64,000 nucleotides of DNA, taken from the NCBI GenBank assembly GCA_033239525.1, contig BSYO01000004.1, positions 23,722,037 to 23,786,036 on the forward strand. Direction: 5' to 3'. The notes under the pieces were generated by a model. That model was given only the letters and a program-made list of their open reading frames with translations. It did not search any database and was not told the DNA's origin. A program made the translations under genes and the position numbers. Of the stretch, positions 1 through 64,000 are shown piece after piece; position 1 is the first letter of the stretch, and each line of letters starts with the position of its first letter. The stretch is from Nepenthes gracilis (taxonomy: Eukaryota > Streptophyta > Magnoliopsida > Caryophyllales > Nepenthaceae).

Positions 1-264
1 TTTAATGAGAGTCTTGCATAATTACTCGAAACACTTAAAAATAAATAAATAAATAAATTATTTATTTAATAAAATATTTATTATTGATTCACCTAATATT
101 TAATTTTAATCATTAATTAAATATAAAAATCTCTCTAATAAAAAGACAAAATGACACCGAAAAGAAATAGCAACTCTATCTAATTTAAAATTTGAAACTT
201 TCAATATAAAGTTTAATATTTTAAATAAGTAATAAAGTTTGTAATTTTAAACAATTAATAAAAT
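1..264. other. AT-rich flank without a gene
   Basis: Very AT-rich sequence made of short A/T words, including a TAAATAAATAAAT run near 45-60. I see no reading frame or known repeat end. The first copy of a long direct repeat begins immediately to its right. Confidence 0.5.
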
Positions 265-773
265 TTTACTTAAATATTAATTAAAATTAATATTTTTACA
301 TAATTATTATATTTGAGATGTGAATATTTAAACATTAAAATATTTATAATTAACTCAAACTAGTCTAATTTTAATTATGAATCATTATAATTATGTTTTT
401 CGAGTTGGAATAATCAAGCTTAGCTTAGTGGCAATAATTATATTTCAACATTCAGTTTAATTAAACATAATACTTATTTTATTAAGTCTATTATAAAATC
501 TAAAAGAAAAAAAACATTTGCGTGATTAATAAAATTATTATTATATAATATAGTAATATTTTAAAATTCTAATTAAGAATATAATACTAATTTCTTTTGT
601 TAAAGAAATAACTCATCCTAATAAAAATTTTCCTCCATTAAAAATTCAGGTTATTAATAAAAAATTACTATTCTACGTTTTTTTTTTTTCTCTAAGACTA
701 TATTTTAATGAAAATTTTTAAATTTAATCATAATTTAATGACAGACATACTAATTAGACTATTTTATCCATTA
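265..773 (+). repeat. Long direct repeat, copy 1 (~509 bp)
   Basis: This AT-rich block is repeated in the same orientation at 1245-1722. Shared landmarks in the same order are TTTGAGATGTGAATATTT, CGAGTTGGAATAATCAAGCT, CATTTGCGTGATTAATAAAA and GACAGACATACTAATTAGAC. It ends where both copies share TTTTATCCATTA. It has no coding potential. Copy 1 is the longer one, because copy 2 lacks several short stretches present here. Confidence 0.8.
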
Positions 774-1244
774 TTGAAACGCTCCTAGACCCGCATATTC
801 GATATTATATTTTCCACCTCCACTGCTCAAAATATGGCCACAGCTTTTGCCGAGCTTACGCTTTTAAAACGCCTTCCTGAGAGATTCACGCTATTATAAA
901 ACACGCTTCAACTTTCCTCCCCATCCGACACCGATGACCACAATCCACATCCCTCGGGACTCAACGTCCCTTGCACTCGATATTATTTTTCCGACACGGT
1001 GCCGGGTGAACCGGTGCTTGTGCGATGGGTGGCATTCATACTCTTTAGAGCTTGGGAAATTAGTCGCCCGTTCTTGGAGTTGGGTCACCTTCTTGCATGC
1101 CGAGGAGGGTGATGTTTATAAATGCCTGGGCGCCCAACTCACAGGTATAAAACACGCTCGATTTTCCTTGAGAGGAGTGGTTGGCTTATTCTTTGTGTTT
1201 CCGTTAGTTCCGTGGCGTGAAATTACCGTTGGGTGGTGGAAATA
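774..1244. other. GC-richer spacer between the two direct repeats
   Basis: About 470 bp, clearly richer in G+C than either flank. It carries two copies of a short motif, TATAAAACACGCT, near 894-907 and 1146-1160. An open frame of about 115 codons crosses it, but it matches nothing I recognise and runs on into the second repeat, so I do not call a gene. It could be the body of a small non-autonomous element flanked by the direct repeats, although no clear LTR ends are visible. Confidence 0.4.
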
Positions 1245-1722
1245 TTACTTAAAATTAATATTTTTATATAATTATTATATTTGAGATGTGAATATTTAAA
1301 CATTAAAATATTTATAATTATCTCAAACTAGTCTAATTTTAATTATTAATCATTATAATTATGTTTTCGAGTTGGAATAATCAAGCTTAGCTGAGTGGCA
1401 ATAATTATATTTCACGTTTAATTAAACATAATACTTATTTTATAAATTATAAAATCTAAAAAAAAAAAAACATTTGCGTGATTAATAAAATCATTAGTAT
1501 ATAATATAGTAATATTTTAAAATTCTAATTAAGAATATAATACTAATTTCTTTTGTTAAAGAAATAACTCATCCTAATCCTTCATTAAAAATTCAGGTTG
1601 TTAATAAAAAAATTACTATTTTACGTTTCTTTTTTTTTCTCTAAGACTATATTTTAATAAAAATTTTTAAATTTAATCATAATTTAATGACAGACATACT
1701 AATTAGACTATTTTATCCATTA
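1245..1722 (+). repeat. Long direct repeat, copy 2 (~478 bp)
   Basis: Second copy of the block at 265-773, in the same orientation and order. The differences are mainly short losses: about 10 bp near its left end, about 10 bp after TATATTTCA, and about 10 bp near CTCATCCTAAT. There are only a few substitutions. Confidence 0.8.
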
Positions 1723-2337
1723 CAAAACTTATCCGTGATATTATCGATTGTATGTAAACGTCGCAAACATTTCTTTGGCGGCTAAATAAATATTTTATAT
1801 ACGTAAATGTATTGTGTTTGTATGTAGCGTAAATATTTTTAAAAAATAAAAAAATAAATTAAAATTACTTAATGTTGATTCTCTCAACTTATACATATAA
1901 ACTTATAAAGATTAAACTAAACATAAGAAAAAGGCAAAGAAATAACTATAATAAAATCAATAATGTTAAAGAAACCAAAAAGAGAAAAATTTATATCAAT
2001 TATTTTATTTATTTATTTATTAATATATAATTATTTAATTTTTAATTAGTTTGGTAGGGAAATACTCTTGGTTCTTACTAGAATTCAACATTCAAATTTA
2101 TTGAAAATTTAATACTACTAAAACACAATTCAATGTCTTATGTAGATAAATGTTTGTTCAATTCTAAATAATAAACACGTCTGTTTAGAAGAAACGATAT
2201 TTAGAGAAGATAAAATGAAAGAGCAATACCTCGAATCAATTGTCATCATCGTCTTCCTCTTCGTTCTCCCGTCTTCTTACCAGAAGTCCACACTAGCCAG
2301 TGCTTAAAATCTTGTTCAATCCATCACACTTCATCAA
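1723..2337. other. Upstream region of the GLUTRBP gene
   Basis: AT-rich to about 2200, then a more mixed composition with a CT-rich stretch near 2247-2290 that probably belongs to the 5' leader. I could not fix a transcription start or a convincing TATA box. Confidence 0.35.
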
Positions 2338-5300
2338 ATGATTCTGCAAGCTCAACCCCTGAAATGCCACATTTTTCCTTCTCTCTTCCCCAACCAAACA
2401 CTTCTATCCTGGAAACCCATATTTGTTAGTGTTCTAAAATCAAACTCATCTCGCAAATCAACTTCCAAGCCTCTGAAATGCTCTGTTTCAGTTGTTTCGG
2501 AGCCGATTCATCTCGAATCAACTCAAACCAAGCCCTTCCGAGCTGAGGTTTCAAGAACTATCATGGAATTATCTTCATCTGGGACTCTTGCTACGTTGAG
2601 TCATGATGGTTGGCCTCTCGCCGTCGGCGTTAGGTTCGCCGTCAACGACGATGGAACCCCAATTTTATGCTTGAATGCATCTGATAGTCATTTTTCCATC
2701 GATAAGAGGTCTAGCCTCCATGTTCAGGTGCTTATCTTTGCCTCAAGTACTTTTGCTTGTTAGTGCTCCTCATTCAATTTTATTTCTTTGATGTATTTTA
2801 CTTCCTTTCTCCCTCTTCTGTTGGTGAGTCAGCATATTTTGTAATCAGAAGCTATCATTTGTCAAATTGGTGAACCTTTCCTTGTTTTCATGGGTTAACT
2901 TGATTGAGCGTAGTTCAGTTCTTTTATAAGGATTTTTCTCACTGTGTAAGGGTATTAGTTAAAGAATATTTTAAAACTGTAATCTCAAAAAATTTATTAC
3001 CATGTAAGCCGCCTTATATTTGAAATGAAATACCTGGTTAAGATGATGGTTTAGGAATTTGACCCAAAATTTACAGGCTATAAATTCTCTTGTATTTTTC
3101 ATGAATCACCTATCATGTTAAAGTACAGAAAAAACTTTGTTTAACTGTAATCCTAACTAATGTCCTAGTGGCACTTATGAAAAAATTTGCCTAAAGAATT
3201 ATGATTGATTGTTCTCATTAATGCTCTTTAAGTTTAATAATGTCACAATTTGAAGGATGAATATTGATGATATTACTTTCGGCTGTTTAAAATGAATCTG
3301 GGATGAAATTTTTGTTGAATAGCAATTGTTATGTTCAATCAAACTTTGCTACAATTTTAAATATTTAAATCTGGTAATGAAGTTGATCTATTTATTTCAA
3401 ACAAGCGGATGAAAACTGCTATGATTTGCGTTAAGTTCATCTAGGATTCAGGTTTGGTCATGTGAATATGATTCATTGGGATTTAAATCTGAATGCAGCT
3501 AGAGCAATGTGGAGTGAGGACTCCCCAATGTACTATTCAAGGTAGCTTGGATAAACCACGGGATAGAATGCTCTTGAAGGTTGGATTTCCAACAGTGAAG
3601 TATTATAATTTTCTACTTACTTTCACTGCCTTTCATTTTGAAGGGGAGCATTGACATAATTGTATAGTTATTATAGCTGGTAGTCATGAATTTGAATCAT
3701 AAAAATGGCCTCTTGTATAATACAAGGTAAAATTATGTACAATAGACCCAAAGTGTTCTAATCCTTCTTCGGACCTTGTGCATAGCTAGAGTTTCATACG
3801 CCTGGCTACCATTTTTCAATGCCTTATATTTTGTTGTCGTGCTTAGATGAAGATGAGGCCCTCATTGAGGGGAACTTGAACTTCTGATGTCATAACTTCT
3901 GCAGAAGCTTCGTTCACTGTGGAAAAAGAGATTTGAAGACGAGATTAATGAAGACGTCATACATACTGTCTCTGTGGAACGGGTGCTTCAGATAGAAGAT
4001 TTCCAGGAGGTGTGGTGGGTTACTCAATGTTGTTTGTTGTGCTTGGCATTTGTAATTTGGTTGAACTTGTGATTGATGTTATATTTCAAGGTGCTAATGT
4101 GGTAGAAATGAAAGGTCCTCTTCAAGGGCACAACTTTATGTTTTGATCTGTTGCAGGATGGTGTCTGGGTGACCTCATCCGATTATAAAAATGCAAGCCC
4201 TGACCCCCTTAGGGATATTGCGGGGAGGATTGTGAATGAGATGAATACCAACAACATGGAAGATGTTTTTCGTTTTTGCAACATTTATGTCGATTTGCAT
4301 TTCCAGGTATGTTCCAAGTACATTCCTAGTGATTTTATTCGTAGTTATTGATACCTTTTCTGAACCCAATTTTCTTCTATGAAATTAGTGCTCTATCAGT
4401 GGAATTGCTAGTAGAATATGCAAGATTGATATAGAGTGACACTGGAATGAAATATCTTTGTTCGGCCCCCATACCAATATTTCTGCTACAAAGATAAAAT
4501 TATAATATGCTGTCGTATCGGAGATATCACAACAAATCATGATATGTGTCATTTGCCATTACACCCAATTTCTTTTGATATATCGGCTGATATTTGCCTT
4601 AGATTCCGATTTGTAAAAAAATTTGTATTTCCTAACATGACTATGACTGGTCCTGATATTTTCTTCCATAGAAGTGACTAAAAAAACAGAAGGCTTGATG
4701 TTTCTTTGCATTTGACATTTCCTGTTTTTCCACCATGTCATTCAGCACCTGAAACATAGGTCAAAACATGCGTACATGAGGAAGGGAAATTGGGTTGATG
4801 TTAAAGGAGGGTATGGCTATAAACAAGCAAAGCAATCAATTTAATGAGCTTAAAAGTATGCCTGCACCCATTAGACTTCATCAATGATTAGATACTTGAG
4901 CTTGGATGAGCTGTCAATCAAGCTATCATGAATCTAGTCTGAGTTGTTGCGTGTATCATGAAAGAATGAGCCAAGTATTCCTTTGCTCAAGCATGGCTTG
5001 TCCACAAACCACCTATATTAGTAAGGTTAAGCAGCTAACTTTGCCCCTAATATGAGACTAAGAGAGTTGCATGCTCAAATGTGATCTTTCCAAGATTTTC
5101 TCATTATCATGCTGGATAGAGTTTGAATGTGCAACATTGATGGAAATATTAGCTGATATTGTATCGTAACCCGCTTCCCCAATTCTTATGTTTTCTAACA
5201 TCGCGATAATATCATGATATGTTACTATATCGGTAATATATCGCGATATATCGGCCAATACGGTTTTGTCTGCCCACAACACTTGAAATGTTTTTCTTTC

Positions 5301-5935
5301 ATCCAATTTTGACACGTATTATCCAATATATTCGGTACCGATATGGTATCGACCGATACCAATACTGATATTTTCATCCATGATGTGTAGTTAAGCACTT
5401 AACGAGCCAAGCCCGTGTGATTATCAAGCTGCTCTGCTTGTTTGACATCCATAGAGGCAATAGGAGAGAAAGATGTTGGCCTTTAAAAAATGGAGTGATA
5501 ATCATGTTCCACTTCTGTACGATAGTTGCACTAAGTTGGACGAAATGGAAGAAGATTCATATCCGATTCCGGGTAGTGGGACTTAAAGAGGAGCTGTTGT
5601 TATTGTTTGTTTGTCTTAAGAGCAGTGAGCCTTAGCAAATCCAAAACTGGAGAAGCAAGTAAAATAGTTGTTTACTGTAACTCCTTGTGTTGCAGGTATC
5701 AGAAGCAAAGATGGTGTGGGTTGATCGGTTAGGATTCGACATGCGTATTTATGCACCTGAAAAAGGCATATTTGAGGTCCGCATCCCTTTCCCCAGGGAA
5801 GTGTTGGACGAGAAGAGTGTAAAATCATCATTCAATGGAATGTCTCAACTTGCATGGGAGGTGGAAAGGAATTACCACACGCCAAATTTTAAGAAAGTGA
5901 AACAATTGAAGAAGATTTCAACTAGAGGGCAGTAA
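2338..5935 (+). CDS. GLUTRBP: Glutamyl-tRNA reductase-binding protein, chloroplastic
   Basis: This plastid protein binds glutamyl-tRNA reductase, the first committed enzyme of tetrapyrrole (chlorophyll and haem) synthesis, and helps to hold and protect it at the thylakoid. Known relatives have a split-barrel fold like pyridoxamine-phosphate oxidase. Five exons join in phase: 2338-2727, 3499-3579, 3905-4009, 4157-4306 and 5696-5935, all with GT-AG introns, giving 321 codons. Residues 1 to about 55 are rich in Ser, Lys and Pro and poor in acidic residues, as in a transit peptide. The body carries family blocks such as EVSRTIMELSSSGTLATLSH, SSDYKNASPDPLRDIAGRIV and SSFNGMSQLAWEVERNY. Length and exon products agree with Arabidopsis At3g21200 (PGR7) as I remember it. 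Intron 4 contains two copies of an ATATCG-rich repeat. The gene appears intact. Confidence 0.93.
4465..4612. repeat. ATATCG-rich dispersed repeat, diverged copy
   Basis: Lies in GLUTRBP intron 4. It shares CCCATACCAATATT, TATCGGAGATATC, ATCATGATATGTG and GATATATCGGCTGATATTTG with the better-preserved copies at 5135-5385, 26484-26763, 33330-33605 and 45575-45690. The ends are eroded. Confidence 0.5.
5135..5385. repeat. ATATCG-rich MITE-like repeat, ~250 bp
   Basis: Located in GLUTRBP intron 4. The left end reads TTGATGGAAATATTAGCTGA. The reverse complement of the right end reads CATGGATGAAAATATCAGTA, which makes an imperfect terminal inverted repeat. The interior is dense in ATATCG words such as ATATATCGCGATATATCGG. 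Five other copies occur in this window, all inside introns. Confidence 0.6.
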
Positions 5936-7366
5936 GTGAAAGATGTGTTTTCCTTTGTTGTTAATGCATTAACTTTGTCTTTCTACATGATGGCTTTAAT
6001 GAATTTACTGAGGTGGAATGCTGACTTTTGTTGGATTGTTTCATAGTGTTTCTTTCTTCGTTGTCTTCTTCATCAGCTTGATTGATGTAGCTATGAGTTG
6101 TCTTTATAAGCTACCAAAAATACTTGCTAGCTGACATTTTTGAAATTGTTGACGCGGCTAATGTGTAAGTGCCAATTTTGGATTTGTATCCATGAACTTG
6201 TGATGCAACATTTTTAGCTTTCATTATGATTCATTTTTTATTTATCCTTATGATTTTGTTAACCGGCTCCCCATAGTTTTCAGCAGTGTTGTATATTTAT
6301 ATCATAATATATGGACAATAAATACTAGCATTCTTAAAACTTACGGAAACTGGAACTCTGAGGGAAGAAAATAAATATAGGGATGAATTAGATATGCGAT
6401 ATTTACAAATGAAAGTATTCAGTTGCTGTGGAAAAATCAATTTACTTCTAATATTAAATTAGGGACAACTATGACAGATTTATGCAGCTGTAGATGGTGA
6501 GTTTTGATGGAGCAATAAAAGTAGCTCCATTGTGATACGAAGGTCATATGTTCAAAGAACGGAAACATCTCTATGATATATGCATGTTAGATTGCATATA
6601 TTTTATCATCTATTGTGTGGAACCTCATGCGTTGGGTTACTTTTTCTTTTTACAGTTTGATTGTTTTGTTATTCCTTTTTTCCTGTTTGTACCTTTTTTC
6701 CCTGATTCTCTTTACTTTGGCCTTTACCGTTGTAATCATGGCAATTTTCACCTGTTAGTTGATTAACTTGAGAAAATTAAATCAGCTGGCAGCAGGTAAA
6801 CAACTTGTGGCCAGTTGTGTTTCAATGGTTTGATCCAGAAAATGAGAATTTTCTACTTGGTAGAGTATCATTGTTTTTTCCAAATCTTGAAAGCAGCCAA
6901 GTGATTAGAAGAGAGTCTTATCAGTTACGTGTCCACGTCACATGCATTATGTTATTGCGGTGTGACTTGGTGTTCATTAGCTCAAGTCACGAAAATGACA
7001 TTTTGCATAATATTAGTTAAGACCATTACAATAGACCTAATAATCTCTTTTAGTTCAAATATCTAGTATGGCTGCTACATTGGTACATAATGATTCTTTA
7101 AGAAAAGCAGGACATATCATTAGGTCATGCTAAGCCATCTCTACCCCATAGCAGCAATCACTGTACAATACATGCACACTAGACATTCGACACAAGCTTG
7201 AGGAACCGTAGATTTGATGTCCCCAAAGTGCACTTGATAACACAATGTATTAATGGAGTAGTAATCGGTTGTGTACAATACGGAGCCGTTACAGTTCTCT
7301 CATTTCAGAGTTATCCCATTTGTCCAAACTGTTAAGTTGAAATTTTCACTGTTGAAAGTACTTTGC
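5936..7366. other. Intergenic region between GLUTRBP and EXO70
   Basis: Contains the 3' untranslated region of GLUTRBP and, probably near 7025-7366, the 3' end of the convergent EXO70 transcript. Short open frames at 6548-7020 have biased, low-complexity content and match nothing I recognise. No transposon ends were seen. Confidence 0.4.
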
Positions 7367-7369
7367 AGG

Positions 7370-9406
7370 TCATGTAGCAATTGCAGAAGTGCGAAATTGG
7401 TTTCCTATAACACTTCTTATTCTACCAATGAAGTGTGAAGGTTTGCTGCTTGTAAACTTGTCTATCTTAGGCTGAAACAAACAATTGATCACACCCTCCA
7501 TGCCCAAAGGAGAGTATTTGACCAATTTACTGGGGCTGGAGCCTTGCTCCACCAAAAAACCATAATTGTGCAAGTAACTCCTGTAATGAGGAACTACTGT
7601 ATTCACAATTAGTTGGCAAGTCTTCTCCCTCACGTACCTATCATTAACAACCCACTCGGACTGTATCTTGTATATGAAATCAAATCTCTCATCAAACTCT
7701 TTTAACCTCCTCATCATCAACTGGCGTGCTGTAGTCCTTCCTGGGGAGAACAGTATTAGATTGTCCTTGCTTAGAATAGCTGGAAGTTTCCCCCAACTCT
7801 CATTCAGGTATGCTGCCGTGTAGTATTCTGTTTTCTGCTCATATCTTCTTAACCAGTCTTCTCCCATGAGATTGGCAAATTCCGAACCTTTGACGTTCTC
7901 ATGCAAGTATCGATAGTTGTTCATCAAGAAAAAATAGGGTTAGGTGTTGTCCTCAAAGGTCTTCGACCATTTCCCTAGGTTGATCTCCATGGCTCTTACT
8001 ATTTTGTAGAACTCTTGTCTTAGATCCCCTTTGTCAGATGATCTCTTGCTGTTCCATGTCTGATTGATCAACATGACGTGGGACAAGATTGGGTGGTAGT
8101 TGTCCCCAAGCAAGGTGATGCAATAATGGGTGACGAAGGTGACTAGTTGAGGGACACTGCCATCGGAGGGAGGACGTGTGTGCCATTGGAGCTCGAGTTG
8201 AGCTGAGAGCTCAGTGAATATCTCACAAGCCCCTTCGACAACTCTTTTAATGAGATTCCTCGTTACAGTTTGGATCTCAACACAATCTTTTCCCCCAAAA
8301 AGTCGGTTGAAATCCAATCGGATACTGTTAAGAACTTGGAAAACATCTAGCAACTTCAAAAGCTTGATGGCATCTTTCTTCGTCTCGGTGACCTTATACC
8401 CAAATTGGAGAAGCATAAGGAATCCAGATTGAGTGGCAATTTGCGTAAAGCAGCCAATAGAAACATCCGATGCAATCTTGTCGAACACTTTCTTAGAGAG
8501 CTCATACTCAACCTGGAATACATTCTTGAGCACAAACTCCAAATGCTTACCCCACTGGGTTATGTAATCTTCAATACTTTTCACAGGATCATGTTCTGAA
8601 ACTTCTATCCTGAGATAGCTCAAGTTAAGAGCTTGCAACACTGCTCGAACACTCAAAATCCTAACCTCAACATAGATACTCGTGCAATTCTCAAGTCGTC
8701 CATTAACCTTCAGTCTCTCGAGAACGGCATGAAACTTCTGAATGACCCCCTCTGAGACAAGTGAGAGAACGGAGTGCTCTTGTCCTTCAATGAGGGTTGT
8801 TGACAAAGGAGTCACACGGTGACATGCAATTTCCTCCTTCAGTAGACGCCTGAACTCAAGCTCGAGCTTGTCAAATGCGGTGCTTAAGAGGCCTCCCTCA
8901 AGATGGGCATAAGCTTCTATCTTCATCAACTCCTTAAGAGCTCTCAAGCACCTCTTCACATTCACCACATACTCATCATCAGCATCCACACTATCTTCCA
9001 ACAGCTTTACGACATCCTCCATCCACTGCACTGCCAAGACACAATTATCGTTGAGAAACCTCAATGCTTCTTCCATTTGCTTGACAACCGGCAAGCAACC
9101 AAATGTATCACAACATGGGTCAGAAGTTGACAGCCTCTCGAGGCAACGTACAGCATCGTGGACCTTCAACGCCGCTGTAGCTGGGCAAATGGCATGCTCA
9201 ACGTGCCCTCTGACCACAGCAAACATGCATGTTCGGGCATGGGAGGAGCGAATTTCGGCTGCCAAAAATGGCAGTCTCTTGCTCACATTCTCTAGCCTTG
9301 GACTGACTTCATCAATCTCAGAAGCAAGAACTTTTGATTTCTCTAAGCTGGCCCTCAGTATCTGTGTGGCTGCTAAGACACTCTTAATGCCCTTTGCCTC
9401 CTCCAT
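7370..9406 (-). pseudogene. EXO70 exocyst subunit (G/I-like clade) with an in-frame stop
   Basis: EXO70 is a rod-shaped subunit of the exocyst, which tethers secretory vesicles at the plasma membrane by binding phosphoinositides. The reading frame is a single exon of 679 codons starting at 9406 (MEEAKGIKSVLAATQIL), the usual EXO70 length. Family blocks include YVEVRILSVRAVLQALNLSY, YITQWGKHLEFVLKNVF, KLLKLLDVFQVLNSIRLDFN, GCDNY-like LLGDNYHPIL, and a C-terminal FLMNNYRYLHENVKGSEF, then REKTCQLIVNTVVPHYRSYL. A lone TAA codon at 7940-7942 stands where relatives have Leu, just before FFLMNN. Downstream the frame stays open for 189 further codons, to a TGA at 7370-7372. As read, the product loses the C-terminal quarter, including the membrane-contact helices. 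The single exon and overall pattern resemble EXO70G, but divergence is high, so the mycorrhiza-linked I clade is possible. It may be a recent pseudogene, a readthrough gene or a sequence error. Confidence 0.85.
7940..7942 (-). other. In-frame TAA inside the EXO70 frame
   Basis: Read on the minus strand the codons are GAC AAC ACC TAA CCC TAT TTT TTC TTG ATG. The codons on both sides encode conserved EXO70 residues in the same frame, so this is a point nonsense change (for example TTA to TAA), not a frameshift or an intron boundary. Confidence 0.85.
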
Positions 9407-12400
9407 TAACGAAAGGAAGACACCATAACCAAAGAGCTTTAGCTCTAAACTCAATGCAAAATAGATCAGGAAATTGAAGATCAACAAACTATGTTTTTCT
9501 TCCGGCTTCTTCACCAAACTCTCAACAAATTTAAGCAGACAGAAAGCGAAGTAACAGTGATTCAAACCAAACTTTGCTTTCAGCACAAGATTCTCACATG
9601 AATGCATTGCCCAATCAACAAGATTTTACAGACTAGAAAACAAAATTCCCAACTACTCGAAATAAATAATTACCTGAATGGGCTCCAATTTGATGAGAAT
9701 TTTCATGTGGGGGCCTGACCTTTATCTAGTAACTCCTTTCTTTTTTTTATTCCCCCCCGCCCCCAAAACATGGTGCTCCTTAACCTTTTTGTTCAAACTA
9801 CAACAGCAAGTATGGAACTATCCATTAAATAGTGTTAGGAAAACACATTCTAACCATCCTCTGGACATTTTTTTGTACGATATGTGTCTCATATATCTGT
9901 TACAAATGGGTTCATATACTAATAGATTGACTGATGAGCATTATATTATCTAAAACTGTCCTAAAAATACTTAAAAGGTGTCTCCAAAACATTTATTTAT
10001 CTTTGTTTGGTCTACACGCAAGCTGCTCAGACCATGATGTTTATTATATGCCGTTTTGGCAAGGAAAGTTCAACCATTACAACAAACACCAAAGCCTGGA
10101 AGCCAACACCTCAGCAACACATTGATACAGGATAGGAAAAGGTACCAAGTTTCTTCTTCTTCTTCTTCTTCTTACCAGAAGAAAGAGATTTTCCGTGTTT
10201 TCCAAATCCCAACCATCTTTGGTATATAATTAATTATTTATTTTTATGTAGATTTGTCAGCATTATGGATGTATGAATTCATATATTCTTTTTCAATTTT
10301 TCTAAGATATAAGAATTAAGTTGAGAATTAATTTTTTAGCATTTGGTGTATACAATTAGTACAATCAATAAATTAAAAAAATAATGTGAGACCATAGTTT
10401 CATCATTTTTATAGAAAATATATTCTAATCTATCAGTCGTATATTTTCACACTTCACTGCTGCCACCCCGCGGTCAACATCACATAATATATTGTTAACA
10501 TTATCGGGGTAAACCGATTATTTTGATCTACCCATTGATAGATAGGTCGACTTATTTCTTGTTTATAAGTATCTATATAAGTGAATCGGGTGAATGGCCA
10601 TGGTAGTTTGAACCGACCCAATAGTGGTGGGAGGTTACTCCACCTTGTTAGTAGATTGGAGATTATGAATAATTTATTTGTTCGTCCACACCTGTTAATT
10701 AAAAATATAATTATTTATTTATAAGTCTAAAGTTTTTTTATCAATTTGAATTTTTTTTAATAACAAAATTGTATGATGCAATACTAACTATCAAAGATAT
10801 TTTATAACCTTTTTAAATCGAAGAATACCTTAAATAATATAAACAGTCATCATTTATTTATTTTTCACTGCATTCTTGATGTTTCACACCAGTTCTCAAA
10901 TTTAATGTTTTAGCCAAAAAACAAATAACCTATTAAAAATTTTGTAAAATATTATCATCTTATCACAACTTGGAATTTTATGACTTAGAAAATAAGGCTT
11001 TGAAAAAAACAGAGGCTTAATACTTCTGAATAATTGCATCAGCTAACAATATTTTTTATAAAAGAAAATTGTCAAATTTGAGGAAAATTTAAATAATATA
11101 TTAGCAGTTTTTTATTATTTTAGTTTCATTAATTATCAAAAATGAATAATTATTTTTAAAATGTGTTTGATTTGACTTATCATTAAATTTTAAATAACTG
11201 ATTCATAAATTATCACGACATAATTAAAATATGATATTTTAAAACTTATACATACGCATAATATAATTAAATTATAAGAATTTTAAAAATTTAAAAAGAA
11301 TTACATGTATAGTGAAAATTTAACATAGAAATAATATCTTATTACTTTTACATAACAGATAATATCATTAAATTACTTGAATTTTAATTTTTTTTTTAAT
11401 TTAAAAAGAATTATATCACCATATAAATATTAACAACAAAAATTAAGGATAAATTCATTTCAGGAAAAAAAACTGTAATTGTTTTAACAATAAAATATTT
11501 TTAAGAATCAAATACACTTGCAGTTAAAAACAAAAAAAACAAAAAACCTTACGGCAAAGTTTTCCAACTAACTTATAAAAAACGCTTGCGTCATAATTCA
11601 TGCACGCGCAAAAGTCACGCCCAATTTTGTGTGTAGATGGGAATGAGGCACGACACCTATAATGCCACATTAAATTATCAAGTTATATACATTCTTATAA
11701 CTAATATTTAATATATTAAAATAATATAATATATAAATATTTTTATTAAATTTTTTTATAAAATATTAAAATATTTTGATTTGTATGGTTAGGAATTGGC
11801 CGGCCTAATATATGGACAGGTAAAAGGGATAAATACTGAAGACCCCTTGAAGCCCGTCAAGCAAATGGAATCCAAATGTATAAATCAAAGGATACGATTT
11901 GAATAGCTAAACACTAAGAAATTATAATGATTTACTTAATGGTTAGATATAAATGATGATTAAATTAGTTCAATAACCGGCAGTCAAGCAGTGTTACTAT
12001 TGAATTGATGAGGCTTTTACATATTTGAATAACACCCCTCGCCACTAAATTGAAGCAGTATTATATCTATATATTGATTATTGGTGCCAACTAACTAAAT
12101 AACACCTCTTATTATAAATAAAATCTCTCCCTTATAAAAGAGAGAAAAAAAAAAAAAAAAACACCGAACCTCACAAGTGCATAAATGCAAAAGCAATTAA
12201 ACCAAACGAATGCACAAAATAAGCATTGCACTCAATACATACACTTATCTTAATTCTCTCTAAATTTTTAAATTTATTTTCTTATATTTTTCACATTCAA
12301 ATAGAAAGATCACTAATTTAAACGTCAAATGATATGTTAAAAGTGAAGCATCATATACCTATTATTTATTATTTATTCTATTATAATACATAAGATCCAA

Positions 12401-13185
12401 ATCAGAGTTGTAAAAATCAAACTCGTTATTATTTAAATGTTTAAAAGTAATAAGGTAGCTTCCTAATTTATATATCAATTTAATTTTTTTAAATGCACTA
12501 TATTTAAATATTAATATTAAAAAATTAATATTAAAATTATATTATTTGAATATTTTTAAAATATTTTTTAATATTAAATTTTATTTGGTAAATTGAGATT
12601 TAATAATTATATAAGAGTCGCAGCCCCCTATTCTTCATTTTGCTGGTGGATGGACAGGCCAAGTGGACTGATCAACGTCTCATCTTCGAAATTGACATTA
12701 ATTTTTTCGCCTGAAACCACGCCGATTTATGCCACATGACCATAGGAGATGTAACATTTTTTTAAAAAAAATATTTTAATATATTTTAAATTCTTTTAAA
12801 GTATAATATTTATTTATTTATTATTATATAAATTAATAAATTTAAATAGATAAAATATTATATTACGATGGTACTTAAAAGGTTATTAAAATGTGTATGT
12901 TCAACCATAAAATTTATTTTTTTATCAACCATAAAAATAATAAAATTATTATATTATAGGTCAAATATAAAAAGTTTAAACTATAAAAAAAATCTACTAC
13001 TTAGTATAATAATAAAGTATTATTTATATATATTTTTATTTCTAATGGATTTAATAGTACCATGGGTCAACTTAATCCCAAATCCAACTATTAATACGAC
13101 ACGGTACCTAGTAAGTAACGGACGAAGCTTTATGAGAAAAATCAATCTGAACTAACCCAAACGCCATTACAATAATTAAGATGAG
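9407..13185. other. Gene-free region between EXO70 and the MSR gene
   Basis: The part near 9407-9700 is probably the EXO70 promoter and leader. The EXO70 frame is open further upstream, to an ATG at 9607, but that extension is not conserved in the family. A short (TTC)n run lies at about 10154-10174. From 10200 to 13000 the DNA is strongly AT-rich with no frame I trust and no clear element ends. Confidence 0.4.
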
Positions 13186-13189
13186 GCTT

Positions 13190-14245
13190 AAGGAGTAATG
13201 GGCGAATGGGGCCAAGTTTTAACGGCCGAATCGATAACATAGATTGATGAACTAATTCGAAGGGCTCTCAGCCAGGCAGCCCATAGGTTGCTAGAGCATG
13301 CGCCTGCAACGATTAGAGTATGCGTATGCAAGCACCGTCTGACGATTGGATCGGGGGGACTACTTATGGCCTTCTTATTGTAGCTAGGCGACGCTTGACG
13401 AAGGTGGGAGTAATAGGCTCTAGTTGTTTGCTGTTCAAGAATTTTTATTTAGACAGTTCATATCATCTATAGTGCAGACCTTGGCATCTAATCATTCTTT
13501 ACAACACATTACAAATACTTCTCGCCACCGTGAGGCGAGGTATCTCTTTTCGTTATCATCTGAGAGCATTGCTAAATCCCTCAAAGCCCTCCTTGAACAA
13601 GGGAATCCTTCTCTAACCTCAAACTTCCAGAAGCGAGGAGGGAGAACCAAGCTCTCTTTCTCTAATACCGCTCTTTTTCTTTTCATCCCTAGTAAGTTAC
13701 TTATCAAGTGCACCCCTAATTAGCAACTTCACGAGTGCATCTTTAGTGAGACACTATACAAGTGTGTTTTTAGTGAAATACTTCACGAGTACATTTCTAG
13801 TGAGTCATTTATTAAATACACTTCTAATGAGCCATTTACTAAGTACACTCCTAGTAAGCTACTTATGGAATGCAAATTAGGTGATCCACCGACTACATAC
13901 AGCCAAACGGAGCCCATACCTCTATCTCTCTAATCTGGCCCTCGTCAGGCACATATTTAGAGTTTAGTGCTGCTCTCATATCCCACATATACATAAACTT
14001 TACATTTTCTAATATCATATCTACATCTTTTTATTTTTTTAAAAATATTTCTAACTTAAGTGTCGCAATATAAATCGGAAAGTAAGTATTACCAATCCTC
14101 TGACCTCTTATTTATAATTTATGGTATACAGGTTCCAAATTAATAAAAATAAAAATTGAACTTACTATAACTCAACCCACAGTGAAAGATCGAGTGACTT
14201 TCTAATTCGCATCACAACCTAAATATGAGGGACACATTAATTTTT
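13190..14245 (+). repeat. LTR-like fragment with internal ~35-bp repeats
   Basis: The right end, near 14190-14240 (GACTTTCTAATTCGCATCAC, then ACCTAAATATGAGGGACACA), resembles the end of the repeat at 59722-60445 and the Tat LTR ends in this window. Between about 13690 and 13860 there are five or six degenerate units of about 35 bp containing ACTTCACGAGTGCAT / AGTGAG words. I infer a solo LTR or LTR piece. The left end is uncertain. Confidence 0.4.
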
Positions 14246-14990
14246 TTCTAGAATTAAAGATATCGTAAAAGTCTTTTAAGTTTTAAAAGAATAAAAGAAA
14301 GAAAAGAAAACATAAGAAAAAAATTAGGACATTTGCTTTGCAAGAAAAAAAATCTAAATATAGTAACAACTGTAAAATGGTTTTTTTATTTTTTTTAAAT
14401 TTTCTTTGACAATTAAATAAATAACTTTTTATTAAGATATATTTTCTTTTATCAATTATAAATTTATAGAAATCAAAAATAAATTGCAGTGTCTTTATAA
14501 CTCGCTCGATTATTGAAGACGAAAATAGAAAACACGAGGAAATTAAAAAATAAAAATAAAAAGAGAAAACAGACGGGGATTTAGGCGGTCCATCGCTGTC
14601 CTGTTGAGGTGTCGGTGGGAGGAAACTCCATTTTCGCATTTTGAGCTATCCCGGTCCTCCTTTCTGTCTCTCTCTAGCCAGTAGCAGATCAATCTCTATC
14701 ATATCTGCTAAACATCATATCCAATCCTCTCTGACCTGGTTGCAATTGCTCACAAAAGAAGAGTATGACAAGTAATCACCTGAAAGATCTTTTATTATGC
14801 TCTCCAAAGAACTCATTTAATTGCTTTTTTTTTATTCAATTTTGGGCTCATTTTATTGTTTGTGATGTTGAATTTTTATCAGTGGGGAAGCTCGAGGATG
14901 CAAAGATCTGAGAGAGAGAATCTCCGAGGAAGAGAGAGGAATAGAGAGACTTCGAAGTTAGTTGCTTTCAGCAATTGGATCTCTAGCACA
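14246..14990. other. Upstream region and leader of the MSR gene
   Basis: A/T-rich to about 14570, then a CT-rich stretch (TCTCTCTCTAGCCAG, near 14665) typical of a plant 5' leader. In-frame ATG codons occur at 14856, 14868 and 14898, upstream of the family-typical start at 14991. Confidence 0.4.
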
Positions 14991-17900
14991 ATGGTGGATC
15001 CGAGGCAGATTTTGGCTGGGTTTCTTACTCTTACCATGTTTGCTATGCTTGCTCATATGATCAAGAGGGAGCATTTTGATTCCGTTGCAGAAGTAATTCT
15101 TAAATCCCATCTCCTTCTTCCTCTGTTTCTTTCATATTTTTTGGTTAATAATACCTTGCTAAAAATGTTTTGCTTCATTGTTGCTATCTGCTAATTATTA
15201 AAATCTGATTGCCGATTTATTTACATTGCGAGTTTTTTCTTTTCATTTGATGATATTTAAAAATGCCATTAGGCAATTTATTTTAGTGTGGACTTGATCT
15301 GCAAGGAAACCAACTTATCCAAGAGGTTAAATTGCTAGTAAGTGAAAGCCCAAAAATTAGTTTAAGTATGAATGTATTACTCTCCCAAAAAAAAAAAAAA
15401 AAACCTCCGGGGGTTTGGGAATCATAAAGTTTGCAGCATCACTGTAAGTCAAATTCTATGATTGCTCCACCATGTAATTTGTTTCACTGCCAAAGATTTG
15501 TGGTGGTGACTATTGGTATGTTTAGTCGGGCGGCTGCCATTAGGTCACCTATTTTTAGTTATGAGCACACTAGGCCAAAATATGTGTGTCGGGTGTGCGA
15601 CCCATTAACCTACTAGCAATAGGAAAGAAAACATAGCATGTCACAACAAAAATTCAATTCAAGATGTCAGCAAAACACTGTTATCTGTTCCGAAAACAAA
15701 AGCCCCTTAGCACCCCGGGACAGAAGTGGGGGACTACGGCATAGATAGATTTATTGCATTTGTAATTTAGATATTTAGGTTATGTGTATGCTGGATAACA
15801 TATTTACATACCCAATATGCTAGTGCAAATGCGTTGTTTCAGATTGGTTTATATGATTCTGATTAAACCTCGGCCGGATACCCGGAAGATGTTACAGAAA
15901 TTATGTATTCTTTTGAGCAGCATATAGAACTTGTCAGAGTAGAAATTAGTGATTTTGGTTTTTGTCATGTATTTATTCCTTCGTTTTTGCTTTTCCTTTT
16001 GCTATTCTTTGAAGGTAAAGATGCCCCCATCTCCAGATAATCACTTAAAAAACACCAAGCTGGCAGAACAGACTACTGTTTCATTTCCTAAGAGTGGTCC
16101 TTGGAAAGATGATGGTCCAGAGCTAAAACCTTGCTGGGTTGTTCCTAATTCGGGTACATATTCCAAGCTCCTTGAAGTATGAATGTGTATTTCATAAATG
16201 CTACCTTAAAATTTTATATTCTGCTAATCATCTGTGTCATAATTTTGCACATGTTATATGCTTGGCAGAAGGGGCAGCACAGTCGGAGGGATACGTTACT
16301 TTCTCTTTAACTGATGGTCCTGAATACCATATCTCACAGGTGCACAGTCGACATACTACTTTCTGTTGTCTTAAAATTGCTGCTAAAAATCTATGGAGGT
16401 TCCTCTTGAGTCTTGCATAATGCTCAGTGATGCTTCATTGTGGTATCTTATGAAATATGGTTATTTCCTTATTTCTGATGCACGAAGACATCTCTTTCCA
16501 AGTAAATCTGAATTTAATTCTGCGGCGACTCAGACCCAAATCATCTAATCTAACCCGGATCAACCACACAAAAAACTTTAATAATAAATGGTCCTCATAA
16601 ATATATTATTAAATATAATATCATTAATAAATAATTAACACTTTGAAATGAAAGATAACAAAAATATTTACACTGTCAAAAACCTCTGGAAATGCAGTCC
16701 CAATAAAATATCTAACACCTAATAAAGTAATGAAGAAGTTTCACAATCTCTCATCACAAAGCTTCTAAACTTTGAGACCATCTCTAATTAGAATCTTGAT
16801 AGCAATTGCATGACCTCCTCTGATTTGCTTCTAACCCCTCTACTTTGGAGCGAATAAAAAAAATAGTGAGGCAAATGTTTAATAAGTAAATAAAATTAAT
16901 AATATCTGAATACAATAAAGTATCTTAGATAATAATATCAACCATATATAAAATTAATAATATGTAATAAATCAAAAATTATTTAAAAGTTAGTATCATA
17001 TTGTAATCACTGCTCAAAAACTACAAGACAACCAAATATCAGGAATGCAACTCTGATTATCAACAAAAAAATATATATGTTTCATCGAACATATCTTTAT
17101 CAAGGTTCCAATCATGTAAAATATCTCAATAATATTATTGAATCTTATATGTTATTATAAACCAACAACTATGTGCCCGCCTTCAACGGTTAGGTAAAAT
17201 CAATGAGGTATCGATATTAGCAAGCTTAACAAGTGACCAACTATATGGTTTCATGATATCTTGCGACCTATATTGTACAAATATTGAACTCGATCCGGAC
17301 GAACAATATTCTTGTTATCCCTGTTGGGGTAAATCCAAAATATGTCACGCATATATTCCCGATGTCCAATTGGGGATCATGCTGAAACAGGGTACTAATT
17401 ACTCAATCTTAATAACATGTTTAATCCAATATCCCTCCATACGATATCTATTGATATTTCAACAATGTTCATGAGACTATAATTATATCCCTAAATGACC
17501 ACAATCCCTAAGATATAAAAATCAGTATCGAACAATTGTAGATTATATTATAATACCATAGATTCTATATTACTTGATATCATGGTATTTTCATATAACT
17601 TTCTATACTTATAGCTAGTTAAGAAAATCACATATGCAAATTAAATTAATGTGAAGAAATGATTATCGAAAATATAAAAAAAAATTTAGGAATAATTAAT
17701 TATTTAACAAACTCTTAATATTTTACCTGATTCTTACTCTTCTCACTAGTGTATTATTTTCATTTTTAAGGATGTAAAAAAACATTATATATATGTATAC
17801 CATTTTATTATTATTGAATTAAGCTTATGAATTCAATAATTTTATTTGAATTGTCTTGATTAATTTATACGGGTCCAAAAGAGATATTAAAATATCTCAA

Positions 17901-20900
17901 ATATAACTACGATCCCAAATTTATCCACCCATAAACTTGCATTAATTTAATAAATTTGCCCCAAATTTTGCATTCTACAGCTACTGAACAGGGACACGGC
18001 ATTACCCGTGCCTCCCTTCAACCCAAGAGCGACAGCCATATTAATGTGCTTACTGCCACGTATTCGTTGTTCATGATCTCTGTCTTCAGGTTACTGGAAT
18101 TGTATCTCGGCAACATAAAATTAGACTAAGCATGATAAAGAGTAGTTTCGGTAAAATTATGATCATAAATGTATTTATTTATCATATAAATGATTGACTT
18201 AAACATGACTTATTACATAATCACAAAAATCTTAAATCAAATTTTTGTGATTGTCAAGGTCAATTTGACATCTGATTTCTATCACTTGAAAAAGTCAAAC
18301 CGGAAAACGGGCAACTTGCTATTAATCTACACATTGCATAAATTAAGTATGATAATTGCAAAGGTAAAAATGCATCAATTTAAAAAATAAACGAATGAGC
18401 CGGAAATTATGGTCACCACTGCCAAGGCAGAAATTGCAGCTTCCTTTGTTTGCCAAAGCAATTTCAGTGATTGATTACTAACACATTGAAAATCGGAATT
18501 ACATTCTGTCAATAAAAAATTATACTACACATCTCATAGTGTGTGAAACTGGTAACTTCGTTGACATAAATGCATTTTTAAAACATTATAATGATAGCCT
18601 CAGAAAAAGGAATAAAATCAGCAAAATCTTCCCTAAGTCACTGTTCATCTTCCTCAATCACGGCGCACTGTTCATTCACTGTTTATGCATGATTTGCAGA
18701 CACTTAAAGCTTATAAAATGCTTTATGACGGTCAAGATTTTTATATGCCAGTTAACTTACTATGTTTATAACATTTAGTTGACAATCTAGAATGTGAAAA
18801 TTATAGACAAAGGGTGAAATTTCACTTGCCAATTTTTTTTCTTCCTCCACGCAAGTGCAGTAGCGGCATTGTAGAGAAAACTGTCGGTTCTTCCTTCTGT
18901 TTTTCTCTAGACAGCCGATTCGCACAAACCTCCACTGCCCAAATGATCGAATGCTCCCGTCATTAAAAACTAAGCATACCATAAATCAAATACAATTCCC
19001 ATCTCCCCACTGCTGAATTTCTTCCATTAATTTCCTTCAATGCACAGAAGTTATTGGGGAAGAAGAAAAGAAGGGGCGGCAATAGAGGCTCACTGTTGCG
19101 AGTATAAGCCGCTGTGGCCCGAGTCCCCCCAAAAGGTTCACCTTAAGGGAGGAGAATCTTTCCCAATTTATAAGGCGATCCTTGTGGAGTTGTCTCTCCG
19201 ATGTGAGACTTACAACAGCCCTCCCCCTTTTGATAGTTACAGATTTCAGCGGTTGCACTATGCAGCACTTTACTCGATAGCATTCACTCTGCGACGATTC
19301 ATTCCGTTCCGACGAACCGGCAGCAGGTTAACCCCTCCACAGATAACTCTTTTCGGTCGGAACCCTCCGCAGGTAGCTTTCTTTGAGTTGGGACTGGTCT
19401 CAATGAAAGTACCACTGTTGCAAGCACAAGTTTCGGGGGAGAGTTCACCCTAAAAAGATGCCCTATGTGGAAGAGAGCCCCTAAGCTTATAAGTTGAAGG
19501 TTCTGCCTCAAACTCCCCGATGTGGGACTCGCAACTGATGCGAGCACAAGTCCAAGGGGAGAGTTCATCCCAAAAGGACGCCTTATGGGAGGAGAGTCCC
19601 CCAAATTTATAAGCTAGAGATTTTGTCTCAAACTCCCTGATATGGAACTCGCAACACTCACGAAGAAAAGGGATGGCTGTTACATATGCAAGTGAGGGGG
19701 GGGTGAATGTCGTTTTAATGACCGTCAAGACATGAGGAGAGATTAGGGGCTATTTGTTTTGATAAATTTTTGTCTTTCTTTTTTAATTATTAAAATTAAT
19801 TAAACTATTTTAATTAATTTTTCATAATATTAATTACACTCATATATATATTTTAATACATGCTATTACCACAATAAGTTTTAATTATTTTTTTAAGGTA
19901 TTGAAAATAATTACTAATTAATAATAAAAAATTATCAAATTATTCTTTCAATATTTCTATGAATCTAACACATTGGTCCCAATGTGAAATTAATTTAACT
20001 TACTTACAATTAATAGTGTATTGATTATTCTTATTAATAACTTACTCAGGTCAAAAATCTAATAAACCCGAGTCAAAAGATTGAGATGTTATAAATTTAG
20101 TTACAAATGTTTAAAATTTTATACCTACATATATAGTTTTCTTAAAAAGGTACTCAAGGAAGAAAGAATGTGGTCCGCCATGACCATGCAACAATTGCTC
20201 TAGTAGAAACATGGCCTCACGTGTTCCTAAGAACCCATAAACCTTCAACAAATTCTCATTAATAACTTGCTCAGGTCAAAAGTCTAATAAACCCTAGTTA
20301 AAACATTGAGATGTTACAAATTTAGTCACAAATGTTCTGAATTTTATACCTACATATATAGTCTTCTGAATATGATACTCAAGAAAGAAATAATGTGGTC
20401 AGCCATAACCATGTAACACATGCTCTAGTAGAAACATGGCCTCAAGTGTCCCCAAGAACCTGTAAACCTCCAACTACTTGACACTGATGGATGAAGCCAT
20501 CTGCATACATGATCCTCAGATTCATTTTAGATTCTGATCATTAGATGTAAAGTGTTTAATTTTTGCTGTTGTGAGGAACGTAGAATGTGGCACTAGTCCT
20601 CTATTTTGGAATGGAAACTGCGCTGGCTAGATGTTTGTCAGTTTGTGTTGGAAGCATGTGTGGCTTGTAAAAGCCCTAAATGGAAGAATTATGTTACAGT
20701 AACTCATAAATATGTGTTAATTCTTGACCCAAAAGCTTAGGCTTTTGGATTAAAGATGATATTCAACCTATGTGACTAAGCTCTTATGTGTTATCATAGG
20801 TATACACAGTGTGATTCCCACCTTGTTGATTACTCCACTCCCAGCAGATGGCACAGGTGCCAATGGTTCAATTTGGACGTAGGTACCAGCGAGGTCCATG

Positions 20901-23900
20901 AGGAGGGCATTAACATGTAGATGTGGGCGTAAATCGCTAGTACAACTTGGCTTAATTGGTGTGTTATAGTAATGCATTGCACGAATTTGAGTTTATGAGG
21001 GAGTGTTTGATGCGGGTGGGATCATTTATGAGGGGGAGATCACTGCTAGTATATTCGAGTTGAAAAGGTTTATGAAATAATTGAATTAAGTTGCAGCGGC
21101 TTATAAACATTTGTTAGCCTATAACCTAATAGTATAGGCTTTTGGGTTAAAGATAGTGTCGAGCATGTATAAGTAGTCCTAGTATGTGTCTGAAGGTGTG
21201 CAGAGTGGACTCCCTTAGCCATTCTCCAAGTCCCAACACTTTGATTCGCAGGAAGGCTTTTGTTACTTCTTTTAATTGAGAAGCTCTTTAGGAGCATCAG
21301 TCAAGATGATGGAATGGCCTCGAGTCAAGGGGAGAGCTTCTGCACTTTCTTCTCATAGACACATACAATTCAAGATTATGCTATTTCCAAAAATTGCCTC
21401 AGTATGGCAATTTTTTTTCCCATCTGCTCCCACCCTAATTGAGATGTTTGAAATTTTTTCTCTTACCACTTGGTTTGATTTGAAGAAGATAGTTCAAGTG
21501 AACCAATTTCATTCTTCACAAGTTCTTGGATTTTTTTGTCTTTGTATTTCCTTTTCAACAATCTACATTCTCCATTAGAAGCAAACTGTAATATCTATGT
21601 TGCAGAAATAATGCTTTCCACTTCTAAAATTATGAATATATGTTTGGTATCATCAACTGCTAGAAACTAGAATTCAACCCAATTGGAAAACTTTGGCCAT
21701 AGGCTGCAGTTCAATTTATTCTGAAGAAGGATATAATTGGCAAAGGGATGAGGTCAAGTAGCAGATTTCTGTTCCGATATGTCCCAGCAAGTTAACTACT
21801 TTCTTTAGTCCCTTTTTAGGATATTTCTGCTGCATTTGCACTGGCAACTTCTATGTTGCTCCTCTGGAATTTAACTAGCATATATGCTTGTCTGAGAGCT
21901 AGTTGAGAGTGGTAGTTCTACTCTTAAAACCCGAGTTACAGAAGCCAGTGGTATACCTCAATTAGAATGTCATTTTGGAGTTCATTAACCAGTGATTAAA
22001 TGGAACCTCATAGGGATACAGCAGTACATAAAACCACCATCAACTACATCCACAAAGCCACGCCATGTGACATCAAGAAATCTTCTTCATTCCTGTCAGT
22101 CTGATATCCTCTGACTGTTGTGGTGCAGTGAAATCAACGTCGATATACACAAGCATTAGTTTTAATGTTGTGAAAAGTCTTTGCCTTTTGATACTGAGCA
22201 CTTTAGCCCCTGTTGAATTACGATTCTCCAATCTATATTAACCCCAACATGGTGAGCTTATACATGAATGATTTATTGTATTGGCAGATTGCTGATGCTG
22301 TAGTTGTGGCAAGAAATCTTGGAGCAACTCTTGTGCTTCCTGACATAAGGGGAAGCAGGCTGGGTGACAGAAGGTCAGTACATAGCATATCGTTATTGCA
22401 CCAATCCGTACAAATATTTGTCAATACCATGATAAAATTTCAATATTTTCATATGAGATATATTGGTTGATACAATTAGTATATCAATGATATTTTTCTT
22501 CAATTCTTTTTGTTCTACTTTGTAAAAAATTTATATCTGTACACCCAATAGCAATGTCAATCACTCAATATGGCTGATATTGATATTATTATCCATGGTT
22601 GTGGTTGATATAATGTATCGAGTGTTAGCTATTAAAACACCATGAAACACTTTGATCAATTCGTGACCCTAGTAGACTTGAAATCTTCCAGGACTTTTGA
22701 AGATGTTTATGATGCTGACAAATTTGTGAGGAGCTTGGATGGGATAATAAAAGTGGTAAAACATCAGCCTTCAGAGATCTTGACAAAAAACCTTGCTGTT
22801 GTAAAGGTTCCAAATCGTGTTACTGATGATCACATTGCAGTACACATCGAACCGATTTTCAGAAAGAAGGGGAACATTAGGCTAGCCACATACTTCCCTT
22901 CCCTAAATATGAAAAAGAGGGATGTGGGTAAAGGTGACAACTCCGTTGCTTGTTTATCTATGTTTGGAACACTGGAGTTACAACCAGAGGTCCGTGAAGT
23001 CGTCGACTCCATGGTCCAGCGGTTAAGGACATTGAGTCGGAGATCAGAAGGCCGCTTTGTCGCAGTGGACCTAAGGGTTGATGTCTTAGAAAAGAAGGGT
23101 TGTCAAGGTAATGATCATAGGGGATCAAAAAGCTGTTACAATGCAAGGGAGATTGCACTATTTTTGAAGAACATTGGCTTTGACAAGGATACCGCAATCT
23201 ATTTGACTCAATCGAGATGGGATGGCAGTCTTGATGCTTTGAAGCAATTCTTCCCGAAAACTTATACAAAGGTGTGTGAGTTATTCTAACTACTTGTTTT
23301 TCTTTAAGGTTTTTAGCTATTTCAAGTCGTTTTGACTGTTGCAGTTGGTCATACAGGACCTACCCTTATACCAGCACGAGTAAAACCATATATCAAAATA
23401 TAATTCTAATAGCCTCCCAAATATAAATAATTAAATACAGGAGAAAAAACACCTTTACTTTGCTTCCCCTTGGATCATTACTGTTGACCACGTTGATTGA
23501 TCTTCACGGTGCTAAATTCTCATCTCTCAGCACTGAATGAAGAGAGACAACTTGAACGACACTTCCAGATCAGATAAAAGCTGATAATACATCAAAAATA
23601 AAATAAAGATTGACATCTTGAACTGATGCTAAACAGAGTATACTTTTCTCTTTACCACTACGCTGGCTAAATTAGTCATGGCCATTGTTTGGATAACGTC
23701 CGTATCTTAAGATTGACATCCTTCATGAGTGATGATCTGCCTTCTTATTGCATGCTCTTATTCTTGAGACCGACACATGCCGATTCAAATCAACCTGTGT
23801 TTGGAACCGGCTCATCTGAAACCCGGCTGGCCCTCCGGGTTGCTACGGGCTTTTAAAACATTGCAAAACTACCAGCATTCATTTCTTTGCTGCTTGAAAT

Positions 23901-24187
23901 GATTGCAGGAGGGGATAATGCCAGTGGATAAGAAGGGGAAATTCCTCGATCTGGAATCCCCCACATTTGAAGAGGTTATTGACTTCTACATCTGTTCTCA
24001 AAGTGATGTCTTTGTACCGGCCATCTCGGGGCTGTTTTATGCCAACGTAGCTGGGAAGAGAATTGCTTCTGGCAAAACCGAAATACTTGTCCCAGCCAAT
24101 ATCCCGGGTTCTGCTGCTTCGGTCGATGACTATATCTCCCATTATATCACCGAGAAAAACCACTTAGCTTACTCCTGCTTCTGCTAG
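14991..24187 (+). CDS. MSR1: O-fucosyltransferase-like protein, mannan synthesis-related (MSR)
   Basis: MSR proteins are Golgi type II membrane proteins of the plant O-fucosyltransferase-like (DUF246) group. In Arabidopsis they promote mannan and glucomannan synthesis, but their own reaction is unproven. Six exons join in phase: 14991-15092, about 16015-16153, 16269-16339, 22288-22373, 22692-23271 and 23909-24187, giving 418 codons, close to the 420 or so of Arabidopsis MSR1. Residues 6-24 (ILAGFLTLTMFAMLAHMIK) form the membrane anchor. Family blocks include GPEYHISQIADAVVVARNLG, LVLPDIRGSRLGDRR, VDLRVDVLEKKGC, IYLTQSRWDGSLDALKQFFP and DVFVPAISGLFYANVAGKRI, and the protein ends HLAYSCFC as in relatives. 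An upstream in-frame ATG at 14898 would add 31 residues (MQRSEREN...). I prefer 14991 because relatives start there. The acceptor of exon 2 could also be at 16021. Intron 3 spans 5.9 kb of repeats. MSR1 versus MSR2 is assigned by gene order. Confidence 0.9.
16520..18000 (-). repeat. LTR-like repetitive DNA in MSR intron 3
   Basis: A block of AT-rich sequence with interspersed words typical of plant LTRs read backwards, such as GGCGACTCAGACCC near 16525 and GTGCCCGCCTTCAACGG near 17173. It has no protein-coding content. I could not find matching ends or a target duplication, so this is a composition-based guess. Confidence 0.25.
19040..19735. repeat. ~119-bp imperfect tandem repeats in MSR intron 3
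   Basis: Two adjacent units start at 19441 and 19560 and share GAGTTCA-CC-AAAA-GA, then GGAGAGTCCC, TTATAAG, CTCAAACTCCC and TGTGGGACTCGCAAC or a variant. A more diverged unit begins near 19119. The GATGTGGGACTC motif is common in plant retroelement leader and LTR sequence, so these units are probably derived from such an element. Local GC content is clearly above the rest of the intron. Confidence 0.55.
20027..20477 (+). repeat. 225-bp tandem duplication in MSR intron 3
   Basis: Copy 1 starts at 20027 and copy 2 at 20252. Both contain ATTAATAACTT-CTCAGGTCAAAA, CTAATAAACCC, TTTTATACCTACATATATAG, CATGGCCTCA and AAGAACC in the same order. Differences are mostly substitutions, suggesting an older duplication. 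Confidence 0.8.
22410..22607. repeat. ATATCG-type dispersed repeat, partial
   Basis: Fills most of MSR intron 4. It ends in TTATTATCCATGGTTG, matching the family terminus GATGAAAATATC read backwards in diverged form, and contains GAGATATATTGG and GTATATCAATGATATTT. The left end is unclear. Confidence 0.35.
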
Positions 24188-24754
24188 CTGAGCTCCGAAC
24201 TGAGCAGCCGTCTGATGGAAAAACACGTTATCGAGTATAGCAGCTCCGGTGCTTGTCTATTTAATATCTATTTATACCATTTAGAGCATGAATGGCTATA
24301 GACCCAAAAGATCTTTGTTTTCAAACCTTGTGGTGAAATTCATTTCTGGAGACAGGGCAAAGTCTTATAATAATGTTAAATTGTTAATATGTTTATTGAA
24401 AGCGTGTGGAGCATTTTGTATGAACTAATAGCAAGTATGAATCTTCTGCATAGTGTGCAAGTGTGAAATATATAGAGCATTAACATCTATTAGTCTTTTT
24501 GGTTATTGAATCTATGAAAATTGATAATAAAATATATTTAAATAATATAATATTTTATTTATTTATTTATAAATTTATAAAAATAGATGAGTATTATGTC
24601 ACCTAATAACATGAAATCTCATAGTTATTGTTGCAAGAATTACTTACTTTTTTAGGAAAAGGGGACGGACACCCACGCAATATCGTCCGGCAATGAAGCA
24701 AAAGAATAAGCCAATGTCTCATATCAAACTAATCATAATAAATCAACAATACTT
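24188..24754. other. 3' region of the MSR gene
   Basis: Tail-to-tail intergenic DNA between MSR and ACA9. AT-rich, with plausible 3' UTR sequence to about 24500. No reading frame or element was found before the ATT-core repeat that begins at 24755. Confidence 0.4.
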
Positions 24755-25277
24755 AGGTCATGTTTAGTTGCTGGAATAATGTGAAAATAAAATGAAAATA
24801 AAATTTTTATTCCTAGATAATAGATATTCCTCCATTTAGTTACAAATTTAATTGAGAATAAATATTTTCGAGAAATATTTATTCTCACATCCAACTATTA
24901 TTATTATTATTATTATATTTTATAATAATTATTATTTTATATTATTATTATTACATTTTATAATAATTATTATTATATGTTATTATTATTATTATTATTA
25001 TATTTTATTATTATTATTTGTAGTTATTATCATTATTATGTTTATTATTACTATTATTATTACTATTACTATTATCATTATTATTATTATTACTATTCCC
25101 ATCTTATTTTTCATACTATTCTATAAACCAAACAAAAGAATATTAATTTCCACCTTATTTTATTCTAACAACCACCAAATATGAAAATAACAATTCTAAC
25201 TATATTTTCATCATATTTTATTCCCTGGAATAACTATTCCATTTTCACTTTATTTCATTCCAATAACCAAACATACC
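24755..25277 (+). mobile_element. ATT-core MITE-like element, copy A
   Basis: The left end is GGTCATGTTTAGTTGCTGGA and the right end is CCAATAACCAAACATACC, an imperfect terminal inverted repeat of about 15 bp. A perfect-stem hairpin lies at about 24854-24886 (GAGAATAAATATTT against AAATATTTATTCTC). An impure (ATT)n core follows at about 24895-25095. The right arm contains CATACTATTCTATAAACCAA and CTGGAATAACTATTCCATTT, closely matching copy B. No protein is encoded, so the element would be non-autonomous. It lies between the MSR and ACA9 stop codons. Confidence 0.65.
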
Positions 25278-25490
25278 GTTACCATTATATTTCCTTTACA
25301 TTTTCAAAATACAAAGTAAATAATAATCCTTCATCTCATTCGATGAAGTATTTTATAACAACAGCATAAATAACTTGACATTATTCAGACGTTAGTTGTG
25401 CAGTGCAAATTGTGCAGTGCAAAGGGTCAGACAAAAATCGGGTAACCCAATACTCATCAGTTAGTTAAGTCAACCAAATGTAGATGGAAT

Positions 25491-28400
25491 TCATGTGCGG
25501 CATGCAGTTCTGCATCGTTGAAATGGCTTCAGGACGACCTTAGAAAGTTGAAATGGCTTCAGGACGACCTTAGATAACGGAGTCTGAGGAACCGGAATAA
25601 GTTTTCCGACAGCAGCAAGAGGCCAACTGTAAAGGAGATGTGAAATTTATTAGGATACTGAATTATTGCAATCTTCTCAAGTATCTACTTAAAAATAATT
25701 CCCTTATAAGTGAGAAATTCCTTATATGATGATGACTGGAGGTGCAAAAGTGCCATCAAGTCAGGACGAGTTGGAGCTCTTAAGAGTCCTCAATTTCTCT
25801 GACCGTGAATATTCTTTCACAACAACTTAAATAATCAGGATTGTATGATAGATTCAATATATTTTAATATGCTATTGTAACCTTAGCTGGCCAAGTTGCT
25901 ATAATAAAATCATCACCATTGGAAGTATGAGGTAGGATAAACACTGATTAAATATTATTTTCAGATTGATAAACATTGACAATAATTGATAAAGACTTTG
26001 TTATTTGAAAACTTTCTGGGTCTATGATAAATATTTGTAGGAAGCATTGGTATTTGTTTAAGATGATTGCATGTGGAAAAAAAAAAACAACAGTCAATGT
26101 ACCAACCTGATAAGGCCAAGAACCATTGAAACAAGCCATAGCTGCCAACCTAGTTTAACTGTTGAAGTGAACTTCCCAAGAAACTCGATAATTATTATCT
26201 GACGATAACAAACAGTGTTATAAGCAACAGGCAAATTGAAGGAGATGAACATAGCACAATGGGGAGAAAAGAGAGATTGGGAAAAGAGTCATTAATGAAA
26301 AATCTATAGTTAAAATAGCCAGAAAAACCCACCTGAAGCACAGCTGTGATTCCTACAATTCCCATGAAGAGGGGATTTTTAGTAACTCCCTTGAAGACAT
26401 TGATCTCGTCGGGCTTTCGAGCATTGAACTCATTGAATATCTGCAGCATAAACGATTAGTAATTTCCTTTTTTTTCAGCTCAAACCACGGATGAAAAATA
26501 TCGGATTCATCTCGGTCACAATTATATTAACATCAGACAATCAGATATATGCCGGTATTGGATATATCAGAATAAAAACAATTTTAAGAATTATAAGCTG
26601 ATAAGTGAATATTGGTCGAAAAATCAGGTATATTAGCAAATATTTTGAATACGTCGCAATATATCGTTAATACGACAATAGAAAACAATTTTATTATAGT
26701 ATTAGAAAATATCGGTATTAGATGATCCAATATTAATATATATCGGCCGATCTTTTCATCTATATCAAACAGATTGCAAACTAAGTTCCTAAATAATGTG
26801 TATTATACCAGCAATTTAAGCAATTATATATATGTTCTTTCAGATATTGAAGCCTTAATTCACAGTTGAGACTTACTTGACAGAGAACAAATGCATTGAA
26901 AACCAAAGTATTCTTAAGCTTTGTCTCCTGCTCCCAGCTATGGCCTTTAATAAATGGAAGATTCCTGCCTTGGAAGTTGAGAACAAGGAGGACAATTACT
27001 TGATACAAAGCCTGCAAGACCAGGGAAAAAAAAAAGTTAAGAACTTGAGAAAATCTTCATTTTACATAAAAATCTCTTCAAGATCACCAGAAATGGGGGG
27101 GGGGGGGGGAATTTTTTACCTGTATGATGAGGTTCCTCCACATGATATTAGTTATAAGAGGTTCCCTAAAAGATTTAAAAAACAAAATATTAGAAGATCA
27201 ACAAGACTACCACCCTCCCATCAGCTAAATTGATTCTGACCTTCGACCAACTGGTGCTCTATGCATAAGATGGTCAGTTGGCGGCTCAGTTGCCAATGCA
27301 AGTGCTCCGAGAGTATCCATGATAAGGTTGACCCACAAAAGCTGCACCAAGTGGACAGATCAGTTAACGGTGCAAAAATGTGGCAATACAGAAGAGAAGG
27401 ATGAATGGATGTTAATAGAGAACTATCTACCTGCACTGCAGTTAAAGGAATATTTCCAGAGGAAATAGCAGCCACAACATTGATTACAAGTGCTGCAACA
27501 TTAACGGTTAGCTGAAACTGTATAAATTTCTGAATATTTGCGTATACAGATCTTCCCCATCGAACAACCTGCACAGGTATAGCCTTCATGGCACTAAGTA
27601 AACAGAAAGGTCGATTTTATATGTTTCATTTTATTGAGCCACAATTCTATTCGTAGAGTAAATGCCACAAATTAAAAACAGATTCTTTCAAGCAAATATC
27701 ACAGCCTGCATGCTTGTTTGGTCAAAATAAGCAATGGGGTTGCCCCGAGCACAAGACTCTCACATCGTGTGATCTCAAGAAGGTTAGATGTATGCAATTT
27801 TATTTCTACATTGTAGAAAATCCGTTTTCACATTGTAAAAAAAAAATTAGTGTTGCGACAAAGCCTATCTTTCATATGAGCCATCTACTCCATAAGTCAT
27901 TCACTAAAATCCTGTAGATAGGAGAATGAAGATTCACCTCCATAATATATATATGAACGGAAGGCATGCATACCTTCACCACTGAAGCAAAGTCGTCATC
28001 CAAGATGATGATGTCGGAGCTTTCCTTTGCAACCTCAGTTCCCTCAATACCCATGGAAAGACCTATATCTGCCTAAGAAACAAAGGTTGAAAGTAAACCA
28101 ACTTAAGTTCTACAGAAGTAAATAGTGGAAATACAACTTCAAAAATCAAAACCATGCTGCTAATAGGTAACTTGGAGTGAGGAAATGGCCTATAGATCAT
28201 TCTTTGCTGTGGGCTTTGCCTGCATGCTTTGTCTACGATTTCCATGAGCATGTGGGCATCCATATATTATATTGTTCACGTGCAATCCACATGAAACAGC
28301 AAGACTGAGTCTATCATAAAAAGCTAGCACAGAAATGATCTTTGTTCATTGAATTCCAACAACATATAAAGATGGCATACGATCCATATAATGGATTCGG

Positions 28401-28753
28401 GAGATTGTTGTGGCCGGCAGCTTATGAAGACATTAGGATGTCAAGGACATGTCATCTACATAAGATGACTGATAACAATCTCTTGGATTGCAAAATTTTC
28501 TTTCCTTGGGCATTATAGTTGGAAGGGGATAGTCAGGAATCTTAACTTGCTTTTATACTCTGATCTACAGTTGTCGTGTGGAAACAACAAACACATGAAT
28601 AACACAAATTTCTTCTTTTGGGTGTGAATATCAGACCTCATGAAGTGCAGGAGCATCATTAGTACCGTCCCCAGTAACTGCGACAACATCCCCTCCCTTG
28701 CATAAAGCTTGCACAAGCAACAGTTTGTCGCTCGGTGAAGACCTTCCCATTAC
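25491..28753 (-). CDS. ACA9: ACA9 exons 25-33: hinge, TM5-TM10 and C terminus
   Basis: Exons are 28637-28753, 27974-28072, 27431-27568, 27241-27341, 27120-27165, 26877-27011, 26333-26440, 26107-26198 and 25491-25626. Exon 25 encodes [16 protein letters not shown], the Mg2+-binding hinge. Exon 26 encodes [20 protein letters not shown]. Exon 27 has TM5 ([20 protein letters not shown]). Exon 28 has TM6 ([20 protein letters not shown]), with the Ca2+-ligand N and D residues. Exons 30-33 hold TM7-TM10 and KLIPVPQTP. The final exon ends with SKVVLKPFQ twice in tandem. Confidence 0.93.
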
Positions 28754-29289
28754 CTACATAGATGAAACCAATACTATTAATACACAAGTTTCATGCAAAT
28801 ATCAACTACCAAGAAGCAACACTGATGGAAAAATGGGAAGCTATTAGAGTCTTCCCGTACTCATAAAATGAGGATTTCATTTTGACAACTTAGATAGCTA
28901 GAATTATAAGATATGACCAATATATTTTAATATTATGTTTTATCCTAGTCATCAAATTCAAAAAAAAGAAAAATGGCTTCAATATCAAGTGCAAGCTAAA
29001 TAAACTTGTATAACATTACCGTAAGTTTCAATAACCCCATGTTTGGTTCACGGAATAAAGGGGGAATGGAATTCCTATTCCCGCGGGAATAGGAATTCCT
29101 TTGTTTGGTTACTTTTAAACCGGAAATAACGATTCCGTGGGAATCGTTATTCCCGTAAAACGGGAATAACAATTCCCACCAATTTGGTGGGAATTGAAAT
29201 GGTGGCAATTCCTGGAATAAGAATTCCAGGAATTGTGTTATTATTATTATTTTGTATTATTATTATTTTATATTATTATTATTTATTAG

Positions 29290-29333
<44 letters not shown>

Positions 29334-29578
29334 GTATATTATTATTATTGTTATTATTATTATTATTATTTATTAGGTATTATTATTATTATTATTTTAT
29401 TTTGTATTATTATTATTATTATTATTATTAGGTATTATGATTTATTATTACATATTATTATTATTAAACATTATTATTATTATTGTTATTATTATATTTA
29501 TTATTATTATTATTTATTAGGTATTATTATTATTACTTATTATATTATTATTATTATTATTTTTTATATTATTATTTG

Positions 29579-29631
<53 letters not shown>

Positions 29632-32600
29632 TTATTATTATTATTATTATTTATTAGGTATTATTATTATTATTACACATTGTTATTATTATTATTATTT
29701 TGTTTTATTATTATTATTATTATTATTATTTTGTATTATTATTATTATTAGGTATTATTATTACATATTATTATTATTATTATTTATAAGATATTATTAT
29801 TATTATTACTTATTATTATTATGTTTATTATTATTATTATTATTATTACTATTCCCACCTTATTCCTCATACTATTCTGCAAACCAAACAATGGAATACT
29901 AATTCCCACCTTATTCCATTCCAACAACCAAACATAAGAATAACAATTCCAACTCTATTCCCATCCTTTTCTATTCCCTGGAATAACTATTCTATTCCCA
30001 CCTAATTCTATTCCAGCAACCAAACGTACCGTAAAGGAATGGACAAAGTCCACTTGCTATTAATGAAATCTTCCCCACGGGGAATACAAGGGAGAATTAA
30101 AAAAAGGAAGTACCGGAACAGGACTCAGAAAAATATGTTAATACTGATTTATTTCAGTTTCTTTGATGCGTCGACAACACCATGTCATTTACAACATACC
30201 GTTATTCTTTTTGCAACTTTCTCCCTATCCTCTTCAGAGAGTGCTCGGAATGTCTTTCCTTCAATGACAGTGGGCTCGGTAGCATCAGCATCTGAGGCGA
30301 GGATGCCACACTCCAAAGCTATTGATTTTGCTGTTTGAATATTATCTCCGGTTACCATGCGCACCTGTAGTAGTCAAACAAATTCTTTTTCATCCACCGC
30401 TCGCAATAAAGATGTTAAAAGTAAGTATATCATGAAACAATCTGTTTCACATGTGCAAAGGCCAGCTAATTTTGAAATACAGAAGACGAAAAGCAGGAGA
30501 AAGATATCATGAATCATGATTGTAGCAACTATTCATATATTTGCTACAAATCTATACATATCAAGAGCTACACATATAGCCACTAACAGAAACAATACGT
30601 AGTACATACCTTGACACCAGCATCTGTGCATAGTTTCACAGCATCTTTGACACCAGATCGACAAGGATCCTAAAAGAAGGCATTAGCAAAAAGGGGCATT
30701 TGAAACACTCCAGGGTAATTGGCACTTCTAACAGTAAAAGAAAATGGCAAGCTCATGTAGTGTCTAAAAAGTTCAGTTGAAATTCAAGATAATAGGTTAC
30801 AGCATGTAAAACTACAGATGAACAGTTGAATGCCAGAGCACATATGAGTTGTCAAATGCGTAGCCATGCATTCTGCATGGCTTATGAACTGAAAACTATC
30901 AGCACGGTTTTCCAAATTAAGAAATCAATTCAACGCTTCAAGGTATGTCATCTCCCTTTTCTTATTCCTGATAGAGCAGTAGCCTACTATCTAACCCAAT
31001 TCTTTTTTCAGATAGGATTCTCACAACTAGGTTAAATTTCTGGCAGTAGGCGTGAGAGTGTAAATTATTTCTCATTTTAGAATCAAGATACACAGGGAAA
31101 CATGAGAGCGCTGCCAAGATATCAGTAACCCTTGCAATCTAGCATCACATAAAGGTGAAACATAAAAAGTGAACGGACAAGACGACAATTACATGACACA
31201 TGATATTTCTCTCCGTAAATTTAGCATGTATATTTCTATAGTTTCCTAAACTTCCACATTAAGAACTCATACTTTCTGGGGGAAAAAAAAACAAAAAAAT
31301 GGGGACAAATTTGGCAGGACATTAATTAAATACTGCCCTCAAGATTTTTCCAACATGTAATGACAATTAAATTTACTACTTACATTTCTAATCAGTCAGT
31401 ATTCACTACTCCATTTCATAAAATTCTAGGGACTAATGATGCCATTAGGGGAGAAAACAAGTCATGAAGTACCTTTATACCAACAATACCAAGTAAAACA
31501 AGGCTATCCTCTGGGAGGACCCATTTAGCTAGCTCCTCTTCTCTGGTATTAGGAACGTTGTCCTTGTCATAAGGCTTGTAGGCAAAGGCAACACATCGCA
31601 AGCTTTTTGATGCCATGTCCTCAATAATTCCTTTGAAAGTTGACTGAAGAACACAAAACAAAAAGAAAGCACACAAGTATCCTGACTTATGTCAATCCTG
31701 CATGAAGACGCTGATCCTGCTAAACAGACTGCTAAAACTACATAGATTTTTAATTTCTTAAGCATGTGAATAGCAAATACAACAGCACTACTACTAAAAT
31801 AAGATAATTTTAAAACCTCATCTTTTCTTATGCCCATAAAATCCAAATAAATATCACTACTTAGTTCCATAAAACTCAATCAACAAGATCTATTTTTCAC
31901 AAGAAAAAAACTGAAGAATGGCAAGGGAAAGGATGCCGAAAAAAACTGAATGGTTGCATATGCAAATCATTTTCAGTGGAAAAAATACCATATATTTGAA
32001 AATGAAACATGACAAAAGTTAAAATATGCTAGGCGAAAGGATGAAGATGCATAGCAATATTTCTTCCATTTTGGCAGGACAGACCTCAAACTCCCTAGAG
32101 ATCAATCTTCTATCAAACAAAAGCAACCAAGTAATTAACCTTAACACTTGCCTTTTCATTTTCAATGGACTTCAAGCAACTATCACTGTCAATAAAATGT
32201 GTACACAAGGCAAGAACCATTTCGGCAGCACCCTTCCAGTGAATATGAACATCTGAATTTGTCTGTGAAAACAAAAATGGAAAACTCATTGTTAGACAAA
32301 TTATTGGATCACGAAGAAGTACAAGAGCCCTTTGCAAGCAAAAATCATCTGTAGCACATATCGAGCAGTTGATTCAGTACTGTACAGAGCATGGCATTGT
32401 TTCAGTTCAAAGAGATTGGATTTATCAGCCTCATGAACCATAAATTATTGAACTCTGCCATCAAGAAAACCACATCAAAGAGCTGCTTTATTTCTTCATG
32501 TTCAAAAAAACAACATTATTTAGACCCGGTACTGTCAAATTTGCATAAAAAATGAAATATTCCTTATATGAGAATTTTTTTCGTACAATCTCGGAAAGCA

Positions 32601-35600
32601 AACAGCTTGGAACAAGAAAAACAAAGTGGACATACAATTAACTACCTTGCCACAATAACATAAGATAAACAAATCCATGATAAAGCATCCCAAATCCAAA
32701 TGGAGCTTTTTCCTCTTGTCCCTCTCTAGAACAAGAAAACATAAATGCATAAAAAGGTAGCCTCCACCACCCAATAACATGAAATTATAAAATCCATGAT
32801 AATGCATCCCCAAAGATAACCATGATAATGACATCTCAAACTTAAATTTGCATAAAGAAACCACCAAAGAGATAACAAAAAAACAACATTATTTAGACCG
32901 GATGAAATTTGCAAAAAATTTGAGAATTTTTTCGATGACAAACATCTTGGAACAAGAAAACAAAGTGGACATACAATTAAACCTTGCCACAATAACATAA
33001 GATAAACAAATCTGATAAAGCATCCCAAATCCAAATGGAGCTTTTTCCTCTTGTCCCTCTCTAAACAAGAAAACCATAAAAAGGTAGCCTCCACCCCATG
33101 AAATTATAAAATCCAGATAATGCAAACCCAGATAAAAATGACAATCTCAAAAAAAATGAAGCTCTTTCTGTCCCAACCCCCCCCCCCTCCCCAGCAAATA
33201 AAAAGACAAACAAAAAACGTGCCCCTTAACTATGGAAACTGAACATCTTATTCTTTAATCAGTTTGAACTGCATGGATCAGATACAAGTATTACCTCTAC
33301 ATAAAATTTGGTACATCTATACAATACCTGCCACTGATGAAAATGTTGTTATAAGTGTCGGTCACTACCATACTGTTATTAGATGTATTGGATAATATGT
33401 ATTAATATCAAACATATCGAAAAAAAAAAGAATTTTTATGAATCGTAATTTGACAAGAAAATATTGGCCAAATATCATATGTATTTGCCATTATTTCGGA
33501 TATATCGCAATTTTGTCCCAATATCGGAAAATATTGGTATGGGGGCCGACACTGAAATATATGAGCCGATATTTTAAATATTGCCCGATATTTTATTTCA
33601 TGACACCTACAGAATACCCATAAAGCATACAGAGTGTATCAACTCTCAGTTGTGCCTTAATTATTTTCTAGATATTATATTTGCAAAGCCAACAGACTTC
33701 AGCAGAAAGGAGGTGAGACTCCTGGACACTGGTCCATTTATTACTAGTTGGTAAGCTAATGATGGCGAATTCCAGAGGAAACATCAGACAATTACTATCA
33801 GACAATTACATTTTCACGCATGGTTGTTTGTAAAACCTCCAATCAGAATAAAATAAAACAAAAAAGAAAAGGTGCAAAAAGCAAGAATACTCAAGCCCAA
33901 GACAGCAGCTGCAACCTATGCAACATGACATATACTAAGTCGATCCAGAGAGTGTTCAATACTGCCGATTCCAAGGAAACATTAGAAAGAATTCAGTGAA
34001 TTACCAGTTGCAATGCCACACCACATCGCTTTTTTTCTGAGTTGAAAGGAGAAACATGGAGAACTATAGCTTCTGATCTAACAGTATCAAACTTCATGCC
34101 CAGCTGCATTAAATATAATGGCTAGCTACATTTAGATTACACAAAAGTATGCACCATATTTTGAAAAAAATTCCGATGTGCAGAAAGAGGATACCTTGAC
34201 CCCCCAAGATAAGATAGCCTTTTCTGTGGGAGATCCAGAAACTTCTACATTGCCACCATCCTATCAAAGGGATTACCATAAGAATAGAAACCAAAAACAA
34301 CGGAATCAAGAAAATTATTCAAGATCACTTTGGTAATTCTTACAAGGAATATGATAAAATAGCAAAATATTGGAAATTGCAATTGAAGAAAGAAAATTCA
34401 TTTTGAACTGGAAAAAAATTTCAACATTTATTCTGATATATTTATTTATATATTCATCTATTTATTTTTAGATCATTTTTTAAATCAAATAAGCTATAAA
34501 TTGTGGTAGGACACACAAAATAACCAACCATATAGTGTAGAAGATAGACTAGTTTACAATTAAGACATCAAGATTGATACATCATCCACAATTATTTATT
34601 AGTTGACACAAACAACATCTATAAGCAACACAATGTTAATAGTAAAAATCCTAACTTTTTCATTTTCCATGCCAACTATTGAAGGTTAGGAATATCTATT
34701 GACATGGACTTGCTGGGGCTTGGGTTGAAATGAAGAATGTTTATTGAAATTTTACTACTGACCCAATTCAGGAAACAAATAGAGGCCGTGTGAGATATAT
34801 ATGGGCCAAATTTATTTCCCCATTGCCTCCTGGACAAATGATACCTACAACTTTCAATGACAAGAGTTATTGTGAACATCCTCTGGAATTCGTTGATACT
34901 TGCCAAAAAAAAAAACATAAAAGGTTATAGGTTACTTGCACTAGAAAATGTTGAGTTATTTGTAAAAGATTAGTGGGTTATTTATTGAGTGTTTGGTTTA
35001 CTTCTTGCATCTTCTAGACTCCAGATTAGCGCACAACTAATAAGGCTACCTGGCAATTATTTTAGCTGCATGCCTTCAAGTTGAAGATCCTGGAGCCCAG
35101 ACGTTCTGTTGGAGTTTGTGTTATTTATATTTCCTAGTCATGAGCATTTATTTTGAGAGATTATGTTTAGGACTTGTTCCTATTTTTACGGCACTGTATA
35201 ATTGACGGTTTTATTTTGGGATTTTCGAGGAGTATCTATGACATTGTGGATGTTTTATTATATTGTGATGTTGATTTTTGGAGACAGTGTGACGGTTTAG
35301 GTCCATAGTTGTTGACCAGGTGTGTGTCGCTACAGCTATGTTGTTTTTTTTTTTTTTTTTTTTTGGCCAGCACTCTTGAAAAGCAGAACCTCATGAATGG
35401 CTCAACTTCCTGAGGAAGTAAATTGATCATAGGTTCCATAGAAATGAAACATGGACGCTTACATCCCTCCATCCATATGTAGATATACCATATTCAGACA
35501 AAAGTAATGAGTATATCAAAACCAAGTGTCTGATGTTTTTGCTCTTTCATTCAACCCTCCACCCCAATGTGTTCATCTGATTGTACGAGCAAATAAATCT

Positions 35601-38600
35601 AAAATTAATCCATGAATCTATTGAGATCAAGATGACATATACCAAACACAACATTGAACAGAAAAAAGAAGTATGGGTCAATAAAAACCACTAAATAATG
35701 GCTCTCTATAAATCACCACTAATCTCAGTTTCGGTCATACAAAGACAGAACTAAATCAATTACTGCCAACATACAGAATCCACCAGTAGATTTTTGGCCT
35801 CTAAATATATCAACTGACAATGGAATTTGCATCTTCCAGATAGATGAAGAAATAGTGCACAGTCATTACTACAATTTCTAAGGCATATACCATTATTATT
35901 CCATTTTATAGGTAGGTAGAATGGTGAATCATATAAGTGAACAATCCATATTATCCCCTAGGCTGTAGGTAAAAGCCAAAGTCTATGTGACTGTAGTTTG
36001 CAGACAATTCTTACAAATATTTCCTATTTCTAACATTTAGAGCAGATTAGTTAAATCAAACCGTAAGGATAAGGGTATAGCTGAGATGAGATAAGTATAA
36101 TTAAAGCAGGCAACTACTAAATTATTGGTGCGAATCTCATTTCTAAATGCTGGTAACTGTAGATCCACAACTGCATCATGAAATTTGTAATATTGGATGT
36201 AGATCAGATCCCTTAAAGATACTCCTACTGAATGAGTAATTGATAAATAGGTCTAAAAGCAATTTTAGACCATATGTTCTCAATCAAATAACCCTACTCA
36301 TACACCCAGGACATGCAAAAGAATAAAGATTGGAAACTTAACAATTGAAGCTAATATTTGAAGCAGCTTTGTAAAAAAAACTACAAAGCTAGTCATAAGC
36401 ACAAATTTTCACAGTGTAATGGAGGATCTTTTCAAGTAAAGATTTGACATTCATCTTTCAAATGTCAAGGGAAAAAATAGAACTGTTTCCAATCCTCAAA
36501 CTTAGGAATAAGATGAAAACAACCATATCAGGCAGCTGGCCCTGCAGAGTCCAACAAACTCATTAAACTGCTTTAGCATGTATCTGACATTAAGCAGCAC
36601 TTGTGTAAAGTGCAAATGATAGAAAAATGGACTCTTTATTCTACTTGGATACAATCCACAAACATTTTGTTGGGTACATACAAAATTAGGCAACAAGAAA
36701 GAAAAGTAAACAGCATACCTTTGCCAGAAAAACACTTCCAGTGGTATTTACTGCAATGCCCTCAATGAGCAAAGACAAAAGCTCTCCCTGCATCTGCAAT
36801 GGGTCTCCAGGAGGATCCAACTTATTTTTTCCAGCATAGGCCTCAACCACAGTCATCTATAAGATGGAAAATGCCAAATACAATTCAAAAATTGAATGTA
36901 ATCTCCTCACTATATACAGAAATAGGTTCATCTGTGCTCTAATCTTATAAAAATTGCATCTCTCAGCATATTTGGGGGAAAGTGATCACATACATTCCTA
37001 AATATTTTGGTTTTAGAAAAAGGGAAAAAAAAAAAAAACAATAGCATTGTAGATAGAAAATAGGATAACACATAAAAATGGATAATTTGGGAACAGTGCA
37101 CTTCCTATGGAAATATTACCCGATTCGAGGTCAATGTTCCAGTTTTATCACTGCATATAGTAGTTGCAGAGCCCATAGTTTCGCAAGCTGATAGCCTTCT
37201 CACCTGCAAATGCACTAGTTTTAATAAATTTTGTCACTGCAAGGACAGAAATTTATGTGGTTTCATATGCATTCTAAAAATCTGCAAATGTTAGGAGTAG
37301 ATATCAGAAATTACATACCAGAGCCTTGTCAGCCATCATTTTGCGCATTGAGTATGCTAACCTGTCATGAAAATAACAAAATTGGAATCTCTCAGACAAC
37401 AATGAAGAGTAAGATGAAGATTAGTGACTCATGAAGATTCAAACACAGTTACGTTAAGGTGACAGCCAAAGGAAGCCCTTCAGGGACAGCAACAACCACA
37501 ATGGTGACCTAAACAGCAGTACAACACTGCAGTTAGTCATGAACTACAAACAGATGAAGTCAGAAATCCTGTAAACCAAACTTACTGCAATTGTAACAAT
37601 CCCTATCACTCCATCAACTGCTTCGTTAATACAAGTTTGACCATGGACAAATTGAACACTTCCATCTTCATTCTTCGTTTTACCAGTAAAATATCTGCAA
37701 ATTTTCTCATGAGAACACACAGATTAAGATCGAATTTGTAACACTGCAGTGACTGCACACAACATATCAACTGATAAATAAATTACCGGGCCAACAAGAC
37801 AGCCAGCACAGAAAGAGCAACTGAAAGCCCAACTATGCCTATAAAAGTCGCCACCCCATTTAGCCGGACCTAGCATAGGCAATATGAAACAGACTAGTTA
37901 AGAAAGCATAAATGTTAATGGCGACCACAATAAGCAGCCTCTGAGAAGATAGGAAGAAACCTGCAAGGGGGTTTCTTCGCCAGTATCTTCAGAGATACTT
38001 GCCATCAGTAATCCCCACTCAGTGTTGATTCCCACACCAGTTACCTACAGACAATTAAAGAAAATAAATATTCCTCAAAGAAACCATGAGGTAAATGAAT
38101 ATTTTATTATCACTTTATGTGCAAACACACAACTGAGACAGCAATAACTTCAAAGAATATAATGGGCCACAGAAAGGTAGGAAATTCTTGCTACACCTTG
38201 CCTCAGTTTGACCGTCACATTGGAGTTTTTCTTTTTGTCCAAAAACAAGAGCTACTTTTCTACATATTTAATGCTACTTCTCAAACTTCCCTCTAGGCCT
38301 CCATTCTTATTGCATGTGCAAGGTAGCCCCACAAAACCTTGTATACGTGGGCTAATGTACCACAGGTACCACCATTACAATGATGCACTATGCAATGAAT
38401 TCTTGTTCGATAATTTGAACCATTTTGTTCAAACCACAGCCGTCACATCAGTATAGGGAAATTTAGTAGAGATGAATTTGATATGCATGAGGGCAAGAAG
38501 AAGATCTAACGTGCATGCTACAAATCATCAAGAGAAAACCCCAAGCCAGACAACTAATTGAAGAACAAGCCCTTAGAGAAGCAGCGGAAGATAAAAGCAC

Positions 38601-41600
38601 TACATAAAAGCAATGTAAGATGACCCACTCACAAGCAGAAGAGGATCTAAGATATATGAATGCGTAATGAGGGATATGTTCATCCAAAACCCCAAGATGA
38701 TATAAAGGCCATAGAAAGTCCCAGTACACTAATTAGTGAAGCAAAATACAGCAACCCTTATTTCCTTTTTTCGGGGGACGGGGAACAATTTGTGCAGCCA
38801 ATCTTAAAGTAGCCGCAGGTTGTAATGACATCACATCCAGATTATAAGTTGACAGTACAGAAAGAACAGAAATGGATCAAACTAGAGTAGTAATAATACA
38901 AGCATATTTCCGAATCCATCAGCAACTTTGCAACCAGCCATCAGAAATGGTGCTTTTTTGTCCTTGTGAACCTACAAAAGGAGAGAAATACTTGAAAAAT
39001 ATCAGCTTTACAATTAAGGAATTAATTCAGAAATTTGTTAAACCAGCTTACAATCTTGCTTTCTCCAGTCATGCTAGATTCATCAATTGCAAGGGAGTGA
39101 CCAGATATAAGGATGCCATCAGCTGGGACCTAGGTGAAAAAAAGTAACAATTCAAGATAACATTGAATAACAACACTGCATTGAGCAACATCAAATGTAC
39201 TCACCTGGTCACCAATTTTAAGAGGTACTACATCACCAACAACGATATCAAATATCGAAATCTTCTCTCTTCTACCATCTCTGATGACCTGCCCTTACAA
39301 ACACAGTGCACACTAATTGCTCAACAACAACAAAAATGAATGATAATTAATACAACCGACCCATGTAAGGAAGCACAAACCTCTAATTGTATATTCTGCT
39401 TCTCTTCATTCAAGTTTTCAAACTGGAGAGACTGTTTATAATCACTGATGGCTATAGAACCAAAAGATAGAGTACAATTAAAATATGCCCCTAGAAAAGG
39501 GGCAACAAAATTTTCACAAAAAAACATTTGAAGGAAGAAGCCAGTCAACTGACAAACAAATAATATAGAGGACTTGTGATCAAGCATATTCATCACCCTC
39601 CAAGAACACTATGCTGTTGCTAGAGGAGATGCTTGCTGGTTTAAGGATGGACATAGACCTTATATGATACTGAGCAAATGGCCAGGTGATGTAATATCCC
39701 GAATTTTTTGTTCGGATTAAATTAACATTAATAATAATTTTGGGCAAATTGGACGTGACAAAATTAATTAGATATTGAAAAATTTTGGGAAGATGTTTGG
39801 ATCGGTTGGGCTGGTGCCCGGGGTGTGCCCATGTTGTCGCCCAAATATTGATTCGGATTTTGGAATAAAAAAAAACGAAAATGGAATATACATAATATAT
39901 ATAATAATAATAATATAATATATATATATATATTATTAAAAATGAAAAAAAAAAGAGAACTGAAAAAAAAAAACCAGAAGATAAGGATGGGGAACAATGC
40001 AGCAGTGGAGGATCGGGGGAAGAGAGAGAAGCTCAGGGAAGGAGAGGGTTTTGAGCGCCATTGTTCACGGCGCGCGGCGGAGGAGAGAAGAGGGAGGCGG
40101 CAGCCGCGCGAGGAGGAAGGTAAGGGTTCGCCGGCGACTGCGGCGGTGAAGTGCAGTGAGGAGCCGCGATGGCGCGTAGTTGAGGGTTGCGCAAGAGAGA
40201 GAGATTAGCTGAGACGGGGAAATCGCGAAGCCATTATAGGCGCAGCGAGGAAGAGGAAGCAGCGGCGTTGGTGTTGGACGGCGAAGTCAGCGCGGTACCT
40301 TGGTTGTCGGTGGCAAGAAGTGAATTGGTGTTGGTGCGGTGAGGGGAAGCCATCGAAGCCGACGGGGTTGTTGGCGGTTCCAATAGTGGTGGCGATCGGA
40401 TGTGTTGCTGGGGTGATCGGCGACGATCAGCGGTGGTGCGCCGGTGACCGGCGTCGGCTGTGGTGTGTGTGGCTGGGTGCAGAGCTGCGCAGAAAAGGAG
40501 AGGAGAGCCCAGGTGAGTTGTAGTGCACGGCAGTGAAGGAGGAAGCTCGGGTTGCCGGGCAGTTCGTGCGGCAGTGGGGTTGAGGCACACAATTTGGTAC
40601 TTCGGAGCCTCCATTCTTCAGATCTGCAAAGTATGAAGTCCAGACAAGTATCTGTAAACCCCCTCTTTGGTCTAGATTAGCATCTGATGTATTTTAAATA
40701 CTGTCTGGAATTTTTATTAATATGTATGAATTTTTGTACACCCATTTATTTATTTTGGACATGCATGTGTAGTTCATTGGATGTTTTGGGGATTGTTGGA
40801 TTGGGTTTTATGATTTTGGAGAGTTTAAAATTTTTCTGAAAGTCCGAATAATTTATTGGATACCGTATATTTTTATATTAATATATTTGTATAAAAATGA
40901 GCATAAAACTTTGCATAGGCCGTGCAGTCACATGCACGTGCCAGGTTATGGTCACTACATTTGGATTCGAATTATTGAATTCTGGCCAGCTCCCAACGGA
41001 GAGATTATTTTGTTATTTGGAAATCTCTTTCCGCCGTCAAGAAAGGCTTTGACTAGTGACCTTTCCTATTTAGATAATTTGACTTGACATTATAATATAT
41101 TCAGACGTCCTAATATATTTGACAAGTTTGAGGAATGCACCCAAAATTGCGGGTGGCAAAACATAGTGAGCAACCTTATTTATGGGCATACAGTACATGA
41201 ATTTTGGCCGAAGGTTACCGGGATTATGTGTAACCCCTTCCTCAAATTGGTTTTTAAATAATTAGAACTCAAATTTGATGCATAATTTGTATTTTTACAT
41301 TAATTGGTATTGGACTTTGATTTGGATATGGATTTTTGGACTTAGATTTGAGATTCGCCGTTTTTTGCCTATAATTGGGTTTGGTATGTCTCGTACAAAT
41401 GATTTTGATTATATATTTTGATATGGACCTTTGGAATATCCACAGCGGTGCTACTTCGATCTCTGCGCACATTATTGAATTATCCGGCTATCGAGTTCTG
41501 CCTCAGATCACAAGCTGATTGGGCATTGGATTTGGACTTGGACTCGGACTCTGATTGACATCGGCTTTGGAATTGGTCCGGATCACCTCTGTTTTGGTTA

Positions 41601-44600
41601 TATATATATCTACGTCCCGACGAGGACTATTTTCGAAATTTGGACATTTGTTTGGATTTGGATATTTGATTTGAGTACGAGACTACCATTGGATTTTGAA
41701 ATTTGGATATTGGATTTCGGTTGAATTTCTCTTAGTGGCGATTTGGATTTATTCTGAAATTTGATTGGATTTTCATCCATTTGACATTTCCTCTGATTTA
41801 TTGGACTCCTTTTGATTAAATATGATACTTGTTGGGTATTAGGCTCATTTTTCTGTTTTGTCCCTTCAGAGTAGAAGCTTCAGATGCAGTACAGGAGTAA
41901 AGACGTAATCGGTCAGATATTCATCCGATTTGGTGAATTTCAGTTTTATTATGGTTTATATTGATATTTGAAGTATCTGGATTATGGAATTGGCTGGATA
42001 TGAGCTTATTGTTATATTTCGGGAATAGTTTGAATATCATGTTATATTTGATTATGATTGTTAGGTCGGATTATTACCTCCCTTACGATGATTGTAGAGC
42101 AGATCGTATTTATATTATCCGAATGGTTGTTCGATGAGGTCCTGTGAGGATTTTAATTTTGTTGAGTTGTATATTTTGGTTTGTCACACCCGGATTTTGG
42201 GACTTAGTATTATTCGTTTAAAATTATTTGGGATTTTAGATTTTAGAAATTATAATTAATTATTTAAATTGACCTGCTTGGTTCGGGTTCGTGACAGGTG
42301 ATATACCTCTTTACGGTGTCAAATGCTCTCTAGAAAACAATAAATTAATTGACAATAGAACTAACAAATATCACCTAGGCAGTGCACTCAACCAGTAACT
42401 ATCCTCAGCTAAATCAACTCTTTCACACCTTTTCTAAGTGAAAGAGAACAATACTTCATACCTTAGCCCTATCTATCTCTTCACACCAGGCCCTGATTTT
42501 GAACTTCTCATTCATTATGTCTCTCTTACCCTTTGTGGAATACATCATTAAAAAAAAGCCGACAAACAAATATTATTTAGCAAAAAGAGCACAAAAATCA
42601 ATACCAATACCTGTAACAAATATCACGAGAAGCAAAGCAAGAGTGATGCTGCCCCCATCATACCATCCTTCCTTGAGACCCTAAGAGCAAGAATTAAAAC
42701 ACAAAAACTCAGTAAATAGTGAAAAGAATTTAGATTTCTTAGCCAGGGTTGCCACGAAATTCCAGGCACAAGCACCTTCATTGACGTCCATGAAGGCTTT
42801 TTAACATTAACATAATACGGAAAATTTACAAGGTTTCCTTTTTCTTGCAAAAGTGATGGCAGTCTATCATTAGATGAGCACGAGCTCTTATTGAACTCCC
42901 CCAGCTCCAACCACCGCCAATAAAACACAAAACCGAAATTTAGCACAACTTTTTTCACATACATTGTTAAGTAAAATCAATAAATGTTTTTATTGATGGA
43001 TAATGTTGTGTTCCATCTCACATCGTAATTAAATGTACAAGGAGGCCATATGTGACGTAATAAACAACAAGAGTCCTTTCCTTTTCTTCTGCCTAAGTGA
43101 ACTCAAAGGGCATAAAGTGGCTTGATTGCTTGGTGTAGCCTCTTTAGGCTCAGGGTGTGACATGAAGTAAAATCAAAATGCATCTTCTTATTTAGAAGTG
43201 ATCCTGAAATAGTCCTACACTGCTACTGGAAGTTCATCGCATACAAAATATCTCCTCATATGCAAGACCATTCCTTTATACTTTATCTATGACCTTTTAC
43301 TTTCTGTTCCCTCACAGCTAATGCAACAGGTTTAAAAAGATGACCTGCAGACCATGTCGATGCCACACAGTAAAGGTAATTATAATGAGTACTGTAGTTA
43401 TAAAAGGATAGTACTACTCATAGAACAGCATAAACAATGAAGGCACAACTTTAAGGAGTAAGATTTCCAAGATTACCACAGTTTTTATCCCAAATGCTAG
43501 TGATGCAATTGCAGCTACAGCTAAGATGATGAGTGTTAAATCTTGCCAAGCATCCCAAAGAAAGGTCTGCAAGACAAATAGCCACAACAATCATCACTTG
43601 ATGAAAAATAATAACTCTGAAGTACACTTAAGAAAACAGTACATAGTACATACAAAGAAACCCTTTCCTTTCTTGCGGGGATATGTATTTGATCCAAATG
43701 CATTTTTTCTATCTACAAGATCTGCATCTGCCCCAGATATTCCTGTCTCCAGGTTTGTTTTCAGCAAGCCTGCTAACCCTTTAAGCTGAAACACACAACA
43801 TTTGAAATAGGAAACTCAAAAAACATAGAATGCATTGTAGAAGAAATCATGCCATATACTTACACCCCCATGTTGATCTAGAGCAAAAAAATCACGATCC
43901 CTGGTCATTGAAGCAAGCTGTTCAAGTTCAATCCCATAATCATCGGTTGAAGGTAGTGCAGACGCACCAAACACTGAATGTAATTGTGAAACATTAAAAA
44001 AAAAGAAAAGAAAAGGAAAAAGAAGAAGGCAATAACGAGCAGCCTATTAACATAAGAGCAAAATATTACAAAAAGAAAAGATCCACCTTTGACAAGCCCG
44101 TAACCCACAGTAAAATACAAATCTACTTTTGCATTAGTTATCTGAATTGTACTGTAAACCAATATCATCTCTTTATATCAAAATAAGCTATCAGTATGAA
44201 GAATCTCGGAAGTAAAAGTAGGCAGGAAATTTCCAGAGACTTACCAATTTCTTGTTGCCCAGCCAATTTAAAAAGCAATGCTGCCTAATGGAACATACCA
44301 ATTGCAAATTAGATGTTCCAAGGAAATTAAGTTCAAGTACAGAAAACAAAATGGGCAACCACCACAAAAATCTTACTCTAATGACTTGTGCATGTGATCT
44401 GATCATCCTCCTCCTTTGCTCTTTTCCTTCCGCTTTCTTCAAATCCAGTGTGTACCGGAATCGACGGGAAGCATTTAGCACCAGGGCTGCTTGCTGAAAG
44501 GATCAAAAATTTTGGTATTGTATGTCATTGTCTGCTTCAAAATGTCAATCACTCATCCAAATGATAAAGTCTAATCAGTGTATTCAAAACACGGCACGGC

Positions 44601-47600
44601 AAGGAACAAATGCATGACAAAAGTGTAAGCAAAAAACATATTCTGGACACTCCTCTAACAGGTTCAACGTTCACAATAAGTGGTTCTTGACATTGTATCA
44701 AAGTTTCTTTGACCGATGTCTAGAATTCAAATCCTAGTAGCCCCTTGTCAAAGTTACAATTCAGCACATGCTAAGGGTAGGCTTATGCTAAATTTAGACT
44801 TCAGACCCTCTTGGGCATTTGCATGAAAGGGCATTGTACAATATAAACCTATTCTTGGCTGCATACCACACTACTTAAGCTTTTGGAATGAGTGATACCA
44901 CAATAAAATTTTATGTATACGATCAAATGCTTATGCTCTCAATGTTAAAAGCTGGACTAGCCAGCACAAAATTTGTTTCCACAAGACATAATGATAGCTT
45001 AAGTACTTAGGGCCTATTTGGCTTTACTTTTGGTACAACTTTCGGAAAAAATTATAAAATAGATTCTTCCGCAAAGCTTTTTGTAAAGAATTGATTAAGG
45101 TTCCCCATAAATTGCTTTGGATTTTATACAAGTTCCAATTCAGAACATTTTTGAAAACACCCCAAAATCGCTTTTCAAAATCAATTTCAAGCACCCTTCT
45201 AGTTCCATGAAGAGAGAACCCATGAAGCACTTCTCATTATCAAAGACTCAGAGAAAATTTCTCAACCACATTGCAGCCCCAAAATACCATCTTTCTTTCT
45301 TCCTTCCCATCAATAAACTGCATAAATTCCAAGAATCCCATGATACTGATGTCAAAACTGTGGAGTACAGATTCTGATTTGCTTGTTTAAAAAAGAGGGC
45401 AATCCAATTCACAATATTCCCATATCGTGGAATTTGACAAAGGTTAGATGTACATAGAATTATCCTTGATTAATTAATATACTGTGGAAATCAACTACCA
45501 AAAAACTCACAATCAAGTTCACAGAAGCACATTTGTTGGACAAAAAGTGAAGCCAAAGGGAAACGAGCATTAACCATGGTTGAAAATATCAGCCGATTCA
45601 TCTCGATATTGGAAATATTTATCGTGATATGTGCCATGATGGTAACATATTGCAATATCTCACCCAATATATTCGACCAAAATTTTTTTACAAAAAACAA
45701 CCTTCAATTATTAAAGTATTTCTCCACACTTTCCAAGATCACTCATAGTTTTCCCACTCATCATCCACACGGGTAGATGCCAGAGAGCTTACGATGGAAA
45801 GAAAGGGGCAAAGGTAGTTCTTCTTCCTCTTCAAATTTTTCTCAATTTCTTCTTTCTTCAAATTAAATACAAATTATTCAAATATACACCTTAATCCTAT
45901 AATTTTAAATATTTTTAACATTCCAAATTCTCATATTTTTGTCGTAAATTTGAGGTTATTTGTGAAATTGTTTGAGAATGAAAAAAAGTAAATTGTTGTT
46001 TTAAATCAGTTTTCTTATTGTTATTGCTTGATTTAAACAAATCTCTTAAAAATTTTCAAGCTCGAAATGAGATCTAAGATTTTATTTTGAAAATCCTAAA
46101 ATTACATCTAAGATAAATTTCAAGATCTATTCAAATTTATATCTAAAATTTATAAATCTATGTTGTAAAAATTTAATTTGCACATTTTTGTGGTGAATAG
46201 TGAATTTTTAGATTTTTTTATCATTTTGTTAATTATTTTTCGAAAACAATTTATTAGATAAAGCTACAATATTGTGGGTAATACCAGTTATTTATAAATT
46301 TTAGCACTTTTTATTTAAATTTCTGGCTTATTATTTTTTTTTTTATTAAAAAACAAATCTAATTAATTTTATACCTAAAATTCATAGATCTATAGTATAA
46401 AAGATTAATTCAGCAAATTTTTATATTGAAAAATGATTTTTTTTCATTTTTCTAAAAAAATATTTATTTAAAAAAACTTCTTAAAGATTCATTATTAAAT
46501 AAAGTTATTGTTGCATTCTCGGATTTGGATTGTGATACGAATAGGAAGATACTAAATTTTGTCCGTCGAGTGTCAAATATGTTCGGTCTCTGTATGCTCT
46601 TAATCTGAATCCTGTGTAACACAAAAAATCACAATCAAAAAATTGGCGGGATTCACTCCCCGTTATATCTTCCGACATTCAAGTCAATATCGTCCTTATT
46701 TTAAAAAGGAGAAAAAGTGGATGTCAATTTAAATGGAATGCGAATAAATTATTTGTATTTGTCAGGGGAGTTGCACTTTTTTAGAAAGCATCTCAGTATC
46801 AGAGAGGCAGCGCTAGACAGTTCTTTTTCTTCTCCCAAAAAATTGTCCTCCTCTTGTTGGAGAGAAGAAGTCTTTATTGGAGTTACGACGCAGTTGACTT
46901 TTCCTGTCAATTGCCTAAAAAACCAACTAGCGAATAAGACTATGCCCAGGCGACACTTACGATTGGCATTCGAAGCCGTTTAGATAAGAATGGAAAACTA
47001 CCTAGGCAACTGACATTAATTTTCCCTTTATTCAAGTCGTCGGTTGAATCCTTAATTTGGGCTCAATGAGAATATTGGGCCCCCAAACTTCATGGGCTGA
47101 ATACGTGATATGGGTTTTTCATATTTAACCACCGGTAACGATACCCATTATTAGCTCCCCATACCAGGACGCCTGAAACTCAGCCATTTGATATGATGTC
47201 TAAAGACAATCTTTTCCCAAACCCATGCTCTTAATCTGATAAATGGCAATAGCTATCTTGAGGACTTGCTCTTAGTCTGATGGCTGAGAGCATCTGTCCA
47301 AGGACTTACACTTAATTCGATGGCTAACAGCATTTGTCCGAGGACTTATACTTAGTCCGATGGCTAACAGCATCTATTCGAGGACTTACACTTAGTCCAA
47401 TGATTGACAGCATTTGTCCGAGGACTTACACTTAGTCTGATGGCTAACAACATCTATCCGAGGACTTATACTTAGTCCGATGGCTAACAGCATTTGTCTG
47501 AGGATTTTCACTTAGACCGATGGCTTTGATGCGCGCCCCCAACAGATGCATTAAATGCAAGTCCCTTCAATTGTGACGTCACCATGGAAATGTAACAACC

Positions 47601-50600
47601 ATCACTGTTCCATGACCTGTGAGAGGCTAACATGTGCCTTGGCCATGATGATGAGGTGTGTCTTTTCAATTTCTCCGCCGTTTAAATTAATCCCTCATAT
47701 TTATTGGGATTAATTTTGATTATTGCTTCCCTCTCTCTCGAACGCTTCAATCTTCATTTTAGATTTCATTCTTCTTCCTTCCCAAATCATCCTGCAATGG
47801 CTCCCGAAGTGAAAGATATTCACTCCACTCTTTCCCATGATGAAGTTGAAACCATTCGTGCTAGGTATAGGATACCGAGCATGACAGTGTTTTTGTTGCT
47901 TGGCGCTGATGATAGGGCATGCACCCTTCCAAATGGGTCTGTCACTGTGTACGAAGTTCACCTAAAGGGGGTCTTCGTTATCCCATGGCGCTGGAGCTTT
48001 ATCTAATCATGAAAGCTTTGCAAGTTCTAGTGGCCAGGTTACAACTTAATGCTGTGAGGTATTTGCTTTCTCTTTGTGTTTTTGCACGTTGTCATAGCCG
48101 AGTTTTGGATATTACAATTGTAAAGGTTATTTTGAAATTTTCTCATGGGCTAGATTGGATTGTAATTTTCCCTTACCCAGAATTTGATATAAGTTGAGGG
48201 AACCCAAATTCCACCAAGAGATGAAAAAATAAGTATTTCTTTCTTGTTGTCCGCCCTGAATGGGGTATATCAAATAAATCGGGTAACGTAGAGTCAAATT
48301 TTTGCGCTGAAGCATCTAAACAAGAGAAGGAAGCGGTGAAGGAATTCACCGACTTGATTAGGGCTAACTTCGGTTCTTTTAATGAGAATAAAAAGAACCG
48401 ATGGTTGACGAATGAGGCCTTTGAAAAGGCCAAATGGGAACCTCAGCTTGAGGGTTCAGGGTTATCGATATTTCTCTAGCAAAGAAGAAGAAGAAGTTGA
48501 AGAGAAAAGAAAAGCCACTGAAAATTAGCAAACTGTCCGATAAAGAAGCAAAAAGTTATCGGATGAAAACATCTAAGCGGCCGAAGACTACCACAGACTC
48601 TGCCTCCTTTGATGACGATGAAGCCGTCATCGGCCAATTAGTGAGGTGGACAAGATCATTAGGAATGGCCTCGTTTTAGCATGCTGAGGCGGTCGAGCCT
48701 TCAATGCTTAGTGAATCTGTTGCTCATCCTCCTGTGACTAAGGGCATAGATGTGGTGTCACTCGTCGTCAATTCATCTTTTGAGGAGCCCATGCTTGACC
48801 TTCAGACTCTTTTCTGAAGAGATCTCGGATTGGATTGCTGATAATTTAGCCGAGGATGTAACTAAAAATCCGATCGAGGAGGCAATTGAAGCTTCGGCCA
48901 AAGTTGTTGAGGCCGAGGACTTAATGAGGGCTACTAAGGTGCCTAGTTCCAAGCTCCCTTTGTCCGAGGTCTCTCAGGATGCCGTGGCCATTAGTGATAT
49001 AGAAAGATCTAGGACATCCTCTAAGGTTCAGGTTGAGACTGGGACCAAGGTATTCATAGAAACAGTTGAGCCCTCAGTCTCTAATGTTCCAAAAGTGGCT
49101 CCTAAATCTGAGGCTGTTATTAGATTATCTGAGGCTGAAGAGGTGGCTATTGGGGTGGATACTGTATAGTTGACAGAGCATTTGCACTCTGAAGCCCAAA
49201 GAGGAGAAAGCTCATCATCAGGGATTTCTTCTCTATCCAAGGTATTTTATCCAGAATGAACATGGTTCTATCATTTCTTCTTTGACTAACATTCTGCCGA
49301 CATATTCTTCCTCTTTTTTTCTAAAGCTAAGGGATTTGATCGGTCAACGTTCTCCAATAATCAATCAAATTGCCAAGTCTCATGTGAATGTGGAAATATT
49401 ACAGGCTTCAAAAAAACGCGCCAACCGTCTTGAGCATGAATTGGCTGAGTCTAAACTTAAAGTCTCCTCCCTAGAGGATTTATTGAAGGACCAGCTGCAT
49501 CAGTATTCCCTTCTCAGAAATAGGAACCTTCAACTTGAGGATGAGGATGAGCTCAGAACCTCTGTTAAGACCGAGGACATCAAACTAGCATTGGAACGAA
49601 AGTACTGGGATAGCATCAAACTCTACAGGAGCATAATAAGGCTTATGATTCCGAAGTTTCCTCTTTCTTTATTTCATCTGAGGAATGCTAGTGTCTAATG
49701 AAAAGCAGATTTGATTGGCTGTCCTAAAGAGGATGACGTTCTTAACTCTCCTTTGCCAGGATCTTCTAAACCTTAAAACTTTTTTTTACTTGTAATTATT
49801 TCTCAATAAATGAAGATTATTCCTTCTTCAAATGATGCCTTCTCTCTTTTTATCTTGGTTCACGTGAGTATGTGCTGGTTAGCCAAACACTTTAGATGTT
49901 AGACCGTAAATATTACTGTTATAGTTAACTCACGACTTCAGCTCCTCGGATTGACCGATGAATGTTAAAGTATTCGTGTGTTTAACTTAAGCTTTTCTAA
50001 GACCATGTTCAGCTAACGATGTTATCTCAAAGGTCTTTACATGCGTACTTTTAAGTAAGCCCCTAAGTTTTTCAATTTTCAGCCGCATTTGGACCACTCG
50101 ATATTATAACCAAGTTTTAACTACCAACCTCGTGTGGGTCGCTCAGTTACGTAACTAAATTTCTTGACAACTAAGTTGTTTATAATACAAGTGAACAAAA
50201 TTCACTTGACTTAATGGCAGCCTAGGTTATGGAATTTCATGAAATGATACGCAAGAATTCAAATGAATGTACAACAAAGAATAAACAAATAAACGAAAGT
50301 TATCTTATTAATTAAACATGATACAAGCACTCTAACTTATGCAACTAACCTTACCTAGCTACATGCATAATTACTGATTAATATTTTTGAGGTAAGAGGT
50401 GTAACAATTTCGAGGGACTTCCCAAATTGTATGCCCCATTCCGAAGGATGGCTCAGACTAGGAATGACCCCTCCCAAGTAGGGAAAAGCTTATTCCGGTC
50501 GGTATTTTTGCCAGTTGCTTCAATACTTCGCAATACTAGGTCCCCCACTTTGAATTAGCGTGCTTTCACCTTCTTGTTATAATATCTGACAACCCTCTGT

Positions 50601-53600
50601 TGATAAGCTGCCGTCTGCAATCGTGCACTGTCTTGAGTTTCTTCAAGTAGATCGAGATTTTTTCGAAGCCTTTGTGAATTATTGTTCAAATCAAAAGATT
50701 CGACCCAGAGACTGGGCAATCCAATCTCTATTGGAATTATGGCCTTGGCCACGTAACATAAATTGAAGGGTGTCTCACGAATTGGCTCTTTGAGTGTCGT
50801 CCTAGCTCGTTCAGCGAGGAGCTCCTAGCGTTCCCAAGCTTCGTCTTTAAGCCATGTAGTATTGTGCAGTTGGTAACTTCTATTTGTCCGTTACATTGTG
50901 GATAAGCGGCCGAAGTGTGAACCGACTTTAACTTTAACTGGCACAATACTTCACGAAACGTTTGCTGATAAATTGGGTCCCGTTATCAGTTACAATAATT
51001 TCAGGGATGCCAAATCTACATATAATATTTTGCCACACGAACTCAGTTATGTTCTATTCGGTGATTCTAGCTAATGGTACAGCTTCGACCCATTTTGTGA
51101 AATAATCAATTCCGATGATCACAAACTTACTTTGCCCTGAAGCAACCGGGAAGGGTCCAAGGATATCGAGCCCCCATTGTGCAAATGGCCATGGGGTTTG
51201 CAAAGTTCGAAGTTCTGTATGTGGTTGATGGGTTAGATTCTCGTGTACCTGACAATTTTCACATTTCCGAATAAAGTTCATAGCATTATTCTTCATGGTG
51301 GGCCAGAGATATCTTTACCTTATCAGCTTAAAAGTAAGATTCTCGCCTCCGATGTGAGATCCGCAAATACTGAGGTGTACTTCTCCGAGAGCGTAGTCAA
51401 TGTCTTCTGGCGTGGGACACTGTAAGTATGGGACAGAGTACCCATGGCGGTACGGTTAACCATTAATAACAGTGTATCAGCCTGCTCTATTTTTTTTACT
51501 CGCCGGGTTTCATCTGAATTTTCAAGCAATGTGCTTTCGAATAAGTACCTTAAGTAAGGGGTCATCCAGTTGTCCGCATTGGTTATCTGCATTACTTCTG
51601 GCTCTGGATCATCTATATTGGAAATTTCAAGAATTTCACGCATTCCTTGAGTGTACTGTTCTGGGTTCCTGGCCGCTGTTGCATTTGACAATAAGTTGTC
51701 TTTCCCGTTCTCTTCTCTTGGAATATAGATAAACTCCACATTTTCAAATGCAGAAATCAAATTTTTGACCTTTGAGAGATACTTGGAAAGCTGTGGGTTG
51801 CAAGCTTTGAAATTTCTTGGACTTGATTAACAATTAGCTCCGAATCACTGTAAACAATTAGGTTCTTGTCTGAATATTCTTTTGCTAGCCTAAGTCCCGC
51901 AAGTAAAGCTTCACATTCTGCAACATTATTGGTTGCTAGAAACCCAAGTGTTATTGAGTATTTTATCTCTGAACCATCGGGTGTTTTCAGTACGATTCCG
52001 GCTCCACAGCCTACTCGCATTGATGACCCATCCATGTGTAAAGTCCACACTTGAGTCTTTGGTGAATTATCAACTTGAATAAGGCCATGTGGGCTGAGAG
52101 CTGAAGTTGTTGTTTCGACAATGAAATCTGCCATGGCCTAGCCTTTCAAGGCCGACCTTGGTCGGAATTCTATGTCAAATTCACCGAACTCAATAGCCCA
52201 TTTGATCAATCGTCCTGACATATCCAGCTTTTGTAATATTCCTCTTAATGGCTGGTTGGTTAGGACGATAATCTTGTACGCTTGAAAAAACAATATAAGT
52301 TTTCAATCAGAATACACAAGTGCCAAAGCCATCTTTTCTACGTGAGAATATTGAGTTTCTATTTCGGTCAAGATCTTGCTGATATAGTATACAGGTTGTT
52401 ACCTGTCAAACTGTTGTCGAATCAAGACCGAACTTAATGTTGTCTTAGATATGGCCATGTACAAATATAGTTCTTCACCTTCTTGAGGAGAGGTTAAAAG
52501 CGGCAGGTTCGAGAGATACTTTTTGAGATCTCAAAATGCTACTTCACAGTTGTTCGACCATTGAAAATCATTTGCCTTTGGTCCTTTCAAGGCTTTGAAG
52601 AAAGGTAGGCACTTCTCGGCCGACTTAGACAAGAATTGGGATAGTGCTGCTAGCCTCCTTATTAATTTCTGGACTTCTCTCATAGTCCAAGATGAATTCA
52701 TATCAATAATGGCTTTGATCTTTTTTGGGTCAGCTTCAATTCCTCGATGTAAAACAATGAAACCCAAAAATTTTTCTAAAGTTACAATAATGGTACGTTT
52801 GGTGAAAATGAATAAGGTAGGAATAGAATAGTTATTCCAAGGGAATAGAATAGGATGAGAATAGAGTTAAGAATTGTTATTCCCATATTTGGCAGTTGGA
52901 ATAGAATAATGTAGGAATTAGTATTCCATTATTTAGTTTGTAGAATAGTATGAGAAATAAGGTGGGATTAGTGATAATAATAATAATAATATTAAGATTA
53001 ATAATAGTGACAATAGTAATAATAATATTAATAATAATAGTAATAAAAATAAAAATAATAATAGTGATAATAATAATAATAGTGATAATATAAATAATAA
53101 TAATAATAGTGATAATAATAAATAGTAATAATAATAATAACAATAATAATGGCCATGGGAATAATTATTCCTACATATGTGGGAATAAAAAATACTTAAT
53201 AAAAGGTGATAATTTTTACTCCCACATATGTAAAAATAAATATTTTCATGAGAATATTTATTTCCGATTAAATTATAACCAAATGGAAGAACATTTATTC
53301 CACTTATAATAATGAGGGAATAGAAGTTCTATTCACTCCAACCAAACGCAGGCCAAATGTACACTTTGTGGGATTGAACTTCATATGATGTATGCGGAGG
53401 ACATTAAATGCCTCGTTCAGATCATGAATATGGTCGTCAGCCATTTTGTTTTTGACGAGCATATCGTCCATGTATACTTCCATATTCCGTCCAATATGAG
53501 TTTCAAACATTTTGTTGACAAGTTATTGCTATGTGGCACCGGCATTCTTTAGTTTGAAGGGTATAACTTTATAACAATATATCCCTTGATCGGTCATGAA

Positions 53601-56600
53601 CGAAATGTGCTTCTCGTCCTTTGGACTCATCCGAATTTGATTGTTACCTGAAAATGCATCCATAAAATTCAAAAACTCATACCCGGATGTCGAGTCTACA
53701 AGCAAATCAATCCCGAGCAACGGGAAACTATCCTTCGGACATGCCTTATTGATATCGATGAAATCAACGCATATTCTCCATTTTCCGTTACTCTTCTTAA
53801 CCATAACTACGTTCGATAACAAGTCTAGATACCAAACGTCTTTGATGAACCCAACATTGAGAAGTTTCTTTACCTCCTCCTGAATGGCTATCAGTTTTTC
53901 AACAAAATAATTTTTTTTTGTTTTTACCGGACGGGTTTGTGACCGAAATCTAGACCCAATTTATGAATCATTACTCCAACCGGTATTCCTATCATGTCGC
54001 TAGGTGTCCAGGCAAAGACATCAGAATTCTAAGGAAACTAATGAGCTGGTCTCGAAGGGGTTCTAATAGCGAATTTCCTATTTGAGCATATTTTTCTAGA
54101 TAATTCAAATATAGAGGAATCCAATCCGTTGATTATCCAGATTGAGCTTGCATCAACGTGGTCTCGTCACAGAAGTCAAGATCTTCTATTGGTTAACCGG
54201 GAGGTGCCTGTGCGATTTGGTACAAGTAATATGTCCGACCAGTTATCTGGTTTCCAAGAACTTCTCCCGCACTAAATGGAGTTGGGATTTCATATTTAAA
54301 TGTGGAATTGAAGTCATAACTCTGAAGGCTGTTAAAACGGGTCGTCCAAGAATAGCATTATAGACAAATGGAAGATCTACTACCAAGAAAGAGAGAATAT
54401 TGAAAGCGATCCTCGAATATGTTTCTAATGTTACTTCAAGTTAGATAATTTCTTATACTGGCACAGGCTCATTGTCCAATCCGTAGACGGGTTATTCAGT
54501 TTCATCTGGCTTCTTTTCAAACCTAACTTAAAGTACACATCAAGGAAAAGAAAATTTCTCGAACTTTCATTATCAACGAAAACTCATTTCATCTAATAGT
54601 CCATATTTCCATCAAAAACGAATGCAGTTACCAACCAAAAGGTCGAATGAGGGGAAGTTACATAAGTCATATCCTTATTACTAAAGTTAATGGCATCTTC
54701 CCTAACTTTTACCCTTGGTTTCTTGTGCCTAGCAATCATCTTCGAGCTCTCCAGCATATCATCTAGGATTGGTCGTGTCGAAATCATGTTCACGACCCTA
54801 ACTGCTACTTGATTTTTCGGCTGCTGGACATCATCCCCATTTGCTTCTCTAAATGTTTTTCTAGGACCCTGCAGGAAACGGTTGAGATGACATTTTTGAA
54901 TTAACTCTTTAATTTCTTTTTGCAACGTCCGACAATCTTTATTACTATGACCTTCACACCGATGGTAATGACAATACTTTGACTGATCTCCTCCATCTGA
55001 ATTCTTCAACGCTTTTGGCCGTTTAAAGAACTTTTCATCCCAAATTTGTATCAGGATGTTGGTGTGGGAGTCGTTCAAGGGAGGCAAGTTCAAAGGCTTA
55101 AAGTCCTTTTGAGTTGTCTACTTGATCTTTGGGAACCCAGATGGTTCTCAGTCTTCCTCATTCTTTCCACCATCCTCTGGTAGAAACACTCTCTTCAATC
55201 AGGCTTCTTTACTTCATTGGTCTCTTTGGCCACAATGTAGGCTCGAGCTATCTCCTTGACCTCTTTGAAGGTTTGTGGACTCTTATGGGCTAAATGCTTG
55301 AAAAAGTCCCCAGGCTCTAGATTTGATATAAAAGCACTTAGCTTCACCTCTTCATTAAGCTTTCATATCTTCCAAGCCTCGATTGTAAATCGACCCAAAA
55401 ATTTTTTTATGTTCTCATTCGGCCCTTGCCTGATCCAGGCAAAGTGCCATGGCTGTTTTTCCTCCCTACGGCAAGAGGTAAATTGAAATAAAAAGTTGTT
55501 GGACAGATCCAAAACTGTCCGAATGGAATTCGACTAAAACCGATAGAACCACGCTCGAGCATCCCCTTTGAGTGTTAAGGGGAAGCATAGACATATTGCT
55601 ACCTCGTTTAAACCTTAAAAGTTTAGAAGAGTGTAAAAATGGTCTATGTGGTCCATCGAGTCAATACCTTCATCATATGGGTCTATAGTCGGCATCTTAA
55701 ACTTGTATGGAAGTGAATGCGTTTGAATCTCCATAGTAAATGGAGATCTCTGCAAATCTACAGATCTTCCTGCAGCGTCTTCTCCAAAAACGTGCTGTCA
55801 AATCCTTTCCACTTTCTCTTCCATTTGAGGAGGAGCCGCCATTCTCCTTTCATTGAGAAAATTCCTCAATTTAGAAGGGTTCTGCGTAGCCTGTGAAACT
55901 GGGTGGCTCGCAACCCTTTGATGGCGTTCACTCCGATAGGGTCCTGCTTGATAAGTAGGCTCTCGGTCATCACGAGAGTATCGAGGGTTTCGCCTCTCAA
56001 GGCAATGCTCCCGAACTCTAAAGCTCAGGCGACTTTTAAGTCGTGATGGGACTTTATTGCTTGAAACTGCTTGTGTCCCATGATCATCCTATTGGCAAAT
56101 CTTCTTAGAGGGACATTTCTTTCCCCTATTCCTTCTTCTGGATGTTACGATTTGGGAGGTCGAGGGCAGAGCCCCCTTCGGGCACTCATCCAAACGTGTA
56201 CAAATGGTCTAGATGGCCTTAAAAATGTCATCCATCTTCATTGCAAGCGCATGGACATAGGGGTCAAGGTGATCATCCATCTGACTGCACATAAGAGAGC
56301 AATTGCCGCATGAAATGGCGTCTATGACAGTGCACTGAATTGTGCTCTAATGTTAATCATGCTGAAATATTTTATAAAGGTGTGGTAATTAGATTTTTAA
56401 TCATTCCTATAGACATCGCCAATGTTAAGTCCTCGGATCCAGATTGTGATATGGATAGGAAGATACTAAATTTTATCAGTCGAGCATCAAATACGTTCGG
56501 TCTCCGTATGCTCTTAATCTGAATACTATGCAACACAAAAAATCACGGTCAAAGGATTAACGGAACTCGCTTCCTGGTATATCCTCCGACGTTCAAGTCA

Positions 56601-59600
56601 GCGTCATCCTTATTTAGAAAAAGAGGATGTCAATTTAAATACAATGCGAGTAAATTATTTGTAATTGTTTGGGGAGTTTCACTTTTCTGGAAAGTGTTTT
56701 GGTATTAGAGAGATAGAGTTGGACAGTTCTTTTTCTTCTCCCAAAAAATTGTCCTACTGCTCTTGTTGGAGAGAGGAAGTTTTTATAGGAGTTAAGGGGC
56801 AGTCAACTGCCCAGAAAACCGATTAGCAGATAAGACTATGCCCAGGCAACAGTTACAACTGGCGTTCGTGACCTTTTGGATAAGAATAGGAAATTGCCCA
56901 GGCAACTGGCACTAATTTCTCCTTTATCCAAGTCATCGGTATAATCCTTAATTTGGACCCAATGAGAATATTGGGCCCCCATATTTCATGGACTGAATAC
57001 ATGATATAGGTTTTTCATATTTGACCACCGGTAACAATACCCATCAGTTTTAATGTTGTCATTGGCAATATTAATCATTACGTGCTAATGGATTTTAAGA
57101 TTCTTTATTTAAGTTTGTGACTCTTAATATTTTCTTTTATTAAAAAGAAGAGATCACTCAATTTTATATTTGGAATTCATAGGTCCATGGTGAAAAATTT
57201 TAATTTGACAAATTTATATTAAATGATAATTTATTTTTTGGATTTTTTATGAAGAATAATTTCTAAAAAAATTGTTTTGAAGACTTCCAGTTAGACAAAG
57301 TTATAATACTATTATAGATAATAATATTTGTTACTTGTTAACAAATTTTAATATTTTTTATTTATATTTGTAGCTCTTAATATTTTTTTTAATATTTTTT
57401 TAAAAAAGATCTACTTAATTGTATGCGTTGAATTCATAGATATATGGTATAAATTTTTAATTGGATAAATTTTTATATTAAATGATGATCTATTTTTTGA
57501 ATTTTTTTTGAAAAAAATATTTTTTTTAAAAATTATTTTTTAAAGACTCCTTATTGGATAAAGTTATAATACTATGGATAATATTAATTGTTGATTAATT
57601 TTTGTATTTTTTATCTTTTTTCTAAGTTTTTTATTTTAATTCATGTTTTTAAATTTTCTATAGATATTTCAAAATGTCAACATTAAATACACGAGGTATG
57701 AGTAGGAGTTACAGTGGTCAAGCAGGAGGAGATTACGAGAGTGATGTGAGGTATCAGTTTTGTGATCCTGTGTTGGGAATAAAAATAAATAAAAATATAA
57801 ATTTTGTGACAAAATAATTAGTTGAGGGATCAATAAACTAAAAGAACATTTGCACCATATTAGGGGAACGTTGCATGTCAGGAGAGGTCAGGGAGCTAAT
57901 GCGAAAATACTTAAATAAACAAAAGTTGTAAGACGTAGAAAAAAAGGAATCCAAAGGGACTTACATGATGAAATCATGAGTATCAAGGTCCACCCAATGT
58001 AATTGGTGGCTTTGGCATAGGTGGGCCACGTAACAACATTGTGGATTTAGGGAATGAGGAGGATGTACCGAGACAGCTAGATGAGAGAGCATTAGGAGCC
58101 AAAATACATGGGAGGAGAGACAATAATTCGGAGTTTAATTTTCTTGTTTTGAGGAGAGTGGTAGCAGTGGAGTGAGGGCCACTGGTCTTCAAGGCCCAAG
58201 GATGCAACAATCGTCTACTGTCCAAGAGTAGGACCAATATATAGCTAGCAGTGGAAGGCAGTTGATTGACCCCAAGAGCACACATGATCTCTTGGCAGAG
58301 ATTGATCCATTAATGCACAGGAGTAAATCCTCTAATCAACCTATGACAAGAGAGTCATTGATGAAAGCATGCAAAAAATATTAGAACAAGCTATTAGTCG
58401 ATTTTTACGATGGAGTAATATTTCACGAAATGTTATTGAAAATAACCCCGTTTTATCAGCCTATGCTAGACACAACGGCCGCGCTGGAAGGTAAGTTCTA
58501 GGACAATATTCACCTCTGCCGACGAATAGCGCCGTTGGTAGCCACGAACTTTTCGGTCCTTTTGCTTCATCTGGAAAATGCTAGTGCCACCTGGGGGTCA
58601 GACTTGTTTTTCCCTTCTGTGGGGACGGCCAAGCCATCGTCTTCTCAGCCGGGTGGTGACCAACTGCCGAGCCAAACTTCTCCAAACCGCTAGATCCCCC
58701 TTTTTTCTGGCGGATGGCCTGCTTGTATATCCAGAACCGATTTTAATGAAACCAGTTCAATCGTTGTGACCTTTGTGGTTGCTCGCTTATGCTTCCATGT
58801 GGAATCGCTTTCTCTTCGTTTGGTCGACTAAGCATTGTAGCTATCATTGCCGGGTTTGTCTGACATGCGTCTGCCCGGTGGTGCACATTCTCTTGGGGAG
58901 GGAATGTCGCGGCACCTTGATTTTGTGGGATGTTCTATCCTGTGAAGAGGATGTCGCTGCACGCCCGAGGGTGAGTCTCACTAGGGCTAGTTGGGTTTCA
59001 TGGCTGCGACAGTTGGGCCCTAGCAGAGTCATAGGCCGTTGCGCGCACATTGCCATATTGGTGCTCGATTTTGTCCAAGGACGTCGTTGCCCATGCATGT
59101 TTGGTCCTAGTCCGCTGTCTGTTATTGACTGAAGGTTTTCTCTCCGTTGGAAGGAGGTCGTTGCATGCTCGCTGTAGAAGCTCCCTAAGGTTTTATAGGT
59201 CATTTGGTTGAGAGCTCCAAGAGCCCCCAAGCCTGGTTTTCGGCTACTTCTAGGCTACTTGGTGCGAAACCAAGGTTTAAAGTTTGACGGCTTAACGGCC
59301 TGCTTGGCTCAGGGTTGAGGTTCTTTGACCGCCAATGGGTCGCAAAGTAGGTCAAGACGAATCCTACCCGACTTAGGGGCAGTTTGGGTCACTTGATTTG
59401 GTAAGATGACAAACACGCATGCAATCACATGGGTAAGTACACATGAGTAAACAACAATTTTATTAATTAAAAATGTTATATAGTTACAAGCATTTGGAAT
59501 GATGCATGTGGTACTTACCTGGGCTCGGGTGGAGCTTATTGGTAATACTTTTTGAAATGGGTGGCATTCCATGTCCTTGGGACAAGTTTGTCGTCCTGGT

Positions 59601-61116
59601 GCATAGCTTGTACGCTCTATTTCGAAGGATTACCGAGAAATTGAACAGTCCCTTCTAATCTGGAGAGAGCTTATTCCTATTTGTAGCTTTGTCGGTTGCC
59701 TCTACACTCCATGTGGAGTTGTCATGCCCGCCGACCAATGGCAGTCCAGTCAACCCACGCAAAAAGACATTTAGCCCCTGTCGGCCACCACCAACCACAA
59801 TCACATCACCACCACAATTTGACATCTGACACAGTAGCTCCCGTCAACGCCCCAACGGCCGGCGAAGCCCAGTGGAGCATGAGTCGTCCCTTTGGCATCA
59901 AAACCTTATCTGCGAAGTGCTATAAATTTTTTCACCCTTCACGGGATAAGGGATCAAACAATGCCGAGTGGAAAAGCCACCCTCGAGCAAGACTCAACAG
60001 CTAAGAAAGAATCAAACTCTCCTTCCCTATACAGCTTTTTCTCCTCCTCACAAAGATACTCCCCGTCAAGTGTAACCTAGCGAGCAACTTACTGAGTGCA
60101 TAACATCACTGAGTGCATACTCCACTTTTCTAAGTTGCTCCCTGTCGAACGCTCTACAGGAGCTCATGCCTCCTCTTTCAATCCCCGTAAACGTGCATTA
60201 CTATATTCTTTCTCATACTCATCGTATCTTTCTATTCTGTTGAAAAGAAATTAGACTTGAACGTCGGAGGATAAATTAGGGAGCAAATCCCGCCAATCCT
60301 CTGACCTTTTATTTATAATTTGTGCTGCGCAGATACCAGGTTAGCAATAACGGAGACCGAACCCGCTCTAGTTTAATCCACGTCGGAAGATTGAGTGGCT
60401 TTCTAATCCGTACCATAACCCGGACACTAGGGATGCACCAATACCTTTTTTTTTATATCAGTGGATAGTGTTCACATCATACCCCTTCACGTGAGTAGTG
60501 AATGCCCTTTAAGCTAAGACGGTGAACCTAGCATTAGCTATTATGTAGTGAAGAATAAAAAGGGCAACGTAGTGTATAAAGCTCTCATGTAGTGGTATAT
60601 AGAGGTGTTAGATGTATAGAACATATTCTTGCGTGTGCTGAACCATAATTTTGAAATAAATGAGGTATTGCGACTCTAGACCACTCAACGAGGTTCTAAT
60701 ACTACCCCTAATCATTTACCCAAAAACAATAAATGTTCGGTGATAGGGCAATAAAAGATTATTTTTCTTTTGTCCATTGAGGCCCACTGGCCTTCTCCAA
60801 GAAGGATTATCTAGGATTATATCAATCAACTGGGATATCAAATTCCAAACTCAGAACAGGTATCATATGCAATAAACAAGAGAGAAGAATTTGAAAAAGC
60901 ATCCGACGAAGAGTATCAATAATGAGATGGTCAAAATCATACCCTCCACCGCCTCAGTGACTCAAAGGAAGCATTCTTTGTATTGGCAATATCGAATGGA
61001 TCCACAAATCCATCATCTTGGGCAGCATTGTCATCAGCCCCAACCTCGATGTCATTTTCCGATGGCAGGTTAGACGACAATGGATATGGCTCCGGGAACG
61101 GACGGGCTCCGGTCAT
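25491..61116 (-). CDS. ACA9: Autoinhibited plasma-membrane Ca2+-ATPase, ACA9-like
   Basis: This P2B-type pump exports Ca2+ from the cytosol, using ATP and one or more H+, and is switched on by calmodulin binding to its N terminus. Arabidopsis ACA9 acts at the pollen plasma membrane in tube growth and fertilisation. I assembled 33 exons. They join in frame to 1,092 residues, against about 1,086 for ACA9. Landmarks are the calmodulin-binding region at about 55-80, TGES at 317, PEGLP at 447, DKTGT at 490 (phosphorylated Asp), KGAAE at 610, TGDGTNDAP at 796, and ten membrane segments. The start is the ATG at 61116, because an in-frame TGA lies 39 bases upstream. All introns are GT-AG except intron 21, which is GC-AG. 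The gene spans 35.6 kb because of repeats in introns 1, 7, 18, 20 and 24. The last exon carries a 10-residue tandem duplication. ACA8 and ACA10 are the closest alternatives. Gene order favours ACA9. Confidence 0.93.
25517..25576. repeat. 30-bp tandem duplication in the last ACA9 exon
   Basis: GTTGAAATGGCTTCAGGACG and the ten bases after it occur at 25517-25546 and again at 25547-25576, with near-identity. The length is a multiple of three, so the protein gains ten residues near its C terminus without a frame change. Confidence 0.9.
26484..26763. repeat. ATATCG-rich MITE-like repeat, ~280 bp
   Basis: Lies in ACA9 intron 30. The left end is CGGATGAAAAATATCGGATT. The reverse complement of the right end is ATAGATGAAAAGATCGGCCG, an imperfect 14-bp terminal inverted repeat. 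The interior is rich in ATATCGG words. Confidence 0.65.
27095..27109 (+). repeat. G15 homopolymer beside an ACA9 splice donor
   Basis: A run of fifteen G on the plus strand (C15 in the transcript) begins about ten bases downstream of the exon 29 donor, in the 108-base intron 29. Long G tracts are rare in AT-rich plant introns and error-prone to sequence. Confidence 0.8.
29035..30030 (+). mobile_element. ATT-core MITE-like element, copy B (~1 kb)
   Basis: Inserted in ACA9 intron 24. The left end is CCCATGTTTGGTTCACGGAA and the right end is CCAGCAACCAAACGTACC. The left arm (29068-29235) is a row of five hairpins. The core at about 29237-29850 is an interrupted (ATT)n microsatellite of roughly 600 bp. 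The right arm matches copy A, with CTATTCCCACCTTATTCCTC, CTGCAAACCAAACAATGGAA and TTCCCTGGAATAACTATTC. It encodes no protein. Translated frames across the core are runs of Ile, Tyr or Leu and are spurious. Confidence 0.75.
29068..29235 (+). repeat. Five consecutive hairpins in the left arm of copy B
   Basis: Perfect 32-bp palindrome at 29068-29099, centred on CCCGCGGG. Second hairpin: arms 29125-29136 and 29140-29151. Third: arms of seven bases around 29150-29167 (TTCCCG-taaaa-CGGGAA). Fourth: arms 29171-29182 and 29184-29195. Fifth: arms of 13 bases at about 29206-29235. Stems share the word GGAAT/ATTCC but differ from each other. Confidence 0.85.
30200..34260 (-). CDS. ACA9: ACA9 exons 19-24: nucleotide-binding domain
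   Basis: Exons are 34195-34260, 34005-34103, 32152-32262, 31473-31643, 30610-30669 and 30200-30364. They encode [20 protein letters not shown], then [15 protein letters not shown], then [20 protein letters not shown] (the KGAAE of the ATP pocket), then [17 protein letters not shown] and [19 protein letters not shown], then [20 protein letters not shown]. The donor of exon 21 is AAG|GCAAGT (GC at 32151-32150), a classic GC-AG junction; every alternative nearby GT breaks the frame. Confidence 0.92.
32508..33157. repeat. Tandem duplication in ACA9 intron 20, second copy deletion-rich
   Basis: Copy 1 is about 32508-32875 and copy 2 about 32876-33157. Both run from AAAAAAACAACATTATTTAG through GGACATACAATTAA, CATCCCAAATCCAAATGGAG and AGGTAGCCTCCACC. 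Copy 2 differs almost only by missing short stretches of 1-20 bases scattered along its length, with few substitutions. Confidence 0.85.
33330..33605. repeat. ATATCG-rich MITE-like repeat in ACA9 intron 20
   Basis: The left end contains CCACTGATGAAAATGTTG, and the right end, reverse-complemented, reads GTGTCATGAAATAAAATATC. Interior words include GGATATATCGCAATTTTGTC and AATATCGGAAAATATTGG. Eroded terminal inverted repeat. Confidence 0.55.
35341..35364 (+). repeat. Poly-T tract in ACA9 intron 18
   Basis: A run of about two dozen T on the plus strand (poly-A in the transcript). No retroposed gene is recognisable beside it. Intron 18 (34261-36718) otherwise shows no element I can name. Confidence 0.6.
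36719..39451 (-). CDS. ACA9: ACA9 exons 8-18: actuator, TM3-TM4, phosphorylation site
   Basis: Exons are 39381-39451, 39205-39288, 39052-39129, 38900-38971, 37961-38044, 37787-37869, 37586-37694, 37453-37508, 37319-37361, 37120-37203 and 36719-36856. Actuator domain: [20 protein letters not shown], then [12 protein letters not shown] with the dephosphorylation loop TGES. TM3 is [21 protein letters not shown]4 contains [20 protein letters not shown]. Exon 17 encodes [13 protein letters not shown] with the phosphorylated Asp. Exon 18 encodes [18 protein letters not shown]. Confidence 0.93.
39690..42296 (+). mobile_element. 2.6-kb solo LTR with 5-bp target duplication
   Basis: Begins TGTAATATCCCGAATTTTTT and ends GGTTCGGGTTCGTGACA, so it has TG...CA ends. 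It is flanked on both sides by GGTGA (39685-39689 and 42297-42301), a perfect 5-bp target duplication. No gag or pol is present. A GC-rich stretch at about 40010-40600 has open frames on both strands with biased composition, and resembles the leader zone of long LTRs rather than a gene. Length and ends recall Ty3/gypsy chromovirus (Del/Tekay) LTRs. A related LTR in the opposite orientation lies at 62532-64000. It sits in ACA9 intron 7, antisense to the gene. Confidence 0.85.
42611..44493 (-). CDS. ACA9: ACA9 exons 2-7: regulatory N terminus to TM2
   Basis: Exons are 44377-44493, 44245-44284, 43864-43973, 43654-43785, 43477-43566 and 42611-42680. Exon 2 encodes [20 protein letters not shown], the calmodulin-binding and autoinhibitory segment. 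Exon 4 and exon 5 encode [18 protein letters not shown] and [16 protein letters not shown], then [17 protein letters not shown]. Exon 6 has TM1 ([20 protein letters not shown]). Exon 7 has TM2 ([15 protein letters not shown]). Confidence 0.93.
45575..45690. repeat. ATATCG-type repeat, truncated copy
   Basis: Begins ATGGTTGAAAATATCAGCCG, followed by ATTCATCTCGATATTGG, matching the left end of the copy at 26484 (GATTCATCTCGG). The right part is missing. Confidence 0.6.
46050..46508. repeat. AT-rich ~250-bp array, left half
   Basis: Contains units with the order ATAAAG-TA-AATA, AATTTTATACCTAAAATTCA, TAGATCTATAGTATAAAAG, and AAAGATTCATTATTAAATAA. The same order of words recurs at 57047-57660 beyond the retrotransposon. 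I infer one array that was split by the insertion. Confidence 0.6.
46509..47150 (-). repeat. 3' LTR of the Tat-type element
   Basis: Matches 56423-57046 along its whole length. Shared words include TTGTGATACGAATAGGAAG or variant, CTTCTCCCAAAAAATTGTCC, GACTATGCCCAGGC, CAATGAGAATATTGGGCCCC and ACCACCGGTAAC. Inner end near 47150 reads CCCATTA where the 5' LTR has CCCATCA. Confidence 0.9.
47257..47529. repeat. 40-bp minisatellite, about 6.5 units
   Basis: Units start exactly every 40 bases, at 47281, 47321, 47361, 47401, 47441, 47481 and 47521 (TGGCTAACAGCATTTGTCCG followed by AGGACTTACACTTAGTCCGA). Divergence between units is about 5-15%. The array lies between the antisense ORF and the 3' LTR of the Tat element, that is, in its 3' untranslated region. 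Confidence 0.95.
47797..49760 (+). pseudogene. Antisense ORF of the Tat element (Transposase_28-like), broken
   Basis: Runs opposite to gag-pol. It starts [20 protein letters not shown], then [20 protein letters not shown] and [20 protein letters not shown], followed after a frameshift near 47985 by [17 protein letters not shown]. This is the pattern of the 'putative gypsy type transposon' domain (PF04195): IP, ERAC-like, P-G-V-VYE, then FPL. Later pieces are Lys-rich (48497-48679), acidic Ala/Val/Glu-rich (48810-49169) and coiled-coil-like (49282-49698). An AATAAA at about 49806 could serve as its polyadenylation signal. It carries several stops and frameshifts. The function of these antisense ORFs is unknown. 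Confidence 0.75.
50440..51760 (-). pseudogene. Integrase region of the Tat element, broken
   Basis: From 51760 downwards: a linker with [19 protein letters not shown], then the zinc-finger half [12 protein letters not shown], the catalytic core [20 protein letters not shown] and [17 protein letters not shown], then [19 protein letters not shown], and the C-terminal YYNKKVKAR followed, after a stop, by [20 protein letters not shown]. It is split into at least four frames by stops and frameshifts. Confidence 0.88.
51757..52134 (-). pseudogene. Additional RNase H domain of the Tat element
   Basis: Contains [39 protein letters not shown] and [14 protein letters not shown]. The D...E...D spacing and the NNVAEYEAL-like block match the archaeal-type RNase H that Tat-lineage retrotransposons carry after the ordinary RT-linked RNase H. 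Confidence 0.85.
52492..53880 (-). pseudogene. Reverse transcriptase of the Tat element, interrupted
   Basis: From 53880 downwards: [59 protein letters not shown], then the active-site block [13 protein letters not shown] and [16 protein letters not shown]. The frame is then interrupted by an ATT-core element (52792-53354). It resumes with [20 protein letters not shown] and [20 protein letters not shown], leading into the RNase H connection. Confidence 0.88.
52792..53354 (-). mobile_element. ATT-core MITE-like element, copy C, nested in RT
   Basis: The plus-strand left end is GGTACGTTTGGTGAAAATGA and the right end is CCAACCAAACGCAGGCC. It is inverted relative to copies A and B: the core reads as (AAT)n (about 52972-53150) and the hairpin arm is on the right (AAATAAATATT-ttcatga-GAATATTTATTT near 53235-53265). 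The left arm matches the right arms of A and B (GGAATTAGTATTCCATTATT, GAATAGTATGAGAAATAAGG). It splits the RT coding sequence between KCTFG and KFLGF. Confidence 0.78.
54593..56070 (-). pseudogene. gag region of the Tat element, broken
   Basis: Capsid-like part at about 55150-55560: [49 protein letters not shown] and [14 protein letters not shown]. Zinc-knuckle-like part at 54593-55093: [20 protein letters not shown], then [20 protein letters not shown], typical of plant Tat gag C-termini. Several stop codons and frame changes are present. The protease that should follow (about 53900-54590) is not recognisable with confidence. Confidence 0.8.
56423..57046 (-). repeat. 5' LTR of the Tat-type element
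   Basis: Partner of 46509-47150. The minus-strand sequence just past its inner end starts TTGGCGATGTC, in the position of a primer-binding site and with a TGGCG core, but too degenerate to assign a tRNA. Confidence 0.9.
57047..57660. repeat. AT-rich ~250-bp array, right half
   Basis: Two or more units with GACAAAGTTATAATACTATT / GATAAAGTTATAATACTATG, AATTCATAGATATATGGTAT and AAAGACTCCTTATTGGATAA. Continuation of the array at 46050-46508 across the retrotransposon insertion. Confidence 0.65.
57670..58495 (+). pseudogene. hAT-type transposase relic (BED/DUF659 family)
   Basis: A decayed frame starts ATGTCAACATTAAATACACG (57674). The products include [11 protein letters not shown] after a diverged BED-type C-x2-C segment, then [19 protein letters not shown], and further on [15 protein letters not shown] and [10 protein letters not shown]...[13 protein letters not shown], which match the start of the hAT DUF659 domain. 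It contains several stops and frame changes. The rest of the transposase is missing. In ACA9 intron 1. Confidence 0.6.
58496..59300. other. GC-richer unidentified DNA in ACA9 intron 1
   Basis: Much richer in G+C than its surroundings, with open frames of up to 128 codons on both strands. I recognise no protein in any of them. It may be untranslated or LTR sequence of the second gypsy-type element whose integrase end follows. Confidence 0.4.
59530..59700 (-). pseudogene. Integrase C-terminal fragment of a second Tat-like element
   Basis: On the minus strand: [20 protein letters not shown], then [17 protein letters not shown], the usual end of gypsy integrases. It resembles the same segment of the full element ([18 protein letters not shown]). 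The upstream part is cut off at about 59700, where different repeat DNA starts. Confidence 0.75.
59722..60445 (+). repeat. LTR-like fragment
   Basis: Starts near TGTCATGCCCGCCGACC and ends near GACACTAGGGATGCACCA. Its final 150 bases (AATCCTCTGACCTTTTATTT, then GAGTGGCTTTCTAATCCG) match the right end of the repeat at 13190-14245. I infer two LTRs of one family. No target duplication was found. Confidence 0.45.
60446..60942. other. ACA9 intron 1, right part
   Basis: Intron sequence next to exon 1. No frame or element recognised. Confidence 0.4.
60943..61116 (-). CDS. ACA9: ACA9 exon 1 (N-terminal 58 residues)
   Basis: Encodes [16 protein letters not shown] at the start and [20 protein letters not shown] at the end, directly followed by the donor GTATGA. 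Joined to exon 2 it gives [18 protein letters not shown], the calmodulin-binding boundary of the ACA8/9/10 group. It lies 16.4 kb from exon 2 and is easy to miss. The longer frame on the opposite strand here (60983-61288) is a shadow. Confidence 0.93.
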
Positions 61117-62369
61117 CGAGTATGAGTCTTCTCCGTCAATGCCTTCGCGTTTTCACAGTGTAGGCAAGGGGAAATGGATGGTACTGCTCCCGAAGAATAA
61201 AAAAAAAGGAGCCACTTCGATCGTTAAAATAAATGACAATGTTTTATTTGGAATAACAACAACGATAACAGCCAAAAAACAACAATGAAAACAACAATCA
61301 GGGAGAAGGGCAGTCACTGCCAAAATAGTAAAATCAGAAGAAAAGAAAAAAATATTTGAGCGATTGCTGTTCATCCTCAATGTCAGCGAATGGTTTGGAG
61401 AGAGCGTCGGGTTTCCGCGCTCTCCCTCTCTGTCTCTATCATCCATCTTTCTCCGCAGGTTCAGAGAATAAAAAGATTTGTCTCTTCTACTACGAAATAT
61501 CTGTCAAAAGATTCAGGGGGAAAAAAAAAATTGTAAAGAGTGAACAAACGGAACCTGTAGTTAAATCAAAAAACTGTGGATAAACACGGCTGTTTCGAAC
61601 ATCCCAATTCTGACGGAGCAAGGCAACACTTTTTCCCTGACTAAATGAGCATTTTGAGTGTTGGAATGAGTGTTGTTCGTCATGAGTTGTTGCTCGATCT
61701 CCACAGGTCCCTCTGTTGAAGCAATTAGCCACACTCGATGCCAAACGAATCAGCGCCGTAAATGGCTGCCCAAAATTCTGCACGCACATACTCCAATTTG
61801 TACGCGAATTCAAATTCGACAAAATTGACAGCGATTCTGACGAGTCGACCTTATTTTCTCGTGTGTTGACAAGAGAAGTTTCTCCGAAACTTCCACGCCG
61901 TGGACGCTTCGAATAACCCCGTGGAAGCCACGTTCGAATGTCGGACGTGGGCCGGTGGCTGACTAAGGTTCCATTTTTTAAAAATAATGAATGTCGTTTT
62001 CTTTAATTTAAATTATTTATTTTCAAATAACGTGATATTCGCTTATTAAAAAGCATATTAATAAGCATAAGAGAGAGCGCTTGAATCATCTTAATATTGT
62101 CCTTTTTTGCTTTTTTTTTTTTTTTGTTAAATGTCGTCCTCTCCTCCTACCGAGAAGGAAGAGATTTTAAAAAAATAATAAGCGGTTAATATTTTTTACC
62201 AACCGCTTAAAAAATCATCCCAATCAATGAGAATATATCATTTGGCCGACAGTTCCTAACTGATAATAAAGTCCGTTGAACTAGATAGTAGAAGAAAATT
62301 ATTTCAATTGATTAAAACTAGATCCATCTTCCTTCAAAAAATAAATCGCTCATAAGACTATCGGGCTCA
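61117..62369. other. Leader and promoter region of ACA9
   Basis: An in-frame TGA at 61153-61155 bounds the coding start. The DNA to about 61920 is of mixed composition and may include the 5' leader. From about 61970 it becomes AT-rich. No TATA box was assigned. Confidence 0.4.
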
Positions 62370-62531
62370 CATACCGACTTTGGGCTATATGAGTCGATTA
62401 AGTCTCTATATTTTTATAGGCTGAACCTTTGACGGGTTCTCTCCTCCCGCCGTTAGCAATTATACTTATCACTAGTCTCCCATACCGGAAGGCTTAAAAT
62501 TCAGTATTCTGGTATAATGTCTGAGGATAGT
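62370..62531. repeat. Fragment of a Tat-like LTR junction
   Basis: Contains CTCCCATACCGGAAGGCTTA and CTGGTATAATGTCTGAGGAT. These parallel CCCCATACCAGGACGCCTGA and GATATGATGTCTAAAGAC at 47155-47215, just inside the 3' LTR of the full Tat element. It is cut by the LTR that begins at 62532. Confidence 0.45.
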
Positions 62532-64000
62532 TGTCAAGACCCGGGAATACAACGTATGCAGGTCAAAAATAAAATCAATAATAATATTTTCATCAACCAT
62601 AATAACCCAACTCGGGTGTGACAATCATACACATGCAGGACCCAATATAAATAAAATCCGCACAGATCTCATCGGATAAGAATCCGGACAAACATAATAC
62701 ATATCTGCCAACTACGATCGCATGATCGTGAAATTTACAACAACTCATCAACATAATACTATAACTTTAATATTTTATATACAATGATCAAGGCCATCAT
62801 CTGGCCAGAAATAATAACCATAACACATCCTCGAGACTAGAAATATATCAAATATAACATCTCCACTCGCCAAAAGGAATATCCGAACCCGATCACGTCC
62901 GAACTCCTGCAAGCGTATCCAAGCCATTGGTCTGAACGGATAAAACATGAAAACATGAGCCTAGAGCTTAGCAAGTATCATCGTATAAAAAAAGTACTCA
63001 TAAATCAGGAACAGGGATATCGCATAACAATCACGTAAAACAAAACACCATGTTCGTGAAATCCATGAAAATCGAGAAGATGTCTCGTACTAAATCATCG
63101 TCCGTATTAAACAGTCCCTCTATGATATATTCATAATAAATAACGATCCGGTCAAATCTTATAGACGATATCATATTATATGATCCAAGGACACATACGC
63201 CGCAACCGTCACCACATCCATGTGGGACACAAACCATCGTCCGGATTTAAATCTCATAATGCAGAAATCGAGAGAAGACCGCCGGAACTAAAACATAAAT
63301 CAAAACATGTTCCGGGTTTATCACGTATTCATATGTACGAGACATTTCTATTGCCCATCCGTGGGCCAAATCACGTAACTCAAATCACAGTACACCCAAA
63401 TACGTGCAGAAATACAAAGCATTCACGAAATCGGAGAACCAAAAATCAATGATACCAACTTGAGGAAGGGTTACCCTTGTCCAGTAATTACGGCTATATC
63501 GACTGTGATTTAAGCCAGCAACTTAAGGCTCGGTTACGGTTTAGGCCGAGCTCAAGGCCGTCAATATCTCTGTCTCCCATGTATTAGGAACTTGCTCATG
63601 TGTTTTACCACCACGGCTTTGGTGCAACATCATTTTAGTTATATATTAGGGCGTCCGAATATATTAGTTTTAAATCGATGGTTCTCAATTAAATACACAG
63701 TGGGCCAGCAGCTTAAGGCTCGGATACGGTTTAGGCCAGTAGCTCAAGGCCATCAATGTACTCTGTCTCCCATAGATTAAGAACTTGCTCACTATGTTTT
63801 ACCACCCACGGCTTTGGGTGCAACCTCAAGTTTTAGTTATATATTAGGACGTCCGAATATATTAGTTTTTTAAATCACAATTCCTTACGATGGTTCTCAA
63901 TTAAATACACAAAGCGTGTGTCAAATCAAAAGTCTCAACCTTCCTTCCGGCAGAAGTAGCCTATTATATACGTCCCCGTCGGGACTAAGCGTCCCCGTCG
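62532..64000 (-). repeat. Long LTR related to the 2.6-kb solo LTR, cut by the window edge
   Basis: Starts TGTCAAGACCCGGG, the reverse complement of a CCCGGGTCTTGACA end. Words such as CGGGTGTGACAA, ATCCGGACAAAC, CAACTTGAGGAAGGGTTA and GTTTTACCACCCACGGCTTT correspond, in reverse, to the solo LTR at 39690-42296. Only part is inside the window, so a complete element cannot be excluded. Confidence 0.65.
63514..63915. repeat. 190-bp tandem duplication inside the right-edge LTR
   Basis: Copy 1 starts at 63514 (GCCAGCAACTTAAGGCTCGG) and copy 2 at 63704 (GCCAGCAGCTTAAGGCTCGG). Both continue through TACGGTTTAGGCC, CTCTGTCTCCCAT and CGTCCGAATATATTAG. Copy 1 lacks several short stretches present in copy 2. 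Confidence 0.8.

What the first reader, a model, noticed from the sequence alone, without database searches (positions are those of the whole stretch)
24755..53354. Element family with short inverted ends, a hairpin arm and an expandable ATT core
Copies at 24755-25277, 29035-30030 and 52792-53354 share an asymmetric plan. One end is rich in hairpins, the centre is an ATT microsatellite of very different length (about 200, 600 and 180 bp), and the other arm is conserved around GGAATAACTATTCC and CATACTATTCT. The ends resemble GGTACGTTTGGTT and its complement. The orientation differs between copies, and one copy interrupts a retrotransposon, so they moved. A transposon that carries and spreads a growing microsatellite would explain many long ATT loci in such a genome.
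Basis: partly seen in the sequence, partly recalled or inferred. Interest (0 to 1): 0.8.

Follow-up and report, generated by a model that had tools for sequence, protein, structure and literature searches.

The report
Jumping element carrying an ATT repeat
This pitcher-plant genome holds a large family of short jumping DNA pieces that carry a stretch of repeated ATT inside them and bring it to new places, but they seem to account for only a small part of the genome's pure ATT repeats.

Summary
The window comes from Nepenthes gracilis. The three copies (24756-25278 +, 29035-30031 +, 52791-53354 -) align outside the core. They belong to a family whose right-arm 20-mer matches 1,915 genome places, against 6 for the reversed control. 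Ends are ~14 bp (GGCCATGTTTGGTT / CGGTACGTTTGGTT type) and 34 of 42 copies have identical 3-bp duplications, 31 of these TTA or TAA: PIF/Harbinger (Tourist-like) MITEs, not hAT.

The ATT core is inherited, with interruptions shared between copies in two patterns. Two of 20 arms sampled by position have a long non-ATT interior; upstream of one (L092) lie PIF/Harbinger transposase pieces (PF13359), a candidate parent.

The wider claim fails for pure arrays. Of 13 consecutive (ATT)10 arrays on C1, 1 has an arm. None of 10 fetched 3' flanks of (ATT)23 arrays has one, though one (L102) shows a core mark of the family. The family supplies roughly 9% (2-17%) of pure (ATT)10 windows. Growth with age was not shown. 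Empty sites could not be tested.

The parts
24753..24755 (+). c1 left target-site duplication TTA
24756..25278 (+). c1, complete element of 523 bp (left arm ~140, ATT core ~200, right arm ~183)
24896..25097 (+). c1 ATT core
25279..25281 (+). c1 right target-site duplication TTA
29032..29034 (+). c2 left target-site duplication TAA
29035..30031 (+). c2, complete element of 997 bp; lies between exon-like pieces, read on the minus strand, of what looks like a P-type Ca2+-ATPase gene
   Evidence: HAD-hydrolase Pfam E 5.6e-4, below cut-off, on 28634-28753, no Pfam match for the piece at 30188-30373; the Ca2+-ATPase name is recalled
29035..29237 (+). c2 left arm, five predicted hairpin stems of 8-14 bp
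   Evidence: DNA folding z -10.9
29238..29853 (+). c2 ATT core with TATTAGGTATT and ATTATTACATATTATT interruptions (second core pattern)
30032..30034 (+). c2 right target-site duplication TAA
52791..53354 (-). c3, complete element of 564 bp inserted in a Ty3/gypsy reverse transcriptase; flanks in element orientation TTT / TTA, so the duplication is not identical
52974..53150 (-). c3 ATT core (AAT on the + strand)

Best explanation
The three copies are non-autonomous PIF/Harbinger (Tourist-like) MITEs. A PIF/Harbinger transposase supplied in trans by longer elements that end in the same right arm recognises the ends, cuts the MITE out and inserts it at TTA/TAA, duplicating 3 bp. Where the long element has its own interior, the MITE has an ATT array, which each transposition carries along. 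Afterwards the array changes length copy by copy, through slippage and duplication of longer blocks. Shown: family, ends, duplications, shared interruptions in the core, two core patterns, and a long element with transposase pieces and the same right arm. Inferred: that this transposase moves the MITE, how the ATT array arose, and the mechanism of length change.
For: Right-arm 20-mer at 1,915 places, control 6. 34 of 42 copies with identical 3-bp duplications, against 34% when left and right flanks of different copies are paired. ATT core in 42 of 42 (c1 plus 39 copies found with it, a query that contains the core, so biased, plus c2 and c3). In 20 arms taken by position from exact arm matches on C1, 15 of 20 have a core of at least 100 bp, 13 of 20 a detectable left arm, and 8 of those 13 equal duplications. 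Shared interruptions: of 62 right arms, 21 adjoin a core edge that holds one 23-mer exactly; a second mark, ATTATTACATATTATT, occurs in c2 (1 of 42) and in 10 of the 20 sampled by position. L092/L094: PF13359 pieces (E 2.7e-8; 2.2e-4, the latter below cut-off), a Myb_DNA-bind_3-like piece (E 0.027, below cut-off), then the right arm (154 bits) with an exact end and TTA. c2's arm is 92.4% identical to L092's, and L092 groups with 9 of the 11 copies that carry the second mark.
Against: No left end of the long element was found within ~5.4 kb of its right end, so shared parentage rests on the right end alone. No empty site was seen. 8 of 42 copies lack identical duplications, c3 among them (the script misplaced the left end of c3 and L034). 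Of 20 sampled arms, L089 joins unrelated DNA, L077 and L085 lack the left arm and L087 lacks the right end. The core patterns are not clean: L084 and L087 carry marks of both, and L082 and L088 have the second mark but fall outside the L092 clade. The arm tree was read without support values.
Confidence: 0.9

Rival explanations
1. The MITE transposes preferentially into, or next to, existing ATT microsatellites (Micron-like targeting), so the arrays belong to the host.
For: Micron-like MITEs are described as sitting in (TA)n microsatellites in rice and pineapple (PMC12550479 passages; PMC8449440 abstract and Discussion).
Against: The array lies between the two arms and inside the target-site duplications, which are in non-ATT host DNA. 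Interruptions are shared between copies at different places.
Confidence: 0.02
2. Arms brought together by chance around independent ATT arrays, or arrays that each arose on their own inside separate copies.
For: Core lengths range from 22 bp (L076) to 616 bp or more, and long cores are scattered over the arm tree. L070 has an ATT array at a different place in the element.
Against: The core edge next to the right arm is one exact 23-mer in 21 of 62 arms, and both arms with the core share one duplication in 34 of 42 copies.
Confidence: 0.04
3. A member of hAT or another superfamily with similar TTTGGTT ends.
For: TTTGGTT-like ends also occur in other plant families (recalled).
Against: 3-bp duplications rather than 8 bp; PF13359 pieces in the related long element.
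Confidence: 0.02

Closest known systems
Tourist-like MITEs of the PIF/Harbinger superfamily
   Same: Length, GG..GTTTGGTT ends, 3-bp TTA/TAA duplication, relation to a DDE_Tnp_4 transposase (family features recalled; tests).
   Different: Carries an ATT array as its core.
Lepidopteran MITEs with hitchhiking (GTCY)n microsatellites (Coates et al. 2011; seen only as a mention and citation in PMC9659126)
   Same: A MITE that carries a microsatellite to new sites.
   Different: Another repeat unit and another host; that paper was not read.
Micron and pineapple Ac-mMITEs (PMC8449440, abstract and Discussion)
   Same: Abundant plant MITEs tied to microsatellites.
   Different: Those are flanked by (TA)n because they insert there; here the array is internal. 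Ac-mMITEs are described as Mutator-like with 9/10-bp duplications.
Tetris / TIR-220 of Drosophila virilis (PMC4079207, passages including the abstract) and Xmix/miDNA4 MITEs of Xenopus (passages and citations in PMC9659126)
   Same: DNA transposons that carry and seed internal tandem repeats.
   Different: Other hosts and, for Tetris, ~220-bp units; superfamilies not compared here.

Membership tests
PIF/Harbinger (Tourist-like MITE) | 3-bp TTA/TAA-type target-site duplication | tested here: met
   34 of 42 identical (31 of them TTA or TAA), cross-pair rate 0.34
PIF/Harbinger (Tourist-like MITE) | Short terminal inverted repeats of GG..GTTTGGTT type | tested here: met
   14-bp ends GGCCATGTTTGGTT or CCCCATGTTTGGTT / CGGTACGTTTGGTT; superfamily consensus recalled
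PIF/Harbinger (Tourist-like MITE) | Related element with a DDE_Tnp_4 transposase sharing both ends | tested here: inconclusive
   L092/L094 share the right arm and end and carry PF13359 pieces; left end not found
PIF/Harbinger (Tourist-like MITE) | Myb/SANT-like second protein in the long element | tested here: inconclusive
   PF12776 E 0.027, 15.8 bits, below the cut-off of 23.6
PIF/Harbinger (Tourist-like MITE) | Empty sites with a single TTA/TAA | not tested
   the queries did not complete
hAT | 8-bp target-site duplication | tested here: not met
   3-bp duplications
Micron / microsatellite-targeting MITE | Element flanked by the microsatellite | tested here: not met
   array is internal; the flanks printed are not ATT arrays
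Source of most long ATT arrays in the genome | Arms beside most long pure ATT arrays | tested here: not met
   1 of 13 (ATT)10 arrays; of 19 (ATT)23 arrays listed on C1, 1 is family copy L083, 10 had a 100-bp 3' flank read and none holds an arm (L102 has a core mark), 8 not read

The most novel reading that the evidence does not exclude
ATT arrays may have formed inside this PIF/Harbinger lineage more than once. The two core patterns have different interruptions. The L092-type long element groups with copies of one pattern; L086 falls beside a copy of the other, though its best arm matches are of both. L070 has an ATT array upstream of a long-element-type junction, so at another place. If so, loss of the coding interior in this lineage tends to be filled with ATT, which would make the birth of a microsatellite inside a transposon a repeatable event.
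Probability: 0.15. Interest if true: 0.65.

Novelty: new member of a known kind. Interest (0 to 1): 0.4.

Why it matters
It is a well-delimited plant case of a microsatellite carried by a DNA transposon, with many copies, two core patterns and a candidate transposase source. That allows array length change to be measured against insertion age, with arms as a clock. It also suggests that most pure ATT arrays in this genome have other origins, some of them in other repeat families.

Tried and rejected
hAT was rejected by the 3-bp duplications. Insertion into existing ATT arrays was rejected because the array is inside the duplications. 'Most long ATT arrays are this family' was rejected for pure arrays. 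'Core grows with age' was not supported: in the 42 copies, 40 of them c1 and the copies found by similarity to it with its 200-bp core, core length fell with arm divergence (rho -0.50, p 0.0007), so the sign cannot be trusted. A count of core edges within 2 mismatches of the c1 motif (50 of 62) was dropped because a pure ATT run is itself only 2 mismatches away; the exact count, 21 of 62, is used instead. My first look at the ten (ATT)23 flanks used four marks that did not include the second core pattern; one search added it and found it in L102.

The left-end finder misplaced the end in c3 and L034 and in L088 and L091; these count as non-matching duplications. L038 and L041 have unusually short left arms (34-35 bp) by this finder. 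A genome search with the c2 right arm did not complete and was replaced by the 20-mer pattern. A transposase family search (PF13359) did not complete.

Literature: no listed title or abstract start describes an ATT-core PIF/Harbinger MITE; (the last: Nepenthes + PIF-Harbinger) returned no paper. Only the top rows were listed, and most subscription papers are not in that library. Passages of PMC3027094 and PMC12244726 were seen and not used.

Full report
Setting. The window is G000:C4:23722037-23786036 of a 752.5-Mb genome in 133 contigs. An EXO70 protein from the window matches Nepenthes gracilis at 97%, on a contig whose length (29,479,088) equals that of C4, so the host is this pitcher plant.

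The three copies. c1 (24756-25278 +), c2 (29035-30031 +) and c3 (52791-53354 -) align outside the core. Cores are 200, 614 and 177 bp. Right arms are 80-85% identical in pairs. Left arms are homologous but more divergent; those of c2 and c3 fold strongly (z -10.9 and -6.9), that of c1 weakly (z -2.3). c2 lies between exon-like pieces read on the minus strand that resemble a Ca2+-ATPase (name recalled; one piece has a HAD-hydrolase match at E 5.6e-4, below cut-off, the other no Pfam match). c3 splits a Ty3/gypsy reverse transcriptase.

The family. A genome search with c1 scored 40 of 3,820 first-look candidates, and these gave 87 matching pieces. With c2 and c3, 42 copies were read (c1-c3, L002-L008, L029-L060). 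34 of 42 have identical 3-bp duplications: 31 TTA or TAA, and one each of TAG, TGA and CTA; pairing flanks of different copies gives 34%. The ends are ~14 bp, GGCCATGTTTGGTT or CCCCATGTTTGGTT on the left and AACCAAACGTACCG on the right. Those are PIF/Harbinger (Tourist-like) features (recalled). A right-arm 20-mer at up to 2 mismatches occurs 966 + 949 times, against 4 + 2 for the reversed control; 38 of the 42 copies meet that criterion. Mean pairwise divergence of right arms in the 42 is 14.5%, minimum 7.0%, and the arm tree has long terminal branches. I infer an old spread rather than a fresh one, with the caution that the set was chosen by similarity to c1.

The core. All 42 have an ATT core of 148-614 bp, but c1 as the query favours that. 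For a sample that does not depend on the core, I took 20 of the first 21 exact arm matches on C1 (the other was already L056). Of these, 15 of 20 have a core of at least 100 bp, from 119 to 616 bp; L076 has 22 bp with both arms and equal duplications; L093 has 65 bp; L086, L089 and L092 have none. The core is inherited with its interruptions. One 23-mer at the edge next to the right arm is exact in 21 of 62 arms. A second pattern is marked by ATTATTACATATTATT, found in c2 (1 of 42) and 10 of 20 sampled by position, and by TATTAGGTATT-type marks, found in c2, L048 and L059 of 42 and in 7 of 20 fetched stretches. L084 and L087 carry marks of both. The 11 copies with the second mark have cores of 145-616 bp (median 468); the 19 with only the first have 119-465 bp (median 252) (core lengths, grouped; the two groups were sampled differently). 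So c2's length is partly a trait of its kind, and lengths vary within each kind. Long cores are scattered over the arm tree, so arrays do change after insertion. The direction of change is not established.

Candidate parent. L086 and L092 have the same right arm but a different long interior, which meets the arm where the ATT core does in the MITEs; they share that interior (76.6% over 581 bp, among several overlapping matches of AT-rich sequence). Upstream of L092 (L094, L095), the strand that ends in the arm holds pieces of a PIF/Harbinger transposase (PF13359, E 2.7e-8 and, below cut-off, 2.2e-4), a Myb/SANT-like piece (PF12776, E 0.027, below cut-off), then the arm (154 bits) with an exact end and TTA. 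The pieces lie in different open stretches; whether introns or breaks part them was not examined. c2's arm is 92.4% identical to L092's, and L092 groups with 9 of the 11 copies that carry the second mark (no support values). L086 sits beside L085 in the tree, but its best arm matches include copies of both patterns. No transposase was looked for upstream of L086. The left end of the long element was not found, so L092 is a candidate parent.

ATT arrays in general. Pure (ATT)10 occurs at 32,312 + 31,340 overlapping places. The 13 arrays behind the 100 places listed (+ strand of C1) were read with ~580-bp flanks: 1 of 13 has a right-arm match (L070, 90 bits) and none a left-arm match at E 1e-3; by eye L070 also has a CCCCATGTTGGTT-like left end, and its array lies upstream of a junction like that of L092. 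L061, L064, L066 and L069 are linked to one another as another repeat family, and L065 and L067 as a further one. The 20 sampled copies hold on average 2.9 (ATT)10 windows; scaled to 1,915 copies this is 5,554 of 63,652, about 9% (bootstrap 2-17%, median 8%). For (ATT)23, with 8,191 overlapping places, the first 100 fall in 19 arrays on C1. One is family copy L083. Ten others were read for 100 bp on the 3' side: no arm match below E 1 in any, but L102 holds the second core mark and may be a broken copy, and L100 continues as ATT-rich DNA without a family mark. Eight were not read. Compound arrays over 150 bp were not measured genome-wide: all three in the window are this family, and the single degenerate one in 200 kb of sampled DNA has no arms.

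Verdict. This is a PIF/Harbinger MITE family that carries an ATT array. Transposon-borne microsatellites are known elsewhere (PMC9659126 passages). The claim that it explains the genome's ATT loci is not borne out for pure arrays. The chance given to the bold reading was raised slightly (0.12 to 0.15) after L070 was looked at again.

Noticed in passing
L061, L064, L066, L069 (C1:43750-44970, 268590-269820, 515470-516700, 941340-942570): A separate repeat family with a CTTT-rich tract followed by an ATT array; 71-76% identical over 267-659 bp in the four pairs found.
   Followed up: partly
L065, L067 (C1:473960-475170, 527590-528810); by eye also L072 and L103: Another repeat with an ATT array followed by a shared GC-richer stretch; L065 and L067 are 78% identical over 247 bp.
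   Followed up: partly
L070 (C1:1068430-1069650): A copy with a family-like left end, unrelated inner DNA, an ATT array, then a junction like that of L092 and the right arm: a third arrangement.
   Followed up: partly
window 46509-47148 and 56423-57044: Direct repeats ~9.9 kb apart (81-84% identical) on either side of the gypsy reading frames; probably the LTR pair of the element that c3 interrupts.
   Followed up: no
window 47260-47525: 40-bp minisatellite, 6.7 copies.
   Followed up: no
window 20027-20476: 225-bp tandem duplication, 86% matches.
   Followed up: no
window 272-773 and 1240-1722: Near-identical duplicated blocks (94-98%) about 0.95 kb apart.
   Followed up: no
window 7370-9607 (-): EXO70 gene read as two adjoining open frames (Exo70_C split between them); the database protein is 711 aa, 97% identical to the first frame.
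   Followed up: no
L095 (C1:26337380-26338900): Long GT-rich tract and a GGCCACGTTTGGTT-like end in opposite orientation upstream of the transposase pieces.
   Followed up: no
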